A DNA stretch of 64,000 nt, from NCBI GenBank assembly GCA_004123355.1, contig SCHM01000001.1, positions 2,844,001 to 2,908,000 of the forward strand, in the 5' to 3' direction. The stretch's first letter is position 1, and every line of letters starts with the position of its first letter. This stretch comes from Amphirosellinia nigrospora (Eukaryota > Ascomycota > Sordariomycetes > Xylariales > Xylariaceae). The notes under the pieces were generated by a model. It did no database searches. It was given only the letters and a program-made list of their open reading frames with translations, and was not told the DNA's origin. The translations under genes were made by a program, and so were the position numbers. Positions 1 to 64,000 of this stretch are shown here, in pieces.

Positions 1-4
1 AAAA

Positions 5-2703
5 GGGGGAAAGGAGGAAATAGTGCGGCTTTTACTCGAGGAGGACGTTAATATTGAGGAAAGCCTAATAACCAAGCGGCCAGGTATTCTACCATTTGGA
101 GGATGGTATTCGAAAAGAAAAAAATGGAAATTTGGCAAAAACTCCTGACGATCTCGATTCAAGCATCGATGGGGAATTTAAGGCTAGAGTCATGATTTTC
201 AACTCTAATTCAGGTGTTTACGGGCGAAATTCAGAAGATATACCCATCAACTCGCTTTTGCGGTACTCTACAGCTTACTCGATCCCACCAAATGATAATA
301 GTAGCTTCCAGTGGATTCATCTACCAGCTAATAATGTGAGCCGCCGTTTTGGTGCACGAAGGGGTTCACTCCAAGCTGACATATATACTCTTCTAGATGA
401 AATGGGTTGAGGTAATACGAATGTCTCTTCCATGATCTAGGCTGTTATTTCTAACTGGTTCTGATTCAGGTCTTCATCTTCCACTTCACAGATAGGTCAT
501 CAGCATACAATATTCTAAAGCCGCCCCGGTGGGTCGAACGCAGCACCGGGGTAAACCCAATGCCCATCATGCTCGATTTATGCAGCCGTTTTGCCAAGGC
601 TTTGATCGTGAGTCATAGCTATATCTAAAAACTTCAAATTAGAAAACTAAGCGTAGAAGCTATTGCCCTCCGAATCCCTTGAAATCGGACAAACCCATCG
701 GGACCAGAATATCGTCATGTTTGTAAGCTATTAGTTACAAGTGTTAACTGGCGGAAAATATTCCTAACAAGTGTCTAAGATGCCGTACTTCCACTGGGAA
801 GAGGAAACGCGACTATCCGAAACGAGATCAGTGATAAGAAACCTGACTACTACGGGTCAAACTAAATATCAAAAACTCCATGGCGCTTATACATCTCAAG
901 ATCAATCACATTCACTTCATATGCGGCGAACCTTAGACCAGTTTTGCTACTACACTCTGGATGACACGGACAAGAGAGACCAAAACCAAACCGTTAGCCG
1001 TTATCAACGCAATAATTCCTCCTCATCGAAAGTGGCAGTTGTGGTTGATCAGCTCTGGCTATGGGTTCTTGTCGGAAGTACTGGCCGAGCTGATACGATT
1101 CTTACATGTTTCCCCAGCAATGATGACTTCAACCCTATAGCGCGTACCGGACTAGACCCGGATCCAGACGGCTTCACTGACGTTTTAGAAAACATTATGC
1201 TGCAGAGGATCTATGAGCCGCAAACTATGAAAACACCCTATGATCTTGCAGGTGTCATCGCCAGCAGATGTTCCAAAGTTTTCCTCGATCCCTCCAGAGC
1301 TGGGGGAACCTACAATTTGCTGAGATATATCAGCGTGCTATTAATGACGTTGTGAGTACTTTGACTATATCATTTGTGTCGGTTCATATGTGACTAACTC
1401 CAGAGAAGGTGGAACAAGAGACAGAGCTGTTTGACATATTCTCTACTTTGATCGAATTTCGGAGAGACAAGGCGGACACTGCCAAGAAGATCAGGGACGC
1501 ACTACTGACACTACAGGGCATGAGGGATCAAGACGCAAGGCACCTTAGAGACGTAAGGCACCTTAGGGATTTATGCCTAGATTATAGCCAAGACACCGAC
1601 CATTCAGAGATTCCTAGTCGTGACGAGATCAACTCGCTCGCAAACAGCTTATACCCTGATAAAGAGAAGGTATTCGCACTGCTTCAGAGACTTGGAAATC
1701 TCCACGTACTTGAGATTTCGCGCGAAATCACTCTTATCCGCGAAATCAAAGATGTTCAAGACGAACTGAACATTATGACAATGGTTTTTAATGACCAGAG
1801 AAGTGTCATAAAGGAAATGGAGAAGATCATTGTGGAAAGAGCTAACTTGGTCACACGCAACTCATTGTCTCAGATCAGAATTGACAGCGAAGAGAAAGCC
1901 AAGACGGATCAAGTCGGAGATAACCAAGACTTTAACGTACGAGATGAAGAATCTGAGGATGTATCTGATACTAAAGCCCCGATACTAATCAAAGAAACCC
2001 GCCGATACGCACTGATGAACAGTAACGAAAGCCACCAAGAAAGAGCATCACACTCCAGAAGCGAAGTCTGGGGCACTAGCCTTGACGCAAAATACCCCAG
2101 CCTCCCAGTCAGTGCTGTCCAGCCAGTGTGGATGAAGTGGCCGAGATGACTCGGCGGGCCGCCAACGCCCTGCAGGCGGTGTGTACTCACGTTTCACGCT
2201 TAGCAAGGAATACAACTAAACTGACCACGATATGACAGCTCGAGTTCCTTGTGGACTTGAAGCAGAAGCAGAGTAACGTGGTGGATGCTCGTTCCGCCCG
2301 CATCCAAGCCCAAGAATCCCTCAAGTTGACGAAAGCATCAGAGGAGCAAGGGAGGGCCATCATGGTCTTTACCATAGCCACGATTGTATTTGTAAGTTTT
2401 CTATTATCATGTAGTAATTTTGGTGCTAATTCATACTTACAAGTTGCCGCTATCCTTCATGGCGGCATTCTTCGCCCTCAACATCACGGAGTTCCAGCGC
2501 GACCAGGGAGGGACTCTTGGCTTGGGTTATGTCCTGGCGATTATGTGTAAGTCGAGGATGAAGAACTATAAACTCACTTCGTGAAATGCTCACCCGTTGT
2601 ATCAGTGCCAATCTCTTTCGTCATTTCGGCCTTCCTTATTTATATCGCTCTCAAAGCAACAAGCTTGCAAAGTATGATGACGATGATTACGGGATGGTTT
2701 TGA
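5..2703 (+). CDS. Ankyrin-repeat / CorA-like membrane protein, 5' truncated by window
   Basis: The first bases read in one frame as the end of an ankyrin repeat (about 5-60, GGKEEIVRLLLEEDVNIEE). The rest matches the fungal CorA-like (Mg2+ transporter-like) family: MPYFHWEEE near 780, RRTLDQ near 930, VVDQLWLWVL near 1050, a charged coiled-coil stretch 1404-2010, then DLKQKQSNVVDARSAR (2254-2300) leading into TM helix 1 (about 2363-2476) and TM helix 2 (about 2606-2690), stop at 2701-2703. Introns seen: about 1352-1403, 2179-2238, 2392-2443 and 2547-2605. The frame has to change near 60-95, near 1294-1312 (PPEL then LQFAEIYQRAINDV lie in different frames), at the 1351 splice junction and between 2084 and 2130. 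A short 18-bp duplication gives RHLRDV twice. Ankyrin-CorA fusions are common in filamentous fungi; transport activity is unproven. It may be a decayed copy or only carry assembly indels. Exon borders in the first 800 bases are uncertain. Confidence 0.7.
1532..1567 (+). repeat. 18-bp tandem duplication in coding sequence
   Basis: Two adjacent 18-bp units (1532-1549 and 1550-1567) differ only at two bases and encode DARHLR-DVRHLR in the soluble helical part of the CorA-like protein. The unit length keeps the reading frame. Confidence 0.85.
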
Positions 2704-3645
2704 ACGATGAGTAAGGGTGAAGAGATGCTGGGACCAGTTCTGCTCTACCACCCTTCCAATGAATATAGTATAGTCTTGCAAAGCCAACGTCGAGACAATG
2801 ATACATCAGGTTACTACGGAATAGGAGATAGTGGAAGCTGGCAATACCAATGCTACGATGGTGAATGAAATAGCCAGCCAATTGACTTAACCTGGAGTTG
2901 TCCAGAATAAACAAAGTATATCAATTCCAATAAATTGCAACTGTAAGTCTTATTATAGCTAGCTAGCTAAGCCATTTATTTAAGACCACATCGCTAAGAA
3001 ATGAGGTGCTGCCGACTATTCTCGGATTTTCCCGTTAGCATTTAATTAAACACCTAAGTGCTAGGCACAACTAGACATTTGAGAGATTGACTATATGACA
3101 AAGGCTTAGGTAGAGGACTTGTTAAAACATCGATTTCTACTGGAATCGGGCTGTATCTGATACCATCCAGTATTTCTGGGCACACCAAAATAACACGGAA
3201 CTTCCGAGGATATCAACCAATTCTACGTTTCGGTAAAAAGTACTGAAGTAGTGCGCGTAGGTGTAAAAAGGGGTAAACCAAATCCCTTACAACACACACT
3301 ACTATATGTCTTGAAAGCTGTTTACGCTAAGCATGCCGACGAATAACTCCGGTCAATATAAAAAAGGAATTCTATAAGAGTAGGTTGCTAGATGTACTTA
3401 GGAACTCATCATCCTATCTCAAGTAAACTTTAGGGTCGTGTGGGGCTTACTAAGCCACCTAGTTCTCAAAAAGAGGATATCCAATCTTACCTCTCGGCAA
3501 GCAGAAAACCTCTAGCCAAGTCCCAAGGAGCTAAGAAGATATCACGCATCCACGCATCCTTAAAAATCAAGACCGGTATAAATGCAACGCAGAGCTTTTT
3601 TCTCTTTTTATTCATTTACTTTCTTTCATTTTTCTATTCATCTCT
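2704..3645. other. Intergenic region, no gene seen
   Basis: About 940 bases between the CorA-like gene (+) and SMP3 (-), so both genes end here and it should hold two 3' UTRs. It contains a short CTAGCTAG run near 2960 and T-rich stretches near 3590-3640. The small open frames show no recognisable protein. Confidence 0.6.
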
Positions 3646-5466
3646 CTACCTTGGCGGCCGATCGCAGCTTTTCGTCACCCTCCAAGCGACGAGTCCCCGT
3701 CTTCCAACGGCTCTTTTGAGGGTATTCCAAACCCCGTCCTCGGCCCAGTCCAGATCATCCAGGTTGAGGTGTTTCCCGTACCTCCAAACCTCCCTGAACC
3801 GCAGACCGTCCAACCCCTTGTTCTCCAGGTAAGGGTCCAACCACGTGGTCGAGAAGGGCGCGATCAGATACGTGCCGGTTTTCTCTTTGAGGTATTCGCG
3901 GCTGCGCCGGTCGGCGGGCGTGTCGCATGTCGCTATGCGCCCTAGCTCCTCCAGCAATGTCTCGCCCGGCATGCCCGCCACGTCCTTGGTGGTGAGAACC
4001 TCGTTCTTGCCGTTCAATAGCCAGATCGGAGGCATGTATGTCTTCCACCAGATCGCCTGTGTCGCGTCTGGTTGCTTGCTTAGGAAAACCTGAGCAGGCA
4101 CTATCCCGCCTTGATGATATACTCCCATTAAAAGTCCCAATACCGCATTAAACCCGATCCAGGCACTTATCCAAATTTTCAGAAATTTGCTATTCTTCGG
4201 TAGCTGCACTGATGACAGCAGCAAAGGTATCGTCGGGAGCAAAAACCGAGCTTCCTGGTGTTGAAACATCGAGAGTACTAATATTCCAGATATGGCGGAA
4301 TAAAACCGTAGGTTTAGATGCGGTTGCGTGAAGAGAAGGCCAACGGCCGGTCCAATGAGTAGAGGTAGATTGACAAGTAAGTGTTGGTACCAAGGATGGA
4401 GTCCATGCTGCGCTAAATTGGAAGGCGAGATATTGTATCGCAAATTATTCCACGGCGTAAGCACAGGGTTTCGATAGAGATCCAACCAAGATATCGAATA
4501 TGGCGTGTAGAACGAGGTATCGAGTGAGACGGCGACCAAAAGCGTAAATAAGGCCGAAATTGTCATCACAATAAGTGAGAAAGGTCTAGTTTTAAGCTCC
4601 TAATTAGGATTGTATACCATCAAGTTTCATGGCTCATGGGTTCTTACTTATTAATAAAATGTGGTATTAAGCGAAGCCCGGGTATTAGTAGAAAGGCAGG
4701 GAATGTAATCCTGTTAAAGAAGCCGAAGACACAGACACCACCAAGCACAGTCGAGGCCAAAATAGAAGATGATTGCTGCGAGGGCTGATTAGTATGGGCC
4801 CACTGACAGGATGGGATAATTGAACAGGAGCTGGATACTCACAGAGGTCTCCAGGATGCGCTCAATCAAAACCAAACTCCATAAAACCACGAGTGTCTCG
4901 ATCGAGTTAGAGAAAGTGTGTGTCTGGAAGGTCCAGGTGACATAAGACGATGCGACCAACAAGGCGGCGACGGGACGGTGTCGCCGCGACGGCACGAGTT
5001 CATGTATAGCCCAGTCCTCCAGCACGAAGCTGGTGATGAACATCAGGACGCGCAGCGTCCAGAATACGGCGATCGGGGGATCTCGCCGTCGTTGCCATTA
5101 CCGATCCACAGCCAGCGCAGAAGGAGCATGGGTAGTCCGTAGACCGGCCATAGCGGAAAGACGCTTCGGATAGGGTGGTCGCTCGTGAACTCCCAAGTCA
5201 GTCGGACGGGGTACTTGAATATTTGACCTATTGGGTTGCGCCCAACATCGCGTTAGTGAAGTTCAAGGTGCGTAATCCGATGCGCAGTGGTGAAGTGGTG
5301 GGCATAAATGCGACGTAAACTAAGGCGATAAGGTAGGTTAGGTTTACTTGTACATACCGGCGATGACCTCCGGACCTTGGAAGTTCTCATCTGGATGCAG
5401 ATAGCTCGACGACAGGGCAAACCATAGTCGGACCAGCACCAGGAGCAGGTATGTGCGCCGCCACAT
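3646..5466 (-). CDS. SMP3: GPI mannosyltransferase 4 (Smp3/PIG-Z type, GT22)
   Basis: ER membrane enzyme that adds the fourth mannose to the GPI-anchor precursor from dolichol-phosphate mannose. Start ATG at 5466-5464 gives [20 protein letters not shown], a signal-anchor helix followed by [14 protein letters not shown], the acidic loop motif of GT22 enzymes (HPDE). Further conserved blocks are [35 protein letters not shown] and [20 protein letters not shown]. Exons: 5466-5358, 5227-4843, 4775-4648 and 4599-3646, about 525 residues, normal for the family. The frame breaks at the G run 5075-5079 (GEIP then IAVFWTLRV) and at the third donor near 4647; one extra base at each site restores the frame and makes the exon sum divisible by three. 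Same strand as LAS21, which acts in the same pathway. GPI10/PIG-B is the main alternative; HPDE and the C-terminus favour Smp3. Confidence 0.85.
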
Positions 5467-7215
5467 GGTTCCCGAAGGGAGATGCGTCCATTCGCATGCG
5501 ACTTAGGGTTCGCGATGCGCAATGAGACTCAGGTCTGGGAGTCGGGACGTGGGAGCAAGATAACGACGACAGGGTGTTAGGCCTGGAGGTACTCGATAGG
5601 GACGAACTGTGGGACTCTTTCGTGATCGGCAGGGCAGGTATCGTCAGACTCGATGTACGGTTCGCATGGTGCAGAGGATGCGCGCGAGATGGTCGTCGAT
5701 GCAATGGAATAATATATAGTGACTGTAAGATGACGAAGAAAGGCGTCAGGAATAAAGGCTAGGACTCGGCTGTGTGTTTGTTGTTGACAGGCTCACTAAA
5801 AGAATGGTAGTTGTTGTTGGTGTGGCCCCTTATCAACGTCAGCCCGGTCAAGGTGCCACTGAAAGAGCGAGCGTAGGGCAAGAGGAAAATCAAATGTTGT
5901 CGACTGATTCGACCGTCAATATGCACCTCTATAGTACCACAAACGAGGGTAGAACGAGGGTCTCATTGCCTGGCTAGCTTTGTGTTATTGGTTTGACTAG
6001 CCAGGGCCGCCAATCAGCTTGGGTGGGTGTGGCCATGTGCTGGGATCCTGTGCGATTGCGACCCGTGTCATTTCATCTTATTTGGGACAAATCTATTATT
6101 TTTAATTTTGGGGGTTCAATGGGGTTATTGGCCTGTCGACGGGCCTGTCAATGGGGTGGTCCGAGTTTGAATGCAAGTCATTCATTAGAGCTTTCCACTC
6201 ACTAGCCAAACCGTCACGCCACCCGGCAGATTATAGCCCTACATAATGTATGTATGTCTTGGTTCTGTATCATTGCTAAGGTATGAAGATTTCGCGACCG
6301 ACTCTACAGTAATAAAACCTATGCATACTGTCAAATATCCCGATGTTTCCATACGTAGCGACACAACTAGTCGCGTTTCTTCAAGTTATAGCGTAGGTAA
6401 GGTAGTATTACTATGCATATCCTGACAGATTATAGTAGTAAGGCAAATTACAGAGTATAGGCTGTGGAACCATTGCGTGGATCATTCGAGGCACAAACAA
6501 CCACGCAGTAAGACGGTTCCCGAATACGATTATATTAGACGTGTAACGTCCGGGCCACATCTGCATTTCTAGGTCTGTCTAGGGATTATGATAATCTTCG
6601 AGACCGAGACATAAAATATTTCCGATCATAGGGCAGGACTACTAGCGAGGGGCCGGCTAACCAAAGGTCTTATGAACATTTTTAGTGCCATTTAGCACGG
6701 GTATATCACACTATACCTAGTAGCGTAGTCCTGTCAAAAGTAGGTCCCGTCGGACTCACGATGGATGACAATGCCGTCATACCTCCCTAGTTGTTTGTGG
6801 GTACCTACCGGTGTCCAGATGCACGCTGTAATACCTACAGTGGGCAGCCACAAGGCTGAAGCCCGTCGGAGCAATTCTCAGCTTCGCGACCAATCAATAG
6901 CTTGTATCGAGCTACAGTGGGCCTAGGATCTCTTACTCAGTACTTTGTATCCTAGTAACATTCCTCTGGATTCTCCTCTTGATGGAATCCAGGTTCATCT
7001 CGGATATAAACGGCCATCTTTGATCTCTTTGCATAGCTGGTCGAAGGACATTATGCTACTCTGTTTGCCGTGCAAGTGCTAAGAGTACAAATGGCATGAG
7101 GGCAGCTTCGGACAGATTTCAACGAATACAAGTCTCTTGAATTTCATACGAAGAACGTTATTTAAATCTACTTGTATAATTAGTCGTGCACATATCTAGC
7201 CACTTTATTCTGGTA
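5467..7215. other. Intergenic region, no gene seen
   Basis: About 1.75 kb between SMP3 and LAS21, both on the minus strand, so it holds the SMP3 promoter and the LAS21 3' end. A 9-bp inverted repeat (6634-6642 and 6725-6733) with a small hairpin between them is visible. No protein-like open frame was found. Confidence 0.6.
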
Positions 7216-10153
7216 TCAAGTTCGCCCCAGCCAATACAACAAGCCCCCCAGTCCCATGTTGATAACAAGATGCTGCCCCAAACTCCAGGCCATGCTATAA
7301 AGATACTTCGGCGAGAAAACGGTCCAGATGAACAAGTGAGTTCTCAGCGCGGTGCAAGCCGCCATCACAGACCCAAGCTAGCCGCCACATACAACGTCAA
7401 GAGCGACGCGTGCTGCGTAAAGACATCCCTGCTCGCTTCGCCTCTTGTAGCTTTCATCCTGCTCGATAGTAGCAGGAGATTCGACGCCGACGTCCACCAC
7501 ACGGCGCCGGCCCAGTTGCTGACGAACGTCAGCGCACCTACGGCAAAGACATTGAAGTCACTGATGCCATTGTAGGCACTGGACAGATCAATCCCGGTGA
7601 AGGCATTCGAGCCCCCTCGCGAAGAACGAGGTGAACTGTAGGAGTAATGACGTAGTGGTCACTTCAATAGGGTCGAGGTTAAGCTCATTCAAGAAGAAGT
7701 ACATGCCCCGAAATAACAAGAATAAAGGTGCATTAGTCGCTCGCGACTGGGTCAACGCGAAAAGCGTGTATAAATGGTGTATAGCATGCACAGCTATGAC
7801 AGTATTAGTGCAATTCGGGTTTTGGTACGGCATCGTTGTGCTTACCTTGCTTCCTAGATGATTTAGTCGGCTGGAAGCATAACAGATATAGTGGGTAGAA
7901 AGCCGTGAGTCCAATGCCCATGAACACGGCTCGAGCTTGGGTCACGAGGGATGGCCCATCGAAGAAGTCGGCTAGGATTCTCGCCAGCCCGACAACTAGC
8001 TCAGGAGCATCTTGTTTTGTGAATGTGAGCTTGAATGATACGGCTGATGTGACCACTCCAGCAACAACCGAACCCGAAATCACGGTTGGAATCCCATCCA
8101 GAGCATTCAAAAGCTCACGGCTAACCAAAAAATACGCGGACCATACCAGCGCCCAAAGAAGCGTTGGGTGAGGCACTAGAAATGTAGTGACAATATCAGG
8201 CTCACCAGCAAATTTCTGGCCGGTTTGATTCCAACCGCGCGCCAGCCTCATCATCCCAAGCCCAAGGAGCGTCATAATGAGAAATTTCCCGCTTAGTCTT
8301 GGTGCCCTGCTGCAATGTCAGAAGCTAGTATTTTAGGCGAATCGGTGCGGGGATTATCACCTGTTGACCACAAGATAGAACAGCCACGCAGTCGTTGACC
8401 AATACCAGAAATGTTGCTCTTCCTCAACATAACTGCTAGCAAACATCATTACACCATAAAGTAGAGTAATCAATACACAAGGTACGAATTTGCGGATGGT
8501 CGTTTTGGTTGACACAGTCGTAGCCACGCCGGCTGCAAATGTAGCAGCGGCCGTAATGATTCCACCCAATATTAGCTTATCAATGTCATAATTGCTAGCC
8601 ATGCCGCTCATCATGACTTGAGCTTTAGAAAGCCACTATTTTGCAAAACATGTAAGTAAATACTTCAAAAAGTAGGTACTAGGACAGGCAAAGGAGAACC
8701 CACTCTTGATATATCTGAGGTCCAATCCTGATGCTGGGCACTATTGGTTTCTAACTGTTGGGTAACCTTACTGATTCTCCTCCACTCGCAAACTAACTCT
8801 TCAGCCGAGGAACTTGGGTGAAGACATTCCTGCTCACTCGCCACACCCTCGGCAAATGGGCTGCCTAATGTAGCGGTGACAATGGCAAGAATCTGTCTGG
8901 CATTACGCATAAGGATCTGCAGTTTATCGCGGGCTAGCAAACTAAGTTAGCCACCGCGATCTACGGGTTTATTATCAACTTACACTCAGGCCAAAGGGGC
9001 AGGAAGTCGGAGATAAAAGCCCCCAGGCTATTTTTAGGAACAGGGAAGCCGAGAAGCGCAGCAAGCGTTGGCGCCAAATCGGACTGCTCGACAGTGGAAT
9101 AGTATTGAAAGTCTTCAGTGAACTTGGCTGGGGCCTTTGCGCCTCCAGAAATGGCTTTCAGCTTTGGAGATACAAACACCAAAGCGGCCGAAGTCTCTCC
9201 AGGGGAAGAAGCCCCATGGTTACCTGCATCATTCATGCCGTGATCTCCACATACGACAAGCAAGGTGGACCGCAAATGCTCATTAGCTCCCATAGCTTCA
9301 TATATCTGATGCACTATGGCGTCCATCTCGCGCTGCTTCGGGATCATATTCGGGCCTCGCGGACCCGTCTTGTGACCAATGTGGTCGAGCCCCAGGTAAT
9401 GCAGGACCATGGTGTTCCAATCATCATTGACCAACTCGCCGGCGATGTGTCTCGTCACATTGTTATCAACCTCAACAAAGTCGGACACAAAGAAGCTCGT
9501 AGTCCCATCTGCTCGGTCGAAAGTGGCGGGGAAGAGTTTCAACCATGTGTCATCACCATACATGATTAGTTTCCCGGTGTTCTTGGCTCTCATCTGGGCG
9601 AGCCATGTATCCTGCGATGCTAAGGTCGAAGAGGTGTCGGCCTCGTCAAAGCTTAGGATGGCGTCGAGAAATGAGGGCGTCGTGCCGGTCGTCATGGCCT
9701 TAATGCGCGCATGGTAATAGTAGGGGATGTCGCATGAGCAGTGAACGGAATAGCAACGCCATCGTTGATTAAGCTGCACATGTACGTATCAGCAGAGATG
9801 TTCGCGGGCATGAATGTACTAAATAAGCCGACTCACCTTCGGGTATATTCGAAGCCTGAGCCATCAAGATACACAAAGTCACTAGAATCGCATAGCAAGT
9901 CAACGTGGCTGTAACTCCAATGAACGACCCGGGCTATCTACCTGCGCAAAGCATCGACAACCATGAAAATTAGCTTATCGAACGGCGCGTTGGGAGGCGA
10001 CCCAAGGTCCAAGTCTTCGTGGCGGGCGAGGCCAGGTAAAAAGGGTTTGTAGGGGAAGAAGCCGGTCGCAAAGATCAGGATGGCGACAGGTAAGAGTAAA
10101 TTGGCTGCGACAAGGAAGATCGTCGAAAAAGGGATGACATGGTGACGGTGCAT
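7216..10153 (-). CDS. LAS21: GPI ethanolamine phosphate transferase 2 (Las21/Gpi7, PIG-G type)
   Basis: ER multi-pass enzyme that places ethanolamine phosphate on the second mannose of the GPI anchor. The N-terminus (start ATG 10153) has one TM helix (FSTIFLVAANLLLPVAILIF), then the alkaline-phosphatase-like lumenal domain: DKLIFMVVDALR, SDFVYLDGSGFEYT, HATSPTITM, YGDDTWLKLFP, LDHIGHKTGPR and CGDHGMNDAGNHG carry the metal-binding Asp/His residues. WLSKAQVMMSGMASNYD begins the C-terminal part with many TM helices, ending GLGGLLYWLGRT. About six introns, the first at 9941. Single-base losses break the frame at 9710-9712 (TITM / RIKAMTTG), 7612-7616 (C run on the plus strand) and 7372-7374 (CCC). 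With those allowed for, the protein is full length, about 850 residues. It lies next to SMP3 on the same strand. The FTAHATSP and C-terminal motifs favour Las21 over Gpi13 or Mcd4. Confidence 0.9.
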
Positions 10154-10612
10154 GTCCAATGGCAAGGGTCGAGCTTTTCGAGTTCGTTCATGGAAGAGAA
10201 TCTATTAGAGGGCGAGCATACCTCATTCTTCGAGAGTTGATAAAAGAGTGACGATGGTGAGCGATTGAGGACCTTGGGGAGGGAAGGTTAATTGAACTTG
10301 GGCGGCGTCACAGCTTACGGTAGGTTCCCAGGTTGCTGGGTTTCAGGGACTCCTGGCCCCTGTCAGTACCCCTGTGGAAAAACCGGGGATGGCGCGTGCC
10401 GTAGTGTATGTATCTCCTATTCCTGTCCGAGCTCGCCAGATCCCCGCATCGCCGGGACCCGGTAGCATCCCGTCGCTAGTAATGGCTAAGTCGTATCAAG
10501 AACCATTAGATGTTAGTGTTCACAGACCTATGTCGTTGTGTGACATAAGCGGATTAGACTAGACGAGAAACCATATAGAGGCATAGAATGATCACTGTCA
10601 CCATAAGCTGTT
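10154..10612. other. Intergenic region (LAS21 promoter / TRM732 3' end)
   Basis: About 460 bases between two minus-strand genes. CCC/GGG-rich near 10340-10470. No gene seen. Confidence 0.6.
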
Positions 10613-13600
10613 CTATACGTCTATCCTACACATCCTAAGCAGCAATCCATGGATCCTTACTCCATCATCACCACCTAGCTTCCAGAAGCGATTCAATTCC
10701 TCTGACACTTCCGTATAGGTGTTTGCTTCCTCCTCTTTATTCTCTTCTCCTTGGATATGCGCTTGGCTCCGAGTGTTTTTCAATTCCGCAAGCATGGAGG
10801 CGCAAATCAAGATACGTGCGCAAATCGTGAAAACCTCAGGTTTTGATGTCCATCCCAGGGGCCCGTCGCCAACTACAGCGGACTCGGATCGGGCGATCTC
10901 AATGAGTGCGCGCAACCCACCTAGTGTCCATTTCGCGAGAGCCTGATCTGCGTTACCTCGGGCGTCTTTGACCCTGGTCGAATCTGAGGCTAGAAAAACA
11001 TGCACCCACCGCTTCGCCTCGCGTACCTCGTCGATATATTGATTGTGTTCCTCGACGACAAAAAGTGAGTCATCGAACCGCATAGCTTCTGCTAGCTGGT
11101 CCTTTGCTGGGACCCAGTCTGACCCATCTGCCTCGGCTGAGCCTCTTTCTATTGGGCCTGTGGTGACAAAAGAATAAGAACCAAAATTGTGTCCAACTAT
11201 ACGCCCTGCGACGTGCATTAGGAAATCGGAGTCATGTCCGAAGTGCGCAGCGAGCCAGCGCAAAAGTTGAGCACCAGCCTCAACTGGCACGAGCGCCAAC
11301 CCCAAAACAGGGCTTGCGGCTTCAGCAGCAGCTTCCGAACTTCCACATCATCATCCGTGAGAGCGTCGTAGAGGGCAAGAAGCCACGGCAAGTGAGCAGT
11401 GGATATCGTAGAGTGATCCGATATACCAGTAGGAAAACAAACGATAGCCGCTAGCGAATTGATAGCTTCTACAGCAGCCACACGAGTATCAAATGTCTGC
11501 CGCTTAGTTAGTTTGTATGTTTCTTTATTAAAAGGAGAGGATTCAGCTAGACTTACTCGATCCGCCACCCCAGCATCACTCATCATAGTGCCCCAGCTCC
11601 TTAGCCGTCGCGCAAGGCTCTCGTCAAACTTTGGCCCCGCGCCCGAGCGAGAGAGGTAGCCATCAGAGGCCCGCTAACGCGTATAATAGCGTCGGCAAGG
11701 CTCGCATTCATAGGTTTCTGGTGTAAGTCTAACCATAGAGTATGCATCGTCTCCTCCGGTGGAACACCACTTAGCGTACTATCTCGGGACGTAGCTCTCA
11801 ATAGTGCGTCTATCAGAGACGCGAGACTTTCTAGAGCCGCTGTTCGTGGCTCTGGCGCTTTTGTGGCAAAGCATACATGTAGATATGTGATTGCGAGACG
11901 TGATTTGATCTCATCCTTCTGTGGCAAGTCACTACTTGCTACGGCCTCAAGCATTCCGCATGCAATATTGATGTCAGTCGCTAGAGCGCCCTCCAGCTCT
12001 TGATCCAGCGTATCAATTGCCTTCTCATTCTTTCTTCTCAAGGCATGCTGCACATTTGCTTCGCCCGTTCTGATATTTAACAATGCGAGAGGCGCCTGGC
12101 TAGAGCTCCGGTTTGCCTTCAACAATCTGAAATCCCAAAGGAGTCTGTTGGGCTGTATCTGAACCGTTTTTTCTATAAAGCTGACAACGTCGATGTATAC
12201 GGCTTGCGCTTCCGTGCATGTAGACAGGCAACCATTCGAAGCCGTCATACCGCCCAAAATCTCGCAAATAACATTGATTTTTTTCTCTATACAAAGTTAG
12301 TATCCTGGTCGTAGTAGTGAGGTGCATGAACGAGACCTACCAGAAAGCTCATTCGGCATAACTTGAAGAAGCCTTTCAAGTAAAAATCTTATAGTAAGAA
12401 GTACTCCATGTAGCTTGTTCGCGCTTTTGCCTGTGCTAGTAACAAGTAGTTCGACGGACTCGAGCCAAGCAGGTGTCAAAAGTAACGAGCATAGGGTCCG
12501 TGCCGCAATCTCTCTCACATGCCATATGTGACTACCCAAATACCAGGAAATTACATCAAATAGTTTTTGAATGTATCCTTCTGGCGGGCCAGCACGACGA
12601 ATGATATCTAGCGCTGGGAACACCGCTTCGGCCGTTTGCGTGCCCATAGTAATGCCGGATGATTCTTTACCCAATTCCAAGAGATTGACGAGAAGTGAAG
12701 GGAGCGCCTCAAATTTATGATACGGAATTTTAACAGTTCGACCGTCCCACCCAGCCTCCACCGTTGATTTGTTCTCGTTCGTACCAAAAAGATTATCTAT
12801 CAGGCTTCGCAAAAGCAGGAGACCACAGTTACGGATTGCCCATCTATATTAGTTAGCTTTCTCCGTTTTTTGAAAAGTGATTCTTATGACCTCTTACACT
12901 TCCGATTGGAGACTCGACGCAGCCAATTGCAAACAATCTGTTAAATAAGGTTCAGCGCGGTGGTTCAAGAAAGATGTTTTGAAAATGTCCTTCAAGCAAT
13001 TAAGAGCATGAACTTGTGCGAGATTAGATCCGTCCGTCTCGGATACGAAAGCTGGCTCTCGCCCTATTTCTTGTAATTTAACCATAACTTCGTCAAAAGA
13101 GGGGTGATCCATTTTAGCTGCTAGTATGCCGACAATGATGGCAGGTATCCCGGCTGATCTCCGGGTCGTCGAGCCCTGTGTGCGTATACAGTTCAGTGCC
13201 CCCTATATAAATTAGCGACGTATCATACAGAAAGTGATGGAATGACTGACCTCGTACCACCGTTTCAGCAGATCGATGCCATTGTTTTGATGGTCAAGTG
13301 TACACTGAATGAGTTGACAGCAAGCTGTGAAGGTTTGAGAAACGGTGGAAAACGCGCCTCTGTGTCGAAGATTCGATAACTCATCAAACGTTAAACTACC
13401 AATATCCTCAAAGTTTTGCCAGGAAGGGGCAAGAAAGCCCTGTTTCCGGTCATAGCGCGCATTTTGAACAATGGCCCGCAGTAGGTTACTACAATAACTC
13501 AGTACAACGATTCGATAACCATGTTGTGTCTTACCTTGACTCATGTATGGCTCTAAAACTATAGCTCAAGAGGTCTTTGGTGTCGAGACCGTTTATCTCT

Positions 13601-15861
13601 TGTAGTTCTTCCGGTAAATGACCCTCAGGAGAATCGTCGCATAGGATATGTTGGACCGTTCGCCAAACGTGTTGGCAACACGAGACTGCTCGATCTTGGA
13701 ACCCATCGAGGATGGTAAGATAACGTTGATCAAGTCGGACACCAGTAAATGAACTCCACATATACCTGAATCCCCATTCAGCAACACATAGCGTGATTCA
13801 TAAAGCAGCCATCTTACCTAAGAGATGTCACCGTGAACTGGCGCTTGAAGCACGGCCGCTGCTAAATCATTTTCCGCCGCACAGAGCTTCTGCTCGAGAC
13901 CTGTAGATATAGCCTCCAGCACCTCCACTGCTTCTTCGAAGCCAGAACTCCAGCGGCATAGAAGCTGGTGGGATCTTGCAGCGCCATCACAGTGGTCAGC
14001 ACGAGCAGTTTTGAGGGCAAGCTCATTCGCTCTTCGACAAAATGTCCGCAATTCTTCGAAGGGGCTAGAATGGAGACTACGAATCTGGGAGGGTGGCCCA
14101 GACATAGACTCGCCGGATTGAAGGAGCATAATTAATGATGTAGCGGCCTCTCTAACATCATCATAGGGATCCATGATGAGATCGAGGACCGATCGAAACC
14201 ATATGTTATCTATCAAGAGGTTCACTGGCCATCTTGTAGTAGAAGGCTCACCACCTTGGGTCATATATGACGTGAGAAAGTAGTTCATGGCTCTCAGAGA
14301 TGTTATATGGCGTTGATATGACGCGGAAGGCATGAGCTCTTCTTTGAGAAAACCGGCGTACCATTCGATAAACTTTTCATGGTCGCGGAGGGTATCAGTC
14401 GGAGGCGTGCCCCCTCTTTCTTGCGAGGTTGTTGTGTTTCGGTTTGATTTATCTTACTATTCAGTGTCGAATCTGTCTGGTCAAAATCCAGCACCGGCTT
14501 CTCCAATTTCTTTGACACACGGACGGATTCTTTATGAAGAGTATCAACGGAGTTATGGAGGCGCCGAATCATGTTTTTTGAGTGACCCAACACGCCATAT
14601 CTAATTCCGGGGTCAACATCCTCATGGAAAGAAGGAAGATACTTCTGTAGGAGACAGAGTGTCTCTGAAGTATACGGCTTTGTAGTTGATGGCGATGCAA
14701 CAAGGATGGACAATCCAGAAGCACGTGCCTCATGAGACCCATGGCATAGTAAGGCCTCCAGGATGTGAGATGGAAGCTGGCTGGCTATGGTTATGTTCTT
14801 TTCCAAACCTGCACCGTGGTTAAACCATATTCCATTAATTAACCATGAGCAATATTACTCACCATGGTTTGGTTCACCCACTACACCGGTCTTCTTTCCC
14901 GCTTCGAGTAGAGCAACCCACAGAATGGCGTCTATATCCCAGATCCCACTATCGCTGGTTGTAAGTTTCTGAAGGGAGGTTAATTCATTGAGATATATCA
15001 AGGTCGAAGTGGGATCTGTCTTGAATAGAGGCATGAAAATATAGGTTTTGATTGGTTCAAGAAGCTCGATGTTAGCACTTAAGCCTGTTGAAATGAACTT
15101 ATGCCAGGTATTGGGATGGTGCCTAGAAGTCTTATCGTCATGATACCAAGGCTGTGTTAAGATGGTGACTAGAAGCTTACCAGCTACTGTCCATAAATTC
15201 TTTAACCTCATCCATGCGAAAACACAGGATATAAAAGAATCCCAGTCCTGTTCACAAGAAGTATTGTGAGGCGCTGATAGATTTGTAAAACCTCACCTAG
15301 ATATACGACCCTTTTCTGTAGGAAATGATCGATGGCGATCATAGAGGATTTTGTTGACGGCTTGGAGGCCTGGAGCGTGATGACCGATACTGTGTCGTTT
15401 AAAATGCTATCTTTAATCGACTTGCTGGTCTCTGCATCCGGATTCCGCGTGATGGAAGAGACGATATAGTCAAGAACAAGGCGCATGGACCTGTGAGCAT
15501 CTTGTTCGTTCCACTCAATAAAGTAGTTGAATAGCTTTATGCTGGTCGCTTGAGCAAACCCAAACATCCTTAGATCAGGCGAAGTGGACTTGGAGCAGTT
15601 CTCGACAAATCCACATACTTTACTACACGCACTACCAGAAATTTCCTTTGGTCGTGCGGCATTAGTAAGTAGCTTTTCGAAAATGTGCTCAACTAGCCTA
15701 TCCTATTTGTGAGTACGATAAGAAATAATATGTAGATAGACTTGAACTTACGATGGCCGGATGTGCTCAGGTTGTTGCTCTAGCCAAGCGACCGCAGCCT
15801 TTTGGTTGAAGGATGTGCTCCCAACTTCGGGAAGCTCACTCAGACTCATTTTGATTTCCAT
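10613..15861 (-). CDS. TRM732: DUF2428 HEAT-repeat protein, Trm732/THADA-like
   Basis: Homologue of yeast Trm732 and human THADA, the partner of the Trm7/FTSJ1 methyltransferase for 2'-O-methylation of tRNA position 32. Start ATG 15861 gives MEIKMSLSELPEVGSTSFNQ; the rest is alpha-helical repeat protein. The DUF2428 core reads RWYEGALNCIRTQG, TRRSAGIPAIIVGILAAKMD, AQVHALNCLKDIF and AIRNCGLLLLRSLIDNLFGT (about 13200-12770). About nine short introns, for example near 15762-15713, 14863-14810, 13535-13490, 13252-13203 and 12893-12840. One-base losses break the frame near 15256, 14410-14414, 13820-13825, 11670-11672 and 11334; in each case an added base in a short run restores the conserved protein. 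About 1,600 residues, usual for the family. The long coding stretch on one strand and the core motifs make this secure. Confidence 0.87.
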
Positions 15862-16541
15862 TGTATTATTCGATCTCGTCCTATAGCTGGTTCGACTCGA
15901 GTCCTGATGATGGCTATGGTATATCACTGCGGGGCGAGAGACAACCTCTCTAGTACAGCATAAGCCATAAGTGAGAAAGCATATATATATCCCGGAAATA
16001 GAGATGATACGATTGAGAGCGTTACCCCGTTAGGTAATCCCTGATGTGCTAGAGGTCGCTTGAAGAACACGCTGCCTATCCTGCTTACACGAAGCAAGTA
16101 TTGGATTGTTATACTACAAGTGCCAAGACCGGTTTTGGTGGCATCCAGGTTAGGATTTTCAAGGGTTTGGATAAGGAATAAAAAATATGGGTACGCACTT
16201 ACAAGTATACCACTTGTTTAGGTACCCCACTACTAACCTGGTGGGTACACTCGCACGGGCCACAAAGAATACCTCTTAGGTCTGCTTAGGTAGCAGGGCC
16301 GGGCATTGATTTTCATGTGCAGATACTATGTACATGGGTGCATGGGAAACATTTTTTTAATCACCATCTCCAACTGAGAGGCATTGCGACGATACGCATA
16401 CAAGCCATTCGAAGCCACCGATACTTCGCGACAACCCATTGTTGCCCGGCCCACTCGACCGACTCGGATATTCATCTATTCTTTTCTTCTCTTGTGTACT
16501 TGTACTGCCTTACCTTGCTGCTTTTATTTACTCCAACAAAC
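15862..16541. promoter_or_regulatory. Divergent promoter region between TRM732 and TIM23
   Basis: About 680 bases between the start codons of TRM732 (-) and TIM23 (+), so it must hold both promoters. The TIM23 side is pyrimidine-rich just before the ATG. GGTACC/GGGTAC motifs occur at 16190-16250. No specific factor site is claimed. Confidence 0.55.
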
Positions 16542-17311
16542 ATGTCGATCTGGGATGCCCTCACAGGACGCAAGTCTTCGTCATCGTCTCAACAACCCGC
16601 CTCCCCTGCCCCTCGGCCTCCACATCTACTACGCGCACCGAAACATTCAATCCGTCGCCTTTCGACCCCTCCGAACCTCAGGGTGTCGATGCCTTCTTAA
16701 ATAGCTCTGCTTTTGCAGACCCCTCCCAGCTGCACCCTCTGGCTGGCCTCGACAAAGAAACCCTCGAGTACCTCAGTCTAGAAGACTCAGCACTGACCGA
16801 CCTGCCTGGCGCACACACCGCCATCCCGTCGCGTGGCTTTAGCGACGACCTCTGCTATGGAACTGGTATCACATATCTTACTGCCTTATCAATAGGCGGC
16901 GCCTGGGGTCTTCAGGAAGGACTGCGGAAGTCGGCCGGTCAGCCGCCCAAGCTGCGCTTGAACTCGGTTCTCAACTCAATCACAAGAAGAGGTCCTTTCT
17001 TAGGCAACTCAGCTGGTGTTGTCGCTATTACATATAACTGTATCAATTCCCTGATAGGCTACTTCAGGGGTCAGCACGACGCCGCGAATACCATCGTCGC
17101 CGGAGTGTTGAGTGGTATGGTATTCAGGAGTACGCGGGAGTCCGGCAAATGATGATATCGGGTGGTGTCGTTGGCTCCATTGCTACTGTCTGGGCGGTAA
17201 GATGCTCATGTCTCTATCGTGATCATGTTCGACGCTAACACGCAGTAGGTGACAAAAAGAGTAATCATCGCGAGCCCGGTGCCACAAGCCCACGAACATG
17301 AGAGTCTATAA
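16542..17311 (+). CDS. TIM23: Mitochondrial inner membrane translocase subunit Tim23
   Basis: Channel-forming subunit of the presequence translocase of the inner mitochondrial membrane. It reads MSIWDALTGRKSSSSSQQ at the start, an acidic intermembrane-space segment (LAGLDKETLEYLSLEDSALT), then four hydrophobic segments with the Tim17/22/23 core: GFSDDLCYGTGITYLTALSI, LNSVLNSITRRGPFLGNSAG, INSLIGYFRGQHD and GVLSGMVFRST, then RQMMISGGVVGSIATVWAVT. One intron at 17197-17248; stop TAA at 17309-17311. Two single-base losses, at the C run 16609-16612 and the G run 17136-17138, break the frame; with both restored the protein has 239 residues, the usual size. As an essential gene it argues strongly that the indels are assembly errors. 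Confidence 0.9.
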
Positions 17312-18381
17312 CGCTTAATATTTGTTCTGTGTTAAGCAGAGAGCTGCCAATCGTTGAGCCGCTGTATGTTTAATAATCAATAATATTGTAGGATATTGAG
17401 CTTGACATCGATACGACGCTGGCGTGATGGTTTCAAGCCGGGTGATGAACGGTTTGCTCCACCTATCAAGGATGAAAAGTACCTGGGTAATAGATGATCT
17501 CTCCTCAGCTGGGAATGTGTATAAGTTAGGGTGTCATTTCGCATAGAAAGCTACTACGGCTGCGGTTTGGTCGGCGTTAAACCCACGCTTGGGCGGCAAT
17601 TGAGGTTCATCAAATTACGTACTACTGTTTCGTTCGTGTACGTTTGTTAACGTGTAACGGTGCCACGTAAAGTTATGACCTTGCCGGAAGGTACGTAAGA
17701 CTACAAAGGCTGCGCTTTTTAGTGCGCGTTTAGTTTTTATCCTCGTCGTGTCTATATCATCTTCTGCCAGGAACAGGGGTCAGACTAGACAAAGAGACTC
17801 TATGTATACAGTCATATAGTCACATAGAGCTCACGGAGATGGCTTCACTGGTTCTCCGTGCAAAAACAGATGTCTACACCCCACCCCTGCGAGGCCCCTG
17901 ACATCTTCATGCTGTTGCGGTTGACTCAGCGTAAAATGCGAAATACGAGGTACAAAACAAAAGGAAAGAGTCGATTCGGCGTCCAATTCTAGATATACAG
18001 TACGAAATAGAAGAAAACAGTCGAGCAGATATAACATCTCGCATCACGTCATTGCCTAGATAGACTAGAGCCCATAACCTTCTTGGAATAATACTTTAAC
18101 CAAGAGGGGAATGGTAGGGTGAAAAGGTTGACAAGAGTTCGCTGCTTATGAAAGTTAATTTTGCTCATTCCTCGGCTGTGCCCAGGGAGTCCATTCCTAG
18201 AGTGGTATATCATAGTTTCGCTTATTGAGTATCTCTCGTCATGAATTCTATAAACTACCTCGCCTCCTTTTCTTCTTTTATGTCCTACTAATTCCTTTCC
18301 ACTATATTAAGTCCTAGTAGCATTGTCAGGACCTTCGTGTGAGCTACCCATAGGGTATAGCACGATATCTCGAAGGTCTCA
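17312..18381. other. Intergenic region, no gene seen
   Basis: About 1.07 kb between TIM23 and an unrecognised plus-strand gene. Short open frames on the minus strand (17831-18037, 18288-18488) show no recognisable motif. It should hold the TIM23 terminator and the next promoter. Confidence 0.55.
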
Positions 18382-19950
18382 ATGTCTCCTAAAGAGCCCC
18401 GGCGAGGCGGAAATCCACGAAGATCGCGGGAGTATTGCCGAAGCGGCGTGTCTAACATGCATAGAGCTACTTTAACTATGACGGACAACTCTCACAGGAT
18501 GGCTGTGCAACTCGCTGACCATCTTGTAAGTGGCATGGCTCGCAACTTGGAGCTAACACGCTCGCCAATGACAGAACAACAGCATCCGGAAATTTTCGGT
18601 GAGGAGTTTGACCACTATTGTTTTGACATTTACGATCCAGTCAATCAATCCAAAGAAGACGACAAGGACAAAGAATTTTACCTTTTAAAGAACGACCGCC
18701 TGATACATAAGATACCCCTCCTGATAAATAGGAAAGACACCATGCACGAATTGCAAGTTTGCCTCCCATTACTTGGCAATATATTGTGGCAAAGGTTCCT
18801 TATTTACCGATCTAATTGGGGGCGATACAAAAACCGGGACAAACACTACAATAGATTCCATACCATGAATCTGCCGAATCAAGTAAGCCATTCTCTAGGC
18901 TCAAATGAAACAATTCACAGACCACTAACCCGTCGATAGCTCGCAATAGTAGCCAGGAGCTTTCTTTTTCAGCGTCGACCCGATGATGATATACAACAAG
19001 CTCCGTCTGTGTCCATTGTGCCTCGCCTCTTCTCCTGGGGTTACCCATGCGAGGAGATACAAGTTGGTGTGGTCAAGATCCTCGAAGATGAAAATAAGTT
19101 ACAGATAGTCACATTCGCTATCAAGCTTAACGGTATCGATGAGAAAACACTCGGCGAGATGATGAGAAGGGCACATCAAGTGACGAACGGTTACCACTTG
19201 AACCAGAACATTTTTCAAATATGGTGTGTTGAGCATTGCCATGAGGACTGGGCGACCTTTGGTCCCCAAATTAATGGACATAGCCATATTTATGGAAATA
19301 GCCACACAAACCGAAATAACTTGATCAATGGAAATGGCTTGATCAACGGAAATGGCTTGATCAATGGAAATGGCTACACTAATGGACATAACACAAACCA
19401 TGCAAGCACATACATTCAAGAGAGGGGCAACGAAGTTCGAAATGGTGGTAGCCGGGGCAATGAAGATCTAATACCTAGGGAAACACGCTGGCACTACAAG
19501 CCTATCGATATATCCAGTGTTCGCGGGATAGGCCCATTTGACGTTGGTCTATGGTACCGCTACAAGTTCGACGAATTGCCGAAGCTAGTCCAACTCTGGG
19601 GCATCCGAGGCGCCCTATTTATGCCGGTGAGCTCGCCAGTCCTATAAGAGACGAAGTCTATGACACTGGTACTGACAATACGGAACTAGCTAGAACAGAT
19701 GTCTCGTGTCCTTGAAATGTGCAAATGGGAAGTGGCAGGGACACCTTTTGTCTCCCCCCGCACCGCGGTAGTCGACGAACCGCCTTTATTCAGTGTGCTC
19801 CGCAGAGGTTTTGCTCTGAACAAGAATGTCAGCGTCTCGTGTTTCAATTATGCAAATGCTCACTCACCAAGAAACTCGAGCAACCAAAGCGGGGAGGCCT
19901 CTTCTTCGAACTCGCACGGGGTCACAACACCTTATAACGGCAACCAGTAA
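18382..19950 (+). CDS. Hypothetical protein with LINGNG repeat, three exons
   Basis: I do not recognise this protein. Three exons, 18382-18882, 18940-19626 and 19690-19950, splice with canonical GT-AG borders (intron 1 has an ACTAAC branch site) into 482 residues with the length divisible by three, which supports a real gene. The N-terminal third is charged (PVNQSKEDDKDKEF), the middle contains FSWGYPCEEIQVGVVKILED and MMRRAHQVTNGYHLNQN, then an Asn/Gly-rich stretch with three LINGNG units, then RETRWHYKPIDISSVRGIGP, and a Ser/Asn-rich tail. No signal peptide or TM helix is evident. A GTAAGT...ACAG pair at 18526-18574 could be a further intron but would shift the frame. The start is chosen as the first ATG of the open frame; an ATG about 25 codons later is also possible. 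Confidence 0.5.
19321..19374 (+). repeat. Three-copy 18-bp tandem repeat (LINGNG)
   Basis: Three adjacent copies of TTGATCAAYGGAAATGGC at 19321, 19339 and 19357; the middle copy differs by one silent T-to-C change. Degenerate related units flank them on both sides (HTNRNN before, YTNGHN after). Confidence 0.95.
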
Positions 19951-20239
19951 CGCGAAGTCAATATTATAAGCTCCCTGTTTCATACAGATAAGCCATAGAA
20001 GCCATGAGTCACAAGGCAATCTGGAGGGCCAATAACCTCCGAACCCTCTCGGACTTGCCTATAGCCGGAGGGCCTATCAAAGAGAAAGGGCCCCGAGATC
20101 TATTTATAAGTACTTGCTTAAGGTTGCTGGAAAGTCACATTTATTAATTTAGAGTAACCTTAGTATATCACCTTGAAAGACAAAAAATAGAGAAAAATGC
20201 ATATATAATCTATCGGTGACCGATAATCGATTGAAACAT

Positions 20240-21050
20240 TCACTTGGCTGCCCCAACTGAAGATGTTTTCTTCAACGCCGTAAAAGCCCGTGCCGTCTCC
20301 CGTGTGCTGTGGACCAGAAGACATGTCGGTATGACGATCCAGAAGGCGTTCAGGAAGACGTAGTAACCCCAGAAATACGCCGGCTCGGGCCGCGAGTATT
20401 CGATCCCTAGATTTGCGTAGTCGAAGGTGCAGGTCGCGTAGTAGAGCACGTCGCCGTACAGCTGCCCGAGGCTGATGATGGACTGCAGCGGATGGCGGAG
20501 CGGGTGGTCGGCCACGATACACCACGCGCAAGCGAAGGACAGCGGGCCCCAGAACACGGCCGTGATCGTCTCCATGCAGACGACGAAGGTGTCTGCCGTC
20601 AGGTACCGCGAGTCCGAGAACGAGTACTCCTTCCACAGCTGTGCCAGGATTGTTGAGCGGCCGGCGATGTCGTGCGCGTTAAACGCGAAGTAACCTTGGT
20701 GTTCGGTTAGATCGAACAACGCGATGCGAGTAGATACTGGGTTTTTTCGGTTGAATCTGGGATAATGACCGGTACTTACCCTCCAAACCGAGGTGGATGA
20801 AGCCGCAAAGGACGAACCAGAGCGCTGTGAAGACTTCGCTCGAACGGAGGTCGCCCCGCGCGCGGCGGATGTAGATCCATGTTGGCACGAGGATTCCTAG
20901 GCATGTCGCAATGAATATTGCGAGGATTTCCTGCGTCGTGAGAACTTTCTCGACGTATCCAGGTATTGCCACTCCTAGAGGATAATATGGGTGTAGAGGC
21001 GCGTCGAGAGCATCGCCCATTGTCGAGTTGATAATACTAGCGCCGTCCAT
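20240..21050 (-). CDS. EBP-family (EXPERA) delta8-delta7 sterol isomerase-like protein
   Basis: Membrane protein of the emopamil-binding/EXPERA family; animal and plant members shift the sterol C8 double bond to C7 in the ER. Exons 21050-20780 and 20694-20240 give 241 residues, close to known EBPs. The protein has four or five TM helices: TTQEILAIFIATCLGILVPT, ALWFVLCGFIHLGLEGYF, METITAVFWGPLSFACAW and YFWGYYVFLNAFWIVIPTCL. Key family residues are visible: His and Glu in HLGLEGYF, the acidic/Arg stretch WKEYSFSDSRY, and Glu/Trp in CMETITAVFWGPLS. No frameshift is present. Most ascomycetes rely on the unrelated Erg2 for this step, so the substrate here is open; related fungal EXPERA proteins also act in secondary metabolism. 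Confidence 0.8.
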
Positions 21051-22891
21051 TTTATTATACAGTTAATCAATTAGATATGACATTCAAGTGTGAAAGGGGA
21101 GAACTGAGGCTCGACTTTTATACGGCCTCGAGTTCGGAAACGTCAAAATACGAATACGATGCTACATAATGTTGAAACGAATGCCAAGCCTTACATGGCG
21201 CAATGTGCACCGGCCATCGAGTAATACTATGTCAGACGTCTTTTCTCATGGAGAACGGGAGGATGTTGATTTAAGCTTGCATTACCGGATCGACGCACGT
21301 AGCCGAATTTGGTGCGATATCACATAACACAGCCGCCCTGGCAGTGGCACAATAAAGTTCTTTGGATTACTACGGTGTCTATAAATTCTTCATGTTTCTT
21401 TTACTCGATAATAAGTTTTTGACACCTTCGATCCCGCATAGTATCCGAGGTAGTTGAGTAATACTTAGACTAAGTCAACAATCCAAAACTTCAGGCGGGA
21501 ATATCTCAAGTCAAGAGAATATCAATACAAGCCTCCATTGAATTGAACTACTCCCCTCTGTCATAAATGGAAGTTCGGATTTACTAGGTCATTGAAAGTA
21601 TTGCGTTAGCGTTACCTGTTGAAGACACCACAAAAATTCCGTGAGCCGCTTAGTGTAAACAAATATCATATTACTACGTATGAAACAAGATCGAGGTCTT
21701 TTAGTTCAATAGAAATAGCTCTAATAAAGATCTGTCTGCTCTAGATATGTTCAAGAATCGTCTAATTACTCCTAGGTACCTGTGCAGGCGTCAAGAGAGA
21801 AAGACGTATCGGGGCCTCGTAAGTCAGGGTAAGGGTATGTATTAGCATCTATTATTACGCAAAGAGTCTAAACTCCTCTATAGACTAGCCCCTAGCTCTA
21901 TATATATTAAAGTAGGGCGTGTGAGTTATATGCGCAAATCAGGCCCAGGGAAGCAGAGGGGCAAATGACAAGGGGGATGGGTCACGTAAAAACACCAGAA
22001 TTCCCTCCGGATCTTACTTTTATACTTAACACGCACGCTGCGAAGTTTTTAAATTTCGAATTTTATCAATATATTGCGTCCCTTTGATCAAGGATTCCCC
22101 TTATTTCTACGTGACTAATACTCGAATTGGATGAGTAATTCTCAGATTATCTTCTCGTGGACCCTGTCACCGTGGCCATTTCAATATATGCCCTTTGTTC
22201 TAAGTTCTCGGGCTAAAGATATCCGGGTGAGGCCCAGGCAAGTGAGGCTCGAAGAGTAATGCTAAGCGTGTGATGTAGTTGCTTGATTCATAAGAGACAG
22301 ATAAACGGGTTATTCGTTTTTACGCGGTACCTTATAACTATTAGTGTAATCTTTCCATAGTAACCACATAACGTCAGGCATAATTGATGATTAACTGGAG
22401 TAATGGTTTTAGCCATCATAGGCAAGAGCCATATAACAAATTTATGTTGAAAATTTGTGGTTTTCTTTTCTAGGAGCAAGCTGCCCATGGTCTCAATATA
22501 GAGGCCATTCGAAAAGAAAAGCTAGTGCGGTATATCAATGCGGTATGTTTGCGGTGTAGCCATAAGGTACTTGATTATGGGAAAACATACTAAGTGCCTT
22601 CCATGGGGATGGATGTAACAGTGCCCGCGAAAACTTGGGACCTGCTTGTCATGTGATCTCATAAATCTTCCTTTCTCCTCCTGCATCTTTCACCGAGCTT
22701 TCTTTAGCATGGGCCCAGTTACCTCAAGTATCACACCGACCTAACCAAGCTACATCTACTGCCAAATCTTCCTCAACTTCCACCACAAATACCTCAATCT
22801 CTCGCACAGAGCTTCCGCAAACCTCACCCTCCTATCAATCGCTTGTCAATCGACTGTCTAGAATACTGAGGACTGCGATATCTCAATCAAG
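21051..22891. other. Intergenic region, AT-rich, no gene seen
   Basis: About 1.84 kb between the divergent EBP-like (-) and proline-rich (+) genes, so it holds both promoters. Several AT-rich patches (21390-21480, 21890-22110). Only short, featureless open frames. Confidence 0.55.
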
Positions 22892-24873
22892 ATGTGTTGC
22901 TTGCCGTGTTGGCCCGTACGCAACATCGTTCTCGAGGACGAGCCTGTGTTCCAATATATCTGGGACGGGTCCAACTGGGTACCTACCATTGTTGATCGAG
23001 TAAGTGAGCCTGTGTGCACCATCTTCTCTATTCACTGTTTCCTCTATTCACTCCGAGCTATTGATTATATGTCCACTTTTACCATTCACTCCAAGCCATT
23101 GATTCAATATCCACTTTTCCCATTCCCTGAACCTTCTCGCAGGTAAGTTTTGTTTGCTTCACTCGACGCGTTCGGTGCGTGGTTGCGAGTGACCTTGACA
23201 TGACATGCTCAAGCCCCTAAGGCCACATGGGGTTAATGGAGGTAGGTAGCTTGTAATGTCGTGAATGAGGGCAGTTACCTATTGTCTACTGCTGCACTGG
23301 AATAACTTTCTCATTCACTGTACCTGCCAGGTATATATATCTATCACCTACCCACACCCGTCCTCTCCCACACTCATCTTCTCCCACAACTCATCTTCTC
23401 GCACGCTCATCCTTTCCCACAAACTCAACTCTTTGTGCACCAAACTTTCCCTGCGTCTTCCGCAGACCATTTGTTTTTGTCACACCTGGGTTCCAAAGAC
23501 TGAGGTAATTTCCCATCGTGTGCTTCCATTTCTGCAGCCTTGTTCTGTAGAGCCGCACAAGCAACAAGATCTCGGTCATGTACTCTCCCAAGAAACCTGC
23601 CAAAAGACCTGGAGTTACCTTTGCTACTCATACTCCGGATTCCGATTCCGACTACGTCCACGTGAACACTACCAAACCTGTTCCTATCCTTAAAAAACCT
23701 AAGCCCACATCCAAATACGACAACATCGCTCCTTCGCATTGTCCTCGTTCTCCTCCTCGTTGCCCTCGCTCTCCTCCAGCATCAAGCAACACTCGTCCTG
23801 TACATCGTCCTGGTCCTCAGACAGCGGCATCTGCAGCTCCAGTTCCAGCTCCGTTAAGTGACAGCCTTTTTACCCACACCGTCACCAATACGCCTCAAGG
23901 TCTTATCATTGACGGTATCCTTCGTCCCCGCGGCGCTACTCACACCAATCCCCACGATCCTCCATCGCTCCCTCCTTATTACCACAACATCGCGAACCCC
24001 CAGGTCAACATGAGTACCGTCGGCGCTGGTCTTATGCCCGACCCTAATACGGCACACTTCCAGCCGCCCGTGGCTAGCACGGCCAATGGACCGTTCCAGC
24101 ACACCTATGTCCCTCGAAACGATGCATACCAGCAGCAGTACATGATGCCCTTTGGTGCTGCCGCGCCTGGCGGACCACCCTTCTGTGCACCCTCTGCTTT
24201 TCCTTATCAACAGGTACAACCCCCGCATTTCCCGCCCATGACGATGCCATACGCACATGGAGCGCCTGCTATGTTTTGGAATGCAAGTGTTGTTTTAGTT
24301 GTTTTTGATGAGAACGGATCATCTCATTTCTGATTCTTTTATTTTTCAACTCACATTTACTATCATCTTGGCAGGGATAACATATGCTGACTACTTTTTG
24401 TTCTATAGCCCCAAACCGGCATGGCTACTGCGCCAATTCCGATGATGGCACCCGGCTCTCAGCCTCCTTTTGTGCAGCCACCTCATATGCAAGGACCCCC
24501 TATGCAAGGCCCCCCGATCAATCTTCAGCCAGGTCCTATGCATCCTATGGCTTATGGACCTGGCATCGGCCAACCTACTCCCCCTATGACGCCTCCTGCC
24601 CCATTCTTTGGTGGTGGAAATTATGGTGGTTGGGAGATGGGGAAGACCCAGAATGAGGTCGCCGCAGAGAATCGTTACAAATCTCAGCACAATCAAATGA
24701 ACGAGGCTCAGGGCATTAAGCCGGCTGATGACGATGTCAGCCGTATGTACTGGTGTCGCGAACTTGATGGCGAATGGACATCCCGTAGTCGCTTCTCACT
24801 AGATCGCATGGGGAACTTCCGGTGGTACGTTACCGCAGATGGCGTCTTCTATGCCAAAATGCTTGTGGAATAA
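22892..24873 (+). CDS. Proline-rich protein of unknown function, with possible upstream exon
   Basis: The secure part is 23578-24282 plus 24409-24873, 389 residues, starting MYSPKKPAKRPGVTFATHTP. It is rich in Pro, Gln, Met and Gly (PPHMQGPPMQGPP, AYQQQYMMPFGAAAPGGPP) and ends in a more ordered block, DDVSRMYWCRELDGEWTSRS, then RWYVTADGVFYAKMLVE. I do not recognise a named domain. The intron 24283-24408 has a GC donor (AAT/GCAAGT) and a normal TAG acceptor. Upstream, an ATG at 22892 opens 36 codons (MCCLPCWPVRNIVLEDEPVF...) that end at a good GTAAGT donor at 23000; joined to the AG at about 23551 it would be in frame with MYSPKK, so it may be exon 1, or a separate upstream reading frame in the leader. 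The low-complexity middle suggests a disordered scaffold or RNA-associated protein; that is inference. Confidence 0.6.
23046..23121 (+). repeat. Imperfect 38-bp tandem duplication in leader/intron
   Basis: Units 23046-23083 and 23084-23121 share ATTCACTCC.AGC.ATTGATT and TCCACTTTT with a handful of substitutions. They lie just before the AG/GTAAGT site at 23141. Confidence 0.8.
23361..23423 (+). repeat. Pyrimidine-rich short tandem repeats in the leader
   Basis: Roughly 17-bp units built on CTCATCTTCTCCCACAA recur three to four times in a row. The stretch is almost free of G and sits in the presumed 5' leader of the proline-rich gene. Confidence 0.75.
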
Positions 24874-26956
24874 GCATTATACAGGGTAAGTCTTTTTCTA
24901 CATACTCCATATAACTATCATGATGACTAACGTTCGAAGATCTCCCCACGTCATCTCTAGAGCATACCAACCGACGATCCTGAAGTTACATACACCAGCC
25001 GGGATATCCGTCGAAGCCAACCACAGGTTTCATGATACATGCATTTTCTATGTCTGGAGAGCACTATAGCATCATCGTTTCCAGCCAACTCGTTCCGAGA
25101 AGATAGTGAGCCTCCGCAAGAACAAGTTTCACTTTGCATTCGTCCTCAGAGAAAGAGAGAAAAGAGCTTCGACCGCCTCCGAATCCTAAGAACCCAAAGG
25201 ATCTAAGTGGAATCCAGTGTGGAGGATGGTCAGAAAATTCACCGAAAAAGAAGAATATCAAGGACGAAGGGCATCATAGAGACACGTGGAGATTGGTCAC
25301 CGACGACAGCATCAGCGGGGTTCGGAGTATGGTTTTCTTTTGGTTTGCATTGTAATTTTAACTTGGTATCAATACCAAGAGTGTAATATGGAATGAGTGA
25401 GAAAAAGGTTGTCACTCATTGCCCAGAGCTTCTACCGAGGCGAGCAGGTTATCTGGCTTCGCTCAAATAGGATTGATCTCAGAGGAGAACACCTAGGTAG
25501 TAGGACTCAATCTTTCTCATTTCGTCGAGATGAACCGGCTGTCTGTGTCTTCTTATTTTGTCCTAGCCATGGGCAGCGGGAGTAACTCGTCTTGTGATAT
25601 GTTTGTGAGTTCGGGATTCGTATCAAAACTACTAGGAGACTCATAGGGCTTGTCGTGACGTTGAAGATGTGTTGTTGAATCAGAGTGGTCCGTGGCACGT
25701 ATTGTCATTACTTGCGCTCCCTTCTACTATATAAAATCATGAATTGTCAATGCCATGGGACTTAAAGCCAAAAGCGATTTCAGCGGGTGTTCATGTCCTG
25801 GAGATATGAAATAGGGGCCCATTGGCGCGAAGGGAGGCGATTAAAACCTCCTTCCTAGACCAATATGATGATATATAGAATCTCTCTATCTACTATAAAA
25901 TTCTAGCTTTGGCTCGTGACAGAAAGAAGTTAGTGATTGGCAGGGTGCTTGCAGTTATGTTGTACGAGCACAAGCAATTCCGGGTTAATATCTAATCCGC
26001 GTGTTTATGTACCACGTGAAATTCCAGCTCGTTAGGTACCTAATAGGTTATCTCTGGGACATTGGATGGAATCTACTGTGTACAACCCTAGGTACTATCT
26101 GCAAGGTATTACAGGCTTGACTACTAATTCTCTTTAGGTCTTAGGTTTTTTTTTTCTCCCATTGTAACCTCACGATGCATCAGCCTTTCTGTTGGTATCT
26201 GTTATGTATGTACGTATGACTCGAGGGCCGCGATCGGCAATTCCACTCTTTCCTTTTGGTGAAGATTCGATCGTGAGCTTCGTTGCACGCACCCACATTC
26301 TCGTGGTTCTTACTGATCTCTTTATCTCCAGCTACGTATCCTGCGCTAGGGCCTGGCCGGCTCCGACTATGTGACACAAGAATTCGGAAAATTAGGTAGA
26401 GTTTCTATACAATGCAACTTGTGCCCCTCCGAGACATACAGAAGATATAAGGGGCACCTATTGGCTAATACCTATGACCTCGTGTAGCATGAACCCCTCT
26501 CAACCGGAGGTCCCACGACCCCCCCGAATTCTTCTTTAAGTACCTACTTAGTAGGTAATAAAGCGGGCTATCGGAGCTCTTGTCCTCCAACCTTTTGCCC
26601 AGCTCTAATCATCTATACATCTGAATAGTCGCTCTTTTGGTTACCGACTCCTTCACCTCGTCTTACCTTCTTGTTTGAGCATAGCAGTCTTTAAATGCCA
26701 CCTTATTACGGATAAACGAGAAGATCAAGCGTCGTACAGAAAATCCGATCCATATTACTACTTTTGCAGATCCAGATCTCAGTCTGTGTGATACCTACAC
26801 CGCTCTTATTTTCTTCGTTTCCCCCCATCATCATGCTCCTTGAAAAACAGCCTGGAAATACAACATATACTATATTTAATAAGAACACTAGGGTACATTG
26901 CAAACAGCAGCAGACTGATACTTAAGAGTGGTAGTGAAGCACCCCTCGAAAAGAAG
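24874..26956. other. Intergenic region, no gene seen
   Basis: About 2.1 kb between the proline-rich gene (+) and the BVMO (-), both of which end here. Holds two 3' regions, a T run near 26145 and an ACCTACTTAGTAGGT inverted motif near 26540. Open frames are short and unlike known proteins. Confidence 0.55.
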
Positions 26957-28980
26957 CTAGACCATGACCATATCAAACCCATCCATAGTGTCGAGCGCCT
27001 TTCGGATCTCGGTGACATAACTGGGGATACCAGCAGAGTAACAGACAGGCTCTCTCACCTTGCCTGGGATCGAGCCGCCCATATAGGTAGATTGGGCCGT
27101 AGGGAACAGGGTCCTATTATTCAATTCGAGAATATGATCCTTCCAAGCCTTAACAGATTCCGCCTTTGGTTGATGTATTTGACCTTGTTTGCCTCCATCT
27201 TCGCAATACAGTCGACGATCCAGCGACCTTGCACTTCGACGGACGTGGGCCCGTTACTCAGGAGAGTCGGGCCGTGGAGGCCGTAGATGTGGAACATGTT
27301 GGGATAGCCGCCTACGGTGGTTCCAAGGTACGTTTCGGCACCGTTCTTCCATTCTTCCTCCAGCTTAGTCTCGTTGATACTCTTGAGCCCAAGCTGCGTC
27401 ATGACTAGTAAAGTACAATTAGTTAGCTGTTATTATCCTCTTACAAAGCATTCTCGGAGATGGGCACTTAGATATGTACCTCCTGTGACGATATCCTATG
27501 CATCAATATTAGCACCCTGATACTAAAAAGGGGTTGATATGGTTAGGGAGACATACAAATCCTGTTGCAACAGCGACAACATCGAATTCGTGATGAGTTC
27601 CGTCTTCTAGTATAATCCCGGTCTCGTCAAATTCTTTGATGGCATTGTCATGGATATCGATGACATCCACGCTTGGGCGATTGAATTGCTCGTAGTAGTT
27701 GAGTTCGAGGCAAGGACGCTTAACGCCGAAGAAGTGAGGCATCTTCAACGGGGCCAGGATGTCCCGTTTTCGAGGGTCACCAATGCGGTCACGAGTCTTT
27801 CTCGCCCAGAATTTATAGGCCTCTGTGTTGGCATCCGCTTCGAAGAAGACGTCTTTGAATAGGCCAATCCAGAACCGGAAGCCGCCGCCATTCCACATCT
27901 CCTCGTACAACTCCTCACGCTCCTCTGGGGTAGCGTCGAAGGTCTTTTTCTCGTGCATATCATAGAGAAGGCCGGCAAAGGTCTTCTCACGATACTTGAA
28001 TAGTTCAGGGTAGAACCTTTTAGATCTCTCCTGTTCTTCCGCTGTGAGATCTCGCTTCCGCATAGGGATAGCTAGATTGGGTGTGCGCTGGAACACCTTG
28101 AGTTCACTGGCAACCGGACCCCATGCCTGGGTAATTTGTACCCCCGAGGCGCCCGTACCAATGACAGCGCAGCGCTTGCCCTTCACATCGACTTCCTTGT
28201 CTGGCCAGAAGGATGAGTGATGAACTGTGCCTTTGAACTTATCCATGCCGGGCCAAGGAGGAACATATCTGTTGGCAGCCTATCACATCAGGTTAGTAAG
28301 TGGTTGGAACACTCATTGCCTTGATTATTACAAGGCCCCTAGTTCAGCCTGAGCAATACTAAGCAGGTTCAGAAAAGCAAAGGGGTAAAGCAACGCATAC
28401 AAACCCAGTGCCGAGAATAAGGTACTTGGCTTTAGCAGCCCGACCATCAGCCGTCTTCACGATCCAACGCCCCAAGCTTGTGTCAAAATGAGCGCCTGTG
28501 ACAACAGTATTGAAAGCACAGTCCTTCTTGATATCGACTACCTTATCGACATGATTAAAATAAGCTCGGAGTTCTTCGTAGTTGGGATAGTTGGATGTCC
28601 AATTCCACGTCTTCCACACTTCAGGCCAAGAGTACTCATACTCGGGAACCTCGGAGTCAACAGCTGCTCCAGGATAACAATTCCAGCGCCAGGTACCTCC
28701 AAGATCGTTCCCTGCCTCGTAGACAACGGTCTTATGCCCACGGTCGCGGAGGCTTTTTAGCATAAACACTCCAGCTGTTTAAATACGAACGCCATGGTTA
28801 GGACCTTTTCTATTTTGGAAGCTAGTAGACAGCGTTCTACTTACCAAATCCAGCCCCAACGATGAGGGAATCGACCTCGAGGTCGTGAGCGTACGGTCCA
28901 GTTTTCTCCACGTGGGCTTTCGAGTAATCCGAAAGCTCCGTGTTAAACTTCTTGGCATGAGAGGGGATGTTCTCGCCCAT
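26957..28980 (-). CDS. Baeyer-Villiger-type flavin monooxygenase
   Basis: FAD/NADPH enzyme expected to insert oxygen next to a ketone (class B flavoprotein monooxygenase). Start ATG 28980 (MGENIPSHAKKFNTELSDYS). FAD Rossmann motif VDSLIVGAGFAGVFML near residue 45, then GGTWRWNCYPGAAVDSE; the BVMO fingerprint reads FKGTVHHSSFWPD; the NADPH motif is CAVIGTGASGVQITQ; VVAVATGFDIVTG follows, and the C-terminus is TTVGGYPNMFHIYGLHGPTL onward to FDMVMV. Exons: 28980-28845, 28774-28401, 28279-27557, 27495-27480 (16 nt) and 27404-26957. One base is missing at 27169-27170 (INPKAES becomes INQRR); with it the sum is 1,698 nt, 565 residues. Divergent from the beta-lactamase-fold gene at 30050. Substrate unknown; cycloalkanone, steroid or polyketide-type ketones are all possible. 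Confidence 0.92.
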
Positions 28981-30049
28981 GGTGGATGACTTGGTTGGGG
29001 CTCTGATCGATGGGAAGAACCTCTAGCATGGAATAAGTCGTTTACGCCTTGGAGAGCTCTGATGTAGAGAGACCAATGTTGCTATAAGCCGAAAGCGCAT
29101 TGTGATGCAGTTGAAGATAACTCGCTGCTCTTATACTCGAGTAGGAACACAATCATCTTCCATGGAGTGTCCCAAAGAGTCATTTCCGTATTGCACTTAT
29201 CACACTAGCCGTGTCATCCTAGAAAGCCTGGAGACGAATCAGAGGTATTTCCGACATAAAGCCATGATAGAGTAGCATCGAATGCATCTCTATGATGCAT
29301 TTCTGTAAAACAGGTATCGCGACCAACCCTAAATTCGGGATGGTGAGAACGCTCAGCGTCCCACCCGATTCCAACCCCAAAAACCCCAAAACCCCAAGTT
29401 TTCAGCGTCTGAGGCGGATGCGGAGCCGATATTGCATCTACGCTAATGATGTGAGGTGTGCAAATTACCACGATCTAGAGTAGCACTCGTGTTTTCGAAC
29501 GAAGAGTGAGTCGGCCGAACCCAACTCAGTGACGATGGTCGGCTTCTCTGCCAATCCGGCAGACATTGAGCATATGTCGATTTCAGAATAATTGAGTTTC
29601 CTCCTCGAGACTTGATAAACCAGTCATTTTCATTGGGCATATAGCTATCTCTATACCATGTCATAGAGCCCAGTAGGGTGGCAGGTTGGCGGAACGCACC
29701 GCAATACCAATAAGGCAAAGGCTGCTGGGATCCATGTGTGAATTGGCTGATCTCCAGACAGGGGATGTAAGTCATTCAAGAGGGGTTGCGGTTCCGGTGC
29801 GCCGGGAGTTCCAACAGGAGAGCAGCAATTCGCGGTCCGCTCTGCGTGCGTCTGCGGAACCGCAATGTCTCATCACATAGTCTAGTCTATCACACAGTTT
29901 CCGTGGTCTCCCAATGACGACAAGCTCACCGCCCCTCGAATTTCTAAGTGTCCAAGGATCCATTACTTCAATGCTTTACTTCGAAATTTTAACCGATTCA
30001 AAGAAACCTACGTTCTAGGGCTTGAGTGAATAACACGAATAAGACCAAC
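28981..30049. promoter_or_regulatory. Shared divergent promoter region (BVMO / beta-lactamase-like gene)
   Basis: About 1.07 kb between two divergent start codons. It contains the block CCCCAAAAACCCCAAAACCC near 29381. No defined transcription-factor site is claimed; co-regulation is inference from the arrangement. Confidence 0.45.
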
Positions 30050-31481
30050 ATGCCTCTTACTACAGAGACCATCACCAAGCTTCGCGGCATCGTCGACGCA
30101 TCATGTGCTGATGAGAAGAAGGGCATCCCTGGGGCTACAGTGGTAGTCGTAGGTAAAGACGGACACGAACTATTTGCTCACTCCTCTGGAAAGCGTGGTC
30201 TCGTTACCAGCGAACCCATGACCCTTGACAACATTTTCTGGATCGCGTCGAGCACCAAGATGCTCGTCGGCCTGGCCTGTATGCAACTCGTGGAGAAGGG
30301 GATCTTGAGACTAGACGACGGAGAGCATCTCGAGAGCCTCTGCCCAGAGCTCAGGACCTCCAGGTCCTTCGAGCCGATGGACGTTCGAGAAGAAGAATAA
30401 GGCCATCACTTTGAGAATGCTCTTGACTCACACGGCTGGGTTCGGGTATACCTTTCTGAACGAGAGGCTCCGAGACTGGTCCCTGCCTGCTGGCATTGAT
30501 GAGTTTTCAGGCCGTTTCGAAGATATGCTAATGCCGTTGCTGTTCCAGCCCGGTTCGGGCTGGGAGTATGGCGTAAGTATTCGTGGGGTGGCCCGCGCGT
30601 CGTCGTCATTGTGTGGCGTCTGGCTGCAGCATTATCTCCGGGTGCTAACCTCTGTACAGATCAATATTGACTGGGCTGGAATTGCCCTGGAGCGTGCCAC
30701 GGGGCTTAAGCTCAATGACTATCTCCAGACGCACATCTTTCAACCGCTTGGGCTGAACAACATGTCGATGTTTCCCAGCCAAGAAATGAGAGCCAAACTT
30801 GCTTATATGCACGCCAAAGATCAGGATGGTACACTGAGACCCCGAGATCATCTCCTTAGATTGCCATTGGTAGTCAATCATGACAACGAGGCTCAGGTCG
30901 CAGCCGTTTTTCACAGTGGGGCGGAGGCATGTATGCGAAACCGCAAGAATACTGTCGTAAGTAGTCTTTTTACGAGTATGGCACGCTTAAGCAAGCACTC
31001 AGTAGACGTTACTTGGCTGTTACTAACACTGTCATCTCTGTTTTCTAGGGGTGCTTTCTGTATTGCTCAACAATGGAACATGCCCACGTACTGGCACACA
31101 ACTGCTTCGCAAGGAAACGGTTGACGAGATGTTCAAGAATTCGATACCAGATTTCCCCAATTTCGGCCGTCAGGGCATGCCTGCGGCAAAGCCGGACTTG
31201 ACTAATCCCCTACCCGATCTATACCCAGTGCCAGGCAATCCGCCCAGGGCTGGGGACTCACGTTTATGTTGAGCAACGGCGGCGCAACCGGACGTTCGAC
31301 AGGTGCCGGTTTCTGGGCTGGCCTGGCAAATGTGTGGTGGTGGTGTGACCGCGAGAACGGCGTTGCCGGGATGGTGTGCACTCAGATATTGCCATTTGCC
31401 GATCCCCAAGTTCTCGGCTTATGGGTAGGGGTCGAAGCTGAGGTATACAAGGCCCTGAGTCAGGACAATTCAAAGAACTGA
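30050..31481 (+). CDS. Beta-lactamase-fold serine esterase/transesterase (LovD/EstB-like)
   Basis: Serine hydrolase of the class C beta-lactamase/penicillin-binding fold, a family that in fungi includes acyltransferases such as LovD as well as esterases. Start ATG 30050 (MPLTTETITKLRGIVDASC). The catalytic SxxK motif is IASSTKM near residue 70; LLTHTAGFGYTF, PGSGWEYG, DWAGIALERATG and the C-terminal ANVWWWCDRENGVAG are typical. Exons 30050-30572, 30660-30956 and 31049-31481. Single-base losses are evident at 30354-30355 (GG), 30384-30385 (TT), 30918-30921 (G run) and 31243-31245 (CCC); with four bases added the exons sum to 1,257 nt, 418 residues. Divergent partner of the BVMO. A cytoplasmic enzyme is likely since there is no signal peptide. 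Confidence 0.87.
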
Positions 31482-33703
31482 AGCCCAGGACTGGGGCTCG
31501 TATAACGCATCCATTCTTAGCTATAACATGTATGTGCCGAAGTTGGCGTTGCTGACAGTGCGTCGAAGAGGTATCATCAGATTGATCATGCAGCCTCCGT
31601 GACTCCGTGACTCCGCAACTCGAGTAGGTACCAAATACAGAATCCATGGCTCTGGACCATGACTCGGTGCCCGGCGACTTAGTCTTCCCCTCCCCCGCAT
31701 TTTGATAGATCCCCGCCCGGCGCGGGGATAAGGCGGGGAAAGTAGAGCTTCGTCAGATGCGGACAGTGTACCAGTCCCAAACGTGCTAGGTAGATCCGAG
31801 CCAATGAGGCTACAATGGGAGCTGGATGGGTGTTGCCAGTAGTGGAGATAAGATTATCAAGATAATGCATGTGTACCTATGTACTTAGATACCTAGCTCT
31901 AGGTATCTACCCCTGCCAGGCTATGGTACTATGTCGGTTGATCGGTTAGTTCATAGGACTAGCTACCTACGACACGGCTCATTTCATCCCCGAGACTAAT
32001 CATATTGTGCTGAAAGGCGAAGCGGGCATGTGATACAATCCCGTTAGCTCCAATCTGCTCTTCATCTAGTATATTAGTTTGTCTTCCAACTCTCAACCAC
32101 CAGTTTGAGAACTTAGCTGGGAGTCAGCAACTGAACAGACTCTGAACATGTTCAAGGCCAGGAACAACGGACGGGCTATGATTTCATGTTCATATTATTG
32201 TAAGACCAAAAAGCAGTGTACAATATCCTGGGCGATCTATACCAACAGTTTCGGCACTCGCAAGAGGGCCCAGTCGAATAGGGGTCGTGGCATTGATCCC
32301 CATACAGCTGGGCAGCCTGACTCTACCGAATCTCCTGCCGTTGGGCTGATTAATACCGACCAATAACTGTTCTAGTGGAATCCGGATTCTTTAAGTTTTA
32401 GGGATGTTGCAGCTCGGGGTCCGAGGAAATTGACCTGTTCGGCGCTGTGCAACTAGGGGCACAGCGGTGTCCGGCACGGCCCGAGATAGATTTGCCCTCG
32501 ATGGTTCCCCATTATACCCATCTGAAATTTCTCAAGGGGTCCTTCTTCCATGCAATAAGTAGGTGCTTGTGATGCTGAGACAACCTGAGTCTTATTATGC
32601 CTGTGAGGAATCAGGTGCCATGCAATGAGACGTTGCGGTCACCGTTTCCTCCGGGCTATTTTTGGCATATGCTTCAAGATACGAGCACATATCAGTCATC
32701 GTCAGGATGGCCGTAGATTTCCGGAGTTTCGCTGTCACCATTCTCATCTCAACACATTATAACGGCTAGGACGCATGACAATTTTATATCACAGAACTTG
32801 ATGCACGTATATCATGATGTTTTTGAGCATAGCCTCTTTTGCTGGGTAACCGAAGAGTCGCCTACGTGATGCTGATGCAAGGTAAAAATGATTCCGTGAG
32901 CGCAGCCCGCATCGGCCCAAACCCCAGCTCGTCCCTAGGAATCTTTCAGGGCAGCAAGAATGGGGAGATATTTGGTCTGATAGGATCTACGTTCACGTCC
33001 TAAAACTCGACCGAGCAGCGCAAACGACGGGAATGATGCAGCTTGCCCAGTCAGAAGATTAGGCCGCTTCAAAGGCACTCAATCTCTGTATTATGGCCTT
33101 CGCGGCTCCGTGGGCGCAGAAAAGTCTCCGGGCTCAACGCCAATACTCGCCTTCAGCCTGCAGAAGCCAAAGTCTTGAGTTGAACGGTGAGATAGGGTAG
33201 TTCCACTTAGAGGCACGATAGTGACTCCCTATCGAATAAGCAGCAAGAAAGGCCGCCGATGAGCATACCAACCTTTGCCCAAATCCAGAATATCCTATCG
33301 AGACACGATCCGCCTATTTTTATAGAGAGTGCAGCCCGCAAAGCTTACACATTTAAGTGACGTGGCCCTATAGCCAGCTGGTGATTTTTGTGACTTATCC
33401 GTGTGACACCTAGCTCTACAACACTGTTAATACAAGGTAGTATGGGTTAATCTGGTATTTCAGGGGCGCACAATAGGTTTGTTAAAGGTTAGCCTTAAAA
33501 GTGTTTAATATTTCCATACTATAGAGGTTTATGACAAATATAGAAGGTTGCGATTATATCAAGAGGTACTACTGGCTCGTCATCTGGATCTACAACATTT
33601 CAAGTTACCACAAACCAGACAACGGACAATTTGTCCCTAACAGACGATTGACAGTCCAGTAGCACTAACCCCATCTTATCCGACTGCGCCGCGGTACCTG
33701 ACC
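31482..33703. other. Intergenic region, no gene seen
   Basis: About 2.2 kb. A 22-bp palindrome sits at 31887-31908. Small open frames such as 32148-32366 lack codon or motif support. It lies between two genes that both end towards it. Confidence 0.55.
31887..31908. repeat. Perfect 22-bp palindrome with 2-nt centre
   Basis: AGATACCTAG, CT, CTAGGTATCT: ten paired bases on each side. It belongs to the TACCTA/TAGGTA motifs scattered through the intergenic DNA of this window. Confidence 0.9.
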
Positions 33704-34911
33704 CTAATGGCGCTTGACTCTTTTCTTCGGTCGAAATTCATCATCATACATCTTGAAGAAATCAGTTGGCTGCGTGGGGTGATTGCCGGTCACGTCATGA
33801 AACGCCGTCGTTGAGATGTAGTTGGTCTTTGCCCTCTCGCACAAGACTATAATAGTCAAGAAGATATTCTTTCTCGGATTCATCGCTTGCGGATTGCCGG
33901 CGCAACACCCTCTTTGCTTCGGCCCTGAGACATGTAGTGATCAGAATGATGAAATCTAATTGATAGCGTTCTTCTGGTTCATCAGATTGTACTTACGGGG
34001 TAATATCTTCGAAATGCAATTTAATACCCAGAGCGCTGCTCGCCGCCGTAGCAAGCTCCTCTCCACTACAGAGCATCGGCCCTAAAAATCTTTAGGTCAG
34101 TGTATATCGAGGGCGAATAGGCATGGATTTGCTTGCCCGTTACTGCCATCATTTGCCCGCGATGTCTGTCGTCAAATCCATGCGGCCCTTTCCCTGATAA
34201 GATATGCGCCGCGACTTGGGCGACATCCTGAAACTAGTGAGCAAACGAAGACAAAGTCCCATATGAAAGATAGTCTTACTCCAAGGGCGACCGGTGCGAA
34301 TTTATGGCCTTTACCGATAGGTAGAGGAAGGACGCCCTCTGTTTTGGCCTGGGGCGCGTAAAGGAGAAGATTTTCTGCGTAGAATCCAGCTCTAATACTC
34401 ACATCAGTGCCGAGACATGGCTTCCTCGATGAGTAGAAACTTACCGTATTACGCACGGCGAATGACCGGTGCTCGTCGACGCATCCCCCTTAGCAGCCAA
34501 GGTCAGGCTCTCGAGCTCAATGAACTCCCTCAGGCGTGGCTGCTTTTGCGAACTAGCGTAATCGCAACCGATCGAGCTGATGAGGAGCACATTGGGTATA
34601 CCTGCTTTCTTAGCGGCACTGACGAGCTCCATCGAGATGTCCATCTTGTCACTATGAGCTGGCGGCACGAGGCAGATTGTATCACACTTCGTGTCTTTTA
34701 GGAGTTTGACCATGGTGCGCTCGCGGCCAGGCTTGTGTTCGACAATCTTGGCACCCAGAGACTCGAGTTCTGAGTTCTTGGCGGCGGAAGGATCCAACGT
34801 CAGACCGACAACCGAGTCGACTTTTGAAACAAATGGCTGGGATAGCAGGAGCTCGGCGATGAGGAAGCCGGTCTGCCCATCTACGGCAGTTATGCAGACG
34901 TTGCGCGACAT
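33704..34911 (-). CDS. NmrA-like NAD(P)-binding Rossmann protein
   Basis: Atypical short-chain dehydrogenase of the NmrA/azoreductase-like group; members bind NAD(P) and act as redox sensors or oxidoreductases. Start ATG 34911: MSRNVCITAVDGQTGFLIAE carries the nucleotide-binding loop (VDGQTG instead of the usual GxxGxxG). CDTICLVPPAHSDKM, NVLLISSIGCDYA, CVIRAGFYAENLLLYA and the C-terminal VTGPMLCSGEELA match the family. Four introns; the one at about 34083-34134 has a GC donor. The last exon ends KMYDDEFRPKKRVKRH at 33704; reaching it needs a change at the TTT 33828-33830, the one place where an extra rather than a missing base fits best. About 310 residues. Same neighbourhood as the BVMO and esterase but 2.2 kb away, so a shared pathway is only a guess. 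Confidence 0.78.
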
Positions 34912-37907
34912 TGAGTCGGTTAAGCTGTGGCGTATCTAGATAAAATGTGGAACGGGATAGAGACGGGACTGTTCTGATAATAGGAAGTATCGTGGAGTTA
35001 TGGTTGTAACGGATGTTATATGAGCAGGTAAATGAGAGAGAGCAGCTTATATACACAGTCCCGAAGACATAGTCGAACAATCAGGACGTCACTTACTGTC
35101 TGTGTGTTGTTTGCTTCTTTCGACCTCCGGACTTATTCGTCCTTGTAGCATGACCCAAGACCGGTAAGGTGAATCCATGATGAGGCTGCTCCTCCGTCAT
35201 AATGCCTCCGGCTGTGTAACTCATCACTTGCAGCGCTCCCACTCTGCCTTGATCAATTGAGCCGGGTCAGCATCTATCCTTAGTTGTTCATTCGCCTGTG
35301 CTTTTACTTGGAATCGAGTTACTGGGATGATTCCGTAAAGTACGGTGCCTAGTTTCAACGCATTACTACTGCGAGGTCATTACCATCAGTCCATTACTTT
35401 GACGTATATAAACAAGATAACTGCGCCTGGTAATACTACCTCTTATGCATGGGTAATCCCTGAATAAGTGTGGTGGATGAATGATCTTTTTGACTGTGCA
35501 CGTCGAAATTTTACACTGTACAGGTCATCATTTGGCAAATATGTATCTATGATACCATGATGACGGCGCAACTAGTAAGATCATAATTCAGGGTTCAGCG
35601 TACGTTGAGTCTATTTCATAGAGCGAAGTTATGAATGGAATTAGTACTCTCATCTCTATCTAAACTCGCACGCAGACAGCCCCTGAGAGCTTTCTACGTC
35701 AGCTATTTGACAGCTTTCTCACATCCTCCCCTTTTAACAAAAATGACATCACCAAAGCAAGCAGATACTCGACCTTTCATTAGATTGCATACATATTACT
35801 AGCATTGACCGTTCTCATCAAAGTATTAACATCCGCAAAATTACATGAGAAACAAGATACCGTTAAATGAGCCTACTTTTATTAGTTATTGTTGTCAAAA
35901 GGGATAGTAGCACTCTCCTTCCCCACCAGTCTAGATCAATTTTAGATATTTGTTGCCAAGTGAGGCTACTCGGGTAAATATGGGGCAGCTGTCAGTTATG
36001 TAGCACGTGGCATGAGGCGCGGGAGCTAGACTGTGGGGGTGCTCATTGACTTCAACATCAATTTTCGCTCACCCACATCCAGCACAGGCGCATTCAGTAT
36101 AGACGCATTTATTCTGGTCTGAGTAGAATCTATAGCAAAGTTGAATCAATTAGTTGGACAAGCTATGGGGTTCTCGGGCCTCTACTTTGTTTGCGAGGTC
36201 AATCACGAGGGGCGTCTAGAGGGGTTCCTGTTCAAAGCTCACTTAGATACCAAACGCGTAACAATAACCTAAAATAAAGGCCTAGATGTACAGTATGTTT
36301 CTTTACTAGCCTGAAAATAATAAGCCAGACTAGCTAAAGGAGTCATCTTTCATATGTAAGGGTGTACGCAATTGCGAGTTCAGAATCGCGGGGACATGAT
36401 TCTTAGCCGTGTGGCAGGGGATAGGAACGATATGGGGAAATGAAATGGATTCAACGCTGGGGCCGTCACATTCTAGGGACATATACTTTCTCGTTTGTAA
36501 TATATTGATATAGAATCGCGAAATGAGAAAGGTAGGGAATGCTTTTGTTGGGTTGGGTGCGGATACAAAAGGAGGAGGTGGTGGTGGTGAAGTATAGTTG
36601 TGGGAGAGCATGAAAAGCAATCGGGGAAACCACCGAGTAATAGATCACGACTTGCTAGAAGGCGTGCAAAACAGCATCATCAATTAGCCAGGAAAGGTAG
36701 CAATCGGGTGTGCTGGGCTGGTAGTGGTTGGCCTCAGTAGCCAGGCAACTTGTAGTGGTGGTGGTAAGGCGGTAACCTAGGTAGCTTCCTTACGTACCTA
36801 CCCCCCAAGGTAACCTACAATGGAGAACCACCGAGGGTTATATGATACAATAGAGGGCTGTTCTCCCGGGCCTCAACGAAGATGGATTTCAGCTCATGAA
36901 GGCACTTGGTACAGTGGTTAAACCGTGGGTTCGGGGTTTCAGTGGGCGAGGGCAACAACAACAACCACGAACTGCCGAGGCTGATTTCCGGAGTTGAGGA
37001 TGGGGCGGAGGGTGGTTCTCCGATGTGAGCTGGGGTTCGATTCTGGGGCGATTCATTTCTTTTTCGTTTTTTTTCCCTTTCATTTTCCATATCATAATTA
37101 CTCTCTTAATCTGGTTGCAGTACACTCAAACTCGAGTAGCAGGGTAAAGTTTACTATACTAGTCTATTCAATATATAAATTAAATATTAATTACAATAAC
37201 ATCTTTTAAATATAATGATAAGTATGTGCTCATAGTCGAAACGTTATAAACATAGCTACTTGGGAATGATGTTTTAGTAAGCCTGGATTGTTGCCTTAAT
37301 TTTTATACGATACAACAAGCCAGGTTGTCTTAGACTTCCATTATGAGAGAGTACAGATATAGAAAATTAAAATACAACCATATAATATATCATCCCGAGA
37401 AATTGGATCTTCTACTTGTCTAAACATAGGTCAGTTGCCAGAACATAGCAAGTGAGGTTCAAAGTGGATACGCGGAAGCTATTGTTGAATATGCAAGGAA
37501 CATGAGCCTCTCCCGCATTTAGTGGTACTACCTCTTGGTCTAATTTCAATGATATCACGAAGAGCTGAAAAACTAGCGCAATGGATGCAAAAGAACCTTG
37601 AGTTGATTAGGGCTTATATATTGTTTATTTCACTGTTGTCATATTTTTACTTTAGTATTTTTCCCTTACCTCTTGACTCTTGATTCCAGCAATTCGGGAT
37701 GTTGGGGAATGTACCAGGGCCCCGGCTCCAGTATTCGCTAGTCGCCAATCACAGACCGCGAAAAAAAGAACCACGCCTTGGGTAGGTACCTGGTAGTCCT
37801 TTTTTAACTTTTCGGATCCTCTTGCCATCTCACTCACTTCAAACACACGACCAACTAATCTACACAACATCACGAGACGCAAATCTGGGTTTGAATCTTA
37901 CGATGTA
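34912..37907. other. Intergenic region, gene-poor
   Basis: About 3 kb with no supported gene. It contains a GGAGGAGGTGGTGGTGGTG microsatellite (about 36570-36590), GGTA/TACC-rich stretches at 36765-36815 and AT-rich DNA at 37140-37400. The right end must be the RMP1 promoter and the left end the NmrA-like promoter. Confidence 0.55.
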
Positions 37908-39239
37908 ATGGCCACAAAACAGAGCGCCGTTCGCGGCGCCCAAAGTATTGCTCAAACCTCATCCACAAATGCCTCCTGTATCCCAGAAGTGGAAACGCAA
38001 GAAGCCACGCCGTACTCACAGGCTCTTTCTCGTCTAGAGCCGCTGCAGCCCATCCTCGCGGGCCTCGCGCATCGCAACCACAACCAGCACCGCCGCGCCG
38101 CATGGTGGCGTCACTTCGGCATGTTGCGCCGGAACTGCGCGAAGCTCGTGGAGAGCCTGGTCGTTGCTATCGCTGCTGCTCGCAAGACTGCTGCTCGAGC
38201 TGCCAAGGCCGCCAAGGCGAAGAGCAAGAAGCGCAGGCGTGAGGAGCTGGCATCTGGCGGACCCGTAACTGGGGTGGATGGGAATGATGCTTTGGGAGTT
38301 CAAGGGGACGAGCCAGAAGCAGAAGTTGTTGCTGGTCACGCTGCCTGGCTATACGATGTCCTGGCTCCGAAATGTTATTTGTGAGCCGACTGCATCTCCT
38401 TTTCGCACATTTTGATCATGGCCCTCACTCGCATCACCTTCTACGTACCCAAATAGCGAGCCGTTCATTCATTTTTATTGCATCTGTGCTTGTATTCCTA
38501 CATTTCCCTCCGCTTTTAGTTTATTAACGGCTATCGTATGCACGCTTTTCACGCATCGCTAACATCTTCTCTTTAAAGATCCTTCTCCCAGCTCACAGCA
38601 GACAACCAATTCGCGCCGCTCGGCGTCGTACTTTTAGGGATTCTAGCCCAGGTCAAGGCAGCGTGTGATTGTGTGGCACCTAGGCCTGCTGAAACTTCAC
38701 TATCGTCGCCATCCGCACAGGACACTCCAGCAGCAGCCCAAGGCAAACTCTCGGCCATTGGAAACTTAGCAGTAATTCTCGAAGGCGAGGGCGCCGCGGC
38801 AGTACCAGCCTCAGAGCCTAGGCTGACAACGAGCGAAGGGCCAAGAGAGAAGCAAAAAAGTCGAAGTAAAGTTAATGGAGAGGGTGAAGGCAAAACTATA
38901 TCCCGCGAGGACGTAGAGCGCGCAGCTGAACAACATAAGAAGGGACACGAGACGGGGATAGCGAAGGCAAAAAGAGACGTCCAGTCTACTCCGATTTCTG
39001 ATCAGGCAAAAGCCAGTACCCCCATCAAAGAGACAGTCCCGATAACATCCAGCAAAAGACAAGTGCTCTCTGGACAAGCTGAAGGAGACGAAGGTGCCCG
39101 ACCAACTAAGAAGATGAAGGTTGCAACGGTAGCCAAAGAAAATGGCATAGGTGGAAGCAACGAGAACGTTAAGAACAAGAAAAAGAAGAAAGCAAAGAAG
39201 GGCAACGAGTTCGACGATCTATTCAAAGGCCTTTTTTAA
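37908..39239 (+). CDS. RMP1: RNase MRP protein subunit Rmp1
   Basis: Nucleolar protein specific to RNase MRP, which processes pre-rRNA. The RMP1 domain is visible at residues 40-95: LEPLQPILAGLAHRNHNQHR, RAAWWRHFGMLRRNC, and later WLYDVLAPKCYL and FSQLTADNQFAPLGVVLLGI. Two exons, 37908-38380 and 38579-39239, separated by a 198-nt intron, give 377 residues with no frame break. The second half is a low-complexity basic/acidic tail with Lys-rich nuclear localisation stretches (NKKKKKAKKGNEFDDLFKGL at the very end), a usual ending for fungal Rmp1. Longer than yeast Rmp1 because of this tail, but normal for Pezizomycotina. Confidence 0.85.
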
Positions 39240-40750
39240 AAGGTTGTTAACATTAGACTAGTCGCTGCCCTCGAAAATAACCTCTGAGGACTTCTGAACT
39301 TTTGATTCAGCGGATTTTCCTGACGTTCACGCTAGGCGCGTTAGCTTTTGTGGTTCCTAGCATTGTATGGCATTGCGATCCGGCCAGTCCGTAGTGTCCA
39401 CTGTTACTATTTCTATTCGTATGCCTGCCTAACCACCACATCTAAGTGCTCAACGTCCTTATTTATCGTAATCATTATGCCAACCACGGGCGCGTCGTCA
39501 TCTTGGAGGGCATTAGCGAGGAACGGTCTAGCCATACCACATTCATCGTGAGGTGTTGAAAGGCAGCGATCGAAACGGTGATGATGGTATTCGGCAATTG
39601 ACATGTTTCTATGCTAACGAATCATGCTTCGGAAGCCATGTATAACGATAACAACTTAGGCTCATTGCTCGGCGTTCAAGCCAAGGTGGTCGTCGAAGGC
39701 GCTCCAGCTGAGAGGCTATATAATCCTACTTATCACTGTTAGCAAAACTCATGCTCACTACGCGTTCGTCGTTCACTGTCGATCTTGTAGGAAATTAACA
39801 TCTCGTGCCCTCTATTAGATGAAACCACCTTGGGTCAAGTTATAGCTTTCAAGACTGAGGAATCCCACTATCTTGGGTGTGTAGTGATACTAACTCACCT
39901 CCAATTTCTCCCAGTTTCTCTTTGGATAAGCTAGGTAAGCGGTTCTGGAGCTCCTAGAAGGAAAAGATTTGACTGTTAACTAATTGAACTATAAAGAGTT
40001 AAGAAAAAGAAGGAATAAAGCAACGAAAGTTCGTAAGATAATTAAGAATCTTTTATATATTCGAAAGTTGACATATGATTACACTAGTACAAGTACCTAA
40101 GTGCCTTCCCCACTTACTTACCCGTAAGGTTCATATTCATTGGAAACGACCGATTTTCAATAAAGGCATAAGTAAAAAACATATTGTTTATTCTTACCTG
40201 GATGCCTATTTAGTGATGGTTTTGCTTCTTCCCAATTGCGAGGATGGCTTCCTCTAGGTATGCTATATAGGTCGGTAACGCAGCAGACCAATCGATAAGC
40301 CCCCTCCACTTCTACAGCAGCTCCCCCAACCCTACAGCTTTAGTTACCCACCTTCCCCTTCAACTTCCAACAGACTTGCTACCTACCGACATTCGAACAC
40401 CCAGCTATCCCTAAAATACCCCAAATTCTTCAGCAACTGAGGCCGCGACTACGAAGAGCGGATCAACAGACGACTGCTTGCCACCAATTATCAGCAAAGC
40501 AAGAAATCTGTTAAGTCGAGCCCGTGCTATCGCATTCGGAGCAGTATCGCACCCCACTCATCCGATATCCTAGAGTGCGACTTGCTGCATTTAATACTCG
40601 ACTTATAAGCGACCAACACGGCTTGTCTTAGCAATCAATTAAGCGAAAGAGGCGAGCGGGAGGGCTCAATGGAAGCAAAGCGACCGTAAGAGGGTTCCAG
40701 GGATAGCGCCACATCATCAAACAACTTAAGCCAGCAACACCCACACCAAG
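39240..40750. other. Intergenic region, no gene seen
   Basis: About 1.5 kb between RMP1 and TRS33, both plus strand. AT-rich around 39960-40080. CT-rich stretch at 40290-40400. No protein-like open frame. Confidence 0.55.
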
Positions 40751-41631
40751 ATGTCGTCCTTCGACCAACCATCGCCGCCATACAATGCGTCCGATCCCAC
40801 GGCGACCTTTATGGGGACCTCATGTCTCGACTTCCTACTTATCGAGCTCGTGCCCATGGCATACCGGATCACCAACGAGCTAGAGGAGGCGAACGACGGC
40901 GACGGCAGCAAGAACACCGAGGAGACGGGGTCCGTGAGCACAGCGGCCGGCACGATAAGTACAGCGCCCGGGGCGTCATCCGCGGCGGGGAGGAAAAGCA
41001 AACTAGACGAGGACGAGGAGAGGGAAGCCGTGTTCTTCCGCCTCGAGGGGCTGGGGTACCGTGTTGGGTTAGGACTTGTTGAACGGTATATGACTTTCTC
41101 ATCCTCTTCCTCCCTCCCGATCTATTTCCAAACGCAATATGCGTCCCTCTCTCTCTGTACTCCTACCATGCTGACCCCGAGTCCCCCGCCCACAGCTTCT
41201 CCCGCGATCGCCCGCGCTTCACCGACACATTAGACGCCATCAAGTTCATATGCAAGGACCTCTGGATGCTCGTCTTCAAAAAGCAAGTCGACAACCTCAA
41301 GACGAACCACGCGGCGTGTACGTACTAACGGACCACGCCTTCCGGCCGCTGTCGCGCATGAGTACCGATGCCGGGGACAAGCCGTTGCGCAGGCGCAGCC
41401 GGTACGTAGCCTCCCTCTCGTCCCCATCCCTAACTGCCTCTAAAGCTTGTGCCAACATCGCTGTTATGGGATCCAAATGACTGACGCCATGTATAGTTCC
41501 TCTGGTTTCCCTGCGGGATCCTCCGCGGCGCCCTAGCAGCCATGGGCATCAGCGCCACGGTGCAAGCCGAGACAAGCGAGTTGCCGAGCGCCGTGTTCCA
41601 GATCAAGACCACGCCCGCAGCTCCCAAGTAA
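40751..41631 (+). CDS. TRS33: TRAPP complex subunit Trs33 (TRAPPC6 type)
   Basis: Subunit of the TRAPP guanine-nucleotide exchange complex that activates Ypt1/Rab1 and tethers ER-to-Golgi vesicles. The Bet3-like fold is clear: SCLDFLLIELVPMAYRIT, FFRLEGLGYRVGLGLVERFS, RDRPRFTDTLDAIKFICKDL, WMLVFKKQVDNLKTNH, GVYVLTDHAFRPLSRMS and FLWFPCGILRGALAAMGI then ATVQAETSELPSAVFQIKT. Exons 40751-41085, 41196-41401 and 41497-41631. Single-base losses at about 41310 (NH/RGVY) and 41381 (DK/AVAQAQP) break the frame; restored, the protein has 225 residues. A Ser/Thr/Glu-rich insert (residues 40-80) separates the first two helices, as in other filamentous fungi. Confidence 0.9.
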
Positions 41632-42870
41632 ATTTCTCGCTACGGCAGCGAAAAATAATGAAGAGGAAAGAAGAACAACGATTGGCTCTACCCTTGATAG
41701 TGACCCTTTCAACTTCAATGAGAAGACAATCTTCAGGCAAGCCGGCATAGTTGGGGTCGAAGTATAGACAAGATCCTCCATCCTCAGCTCCCGCGGTCTC
41801 AAGAGAGCGCATATCAACGCCGAGTGAATCCATGCCCCTGAAGAGAAGGCGCAGACTATGATCTCCCAACATATAGAGGAAATCTGGAGATATACATCTC
41901 CCAAGACCCAAGCCAACCAACCGACGTGGTCTGAAAAATTCACTTATGACCATCCACCCAACGGGATATGGTGATGGCAGGCATAGAACGAAAGATAGAG
42001 GACAAGCGGGGACCTACAAGCTACGGACAGACCACGCAAAATAGCATCATTCGTCCACTCATGTATATAGGACGAAAAGCGTTGAGGGAGTAGCTTCACA
42101 TAAACACGATAACGACGAACCGAATCAATCGAGATGACTAATTCAAGATATATAATGTTTTTCCTTCATTTCCGTCTCACATATACACATCCATTCTAGA
42201 GGTATTTACAATACGGTCGATAGTGACAGAGACATCTATCCATCCTCAATATACATATATATGCCTTTGGGCGTTTCATCCCGTTATCGTGCGTGTTTAG
42301 CCTCTCCTTTTCTTGCCTCGTTACCATCTTCCCATCATACCACCTAGCCTAACCAAAGAGATTAAGAGTATCAAAGTCGTAGCGAAAAAGGCGTAATCTC
42401 ATTTCGGAAGTCGGAAAGCGGGTGACGACGGGGTAGCTTATAAGAGAAATAGAAGGAATCGTCCGAGTACTCGACGATATAGGAGGGAAGCGCAGCGATC
42501 ACTTGGAGGGTCGGGGTAGTTTAACTCTTCACAACCTATATGTGGAAACAAAACAAACAGTCAGTCAAAACGTAATCTCTTAATCGTGTGTTGTAATCTA
42601 CAATCGCGCGATCGTATTGTTTCTTTGTCTTGATCTTACGCCTCTATTTGAGTCCTTTTTTCTTTCTCTCTCCGAACCACTCCAAAAGGAAATCATGGCC
42701 GAAACTGCACAGAACTTGCAGCGTGAGGAGATCAGACGCAGTACCCCCATCGAAATATGTGCAAAGAGAAGAGACGTAACACATGCGCATTTACATGAAG
42801 TTTGTATCATACGCCGCGCAACAGCGCGATCAATCCGATTCATATCTCATAGCATCAGGGGAGGGAAGAT
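41632..42870. other. Intergenic region between convergent genes
   Basis: About 1.2 kb between TRS33 (+) and MDH (-), so two 3' ends meet here. Minus-strand open frames at 41603-41953 are long for chance but show no motif and overlap the TRS33 end. Confidence 0.5.
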
Positions 42871-44245
42871 TTACTTCTGAGGAGGGTTGTGGGCAAAGGT
42901 GATGCCCTTCTCGATATTGTCCTTCAGCCCCTTGACGCAGGCATCCACCAGGGTCTTTTCCTTCTCGGTGATACCAGAGAGAGGGTTGGTGACCTTCTCA
43001 ACACCATTGGGCTAGAGATGGTTATGTCAGTTACAAACTATATCTATGTTACGGACCGGGGACACGAGATAAAGGTCAATATCTTACACCAAGCTCAACT
43101 GGTACAGAGAAGAAATCCAGGCCGGTGGCCTTCTTGACTTCCTCACCTCCGGGAACACCCGGTAGGTAGACGAAGCTGGGCTCTACTAAGCCCTTCTCGC
43201 CCTTGGCGGCCTTCAGGACCTTCTCGGCGAAGCTACATGAAATTAGCTACTAAGAAGCTCTGGATAAAATCGAGGATCTTACCGGAAACCGGCGAAAGCC
43301 ATGGACAGAGTAGCAGAACCGGCACCGTCCTTAGCCTTGACGACCTCATCACCACCAAACTGAACGCGGTGGACGAGAGCGTCATATTTGTCGTCTGGAA
43401 TGGTGACGCTGGGGCTGGCCTTGCTGAAGATAGGGACAATAGTCTCTCCAGAGTGACCGCCGATAACCGGGATGGTCAGCTCTGAGCCGGTCTTCTTGCC
43501 CGCGATCTCGGCGACGAAGGTCTCAGCTCGGACGATGTCAAGGGTGGTGACACCGAAGAGTCTCTGGGGGTTGAAGACGCCCTTGGCCTTGAGAACCTCG
43601 GCAGCGATAGGGACGGTAGAGTTGACAGGGTTCGAGATGACGAGAATGAAGGCCTTAGGGCGACCTCGGCGGCAATCTCAATCAATCCCTTGACGATGCC
43701 GGCGTTGATGTTGAACAGATCATCACGGGTCATGCCGGGCTTGCCTAGGAATGTGTGAGCAATCTTACGGGCCGTAGGCATTGACAATCGGACATACGGG
43801 GAATGCCAGCAGGGATGACAATAATGTCGGCATCTTTCATAGCGGCCTTTCCGCCATCGTCCTTGGGCAGGTAGCCAGTGACTTTCTGTGGAGTGGTTTA
43901 GCAATTTCATGCTGCTAACAGCCAATTGACCAGCGATGGTGTGCTTACAGCAGTTGATGAAATATGAGATAGATCGGTAGCAACGCCTGGAGTATTGACG
44001 ACATCGTAAAGAGAGAGCTCGTCAACGTATGGGCTCAGCTTGAGAAGGAGGGATAGCGGCTAATCATCCGAGATGTCAGCTCTCTCACGTCTCGGTAAAA
44101 TTATCGGTGCAATTAGGCAGCTCCACGACGGGCTACGAACCTGGCCAATACCGCCAGAGGCGCCGGCAACAACTATTTGACGATCGTATTAGCATTAGGC
44201 CAAGCGAAGGGCCGATTTTGGAAGGTTCTTACCAGCTTTAACCAT
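42871..44245 (-). CDS. NAD-dependent malate dehydrogenase, cytosolic type
   Basis: Interconverts malate and oxaloacetate with NAD(H). Start ATG 44245 (MVKA) splices to [11 protein letters not shown], the NAD-binding glycine loop, with no mitochondrial presequence; fungal proteins starting [20 protein letters not shown] are the cytosolic form. The substrate loop is [20 protein letters not shown] (Arg residues for dicarboxylate binding), [17 protein letters not shown] follows and the catalytic His lies in [15 protein letters not shown]. About seven introns; one splits the codons between IP and RKPG (donor near 43801). A C is missing at the GGG 43658-43660 (plus strand), shifting the frame at EVAPKAFILV. 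About 330 residues. Ends FAHNPPQK at 42871. Confidence 0.92.
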
Positions 44246-45631
44246 CTTGACTATTTTGTTGAGGTGGGTAATAGAGCTTGAGAAGACTATGGCGGGTTAA
44301 CAGTCAGTTGGGCAGGTAGCCGACTAGCTTGCTTGCTTGGTGATTGTGGAAGGGTGGAGGTGTGTGTTGTTTGATTCAAGAACTCGATTAGGACGAAAGA
44401 ATGAAAGCTAAGGAGGAGTCACGAACCTTTCTTGAGTTTATACTCTGGACGGATCAAAGGAAAACTAGGTAGATGGAAAGGGTGGATGGGAAAGCGAGAC
44501 TAAGTGATGCGCGAAATATTGCGGGGTTATTAAATTGTCGCTCTCACCCCGCCACGGCCAGGTCAGGTCAGGTCAGCAAGGGCCGCTACGATTAGGTACC
44601 TACCTACCATGGAAGCTTCCAAGTTGAGGCACATACGATACCCACCTACATATACCTCGTAATTACTGCCTACCTCTTATCTGTTCTAAGTACCTCTCTC
44701 TCTACATACCAAGGTCGTGCAACAACCTGGTCCTGGCAAAGTTTCGCAATGTTCGAGGTGGGGGATGGCCACCCGGGTCGCGGGGTAGGTATACCTACAT
44801 GTATCTACTGCAAGTAAGTGGGCTATTTTGTTTCCAGATTGCATCAGAAGCCACATCATATGTACCTAGACGCGGTACTTGTCTGGCCCTAGTTCAGTGT
44901 TCAGGTATGCCTAAGGCAGGCATGGAGCTTGGAAGCATGGAGGCGCACGCGTGTGATGGGGTTGTGGAGCCATTCAAACGCACCCGATTACCAGCCATTG
45001 CCGTGGCGGCAGTTAGGCCATGAGGTCGTCTCCATTAGGTACTAACCTAGACGATATTATTCAGGGGAGCGTTTCGGCAACCAGCCGAGCATATGTCAAA
45101 AGGTTTAGCCAATTCCGAGCGCCACCGACTTCACTCCCCGTTTAGTCTTCTTATTATTCCGAGGCTGGCCTACAACATCGGGCCGGCTCGGAGTACTCGA
45201 GCCTATTTGTGCCGTCAAACAATCCGACTCTCCAACAAGCTTGTGATCGTGAATGGTGGTGGCCGGCAAGTAAACATGTGCCATTAGGCTCTAAAACCGC
45301 TCATCCCGTCGAGCCGCGGTGGCCTTACCCACATTAGCGTCATCACTATCACTATTGGACCAGCTCTATTGGTTTCATTTCTTTTCTCAAGTATACGCTT
45401 GTGAAACTGCAACCACAAACACAGCAAGGGAGATGAGAATGGGCCAACGGGCCCGTGGTATGCAGTTTTGGATCTTTTTATGATTTTGACAACCAGTCGA
45501 CACCAAAGCAAATAGATGCCTATCCGCCAGCTGACCTAGCCTAGTTTAGCCTCATAACCCATGCTTTGCCGTACCCTGTACACCGGTGTCCCTTTCTTTT
45601 ATCCCATAATCATCACGCCGACTCGGTTTCT
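44246..45631. other. Intergenic region, no gene seen
   Basis: About 1.4 kb upstream of MDH and downstream of eL28. Rich in GGTACC/TACCTACC motifs (44594-44612, 44640-44660, 44785-44805) and a CAGGTCAGGTCAGGTCAG repeat near 44560. Confidence 0.55.
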
Positions 45632-46379
45632 TTACTCGGCGGCCTTCTTGGCCTTGGCGCCACGAGGCTTAGACTCGGGGTAGGCTTGGTCTCCTTGTAG
45701 GAGTGGCGGATGGCAGAGGCACGGGCGACGGCGGCCTGGCGGAGGTCGGCACGGTAGCCGTTCTTGGCAGCCTGGTTGGCAACAGCAACGTAGGTCCTAG
45801 TAGCAAACGTATCAGCATGTCTTGCTGTCCATATATAAAGAACCTCATCCAGCGCGTGGGGGCTGATGATCGGGGAGTACTGACTTCCGTCCGGACTTGC
45901 CGCCGCTGTAGGTCTCGGTGGTGGCCTTGGCGGGTTTTTGAGCAGAGTCGGTCTTCTTGCTCAAAACCTTAACACCGTTCTTCTCGGCGGGGCAACACCA
46001 ATAGCCTGTTCAATTTTCTAGTGTGAGCCTCATCTTTATTCATCGTATCGAGTTATTCGCGGCGGTTGTCATTTTCGCACCTTGTCGTTCACGAAACCAG
46101 CATACTGGTAGTTATTATTAGCCCCTGCCACACTGGAAGACATCCGAGAATGCTCACCTTGCGCGAGTGCTTGTTGGTCAGATTTAGGGGATCGCGGGAG
46201 AACTGAACACCACCTGAGCTCTTGCGCTTGACGAGGAAGGAGTTGTTGCTGCCTGTATAAAAATAAAATCCGTCTGTATTAGTCTTGGCTACCTACAAGT
46301 CGGACCTGCATAGTTGCGCAGCGGGCCGAAACTCACGAACAATCTCCCAGACCAAGTCGGCGGAAACGTTAGAGGCCAT
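45632..46379 (-). CDS. RPL28: 60S ribosomal protein eL28
   Basis: Structural protein of the large cytosolic ribosomal subunit. Start ATG 46379: MASNVSADLVWEIV, then NNSFLVKRKSSGGVQFSRDP, LNLTNKHSRK, YAGFVNDK, AIGVAPAEKNGVKVLSKKTD, SGRKTYVAVANQAAKNGYRA and DLRQAAVARASAIRHSYKET, ending KAKKAAE. Four introns, typical of fungal ribosomal protein genes, one of them after the 14th codon. Bases are missing at the G runs 45989-45992 (VAPAEK) and 45677-45680 (TPESKPRG). About 150 residues. The promoter to its right carries the MITE at 46624. RPL28 here follows the animal/unified name eL28, which budding yeast lacks. Confidence 0.92.
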
Positions 46380-47323
46380 CGTGATGTATGTTGGATTTTG
46401 GGGCTTGCGGAGGTGAAGTCGACAGTATTGGACACTCTGCTTGATGCTGTTGCTTCTGATTTCGAACTTGCACCCAGACCAAAGATGGTGCGGGTATCGC
46501 TTAATTAGCCCGATTTATACTAGTGTGCTCTTTAATTGCAAGAACGTGGACAATGACATATGCGTAAATTGGGTACCTTTGTAGTGATGCTGCGCACGGG
46601 CCACGCATTACGTGTGCTGTATGCAGAGTGGGTACACCAAAACTACACTTTTACCCCCAGCCTCTTAGACTCTATGATTTTGCAGTCGATTCAAACAGAC
46701 AAATAAAATCTTAAAATTAAGGGAAAAAACACAAACTGTTATTTAGGTGTTATATATTATAGAAACATATTTCAATTTATTTCCATTATTGTATTTGACT
46801 GTTTTATTCGACTGCAAAGTAGCAGCATTTAAGAGGGCCGGGGTATGTGTGTGGTGTTTTGGTGTACCCACTCTGCTGTATGGGTGTGAGACATGAGACA
46901 TGATGACAGGGGACTGGGGGCGAGTCTCAGTTGGATACGCTGTCTATCCACTACCTATGCGCACCCTCTGGCTGACGCCAACATCATCCCATTGCCTCGA
47001 GTATCGCTTCTCGGGCTTCACACAAACTCGAGCCGCTCAACACCCTGACGACTCTCACAAATGGCCTAAACATCAACGCGCCTCTCCTTAACGGCTTATT
47101 TCACTTTCTCTACCTTGTTCTTTTTGATACTCTATTTCTGATCCCGTTTCCCTTTTGTCCTCAAATTCCGACCACCCGACAACTCCGTCGCAACGGCTGT
47201 ACGGCTAAAGATCCAATACGCATTCGACGCTTTAACCTCCGTCTCATATCTACGTTTCCCTGCATCTTTCAACAACCGAGCCGCCACCATTTTCCGATAG
47301 AAAGAGAACTTGCGACAGAAGCC
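46380..47323. promoter_or_regulatory. Divergent promoter region of eL28 and DUF2015 gene, interrupted by a MITE
   Basis: About 940 bases between divergent start codons. The inverted-repeat element at 46624-46875 takes up more than a quarter of it, beginning 245 bases upstream of the eL28 start codon. The remaining sequence near the DUF2015 start is CT-rich. Confidence 0.6.
46624..46875. mobile_element. hAT-like MITE, 252 bp, with terminal inverted repeats and target-site duplication
   Basis: Left end CAGAGTGGGTACACCAAAAC and right end GTTTTGGTGTACCCACTCTG are perfect inverted copies of 20 bp. The similarity continues inward imperfectly for about 100 bp (TTTGCAGTCGA...AAACAG on the left matches CTGTTT...TCGACTGCAAA on the right). 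The direct repeat CTGTATG flanks both ends (46617-46623 and 46876-46882). The ends fit the CARNG rule of hAT transposons, and with one asymmetric end base the duplication could be read as the 8 bp typical for hAT. The interior is AT-rich and has no open frame, so it is a non-autonomous element. Confidence 0.88.
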
Positions 47324-47704
47324 ATGTATTATCTCTTCTACGGCCTGACGTTCACGGTCCTCGTGTTCGGCACGATTCTCTACCTGACGCGGAACTCGTG
47401 GCTGCACCTCCTCCCCGACCTCCCGGGTTCCTCGTACCTGTACTCGCGGCTGCCGAACAGCTTCGCCGGCGACATCGAGGCGGGGCTCTCGAGCAGCACA
47501 TTCGACCTCGGCGCCAACGTCGACTCGGGCGACGCCCGCGCCGGCCTCGACGACACCGCCAAGACCGAGATCCTCAAGATCATGAAGAAGCGGCGCCTGC
47601 GCTTCGACGAGGCCCGGCGGGTCTACATGGAGCAGCGCTTCAGCGCCAACGGCATCGGTGCCGACGGCCGGCCTAGAGACCCCAAGTTCGTCAGCTTTTC
47701 GTAG
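47324..47704 (+). CDS. DUF2015/UPF0357 small single-pass membrane protein
   Basis: Small conserved fungal protein of unknown function, 126 residues in one exon. An N-terminal TM helix (MYYLFYGLTFTVLVFGTILYL) is followed by a short linker, SSSTFDLGANVDSGDARAGL and the conserved C-terminal helical block, which begins KTEILKIMKKRRLRFDEARR and continues through VYMEQRFSANGIGADGRPRD to PKFVSFS. This ending is very well conserved across ascomycetes. GC-rich third positions and no frame break support a real gene. Located beside the eL28 gene, divergently transcribed. Confidence 0.85.
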   Translation: MYYLFYGLTFTVLVFGTILYLTRNSWLHLLPDLPGSSYLYSRLPNSFAGDIEAGLSSSTFDLGANVDSGDARAGLDDTAKTEILKIMKKRRLRFDEARRVYMEQRFSANGIGADGRPRDPKFVSFS

Positions 47705-48879
47705 GTGAAACGGCGTGGGACGCGCGGAGGGAGTGCGGCGCAGCGGGATGAACCGAGCGAGTAGTCCAGAAGCGCTACGCACATGAGGAGCTTGACGTAT
47801 CATTCCTGTGCCCGGACTCTAGATAAAGAGTTCCACCAACCACATCTCACTCTCACGCGAGAACAATCGCGACTTTATTTCTTATCTGGCTAAGGCGTTG
47901 GTGGTTATTGTTCGGTTGAAGCGCATTTCCAAGGAGGTTAGAGGGCAACGGTAGTGATATCGAGTGTAATGCTGGGAACTGGAAGGATCTCCCATGATCC
48001 CCTCGCAACATTACGATCACATAGTTAGTGTTATCACACGCGGGAAATCAGGCGTCGGATATGGAGAGGGTTTCCCATACGGACCTAGCCTCGGGAGGCT
48101 GTCGGCTCACAAAATGGCCTACGCGGCACATAATAACCCTTGTCATGGGATGGCACACACATATAACAGACATACTCTGGATTTTCTATTATTGTTCAAA
48201 TAGAGGGATAGTTCTTCGCAATCGAAATGAAACATCTTATTTCTTGATTTACGGGATGATAGCTTCAGAGAAGCTATGCCTTATTTATCTCAGATTTGCC
48301 TATTTAATACAGAGATAATTGAATTAAGCAAGAATATGGATGGTGGAGAGCATGATTCAAGAGGAATTCAAAGGTGAGTCATGAATAAATCTCTTCGTGA
48401 ATTAAAAGAGGGCAGTGAGACTGCTCCATCTAGCACATTTCCCGCCTTCTCTCTAGGCATAATCATTACGGACGAAAAGCCACTTAGTCCTATCTCGACT
48501 GAGCTCTTTGTCCCATTCTCACATCGCGAAGCGAGGTGTTGAAACTTATTAAGTTGAGACCTTTTTTCTTTCGCCTTTTCGGTTTTTTTGCAACTATGTA
48601 CAGTTTCTTCCCCTCCCTCTCTCGGGGGAAATTCATTACTGATGACCGACACTTCTGGTCTCGGTCACTCTATGGTATAATAAAGATTATAATCGTTTCA
48701 AGTCATCCCACCCTGCTCTGCTGGTGGTGGTGACGCATTCGACGCCCCGTTGGAAGGCATGCGTCCAGTGCAGAACGTCTTCCCTCGATAGGGAAATTCC
48801 ATTAACGGGACGCTCTAGAGACCACGTATTGGATCCGAATTGGGTTGGATTGGATTAGATAGGGTCATAGCCAGCTCGT
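47705..48879. other. Intergenic region between convergent genes
   Basis: About 1.2 kb between the DUF2015 gene (+) and ERG3 (-). A GGTGGTGGTG run near 48722. No gene seen. Confidence 0.55.
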
Positions 48880-49965
48880 TTACTTGCTCTTCTTGGATTC
48901 CGTGGCCTCGTACACGCGGTCGTCGACGCCCTCGACTTCCTTGGTCATCTTCTCGACGCCCTTGACCTGCTGCCTCCACTGCGCGTCGCTCATCTTCTTC
49001 TCCTTGTCGAAGAGGTCGGCGTCGGGCTGGCGGTAGGAGCCGCCGAGACGGTCCCAGAGGGTGGTGTACTGGCCGTAGTTGTAGTTGAAGTACAGGTGGT
49101 GCATGGTGTGGCAGGCGGCGCCGTTGATGACGGGGCTATCGGCAACGTACTCGCCGTCGTGGATCATGATGGTCCAGAAGTTGACGAAGACGAAAAGGGC
49201 CACGGACGCGTACTTGTTCAGGGGGAACAGGATCGGGTACAGGTGGTAGGGGAACGACTGCGAGAACCCGTCCACCGGGTGGAAGGCGTGCGAGGCGAAG
49301 GGCGTCGGCATGATCCACTTGTGGTGAGGCTTGTGCAGGTGCTTGTAGACCAACGGGTGATGTAGCCCGCGGTGGATCAGGTAGATCAGGGCATCGGTGA
49401 ATACCAGGAAGCAGGGGAACTGCAGAAACTCGTACCACATGCCAGGGCCTTCTGCGGGCGTATCGTACAGCTTCGTGTGCCCACGAACCTCAAGAAGCCA
49501 GAAGACGGTGGTGAGCACGGCCATGCCGGGGAAAGCCTGGATTGATTGCGCGATCTCCATGGAAATCTGGTTCTTGAGATACTTGGGGTGGGCTTTGTTG
49601 TTCTTGTCGAACACCAACCAGTACGAAAGGGAGGCGAAGATGAAGTATAATAAACAGCCAAATATCCTGAGCGCATGTTAGCGAGAGTGCAGATTTAGGG
49701 TTTCATGCTAAGTAAAGAATACATACACAGTGATGGTCCATAGCGAGATGGCCTGGCGGTAGATGTTGTCTCGGTCCCACGCGCTCATGTACGCGTATTT
49801 GCTCGGCTCGAAGTCAATGTAGGCGGACGCTGGCTTGTATTGCCATGATGAAGTAGTCGTGTTGTGAACATCAAAATAGTTCAACTCGGTCGACCGCGCA
49901 GGGTGAAGGTAGGCGGACGCATAGTCCCCTAGGTAGGTGTCCCAAATCTCGAGAATGACGTCCAT
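48880..49965 (-). CDS. ERG3: C-5 sterol desaturase (Erg3)
   Basis: ER di-iron desaturase that introduces the C5-6 double bond in ergosterol synthesis (episterol to ergosta-trienol). Exons 49965-49727 and 49666-48880 give 341 residues with no frame break. All three histidine boxes are present: HRGLHH, HKPHHKW and [14 protein letters not shown], with a further [16 protein letters not shown]. Three to four TM helices ([65 protein letters not shown]). The C-terminus is lysine-rich, ending ESKKSK, a dilysine-like ER retrieval signal. The start at [16 protein letters not shown] is the usual fungal one. Confidence 0.93.
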
Positions 49966-51451
49966 TTTGGGTGCAATTATCCAGACTCGAGGGCGGAAGA
50001 TGAACGCAACAATTGTAAGAAGAAGAGGCAGGAACAAGAATAATAAAAGCAGGCAAAAGGGAGACTATTAATTTAGTATTCAGACAAGAGATCGACTAGT
50101 AGGGATGGGCAATTTCGGTGTTATCGGTGGAGCTGCACCAGAGATCTTGACACACCGGCCTTCGGATCTGATAAAATAAAGTGCTGAATCAGGAGTCGTG
50201 GTGTCAGCGAAGGCAATACTGTAATTATAAGCAGCTTGAACTTGGTTGGACGGGTTCCAGTCGCTTTGACAGATTTAGGAGATCATCAGCGAGAATAAAA
50301 ATGATGCAGTAACTAGTAAGTCGAGACCCCTGAAAGACCGTCGGTGTAAGGTTGCACAATTAAGGTTGCTCCCTCGCGCTATGAACTCAAAGCTCGAAGG
50401 TGAAGCTGATAAGGTGATGATTGATGACTCGGATGAATGAACGAGCTATAAGCACTTAATATACCCTTACTCGCCAGCAGTGTAATTCGTGTAATTCATC
50501 GAACCATATTGGTTTGGCTCAGAAATTAAGTTTTCAGTTGAATGCGAACACGAACGTACGATTAAAGAGCTTCTCGATGTGGCATCATCGGGTTTGCGAC
50601 TATCTTGGTTGAAATACCAAAAGTCGAGCTACCATACCTACACTAAGACATTGCCGGCAAACTAGCGGAGACCAGGGTCCTTCGCGCGCTGAACTCTGGA
50701 GCTTGGAGCGGAACAGGCTCAGGGCGGGGCCGCACGCCTCAGCAACGCAAGGCGCGTGTTTGTGCAGCTTCTGCAGTAATTGGAGCTTCCCATTGGCTTC
50801 TCGACCATCACACCACTGGAGCTTGAAGATTCCGGCCGATTGCGCCCCTTATCAGGCTAGACCAATTAACATACGGCTTAAACAGACAGTAGCTCAATCG
50901 CCTTACCCGTTTTCGTATTCGTATCGAAGCTCACCAAAGGCTTCCAAAGTGTCCACAATAGAAACGCCATGCATCAAAGTGTCTTGCCACCACTTCTGTT
51001 ATGATTTTGGCGATATCGGGACACGTGCATACGATTTTGATCAATTAATGATTGTTCACCATATCTTGCCGCTTAGTAAATATATATCATTTGATTTGGA
51101 TGCAAGAAGAGAAGAGATGTGGGAGGCCGAAAATAATTAGAAAATAATCACCCTGCAAAGTCTCACTTTTCGATTCCCTGATTAACTATCACCGAGGACG
51201 AATGATTCTACTTCCTAGATCTGTAGAAACCTCAAGTAATCAACTAATAGACCCGATTTCGCGCGGTTATTATTGCGGCAAACGTATAGGTTCCTGTCTT
51301 CTCCATCCAGGTAAATTTCATTGCCTTTCAGCAGGTATAGGTATATTCCATTCAGAAGAAGGCGTTGTAGACAAAAAGTCGGTCTCGATTCCTGACACTA
51401 CGCCAAAGGTATTTACACGCGATGATAACATCAACCAACATAAGAGTCAGA
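49966..51451. other. Intergenic region, no gene seen
   Basis: About 1.5 kb between ERG3 (its promoter) and the 3' end of the UstYa-like gene. Plus-strand open frames 50703-51140 and 51202-51573 have no recognisable motif; the second overlaps the UstYa-like gene on the other strand. Confidence 0.5.
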
Positions 51452-52355
51452 TCAGTGTTCTGGCTCGTCTGGGCCCCGTGGCACAGTATTATCTACAGCC
51501 CATTGCCTCAAGCTTTCAAAATTCCGGCATTGGTGCGGCGTGCTATAGTCCGGCCACGGATCGCCGTCATTGAATGGGTAGTGGAAAGCTGAACACTCCA
51601 ATGTCGCCCTGGCACATGACGAACTGACGTAGAGCATCGATGCAGTGGTCAGATGCTTGCAAATCATCTTCGGTGCCGACGTGTCGCCTCCGAGGGGGCG
51701 TAATGTCTTTGTGCACGTTTTGCCGTAGCAAGTTGAGGCAGTGTAGTTGGTGAAAGACCTCGACGGCTACTCGATACCCCGGCTTTCCGTTGCGCGATCC
51801 GTAATCTTCAACGACTTGTCCGGATTCAGTCCAAGCTGGTCATTTCGTCATGGGATATCATGGTGTCGCCGACTAGCATGGGATATTAGAACTTCCTGTC
51901 CAGTATGGTTGGTGACGACGGTACATACTTGCTGAGATGTAATCCCATCTTGCGTCCACGTCATCCCCTGTGCCAATGAAGGTCCTTCTGCGATCGGAGG
52001 TAGATCGAAATGCTGCGTTTCATACTTGACGGCGTCGCTGCTGGTGCTGTCAAGAGTATTAGAATCCAGACAACAATACTTTTAGGTCGAGATACATACA
52101 CCATGCCGAGTACCGTCTCGTATTCTGATCGGTATCCTGGATGCCTCGCACAAAAGCTAAACGCAAAGAAAAGTACAGACTCGATAATAGGATAGCATGC
52201 GCTAACCAAACCCAATGTGGGCTGAATCTTCGAAATGTAGGAGCCAGAGATTCGCTTTCGCCCGACCACGTCAGCCTCTCTTCATGCTCGATGCGTTCGC
52301 CTTTTTCCAAAAAGGGCTCCTCATCCAGAGGAATCTGATGAAATTTGTTGCCCAT
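51452..52355 (-). CDS. UstYa-family (DUF3328) oxidase-like protein, frame broken in several places
   Basis: UstYa proteins are fungal membrane-bound oxidases/cyclases of RiPP and other peptide pathways (ustiloxin, cyclochlorotine). Start ATG 52355 (MGNKFHQIPLDEEPFLEKGE), TM helix WVWLAHAILLSSLYFSLRLA near residue 55, then DAVKYETQHFDLPP, FIGTGDDVDARWDYIS, and the first metal-type motif HQLHC in VEVFHQLHCLNLLRQ. The second, HLDHC in HLDHCIDALRQFVMC, appears once one missing base at 51649 is allowed for; as written it reads ASDHC. Two introns (52101-52047, 51928-51873). The frame breaks at about 51977, 51832, 51818, near 51685, 51649 and near 51590. Restored length is about 266 residues. More breaks per kb than its neighbours, so either bad sequence or a real pseudogene. 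No RiPP precursor was found beside it. Confidence 0.75.
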
Positions 52356-53010
52356 TTCTATTAAGATAAAAACAAAATCGCACGCCAGGCGCTTAGGAGA
52401 AGTGAATAGGGAGAAACAAAAAGGAACGTATAGTCCTAAACCGAACCAGCAGCAAAGCGATGAACGAAAGGTTGACGAAGAATGAAGTTGGCTCTCCTTA
52501 GATTCTAATATCAGAGAAATCAAGGAGCCATGAAGGCCAGTCCCCTCGCTAAAACGTGCCATCGTATGGCGATCCCTGACTGATCCACGGTGCATGGAAG
52601 CGAAACTTAATGGGTGGATAACAAGATTGTTGTTGGCGAAGCTGCGACATTGCCGTCTCAAGTTGGGTTGAGAAATACAAGCTTAGCGCTAAATGCGAGT
52701 TGAAACGTACAGGGCTGGTAGCAGATTTCCGTTTTTGGTACATTTTATGATGCCATGACAGGGATTCCTGAAACTATGAAACGCCAGGCCTCATCGTGAA
52801 CGCGGGGCATTCTACTTCAAGGGGACGTTGTGGGATTGACGGCGCCAAAATCGAGTCGAACTGATATACTGCAGCGATCCATCTCTCGAATGCCTGAGAA
52901 GCTCGCGATAAAAATAAGGATGTTACCAAAGGGAAAAAATTAGTTTCTTCAAAAGCTTATTTTTGATTTTGACTTTGCCTGTTCTGTCAGGTCGGAATTG
53001 AGCAAAAAAA
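52356..53010. other. Promoter-side region of the UstYa-like gene
   Basis: About 650 bases up to the tRNA-Gly. Minus-strand frames at 52549-52743 look like chance. Nothing else seen. Confidence 0.5.
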
Positions 53011-53082
53011 TGCTGCAACGGCGAATCGAACGCCGGTCTCATGCTTGGAAGGCAAGAATGATAACCACTACACTACTGCAGC
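53011..53082 (-). tRNA. tRNA-Gly (UCC anticodon)
   Basis: The reverse strand folds as a tRNA: acceptor GCTGCAG with TTGCAGC plus discriminator A, D arm TAGTGTAGTGGTTATCA, anticodon loop CTTCCAA with TCC at the wobble-to-third positions, and T arm CGGCGTTCGATTCGCCG. No intron. The overall pattern AGTGTAGTGGTTATCATTC is that of eukaryotic tRNA-Gly genes with internal A and B boxes. Confidence 0.92.
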
Positions 53083-54579
53083 TGTCGATTGGTTGGAAGA
53101 TTTGGAGATTGTTCGATAGTGGAACCTCCGCTGTACTTAGTTATATTCCTCAAGTATGAATGATGGGCCACTAAATTATAACAACTTCTAATCCCTAATT
53201 AGAACTCGAGTAGTTTTGCTATATGGTGCTTATATGAGCGAATTTGGTGATATCTAAGCTTCAATCTTGCAAGCGAGTTAGAACCGATAGGATAAAGTCT
53301 ATAGAAACAACACTGAACAAAATTTCACGAAGTGACTAGACTATGGTAAGTATAGCCGCATCTCAAGCCACATCGTCAAGGTCCGAGCTCAAATCCTACG
53401 ACCTGATCTAAAGCAATTAAATTCAATTAATTGGTATTGACCTTCAACTATGGCGATGACCTCGACAGCCCCTAACACCGGTCACTAAGATGTATACCAC
53501 CCGGCCAATTGTATCTCGCGAAAAGAATACGGCAGTGTTCCGCTCGGTGGGTATAAGCATGACAACACTTGGTGGTGATACGATGTAGTTTGTGAAAAGA
53601 ACAACAAATGACGTAGTCTCGAGCTCTCCTAAACCCTCTCGATCGTAGGTTGGTCTTCCTATTCCTCTTCTCGGTTCCCTATTAACTTCATCTCCTATTG
53701 GGGTGTTTAATAGTTCGGAAATCAGTCTTTCCGTTTGCCATTCCTGCCCCTTTATAACAGCCAACTAACCGACATGTTATCAAGGGTACCTCTTCTACTG
53801 GTTCGGTATCTGAATTGGTTTAGGTTGGAATTAAAACCAGCTTCCTAAATCTCACGACTCAATACCTCGACACATTCATATACCATAACAAAAGTTCCGA
53901 ATCTTTGTTTTGATCTCACCATCTCTTGTCTACCACCTAGCAGCTACAGAAGCTCAGAGAGACGATCTTGACGACCATATCAATAAAGAGCACATTGAAC
54001 ATCTACTGTAACTAGAAACTTCATCACATCAAATCAGCAAGGGCGACGCTAACAACAAACCAGCACATCGGGCTGTTCCTAAATTTTGGCTGTGCATTGT
54101 GCGCTGTAATTTCAATTTCAGTAACCCGGAGAGATAAGATCACTAACGTGCGAGGCCCAAGCCGTTCTGTGAACCATATCACGGTGGAGGAGGAGTACTG
54201 TTGTAACACATAGACAACAGTCGAAACATCAAGCGAAGGAAAACTGTGTCGCCAGCCGCATAACGCTGACACGAAGAGCCAAAGTAGCGATGCTAGTAAG
54301 TTGTTAGGCTGGATGGGCACTTGGGTGCCCAGCCGACGATCTATTGTGTCCTCCCTTCAGAGATTGGAGCGCTCCTGGGCGGGCGAGGCCAACCATAAGT
54401 CTTACATGAATATGTGCAGCACTCGGGACTGCCTATCTCGTCCCAATCGTTTCAGCAATGTCATATTCTTGATGTTGTCTCTAAGGGCGTGGTAATAAAA
54501 ACATACGTAGGTCTGCCAACTTAGTCTATAGGTGCAGTTAAGCCTAGGCACTGTTGATGTACACCTCTATGCATCTTCA
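53083..54579. other. Gene-poor stretch between two tRNA genes
   Basis: About 1.5 kb. A minus-strand frame at 54024-54320 is interrupted by a plausible short intron (GTTAGT...TTACAG near 54105-54150) but the protein is not recognisable, so no gene is called. Confidence 0.45.
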
Positions 54580-54650
54580 GCATCAGTGGTTTAGTGGTAA
54601 AATCCATCGTTGCCATCGATGGGCCCCGTGTTCGATTCACGGCTGATGCA
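54580..54650 (+). tRNA. tRNA-Gly (GCC anticodon)
   Basis: Acceptor GCATCAG pairs with CTGATGC plus discriminator A; D arm TGGTTTAGTGGTAAAA; anticodon stem CATCG/CGATG with loop TTGCCAT (anticodon GCC); T arm CCGTGTTCGATTCACGG. 71 nt without intron. All stems pair perfectly or nearly so. Confidence 0.95.
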
Positions 54651-57600
54651 TGATTTTGATTTTTGTCGATAGTATTCCCATGTATTTGTGTTCAGCACGT
54701 TATTTTTATTCTTATCATCCGCCTCTACATAGGTATCTACCTAGGTATATTGAGCGGAGTGACTAGTGGCCCAATGCAGGTATGCTTGAGAGAACCCAGG
54801 CGAGAAGATATACGGGATGTGAGTCTACATACACGCTTGAGAGTCGTGAGAAGGTTGGGACTGCGTTATTGGAGCTTGGGGATATGATGTTTGTGGTCTA
54901 TCTGGATGATGCGCAGCATTACAACCGACATTTATGGCGTTTTAGAATCGGCTTGCAGGCACTTCAGATCATCTACGCGATTTATACTATTATCTTAGGA
55001 GGACAGTCTAGTATTCGCTTATGATCTGTTCTAGTTGCCTTATATATCGTAGGTATCCGTTCTACTTGCTACATGTCGGAAGGCTTGGAAAGGGATTGGA
55101 ACGTGGGTTAAAGTTATCGTACATCATGTAGGGGTTGTTAAAACGTGAATAGACAAAGTCTCAGTCGTCGACTAACTTGATCTAAATGTATCTCGGTTAT
55201 GCCAGGGTAGCAGTTTTCTTTTTATATCACGTTTTGTTACGGTTTGTTTAGATAAGCCAAGACGTTGGAAAATGAACGTTCGATATAAGGTGAGGAGCCT
55301 TATAGAATCGACAAGGACATAGTCAGGACTACTGGAACGCGTGGGGAAAACGGAGTGTTGCAATGTAGCCTGTTCCGCTTCCATAAGTGAACACGAGCCC
55401 GTCCAACGTTGCAGTTGCATGATGCACCATGACACGGTATATATTCGTCCATAGGTCTGCCTGGAAACTCAACACTTGTAAAGCGGCAGCCTTCCAATAC
55501 TCTTGTCGCAAAGATTAACTATTAAAGAGAAAGTTTATGATGTAGATATTTGACCTGAAAGTAGCCAATATTAGAAAATATAGATTTTAAGGCGACGGGA
55601 TAGCGGATCTGATAAGAAATCCTACGACCTATACGTATATGATCTTTGTAACAGTAGGATCGATACCTAGAGATGCATGCCCTAAATGATGGCGTACGAG
55701 GATGCTTTGTAGTAATAAGTCTAGACTAAGTGGATGCGACAACCGCCCCTCTGAATGCTTCAATGACGGAAGACTTCACTAGATAGGGATGTGGAAGGAT
55801 CCTACCCGAAGGTCACATCCACGGGATGGCGGACACGAATGGTTGGCCGTTTCAAGAATGGAGTTGAAATGGAATTATTGAGCCAAACCAGCTCAAGCAG
55901 AAGGGGAAAGACTTAATCTCCGTTTTGTGGAGTGGAAACGATTCCCATTCGGGCATCGGAACTTTTCAATCAGGATCTGGAGAGCCCGATTATGGATCAA
56001 CGGCTGGGCGTCTCAAAGGATTTTAGCTTAACGCCGATGTGATGTTATAGCCGTGATCTAGATAGTACCTAGCTCAGGATAAAGGCACGAGCATCACCTG
56101 ATGCTCTTAACACGCCGCATACGTGCATATATAGCCGCTCTTTCAAAACGATAGGTATCGGGTTATACTTCAACTACTACTAGGCTGCGATGTATTTTAG
56201 TCCCCGATCCCTTGTAATGTAAGGCGATGTCTTATCATCTGACTCCTCCTGTCGTCAGCTACGATGGCTTACGTCGTTGGTGCGAAGTTGCCGCCACTTA
56301 CATAGTTTGATTTACAAGGTATCCTCTCTCGATACGCCATCAGGGGGCCGTAGTGCCGCACAACATCAATTCTCTACAAACATGCCTTATGCCAATCCAG
56401 AAGCACTTTGCAAACTTGGTGGCACAAGCAGGCAAGCAGGTAAGACCTTTGGCAAGCTAAAAATGGTTAGCTTTTTCTTAGCCGAGAATTATCTTATTGT
56501 CTTAGTTATATGGTATGGTGGTGCAGCCGGCTTTTATGATATGTGATACAACGAATGAATAATACCCGCGCCTCAAAGTAGGGGACTCGTTTGCTTGAAC
56601 CTTGTTCGCATTTTCAAGTTTCTTGTATAAGGCCACGTCAGAAGCTAGGGTCTCGAAATAACACGACGCAACGCAATACACAGCAGCCAGAGATGTGGAC
56701 AGAAGGATTGACATATGGCTTCTGCTGTCAGACGAGCACGGGAGGTCTCACCGAATTTCTTGGCACACAATGCCTTTTGAACAACGCCTCTCCCCCTCCC
56801 TGATACCTGAGTATACACTACACGTTGTGGACGTAATAACAGACACACGGAAGCTGGGCTTGCTGACTGCATACATGATACTGGGGAGGGCCAGACCGGG
56901 ATTCAGGAGCTTGTCCGCTTCACGAAGGTGATCCTGTATCGCAAAGTGCGGTACTGTGTCGAGGATGCTAGACAAGGAATAAGAAATGGGGTTGCGCGCC
57001 GGGGGCTCCCGGCGGAGTATATAGTGCAGGTCAGTACACGCGAGCAGGTATCCGCCTGGACCTGCCACCCTACCTAACCCACTGGGAACTGGTCCGCCTG
57101 GGTGGGGCAATAGATGGATCCTCTGCTGCACAACCACCACTTACCCCTGTTGTCAAGTGTCCGGTGTACTGAAAATCCAATTATTATTTTCTAGTGCAGT
57201 CCACGCACAAGTAGTCGGTAGTGGCTGAATATGTCCTATTGCGTAAACAATTCTTGGCAAGTTATACTTGCCCCATTAGGTATATAATGGACACTGAGCC
57301 TTTCCACATCATGGCATATCAACCAAGTACTGTCCATCATAGATACACAATAAACTTGAATAATGCCACTGAGCTACAATAGGTAGCATGCTGTACCCCC
57401 ACCTTGAAGACAACAACGTTTCACGGTATTGCTAACAGTATTACAAAAAGAATCATATCTCCAGGTGCATGATATCATGCGGACGCCATAAAGCTAACAA
57501 AAACTCACCTAAGAACAAACTACCCACCTACCTAAGTTTTACTTCAAAAATGTTCATTACTTTTAAGGTGACTAACAGGCGTACAGACATAGAATACTTG

Positions 57601-59001
57601 GATTGTTAACCTCCTAGAGCTAAGAAATAGGATTAGAGCAAGTTACCTAGTAATTATATACACATGTACAGCCCTAACCAAAAAGAAAGCTATTCTATAA
57701 ACATGGTCTAGGATAGAAAAGAACCGGTCAGAAAAGAAAAAGAACATCAAGGGGGAACAACATCTGATTTGCTATCTAGATATGCAGGACTTATCTCATA
57801 TGGAAGGCTTTTATAAATGGATCTTTAGTATAAGTGTACAGTGTACTACAGTACTAGGTAAGGTAGGTAGTCATGGATACGCCTATGTAGTATAGTACAT
57901 ACATACACTACATGAACAAACGAACCCCCGTTTTGTTTTTTGTGTTGCAAGGGCCCCCTGTAACCCGCCCTGCAGTAGCCCTCGCCCGAACCAGCCATCC
58001 ATTGTCCATCATGCAGCACAGCTTTTCACACGACCCGCAGGCAGGACTGCAGGAGCTTGACTAGCACAGGTTCCCTCAAAGTGGGTCTCGGCTCCCTTGA
58101 ACCTGGTCCGTCTATATGGCGGCACAGACACTAAAAAAGCAGCCGCCGCACAAAAAGCCCACTAGCAGCCTGCAGCAGCTGTACCTAGGTATCACTACCA
58201 CACTACCTAGGTAGATTAGTATGGTACCAGCAAAAGATGTGTGGTAGCACAACATGTACGGCCTACAGAACCTGCCTCTCTGCATAAGCTTGTACCTTGC
58301 TACGCGAAGCTTTATGAAAAGTACACCCCCGCTGATCCATCCGCCCCCAGAAGTTAGTACCCAGAGTACTTCTCTGCCTAATACAGGTACATATGTGTGC
58401 ACCTGAGGTACCCTACATATCGGACGCAGCAGAGATGGAACCCGCCTGTAGCATGGGCTCTGGCATGGGCAGCTGCAGTCCAACAAAATCTTAATACTTA
58501 CCCACTAGGTACAGATGGGGACAACTTATATAAGCCGCTTGGCTCTGGATCCTCTTTCTTTGCATCCACCCGGCGCCGTTCCTGCTCCTCCAGCACCAGC
58601 ACCAGCAAACCTGCTTCCTCCCCTTTCCATCCGATCACATCCATCCACCCATTGACGCCGCCCATCTCGAAGCATTGCGTAGTCTCTTCGCCTACTACGA
58701 TTAAGTTGACCGGCGCAGCTCCGTCCTTGTGTCTCTACCGCGACGAACCTCGGTCGACGTCGTCATCGGTCGGCAGGCTATAAGGCTACACGTCGACTCC
58801 AGTTAGCACAATCCTCTCATGTCGCGTCGTGCGATCCGCCCTGCCTGAACACTACGCGCGCGCCTGTGGATGAAACGAAGAAAAGAATACGAGCTACAAA
58901 TTGGCATATTGTTATTGAGATACATATAACAAAGGGCGGGGTTACAACAACGGCCGACAACCGCGCTTTAAGAAGCTACAATACGCAAAGCTTGAGCCAT
59001 C
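54651..59001. other. Gene-poor region and TUP1 upstream/leader
   Basis: About 4.3 kb with no supported gene. A minus-strand frame at 55329-55511 is protein-like but has no recognisable family. TACCTAGGTA-type palindromes occur at 54738, 58183 and 58206. The last 500 bases (58500-59001) are C-rich with short upstream ATGs, consistent with a long leader for TUP1. Confidence 0.5.
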
Positions 59002-61051
59002 ATGTCTCTGTACCCGCATGCCCGCGGCCTGCCCCAGGGCGGTGCTCGCCTCCAAGAATTGCTCGACCAAATTCGCAGCGAGTTTGAAAACCAGATTCGG
59101 ATCAATGAGGGCTATGAACAGCAGAGTAGGTACCCCAATTCCACGTATTCCGAAGCCTTCGCTGCCCTCCAATACCTTTGGATCCTTTCAACACAGCTAG
59201 CTAAAATTATTGAAGTCCAACAACAGGTTCAAGAAGCATCACTCATTCGGGATAAAGTCTATCAATTAGAACAGGCCCACATGAATATTAAGCAAAAGTA
59301 AGGCGCATATTTCATAGTATCGCTATCTTAGACTTGACTAACTCGATATAGGTACGAAGAGGAAATCAATTTGCTTCGCCGCCAGCTTGAAGCTGCTCGA
59401 GGAGGCGCGCCTCCGCAACCTGGTATGCCCGGGCCTCCGCACGGCGGCCCCTCTGCTCCACCACCTTCGATTGGCGTGGGGAATAATCTCTTTGGCGGTA
59501 TCATGACCGGCCAGGGAGGCCAAGGTGCTGGTTTGCCCCCTCAGCCGCCTCCTCCGGAGCACCAGCCGCCTCAAGCTCAGCACCAGATGCCTCAGCAGCC
59601 ACCTCCAGGGCTGCAAGGCCCGCCACCTCCTCCGCCGCCACCATCACAGGCACCTCCCTTTCAGCCGGGTTACGGACAAGGCCCAGGTCCCAACGGCTTC
59701 CCCGGCCAGGCTCCTCAAACAACTGCCTCTCCTGGGCCCGGAAAGCGGGGGATTGGACGGCCTCCTGCTGGTCCGGCTACTCCCCAGATCAACACCCCTC
59801 TCCCATATGCCGGCCCGGGCGCATCGCCTCAGGTTCCAAACCATCCGACACCCGATCACAGAGTTGTTCATCCACCTCCGAACAATATGGTGAACAATGC
59901 ACTTGGAGAGTTGGATCCGACCGCGTCCCCGCGCATGTGAAGAAGACACGTGATGACTGGTTCGTTATCTTCAACCAACATGTCCCACGTGTCCTGGATG
60001 TGGATCTTGTTCACACCCTATCTCATGAGAGTGTAGTCTGCTGTGTCCGATTCAGTCATGATGGAAAATATGTGGCAACCGGTTGCAACCGTTCGGCTCA
60101 GATTTACGATGTCAACAGCGGTGAGAAGGTCTGCGTTTTACAAGATGAAAATGTCGATGTTACCGGCGATTTGTACATCAGAAGCGTTTGCTTTAGTCCT
60201 GACGGCAAATATCTTGCGACTGGAGCAGAAGACAAACTCATTCGGGTAAGCCCTCGTGCTAAAGTACTCGCCTTTCGGATACGAAGACTAACATTTTTAG
60301 GTTTGGGATATTGCCAACCGTACTATTCGCAACACATTCGCAGGCCACGAGCAAGACATCTATTCGCTTGATTTCGCCCGGGACGGAAGGACTATAGCGT
60401 CCGGCAGTGGAGATCGTACCGTACGCCTCTGGGACATTGAATCAAGTTCCAACATTTTAACCCTTACTATTGAGGATGGCGTAACTACTGTCGCTATCTC
60501 ACCAGATACCAAGTATGTAGCAGCAGGCTCCCTCGATAAGAGTGTGCGCGTTTGGGATATCCACCAAGGATACCTATTGGAGCGCCTGGAAGGTCCCGAC
60601 GGTCATAAAGACAGCGTCTACTCTGTCGCCTTTTCTCCCAGCGGCAAGGAGCTTGTGAGTGGCAGTTTGGACAAGACGATCAAGATGTGGGAGCTTTCGC
60701 CTTCTCCTTCTCGCCTGCCCGGTAACACCGGACCAAAGGGAGGTCGGTGTATCAAGACGTTTGAAGGGCACCGAGTAAGTTTTGTGGGACGCATCTTTCA
60801 TTCTAAGCTAATTGTGGGCAGGATTTTGTTCTTAGTGTTGCCCTTACCCCGATGCCAGCTGGGTGATGTCTGGCTCTAAAGATCGTGGTGTGCAATTCTG
60901 GGATCCGCGCACCGGTTATACTCAGTTGATGCTTCAAGGGCATAAAAACAGCGTGATATCAGTTGCCCCTAGCCCAACTGGTGGGTTCTTTGCTACAGGC
61001 TCTGGCGATATGAGAGCTCGTATTTGGTCATACCGCTCTCTCGCGCAATAA
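59002..61051 (+). CDS. TUP1: Tup1/RcoA/Rco-1 global transcriptional corepressor
   Basis: WD40 corepressor that acts in the nucleus with Ssn6/Cyc8 on many developmental and metabolic genes. Start ATG 59002: [20 protein letters not shown] begins the Tup_N tetramerisation coiled coil, continuing to [21 protein letters not shown] Pro/Gln/Gly-rich linker (residues 80-230) follows, then [20 protein letters not shown] and about seven WD40 blades ([14 protein letters not shown]-type repeats; [56 protein letters not shown]), ending [10 protein letters not shown]. Exons 59002-59125, 59216-59297, 59352-60245, 60301-60774 and 60822-61051. Bases are missing at 59919 ([11 protein letters not shown]) and in the CCCC 60847-60850 ([12 protein letters not shown]); with them the length is 601 residues. 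The first intron is 90 nt, in frame and free of stops. Confidence 0.93.
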
Positions 61052-61932
61052 GAAATTGATGTGTGTGCTTATTCTACCGCATCCCTAGGTTGGTCTTGTG
61101 TGTTTCCCCCAAAATTAAAGATCCTAGCGTTGACGATTCTTAGAGAGACTTCATATCCATTCATCAAATGTCCCTGGCTCGCCCAGTACTGATAGCAGGT
61201 ATTGTCTATCGACTACCCCTCAATTGTATCAGTAGATCGGCATGGCGTTTCTGCTGTCAATCCTAGTTTATGCGCCAAGACACATCTTCCATTAAGGTGA
61301 CGTTGGAAAAGTTGTGGATTATAATAGTAGTTGGCGTAGGGAGAACACTGGATGATAAGGGTATCTAAAATGGTACAACAGCTCAGGCTGTTAATGACGT
61401 CTCTTATGCAAGTGGTTGAATTAAAAGCCTATATTATTAGTGTGCTAGCAATTTAGTGTTGTTTATTCACTTGACTTGTGGTTTTTTCATCTTCGAGAGA
61501 AGTTTACACAAACCTCAAGTCATTCATGCCCGTGTTGTAGTCTCTAGCTGAGAGAAAACCTCGAGTATGCATAGGTCTATTCGATTAAAAGCTCAAGTAA
61601 ATTTAGTAGTCAAACCAACGGGCAGGTAGGTACAGCAAAAACAAGGTAAAAATAAGTTGTTCTATATCCAAACATGGGTCGATTGGAGCAGACTTGTTCT
61701 ACTGCTTACAAATTATGGAGGAAGCTTCTTTGTTTATATGTCTTCTTTTAGTTTTCGGCTCACAAGAGATTGAGGAGGGCATTGTATAAATAGAATTCTA
61801 TATTATCCAAAACTCTAGATTGAGTGCCCTGAGAGATTTATATCTACATTGGTACCTATTCTCGACTCAACACACTACTAAAATCGGCGCGTATCTCGAG
61901 TCTTTGGCCAAGTTCAAGCGGATGGGATCCCT
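61052..61932. other. Intergenic region between convergent genes
   Basis: About 880 bases between TUP1 (+) and the MYND protein gene (-). AT-rich, two 3' ends. No gene seen. Confidence 0.55.
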
Positions 61933-62972
61933 TCACATGGAACAATAATGCCTATGGAAAGGCCACGCCATCTTTTGATGGTCGACGGTGCAATACCACG
62001 CCTTCTGGCACCTGGCGCAAGCCTTGGGCTTGGGCAGTGCGAGACCCAATGCCCGCACCACCTCTCCACGGCCCGGCGCCCCCATCGATCTTTGACCTTT
62101 CGTGCCACCTCCCTCAGCCAGTCGTCGTCGGGACACGGGCCGACGCGCACCGATGTGCGCTTCTCCTCGTCGATCTCGCCCTCGGCCACCGCCTCCTCCT
62201 GTCGAAGAACTCGTCCAGCGTGTCGAGCGCGAAGAGCGCCCGGCCCGCGCGCGCCGGCCCGCGCCCGGCGTCGCCGAACTGCATGGACGATAGGTCGAGC
62301 ACCGAGCTGATCTCGTCCACGCCATGGCGCGAGAAGCCCATCACCGCGTGCACCATGGTCGCGCCTCGCCGTTGACGTGCGTCACGCCCTCGGGAACACC
62401 ACGATGACGTTCGTGTGCCTCGGTTCCACGAGGGTCATCTCCAGGATCCGCCGGCGCCCGATGGCCGTGGTGAAGCTCGCGTCGGGCGGCAGGAGCAGCA
62501 CGCCGCCGCCGTGCCGCCGCCGTGGCGGATCCGTAGGGGCGTGTCGGCCGGGAAGAGGTCGAAGAAGTGCTGTAGCAGCGCGACGGACATGAAACACCCG
62601 TCGTGCGCCTGGACCTGGTAGTATATCGTCTCGAGCCCCTCGTCCCGATGTCGTTCAGGGGGTCCGTCATGGTCGTGGCCAAGGGCCACATGAGCTGGGG
62701 GGGATCCTGGGTAGGGGAGCCGCCGCTCGTCAGGATCCTGGCGACCTCTTTGTCCGTCTCCCCGTCGCCGCGATCGAGCACCACGACCGTCCGCGGTCGC
62801 GAATCGTCGGTCCACGGCTTGTTGGCTAGCTTAACCGTCTGCACCCTTGCCCCGGTCGGCAGACCTCTCTTAGTTTGGTGTGGCGGAAATGTGGCGAGGC
62901 GATGCATTTTTCGTAGTTTAGCAAGACGGCTATGTCTACGAGATCGAGCTCGTCGCCTTGGGAGGTGGCCAT
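61933..62972 (-). CDS. MYND-type zinc-finger protein, frame broken in several places
   Basis: Start ATG 62972: MATSQGDELDLVDIAVLLNY, then VQTVKLANKPWTDDSRPRTV, EVARILTSGG, LETIYYQVQAHDGCFMSVAL, LQHFFDLFPADTPLRI, LLLPPDASFTTAIGRRRILE, MTLVEPRHTNVIVVFPRG, MVHAVMGFSRHGVDEISSVL and, at the end, KACARCQKAWYCTVDHQKMA then WPFHRHYC. The last block is the second half of a MYND zinc finger (protein-protein interaction), with His where most members have the Cys of ECQ. The blocks lie in different frames: breaks near 62875, 62645, 62500, 62390, 62330, 62200 and 62060. Very GC-rich, single exon. The N-terminal domain is not one I can name. Restored length is about 345 residues. A pseudogene cannot be excluded. 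Confidence 0.65.
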
Positions 62973-63776
62973 GGTGCTGGGTGGCGTTGATTTGGAGATC
63001 TAAATATGAAGAGTTTGTGGTGGAAAAAACATGTGGGCGTTCTATCAAGATCTACATCGTCATATACATACCGGGCAGGGGTCCGGATAGCGGTGAGCAA
63101 GAATGTTGAAGGGCTACATTAGACGGTGAAAAAAGTTGTTGCCGGAATAGCATCCCGTCTACTCAACCGTGAATGAACAGCATTTTGCTCATCTACGACG
63201 TTCGCGACGAATTGTTTTATCTCCTATTGTATCAAACTTCATAAGATGGCACCTTTCAAAAACAGGGCATTTGCAAGAGAGCATGGCTCATCAGGCCGAG
63301 TACTATGGTCGCCAGGTTAGTATCCAGGTCGATGATGACCCCTGGTATTATACGTTGGCAGGGATTTTTCTGTTTTTCTTTTTCTTCATCTGTAACCCTG
63401 AATTGAGCTTACTTATGGGACGATAGATGCAAAAGCTTTGCACAACAAGCAAGTACGGACGAACGAAAGCCCTAGTCATCGTAACCCTAGAGAAGAAGGA
63501 AACTCGGAAGTTGAAAGGCATGTCACGGGATGCCGGGCAATAAAACTTGAAGACCTCGTTGGTGCTCCGAAGGGAACAATATGTCAATACGACTTCTAGC
63601 TGTGGTCTAAAAGCAGTACCATCAGTGGAGGTTGAAATTACAAGGAATGAGCGGCCATTCTGATAATATTGTAACGCCATCTTTGTGAGTTGAAGCGACC
63701 CTCGGATACTAATATCACAAAAGTGCTACCATCCTAACATACCCTCCCTCGGGTCAAGAATGAACCCCCCTATGTT
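62973..63776. other. Intergenic region, no gene seen
   Basis: About 800 bases between two minus-strand genes. Open frames on both strands (63169-63426, 63348-63680) have no supporting motif. Confidence 0.5.
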
Positions 63777-64000
63777 TTATTCCCCCGAGCACAGTTCCAG
63801 AATCTCCAAGACCTGCTCCTTCCGCGTCAGCGGCACAGGATTCGCCTTGCAGCACTTATCCTCGAGACTGTTCTCGGCCAGTTCCACCCACTGTCTCTCC
63901 CACGCCGACATCCTTCAAGCTCCTGGGCATGCCCAGCTCGTCGAAGATGGCCCTGAGCGCGTCGCCGAGGTCGCTCTCGCCCTTGGACAGACCGTGCTTC
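63777..64000 (-). CDS. Iron-type alcohol dehydrogenase / maleylacetate reductase-like, C-terminus only
   Basis: The end of a minus-strand gene cut by the window edge. It reads KHGLSKGESDLGDALRAIFD, ELGMPRSLKDVGVG and then, after a frame change near 63900, RQWVELAENSLEDKCCKANP and VPLTRKEQVLEILELCSGE with stop at 63777. The pattern LGMPRSLKDVGV...LAENSL...NPVPLT is the C-terminal helical domain of Fe-dependent alcohol dehydrogenases and maleylacetate reductases; the metal-binding part lies outside the window. The frame change fits a lost GA in a GAGAGA stretch. Confidence 0.65.

Follow-up and report, generated by a model that had tools for sequence, protein, structure and literature searches.

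The genes that appear broken in this stretch of DNA most likely carry leftover long-read sequencing errors, in which bases were dropped in short one-letter runs. The breaks are therefore an ordinary data-quality problem and not a decay of the organism's genome. The frame breaks exist in the letters; in the organism itself they are very probably absent, and its true genes whole. We assign a probability of about 0.95, reached from the assembly sequence, to the reading that the breaks stem from residual one-base indel errors in a highly contiguous assembly of noisy long reads that was not, or not fully, corrected by accurate reads. What was observed directly is that the breaks exist, that they are spread over six contigs, that most of them run in one direction and that copies of the 5S rRNA gene carry a like signature. 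From this we infer a nanopore-type sequencing platform and a missing correction with accurate reads. Until such correction is made, a large share of the genes will be misjudged when this assembly is used to call genes absent, to count pseudogenes or to model proteins.

The window, which is the whole 64,000-nucleotide stretch analyzed, comprises bases 2844001 to 2908000 of contig C1 in an assembly of 48.1 Mb and 11 contigs. The assembly is contiguous, with one contig of 13.8 Mb. The window codes for fungal-type genes, and its longest stop-to-stop frame has 317 codons. The features that were examined are given below; listed sites are the positions at which a preliminary description of the window had placed frame breaks.

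3646 to 5097, minus strand: Alg9-like mannosyltransferase gene, whose PF03901 profile is matched in separate pieces, at 74-157 and at 208-410.
7219 to 10201, minus strand: GPI ethanolamine-phosphate transferase-like gene, which Pfam pieces (PIGO_PIGG, Phosphodiest) and three-frame translation show to be split over frames; listed sites 7373, 7613 and 9711.
10613 to 15702, minus strand: Trm732-like gene, in many frames, the middle of which matches PF25150; listed sites 11334, 11670, 13822, 14412 and 15256.
16542 to 17235, plus strand: TIM23-like import channel gene, with frame breaks near 16610 and 17137.
27124 to 29022, minus strand: flavin monooxygenase-like gene, spread over several frames, with FMO-like matches at 13-145 (weak) and at 159-206; listed site 27169.
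30026 to 31478, plus strand: serine hydrolase of the beta-lactamase fold (PF00144), with Pfam 9-77 and 147-210 in different frames; listed sites 30354, 30384, 30919 and 31244.
40751 to 41628, plus strand: TRS33-like TRAPP subunit gene, with frame breaks near 41310 and 41381.
42874 to 44245, minus strand: malate dehydrogenase (MDH) gene, with the clearest zero-gap frame switch, at about 43659 and in the base-missing direction.
45632 to 46379, minus strand: ribosomal protein eL28 gene, in several frames; listed sites 45678 and 45990.
48883 to 49677, minus strand: ERG3-like sterol desaturase piece, an unbroken comparison gene.
59002 to 61048, plus strand: TUP1-like WD40 repressor gene, with frame breaks near 59919 and 60848.

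Several of these genes are split over frames without room for an intron. The frame breaks that the preliminary description had claimed for conserved genes are confirmed in part, and not every site that it listed was confirmed. The MDH gene, which matches malate dehydrogenase in solved structures and has a second genome match on C6 at 69% identity, is the clearest case. Its Ldh_1_N profile is matched at 82-109 in one frame and at 110-141 in the next, with no DNA between the two (Pfam; coordinates worked out by hand). Both pieces lie slightly under the Pfam cut-off, and the second runs on into Ldh_1_C at 87 bits. The TRAPP profile of the TRS33 gene is found in three pieces (2-43, 42-81 and 112-153), and the part between was placed in other frames by eye. 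In the TIM23 gene, the Tim17 profile is matched from 1 to 95 of 111, after which the frame is lost and, by eye, continues in another. This piece has a single genome match in a search that finds close copies only and does not list the Tim17/Tim22 relatives. The TUP1-like gene was recognized by WD40 profile pieces, with TUP1 among its solved-structure matches, and its frame change was read by eye in the three-frame translation. Successive pieces of the Trm732-like gene match TPR_Trm732 at 3-77 (weak), 83-171 and 167-265, the last two of which lie in two frames. The outer limits of that gene are uncertain, since no family scored above the cut-off for the further pieces 10616-11347, 11221-11673, 11604-12296 and 15211-15702. 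By comparison, ERG3 was confirmed to be clean, with FA_hydroxylase matched at 3-131 in one frame of a 265-codon open frame.

Some of these steps may have an ordinary cause, and a reading in which most of the listed breaks are short introns or wrong by-eye exon calls was weighed against residual sequencing error. Between PIGO_PIGG pieces near 7806-7850, about 43 nt are left over, and this step has the look of an intron. The eL28 gene has three Ribosomal_L28e pieces, at 8-40, at 53-85 (a weak match, E 0.06) and at 83-115; about 79 nt remain between the second and the third, where an intron may lie. An intron would also fit in some steps of the flavin monooxygenase-like gene. In the Alg9-like gene, the step between the pieces may, from the sequence, be either a break or an intron; the site listed there (5075) lies within a G run of 5. 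As an account of most of the breaks, introns or miscalled exons are nevertheless very unlikely, because the MDH switch leaves no spare DNA and because of the steps counted in the rest of the genome, as follows.

The genome was searched for three families (HSP70, TCP-1/Cpn60 and proteasome), which gave 34 loci. A break was counted where the frame changed with less than 40 nt of spare DNA, the gap being corrected for profile overlap; the Sugar_tr family, with 9 of 272 candidates scored, was left out of all counts. Among 35 piece-to-piece steps, 14 were wide enough for an intron, and 18 changed frame with less than 40 nt to spare, 17 of these with less than 5 nt. Breaks unexplained by an intron were found in 13 of the 34 loci, on C1, C4, C5, C6, C7 and C8. 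One locus on C8 has the HSP70 profile end to end in three frames (1-156, 156-458 and 457-598). By family, the broken loci numbered 5 of 10 for HSP70, 6 of 10 for the chaperonins and 2 of 14 for the proteasome. The statement that nearly every conserved gene is broken was thus too strong, since 21 of these 34 loci, including 9 of 20 chaperone and 12 of 14 proteasome loci, were unbroken by this measure. In 33.1 kb, these loci held 18 breaks, of which 13 were base-missing and 5 base-extra. This majority is not significant alone (two-sided binomial, 0.096), and two of the five extra calls fall in one messy locus (C1:6115480-6116998).

The main evidence against a biological origin of the breaks comes from the untranslated 5S rRNA copies. 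Of 33 genome matches, 30 were read (L002 to L031) and 3 were not. Copies within six substitutions of the consensus, 18 in number, were treated as near-consensus; the other 12 are divergent, with many true differences and some extra bases, and were not counted. Half of the near-consensus copies (9 of 18) were without some bases, and none had an extra base. In eight of the nine shortened copies, one base was gone in at least one C/G run of 3 to 5, and six of them had that change only. L016 has one-base losses in two runs, L022 has a run loss plus two neighboring bases gone elsewhere, and L025 has a four-base stretch gone. The one-base losses fell in the C5 run in 6 copies, in the G4 run in 2 and in the C3 run in 1. 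Nine copies are free of mutual substitutions and have lengths of 118 to 120; four are 120 long and five are short by one or two, and every loss among them sits in the C5 or the G4 run. There are 38 substitution-free pairs, 28 of which differ by indels (36 one-base events and one two-base event). Base-calling error would be expected to produce just this pattern, in which an untranslated gene loses bases but shows no substitutions. The length classes could partly be true variants, because the C5/C4 difference recurs in 6 copies. Separately, L017, L018, L019, L021 and L028 share a common set of differences from the main type and form a second 5S rRNA type, which indicates that the genome has more than one 5S class.

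These copies also bear on the possibility of real genome-wide decay with a deletion bias, as in a lineage that lacks mismatch repair and accumulates run-length deletions. The majority of deletions and their run context do resemble mismatch-repair-deficient mutation. However, the 5S run losses come without substitutions, and the genes that are broken include TIM23 and other essential genes of the window as well as chaperones, likewise essential, on six contigs. No loss of MutS-type repair genes was found in a genome search that covered MutS_V at the level of the family and gave six matches. Three of the matches are in open frames of 579, 874 and 1156 codons, and one of the other three has three internal stops. 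Because MutS-family matches stand in long frames, loss of mismatch repair is not indicated, and we consider decay extremely improbable. The preliminary description had named decay as a remarkable alternative and had held real loss of these genes to be very unlikely. The first found no support here, and the second is supported by the breaks in HSP70 and TCP-1/Cpn60 on six contigs and by the one-base losses in C/G runs of the 5S genes.

It is just as hard to credit that the sequence is right and that the fungus bypasses breaks in its DNA, decoding many frameshifted essential genes by insertional RNA editing or by frequent programmed ribosomal frameshifting at short G/C runs; this would explain how a cell can live although its essential genes are broken, but both directions of change occur (13 and 5), and untranslated 5S genes vary alike between otherwise identical copies. 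If the letters were true, they would imply a new kind of gene decoding, and the evidence points the other way.

If the breaks are residual long-read error, the base-caller or consensus step would drop one base in short runs, chiefly C/G runs of 3 to 5, and would add a base less often than it drops one. Frame breaks were detected over the genome at a rate of about 0.4 to 0.5 per kb of coding sequence. The sites listed for the window are consistent with the run context. Of the 23 sites described as losses, 14 have a run of at least 3 no more than 3 nt away (8.1 for random nearby positions; 38 of 2000 trials reached 14). At the same distance, 8 have a run of at least 4 (random, 2.4; 4 of 2000 trials) and 13 have a G/C run of at least 3 (random, 4.1; 1 of 2000 trials). 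This enrichment is biased because the sites had been chosen by the reader. At nine of the 23, no run within that distance exceeds a length of 2. The list is incomplete, since the eL28 gene, translated by eye, seems to contain two breaks no more than about 20 nt apart. A 75-nt coding-bias test called 12 of the 23 sites missing, 6 extra and 5 same frame; it was too weak, reading the wrong strand at some sites, and was used neither as support nor as refutation. At 33829, the one site among 24 for which an extra base had been proposed, this weak test also called a base extra. The proportion of one in 24 was too low, however, as base-extra breaks make up about one-quarter of the breaks in both the three-family set (5 of 18) and the frame decoder calls (6 of 28).

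The frame decoder was trained on the genome's own open frames and was run on the window and on 16 sampled regions of normal GC; 4 AT-rich regions of the 20 sampled were left out of the decoder and of the run-length count below. It found 8 breaks in 19.5 kb of coding sequence in the window (7 missing, 1 extra) and 20 breaks in 51.0 kb in the 16 regions (15 missing, 5 extra), for a total of 22 missing against 6 extra; these counts are probably low, and more so in the window, because short introns absorb breaks. The decoder placed 40 introns in the window's 19.5 kb, compared with 51 in the 51.0 kb elsewhere. By decoder rate, the window is a typical piece of the assembly. Frames of 400 codons were absent from the window, whereas the 20 sampled regions held 12, a possible sign that the window is worse than the average piece, even though the decoder rates are alike. 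Residual sequencing error does not by itself explain this shortage.

Run lengths were compared with a second-order Markov expectation in the window, the 16 samples and 29 of the 30 5S flanks, one flank being left out for its low GC. G/C runs of at least 6 were rarer than expected (54 observed, about 79 expected). A/T runs of at least 8 were in excess in the samples and the 5S flanks, which shows that run length is not generally capped.

The features seen here resemble the homopolymer error of long-read-only assemblies, such as nanopore assemblies before correction: indels of a single base within short runs, housekeeping genes with false frameshifts, and high contiguity. The spread over all large contigs tested here fits too, and the tests made gave no difference. 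The Homopolish paper states that errors surviving polishing tools are mainly homopolymer indels and shift reading frames (PMC8011154). Some uncorrected nanopore drafts in the tables of that paper are insertion-dominated and the error direction depends on the pipeline, so that direction is not diagnostic of platform. A close precedent is the filamentous fungus Rosellinia necatrix, whose genome is similar in size: nine of its assemblies, made from nanopore reads only, had low BUSCO scores of 68.2 to 82.5% (PMC10796067). The final assembly of strain R18, which drew on reads corrected with short reads, on additional nanopore data and on Hi-C, scored 97% in that paper. R18 is a different assembly from the present one, with 11 contigs, 49.1 Mb and a longest contig of 7.1 Mb, compared with 48.1 Mb and a contig of 13.8 Mb here.

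Some further observations were made on the window and the sampled regions. An Asn-Gly-rich repeat (NGNGLINGNG...) lies at about 19270-19404 on the plus strand of the window, within an open frame (18940-19647) to which no function was assigned. The region C1:8500001-8510000 has 46% G+C over 10 kb, no frame above 133 codons and no coding call and is apparently gene-poor. The AT-rich regions, 4 of the 20 sampled, include L045 (19% G+C) and L037 (25% G+C). The other two, C6:5000001-5010000 and C4:5000001-5010000, have 5.6% and 12.1% G+C, respectively, over 10 kb. In both, CA/TG dinucleotides are scarce and TA is common, a composition such as strong repeat-induced point mutation would leave.
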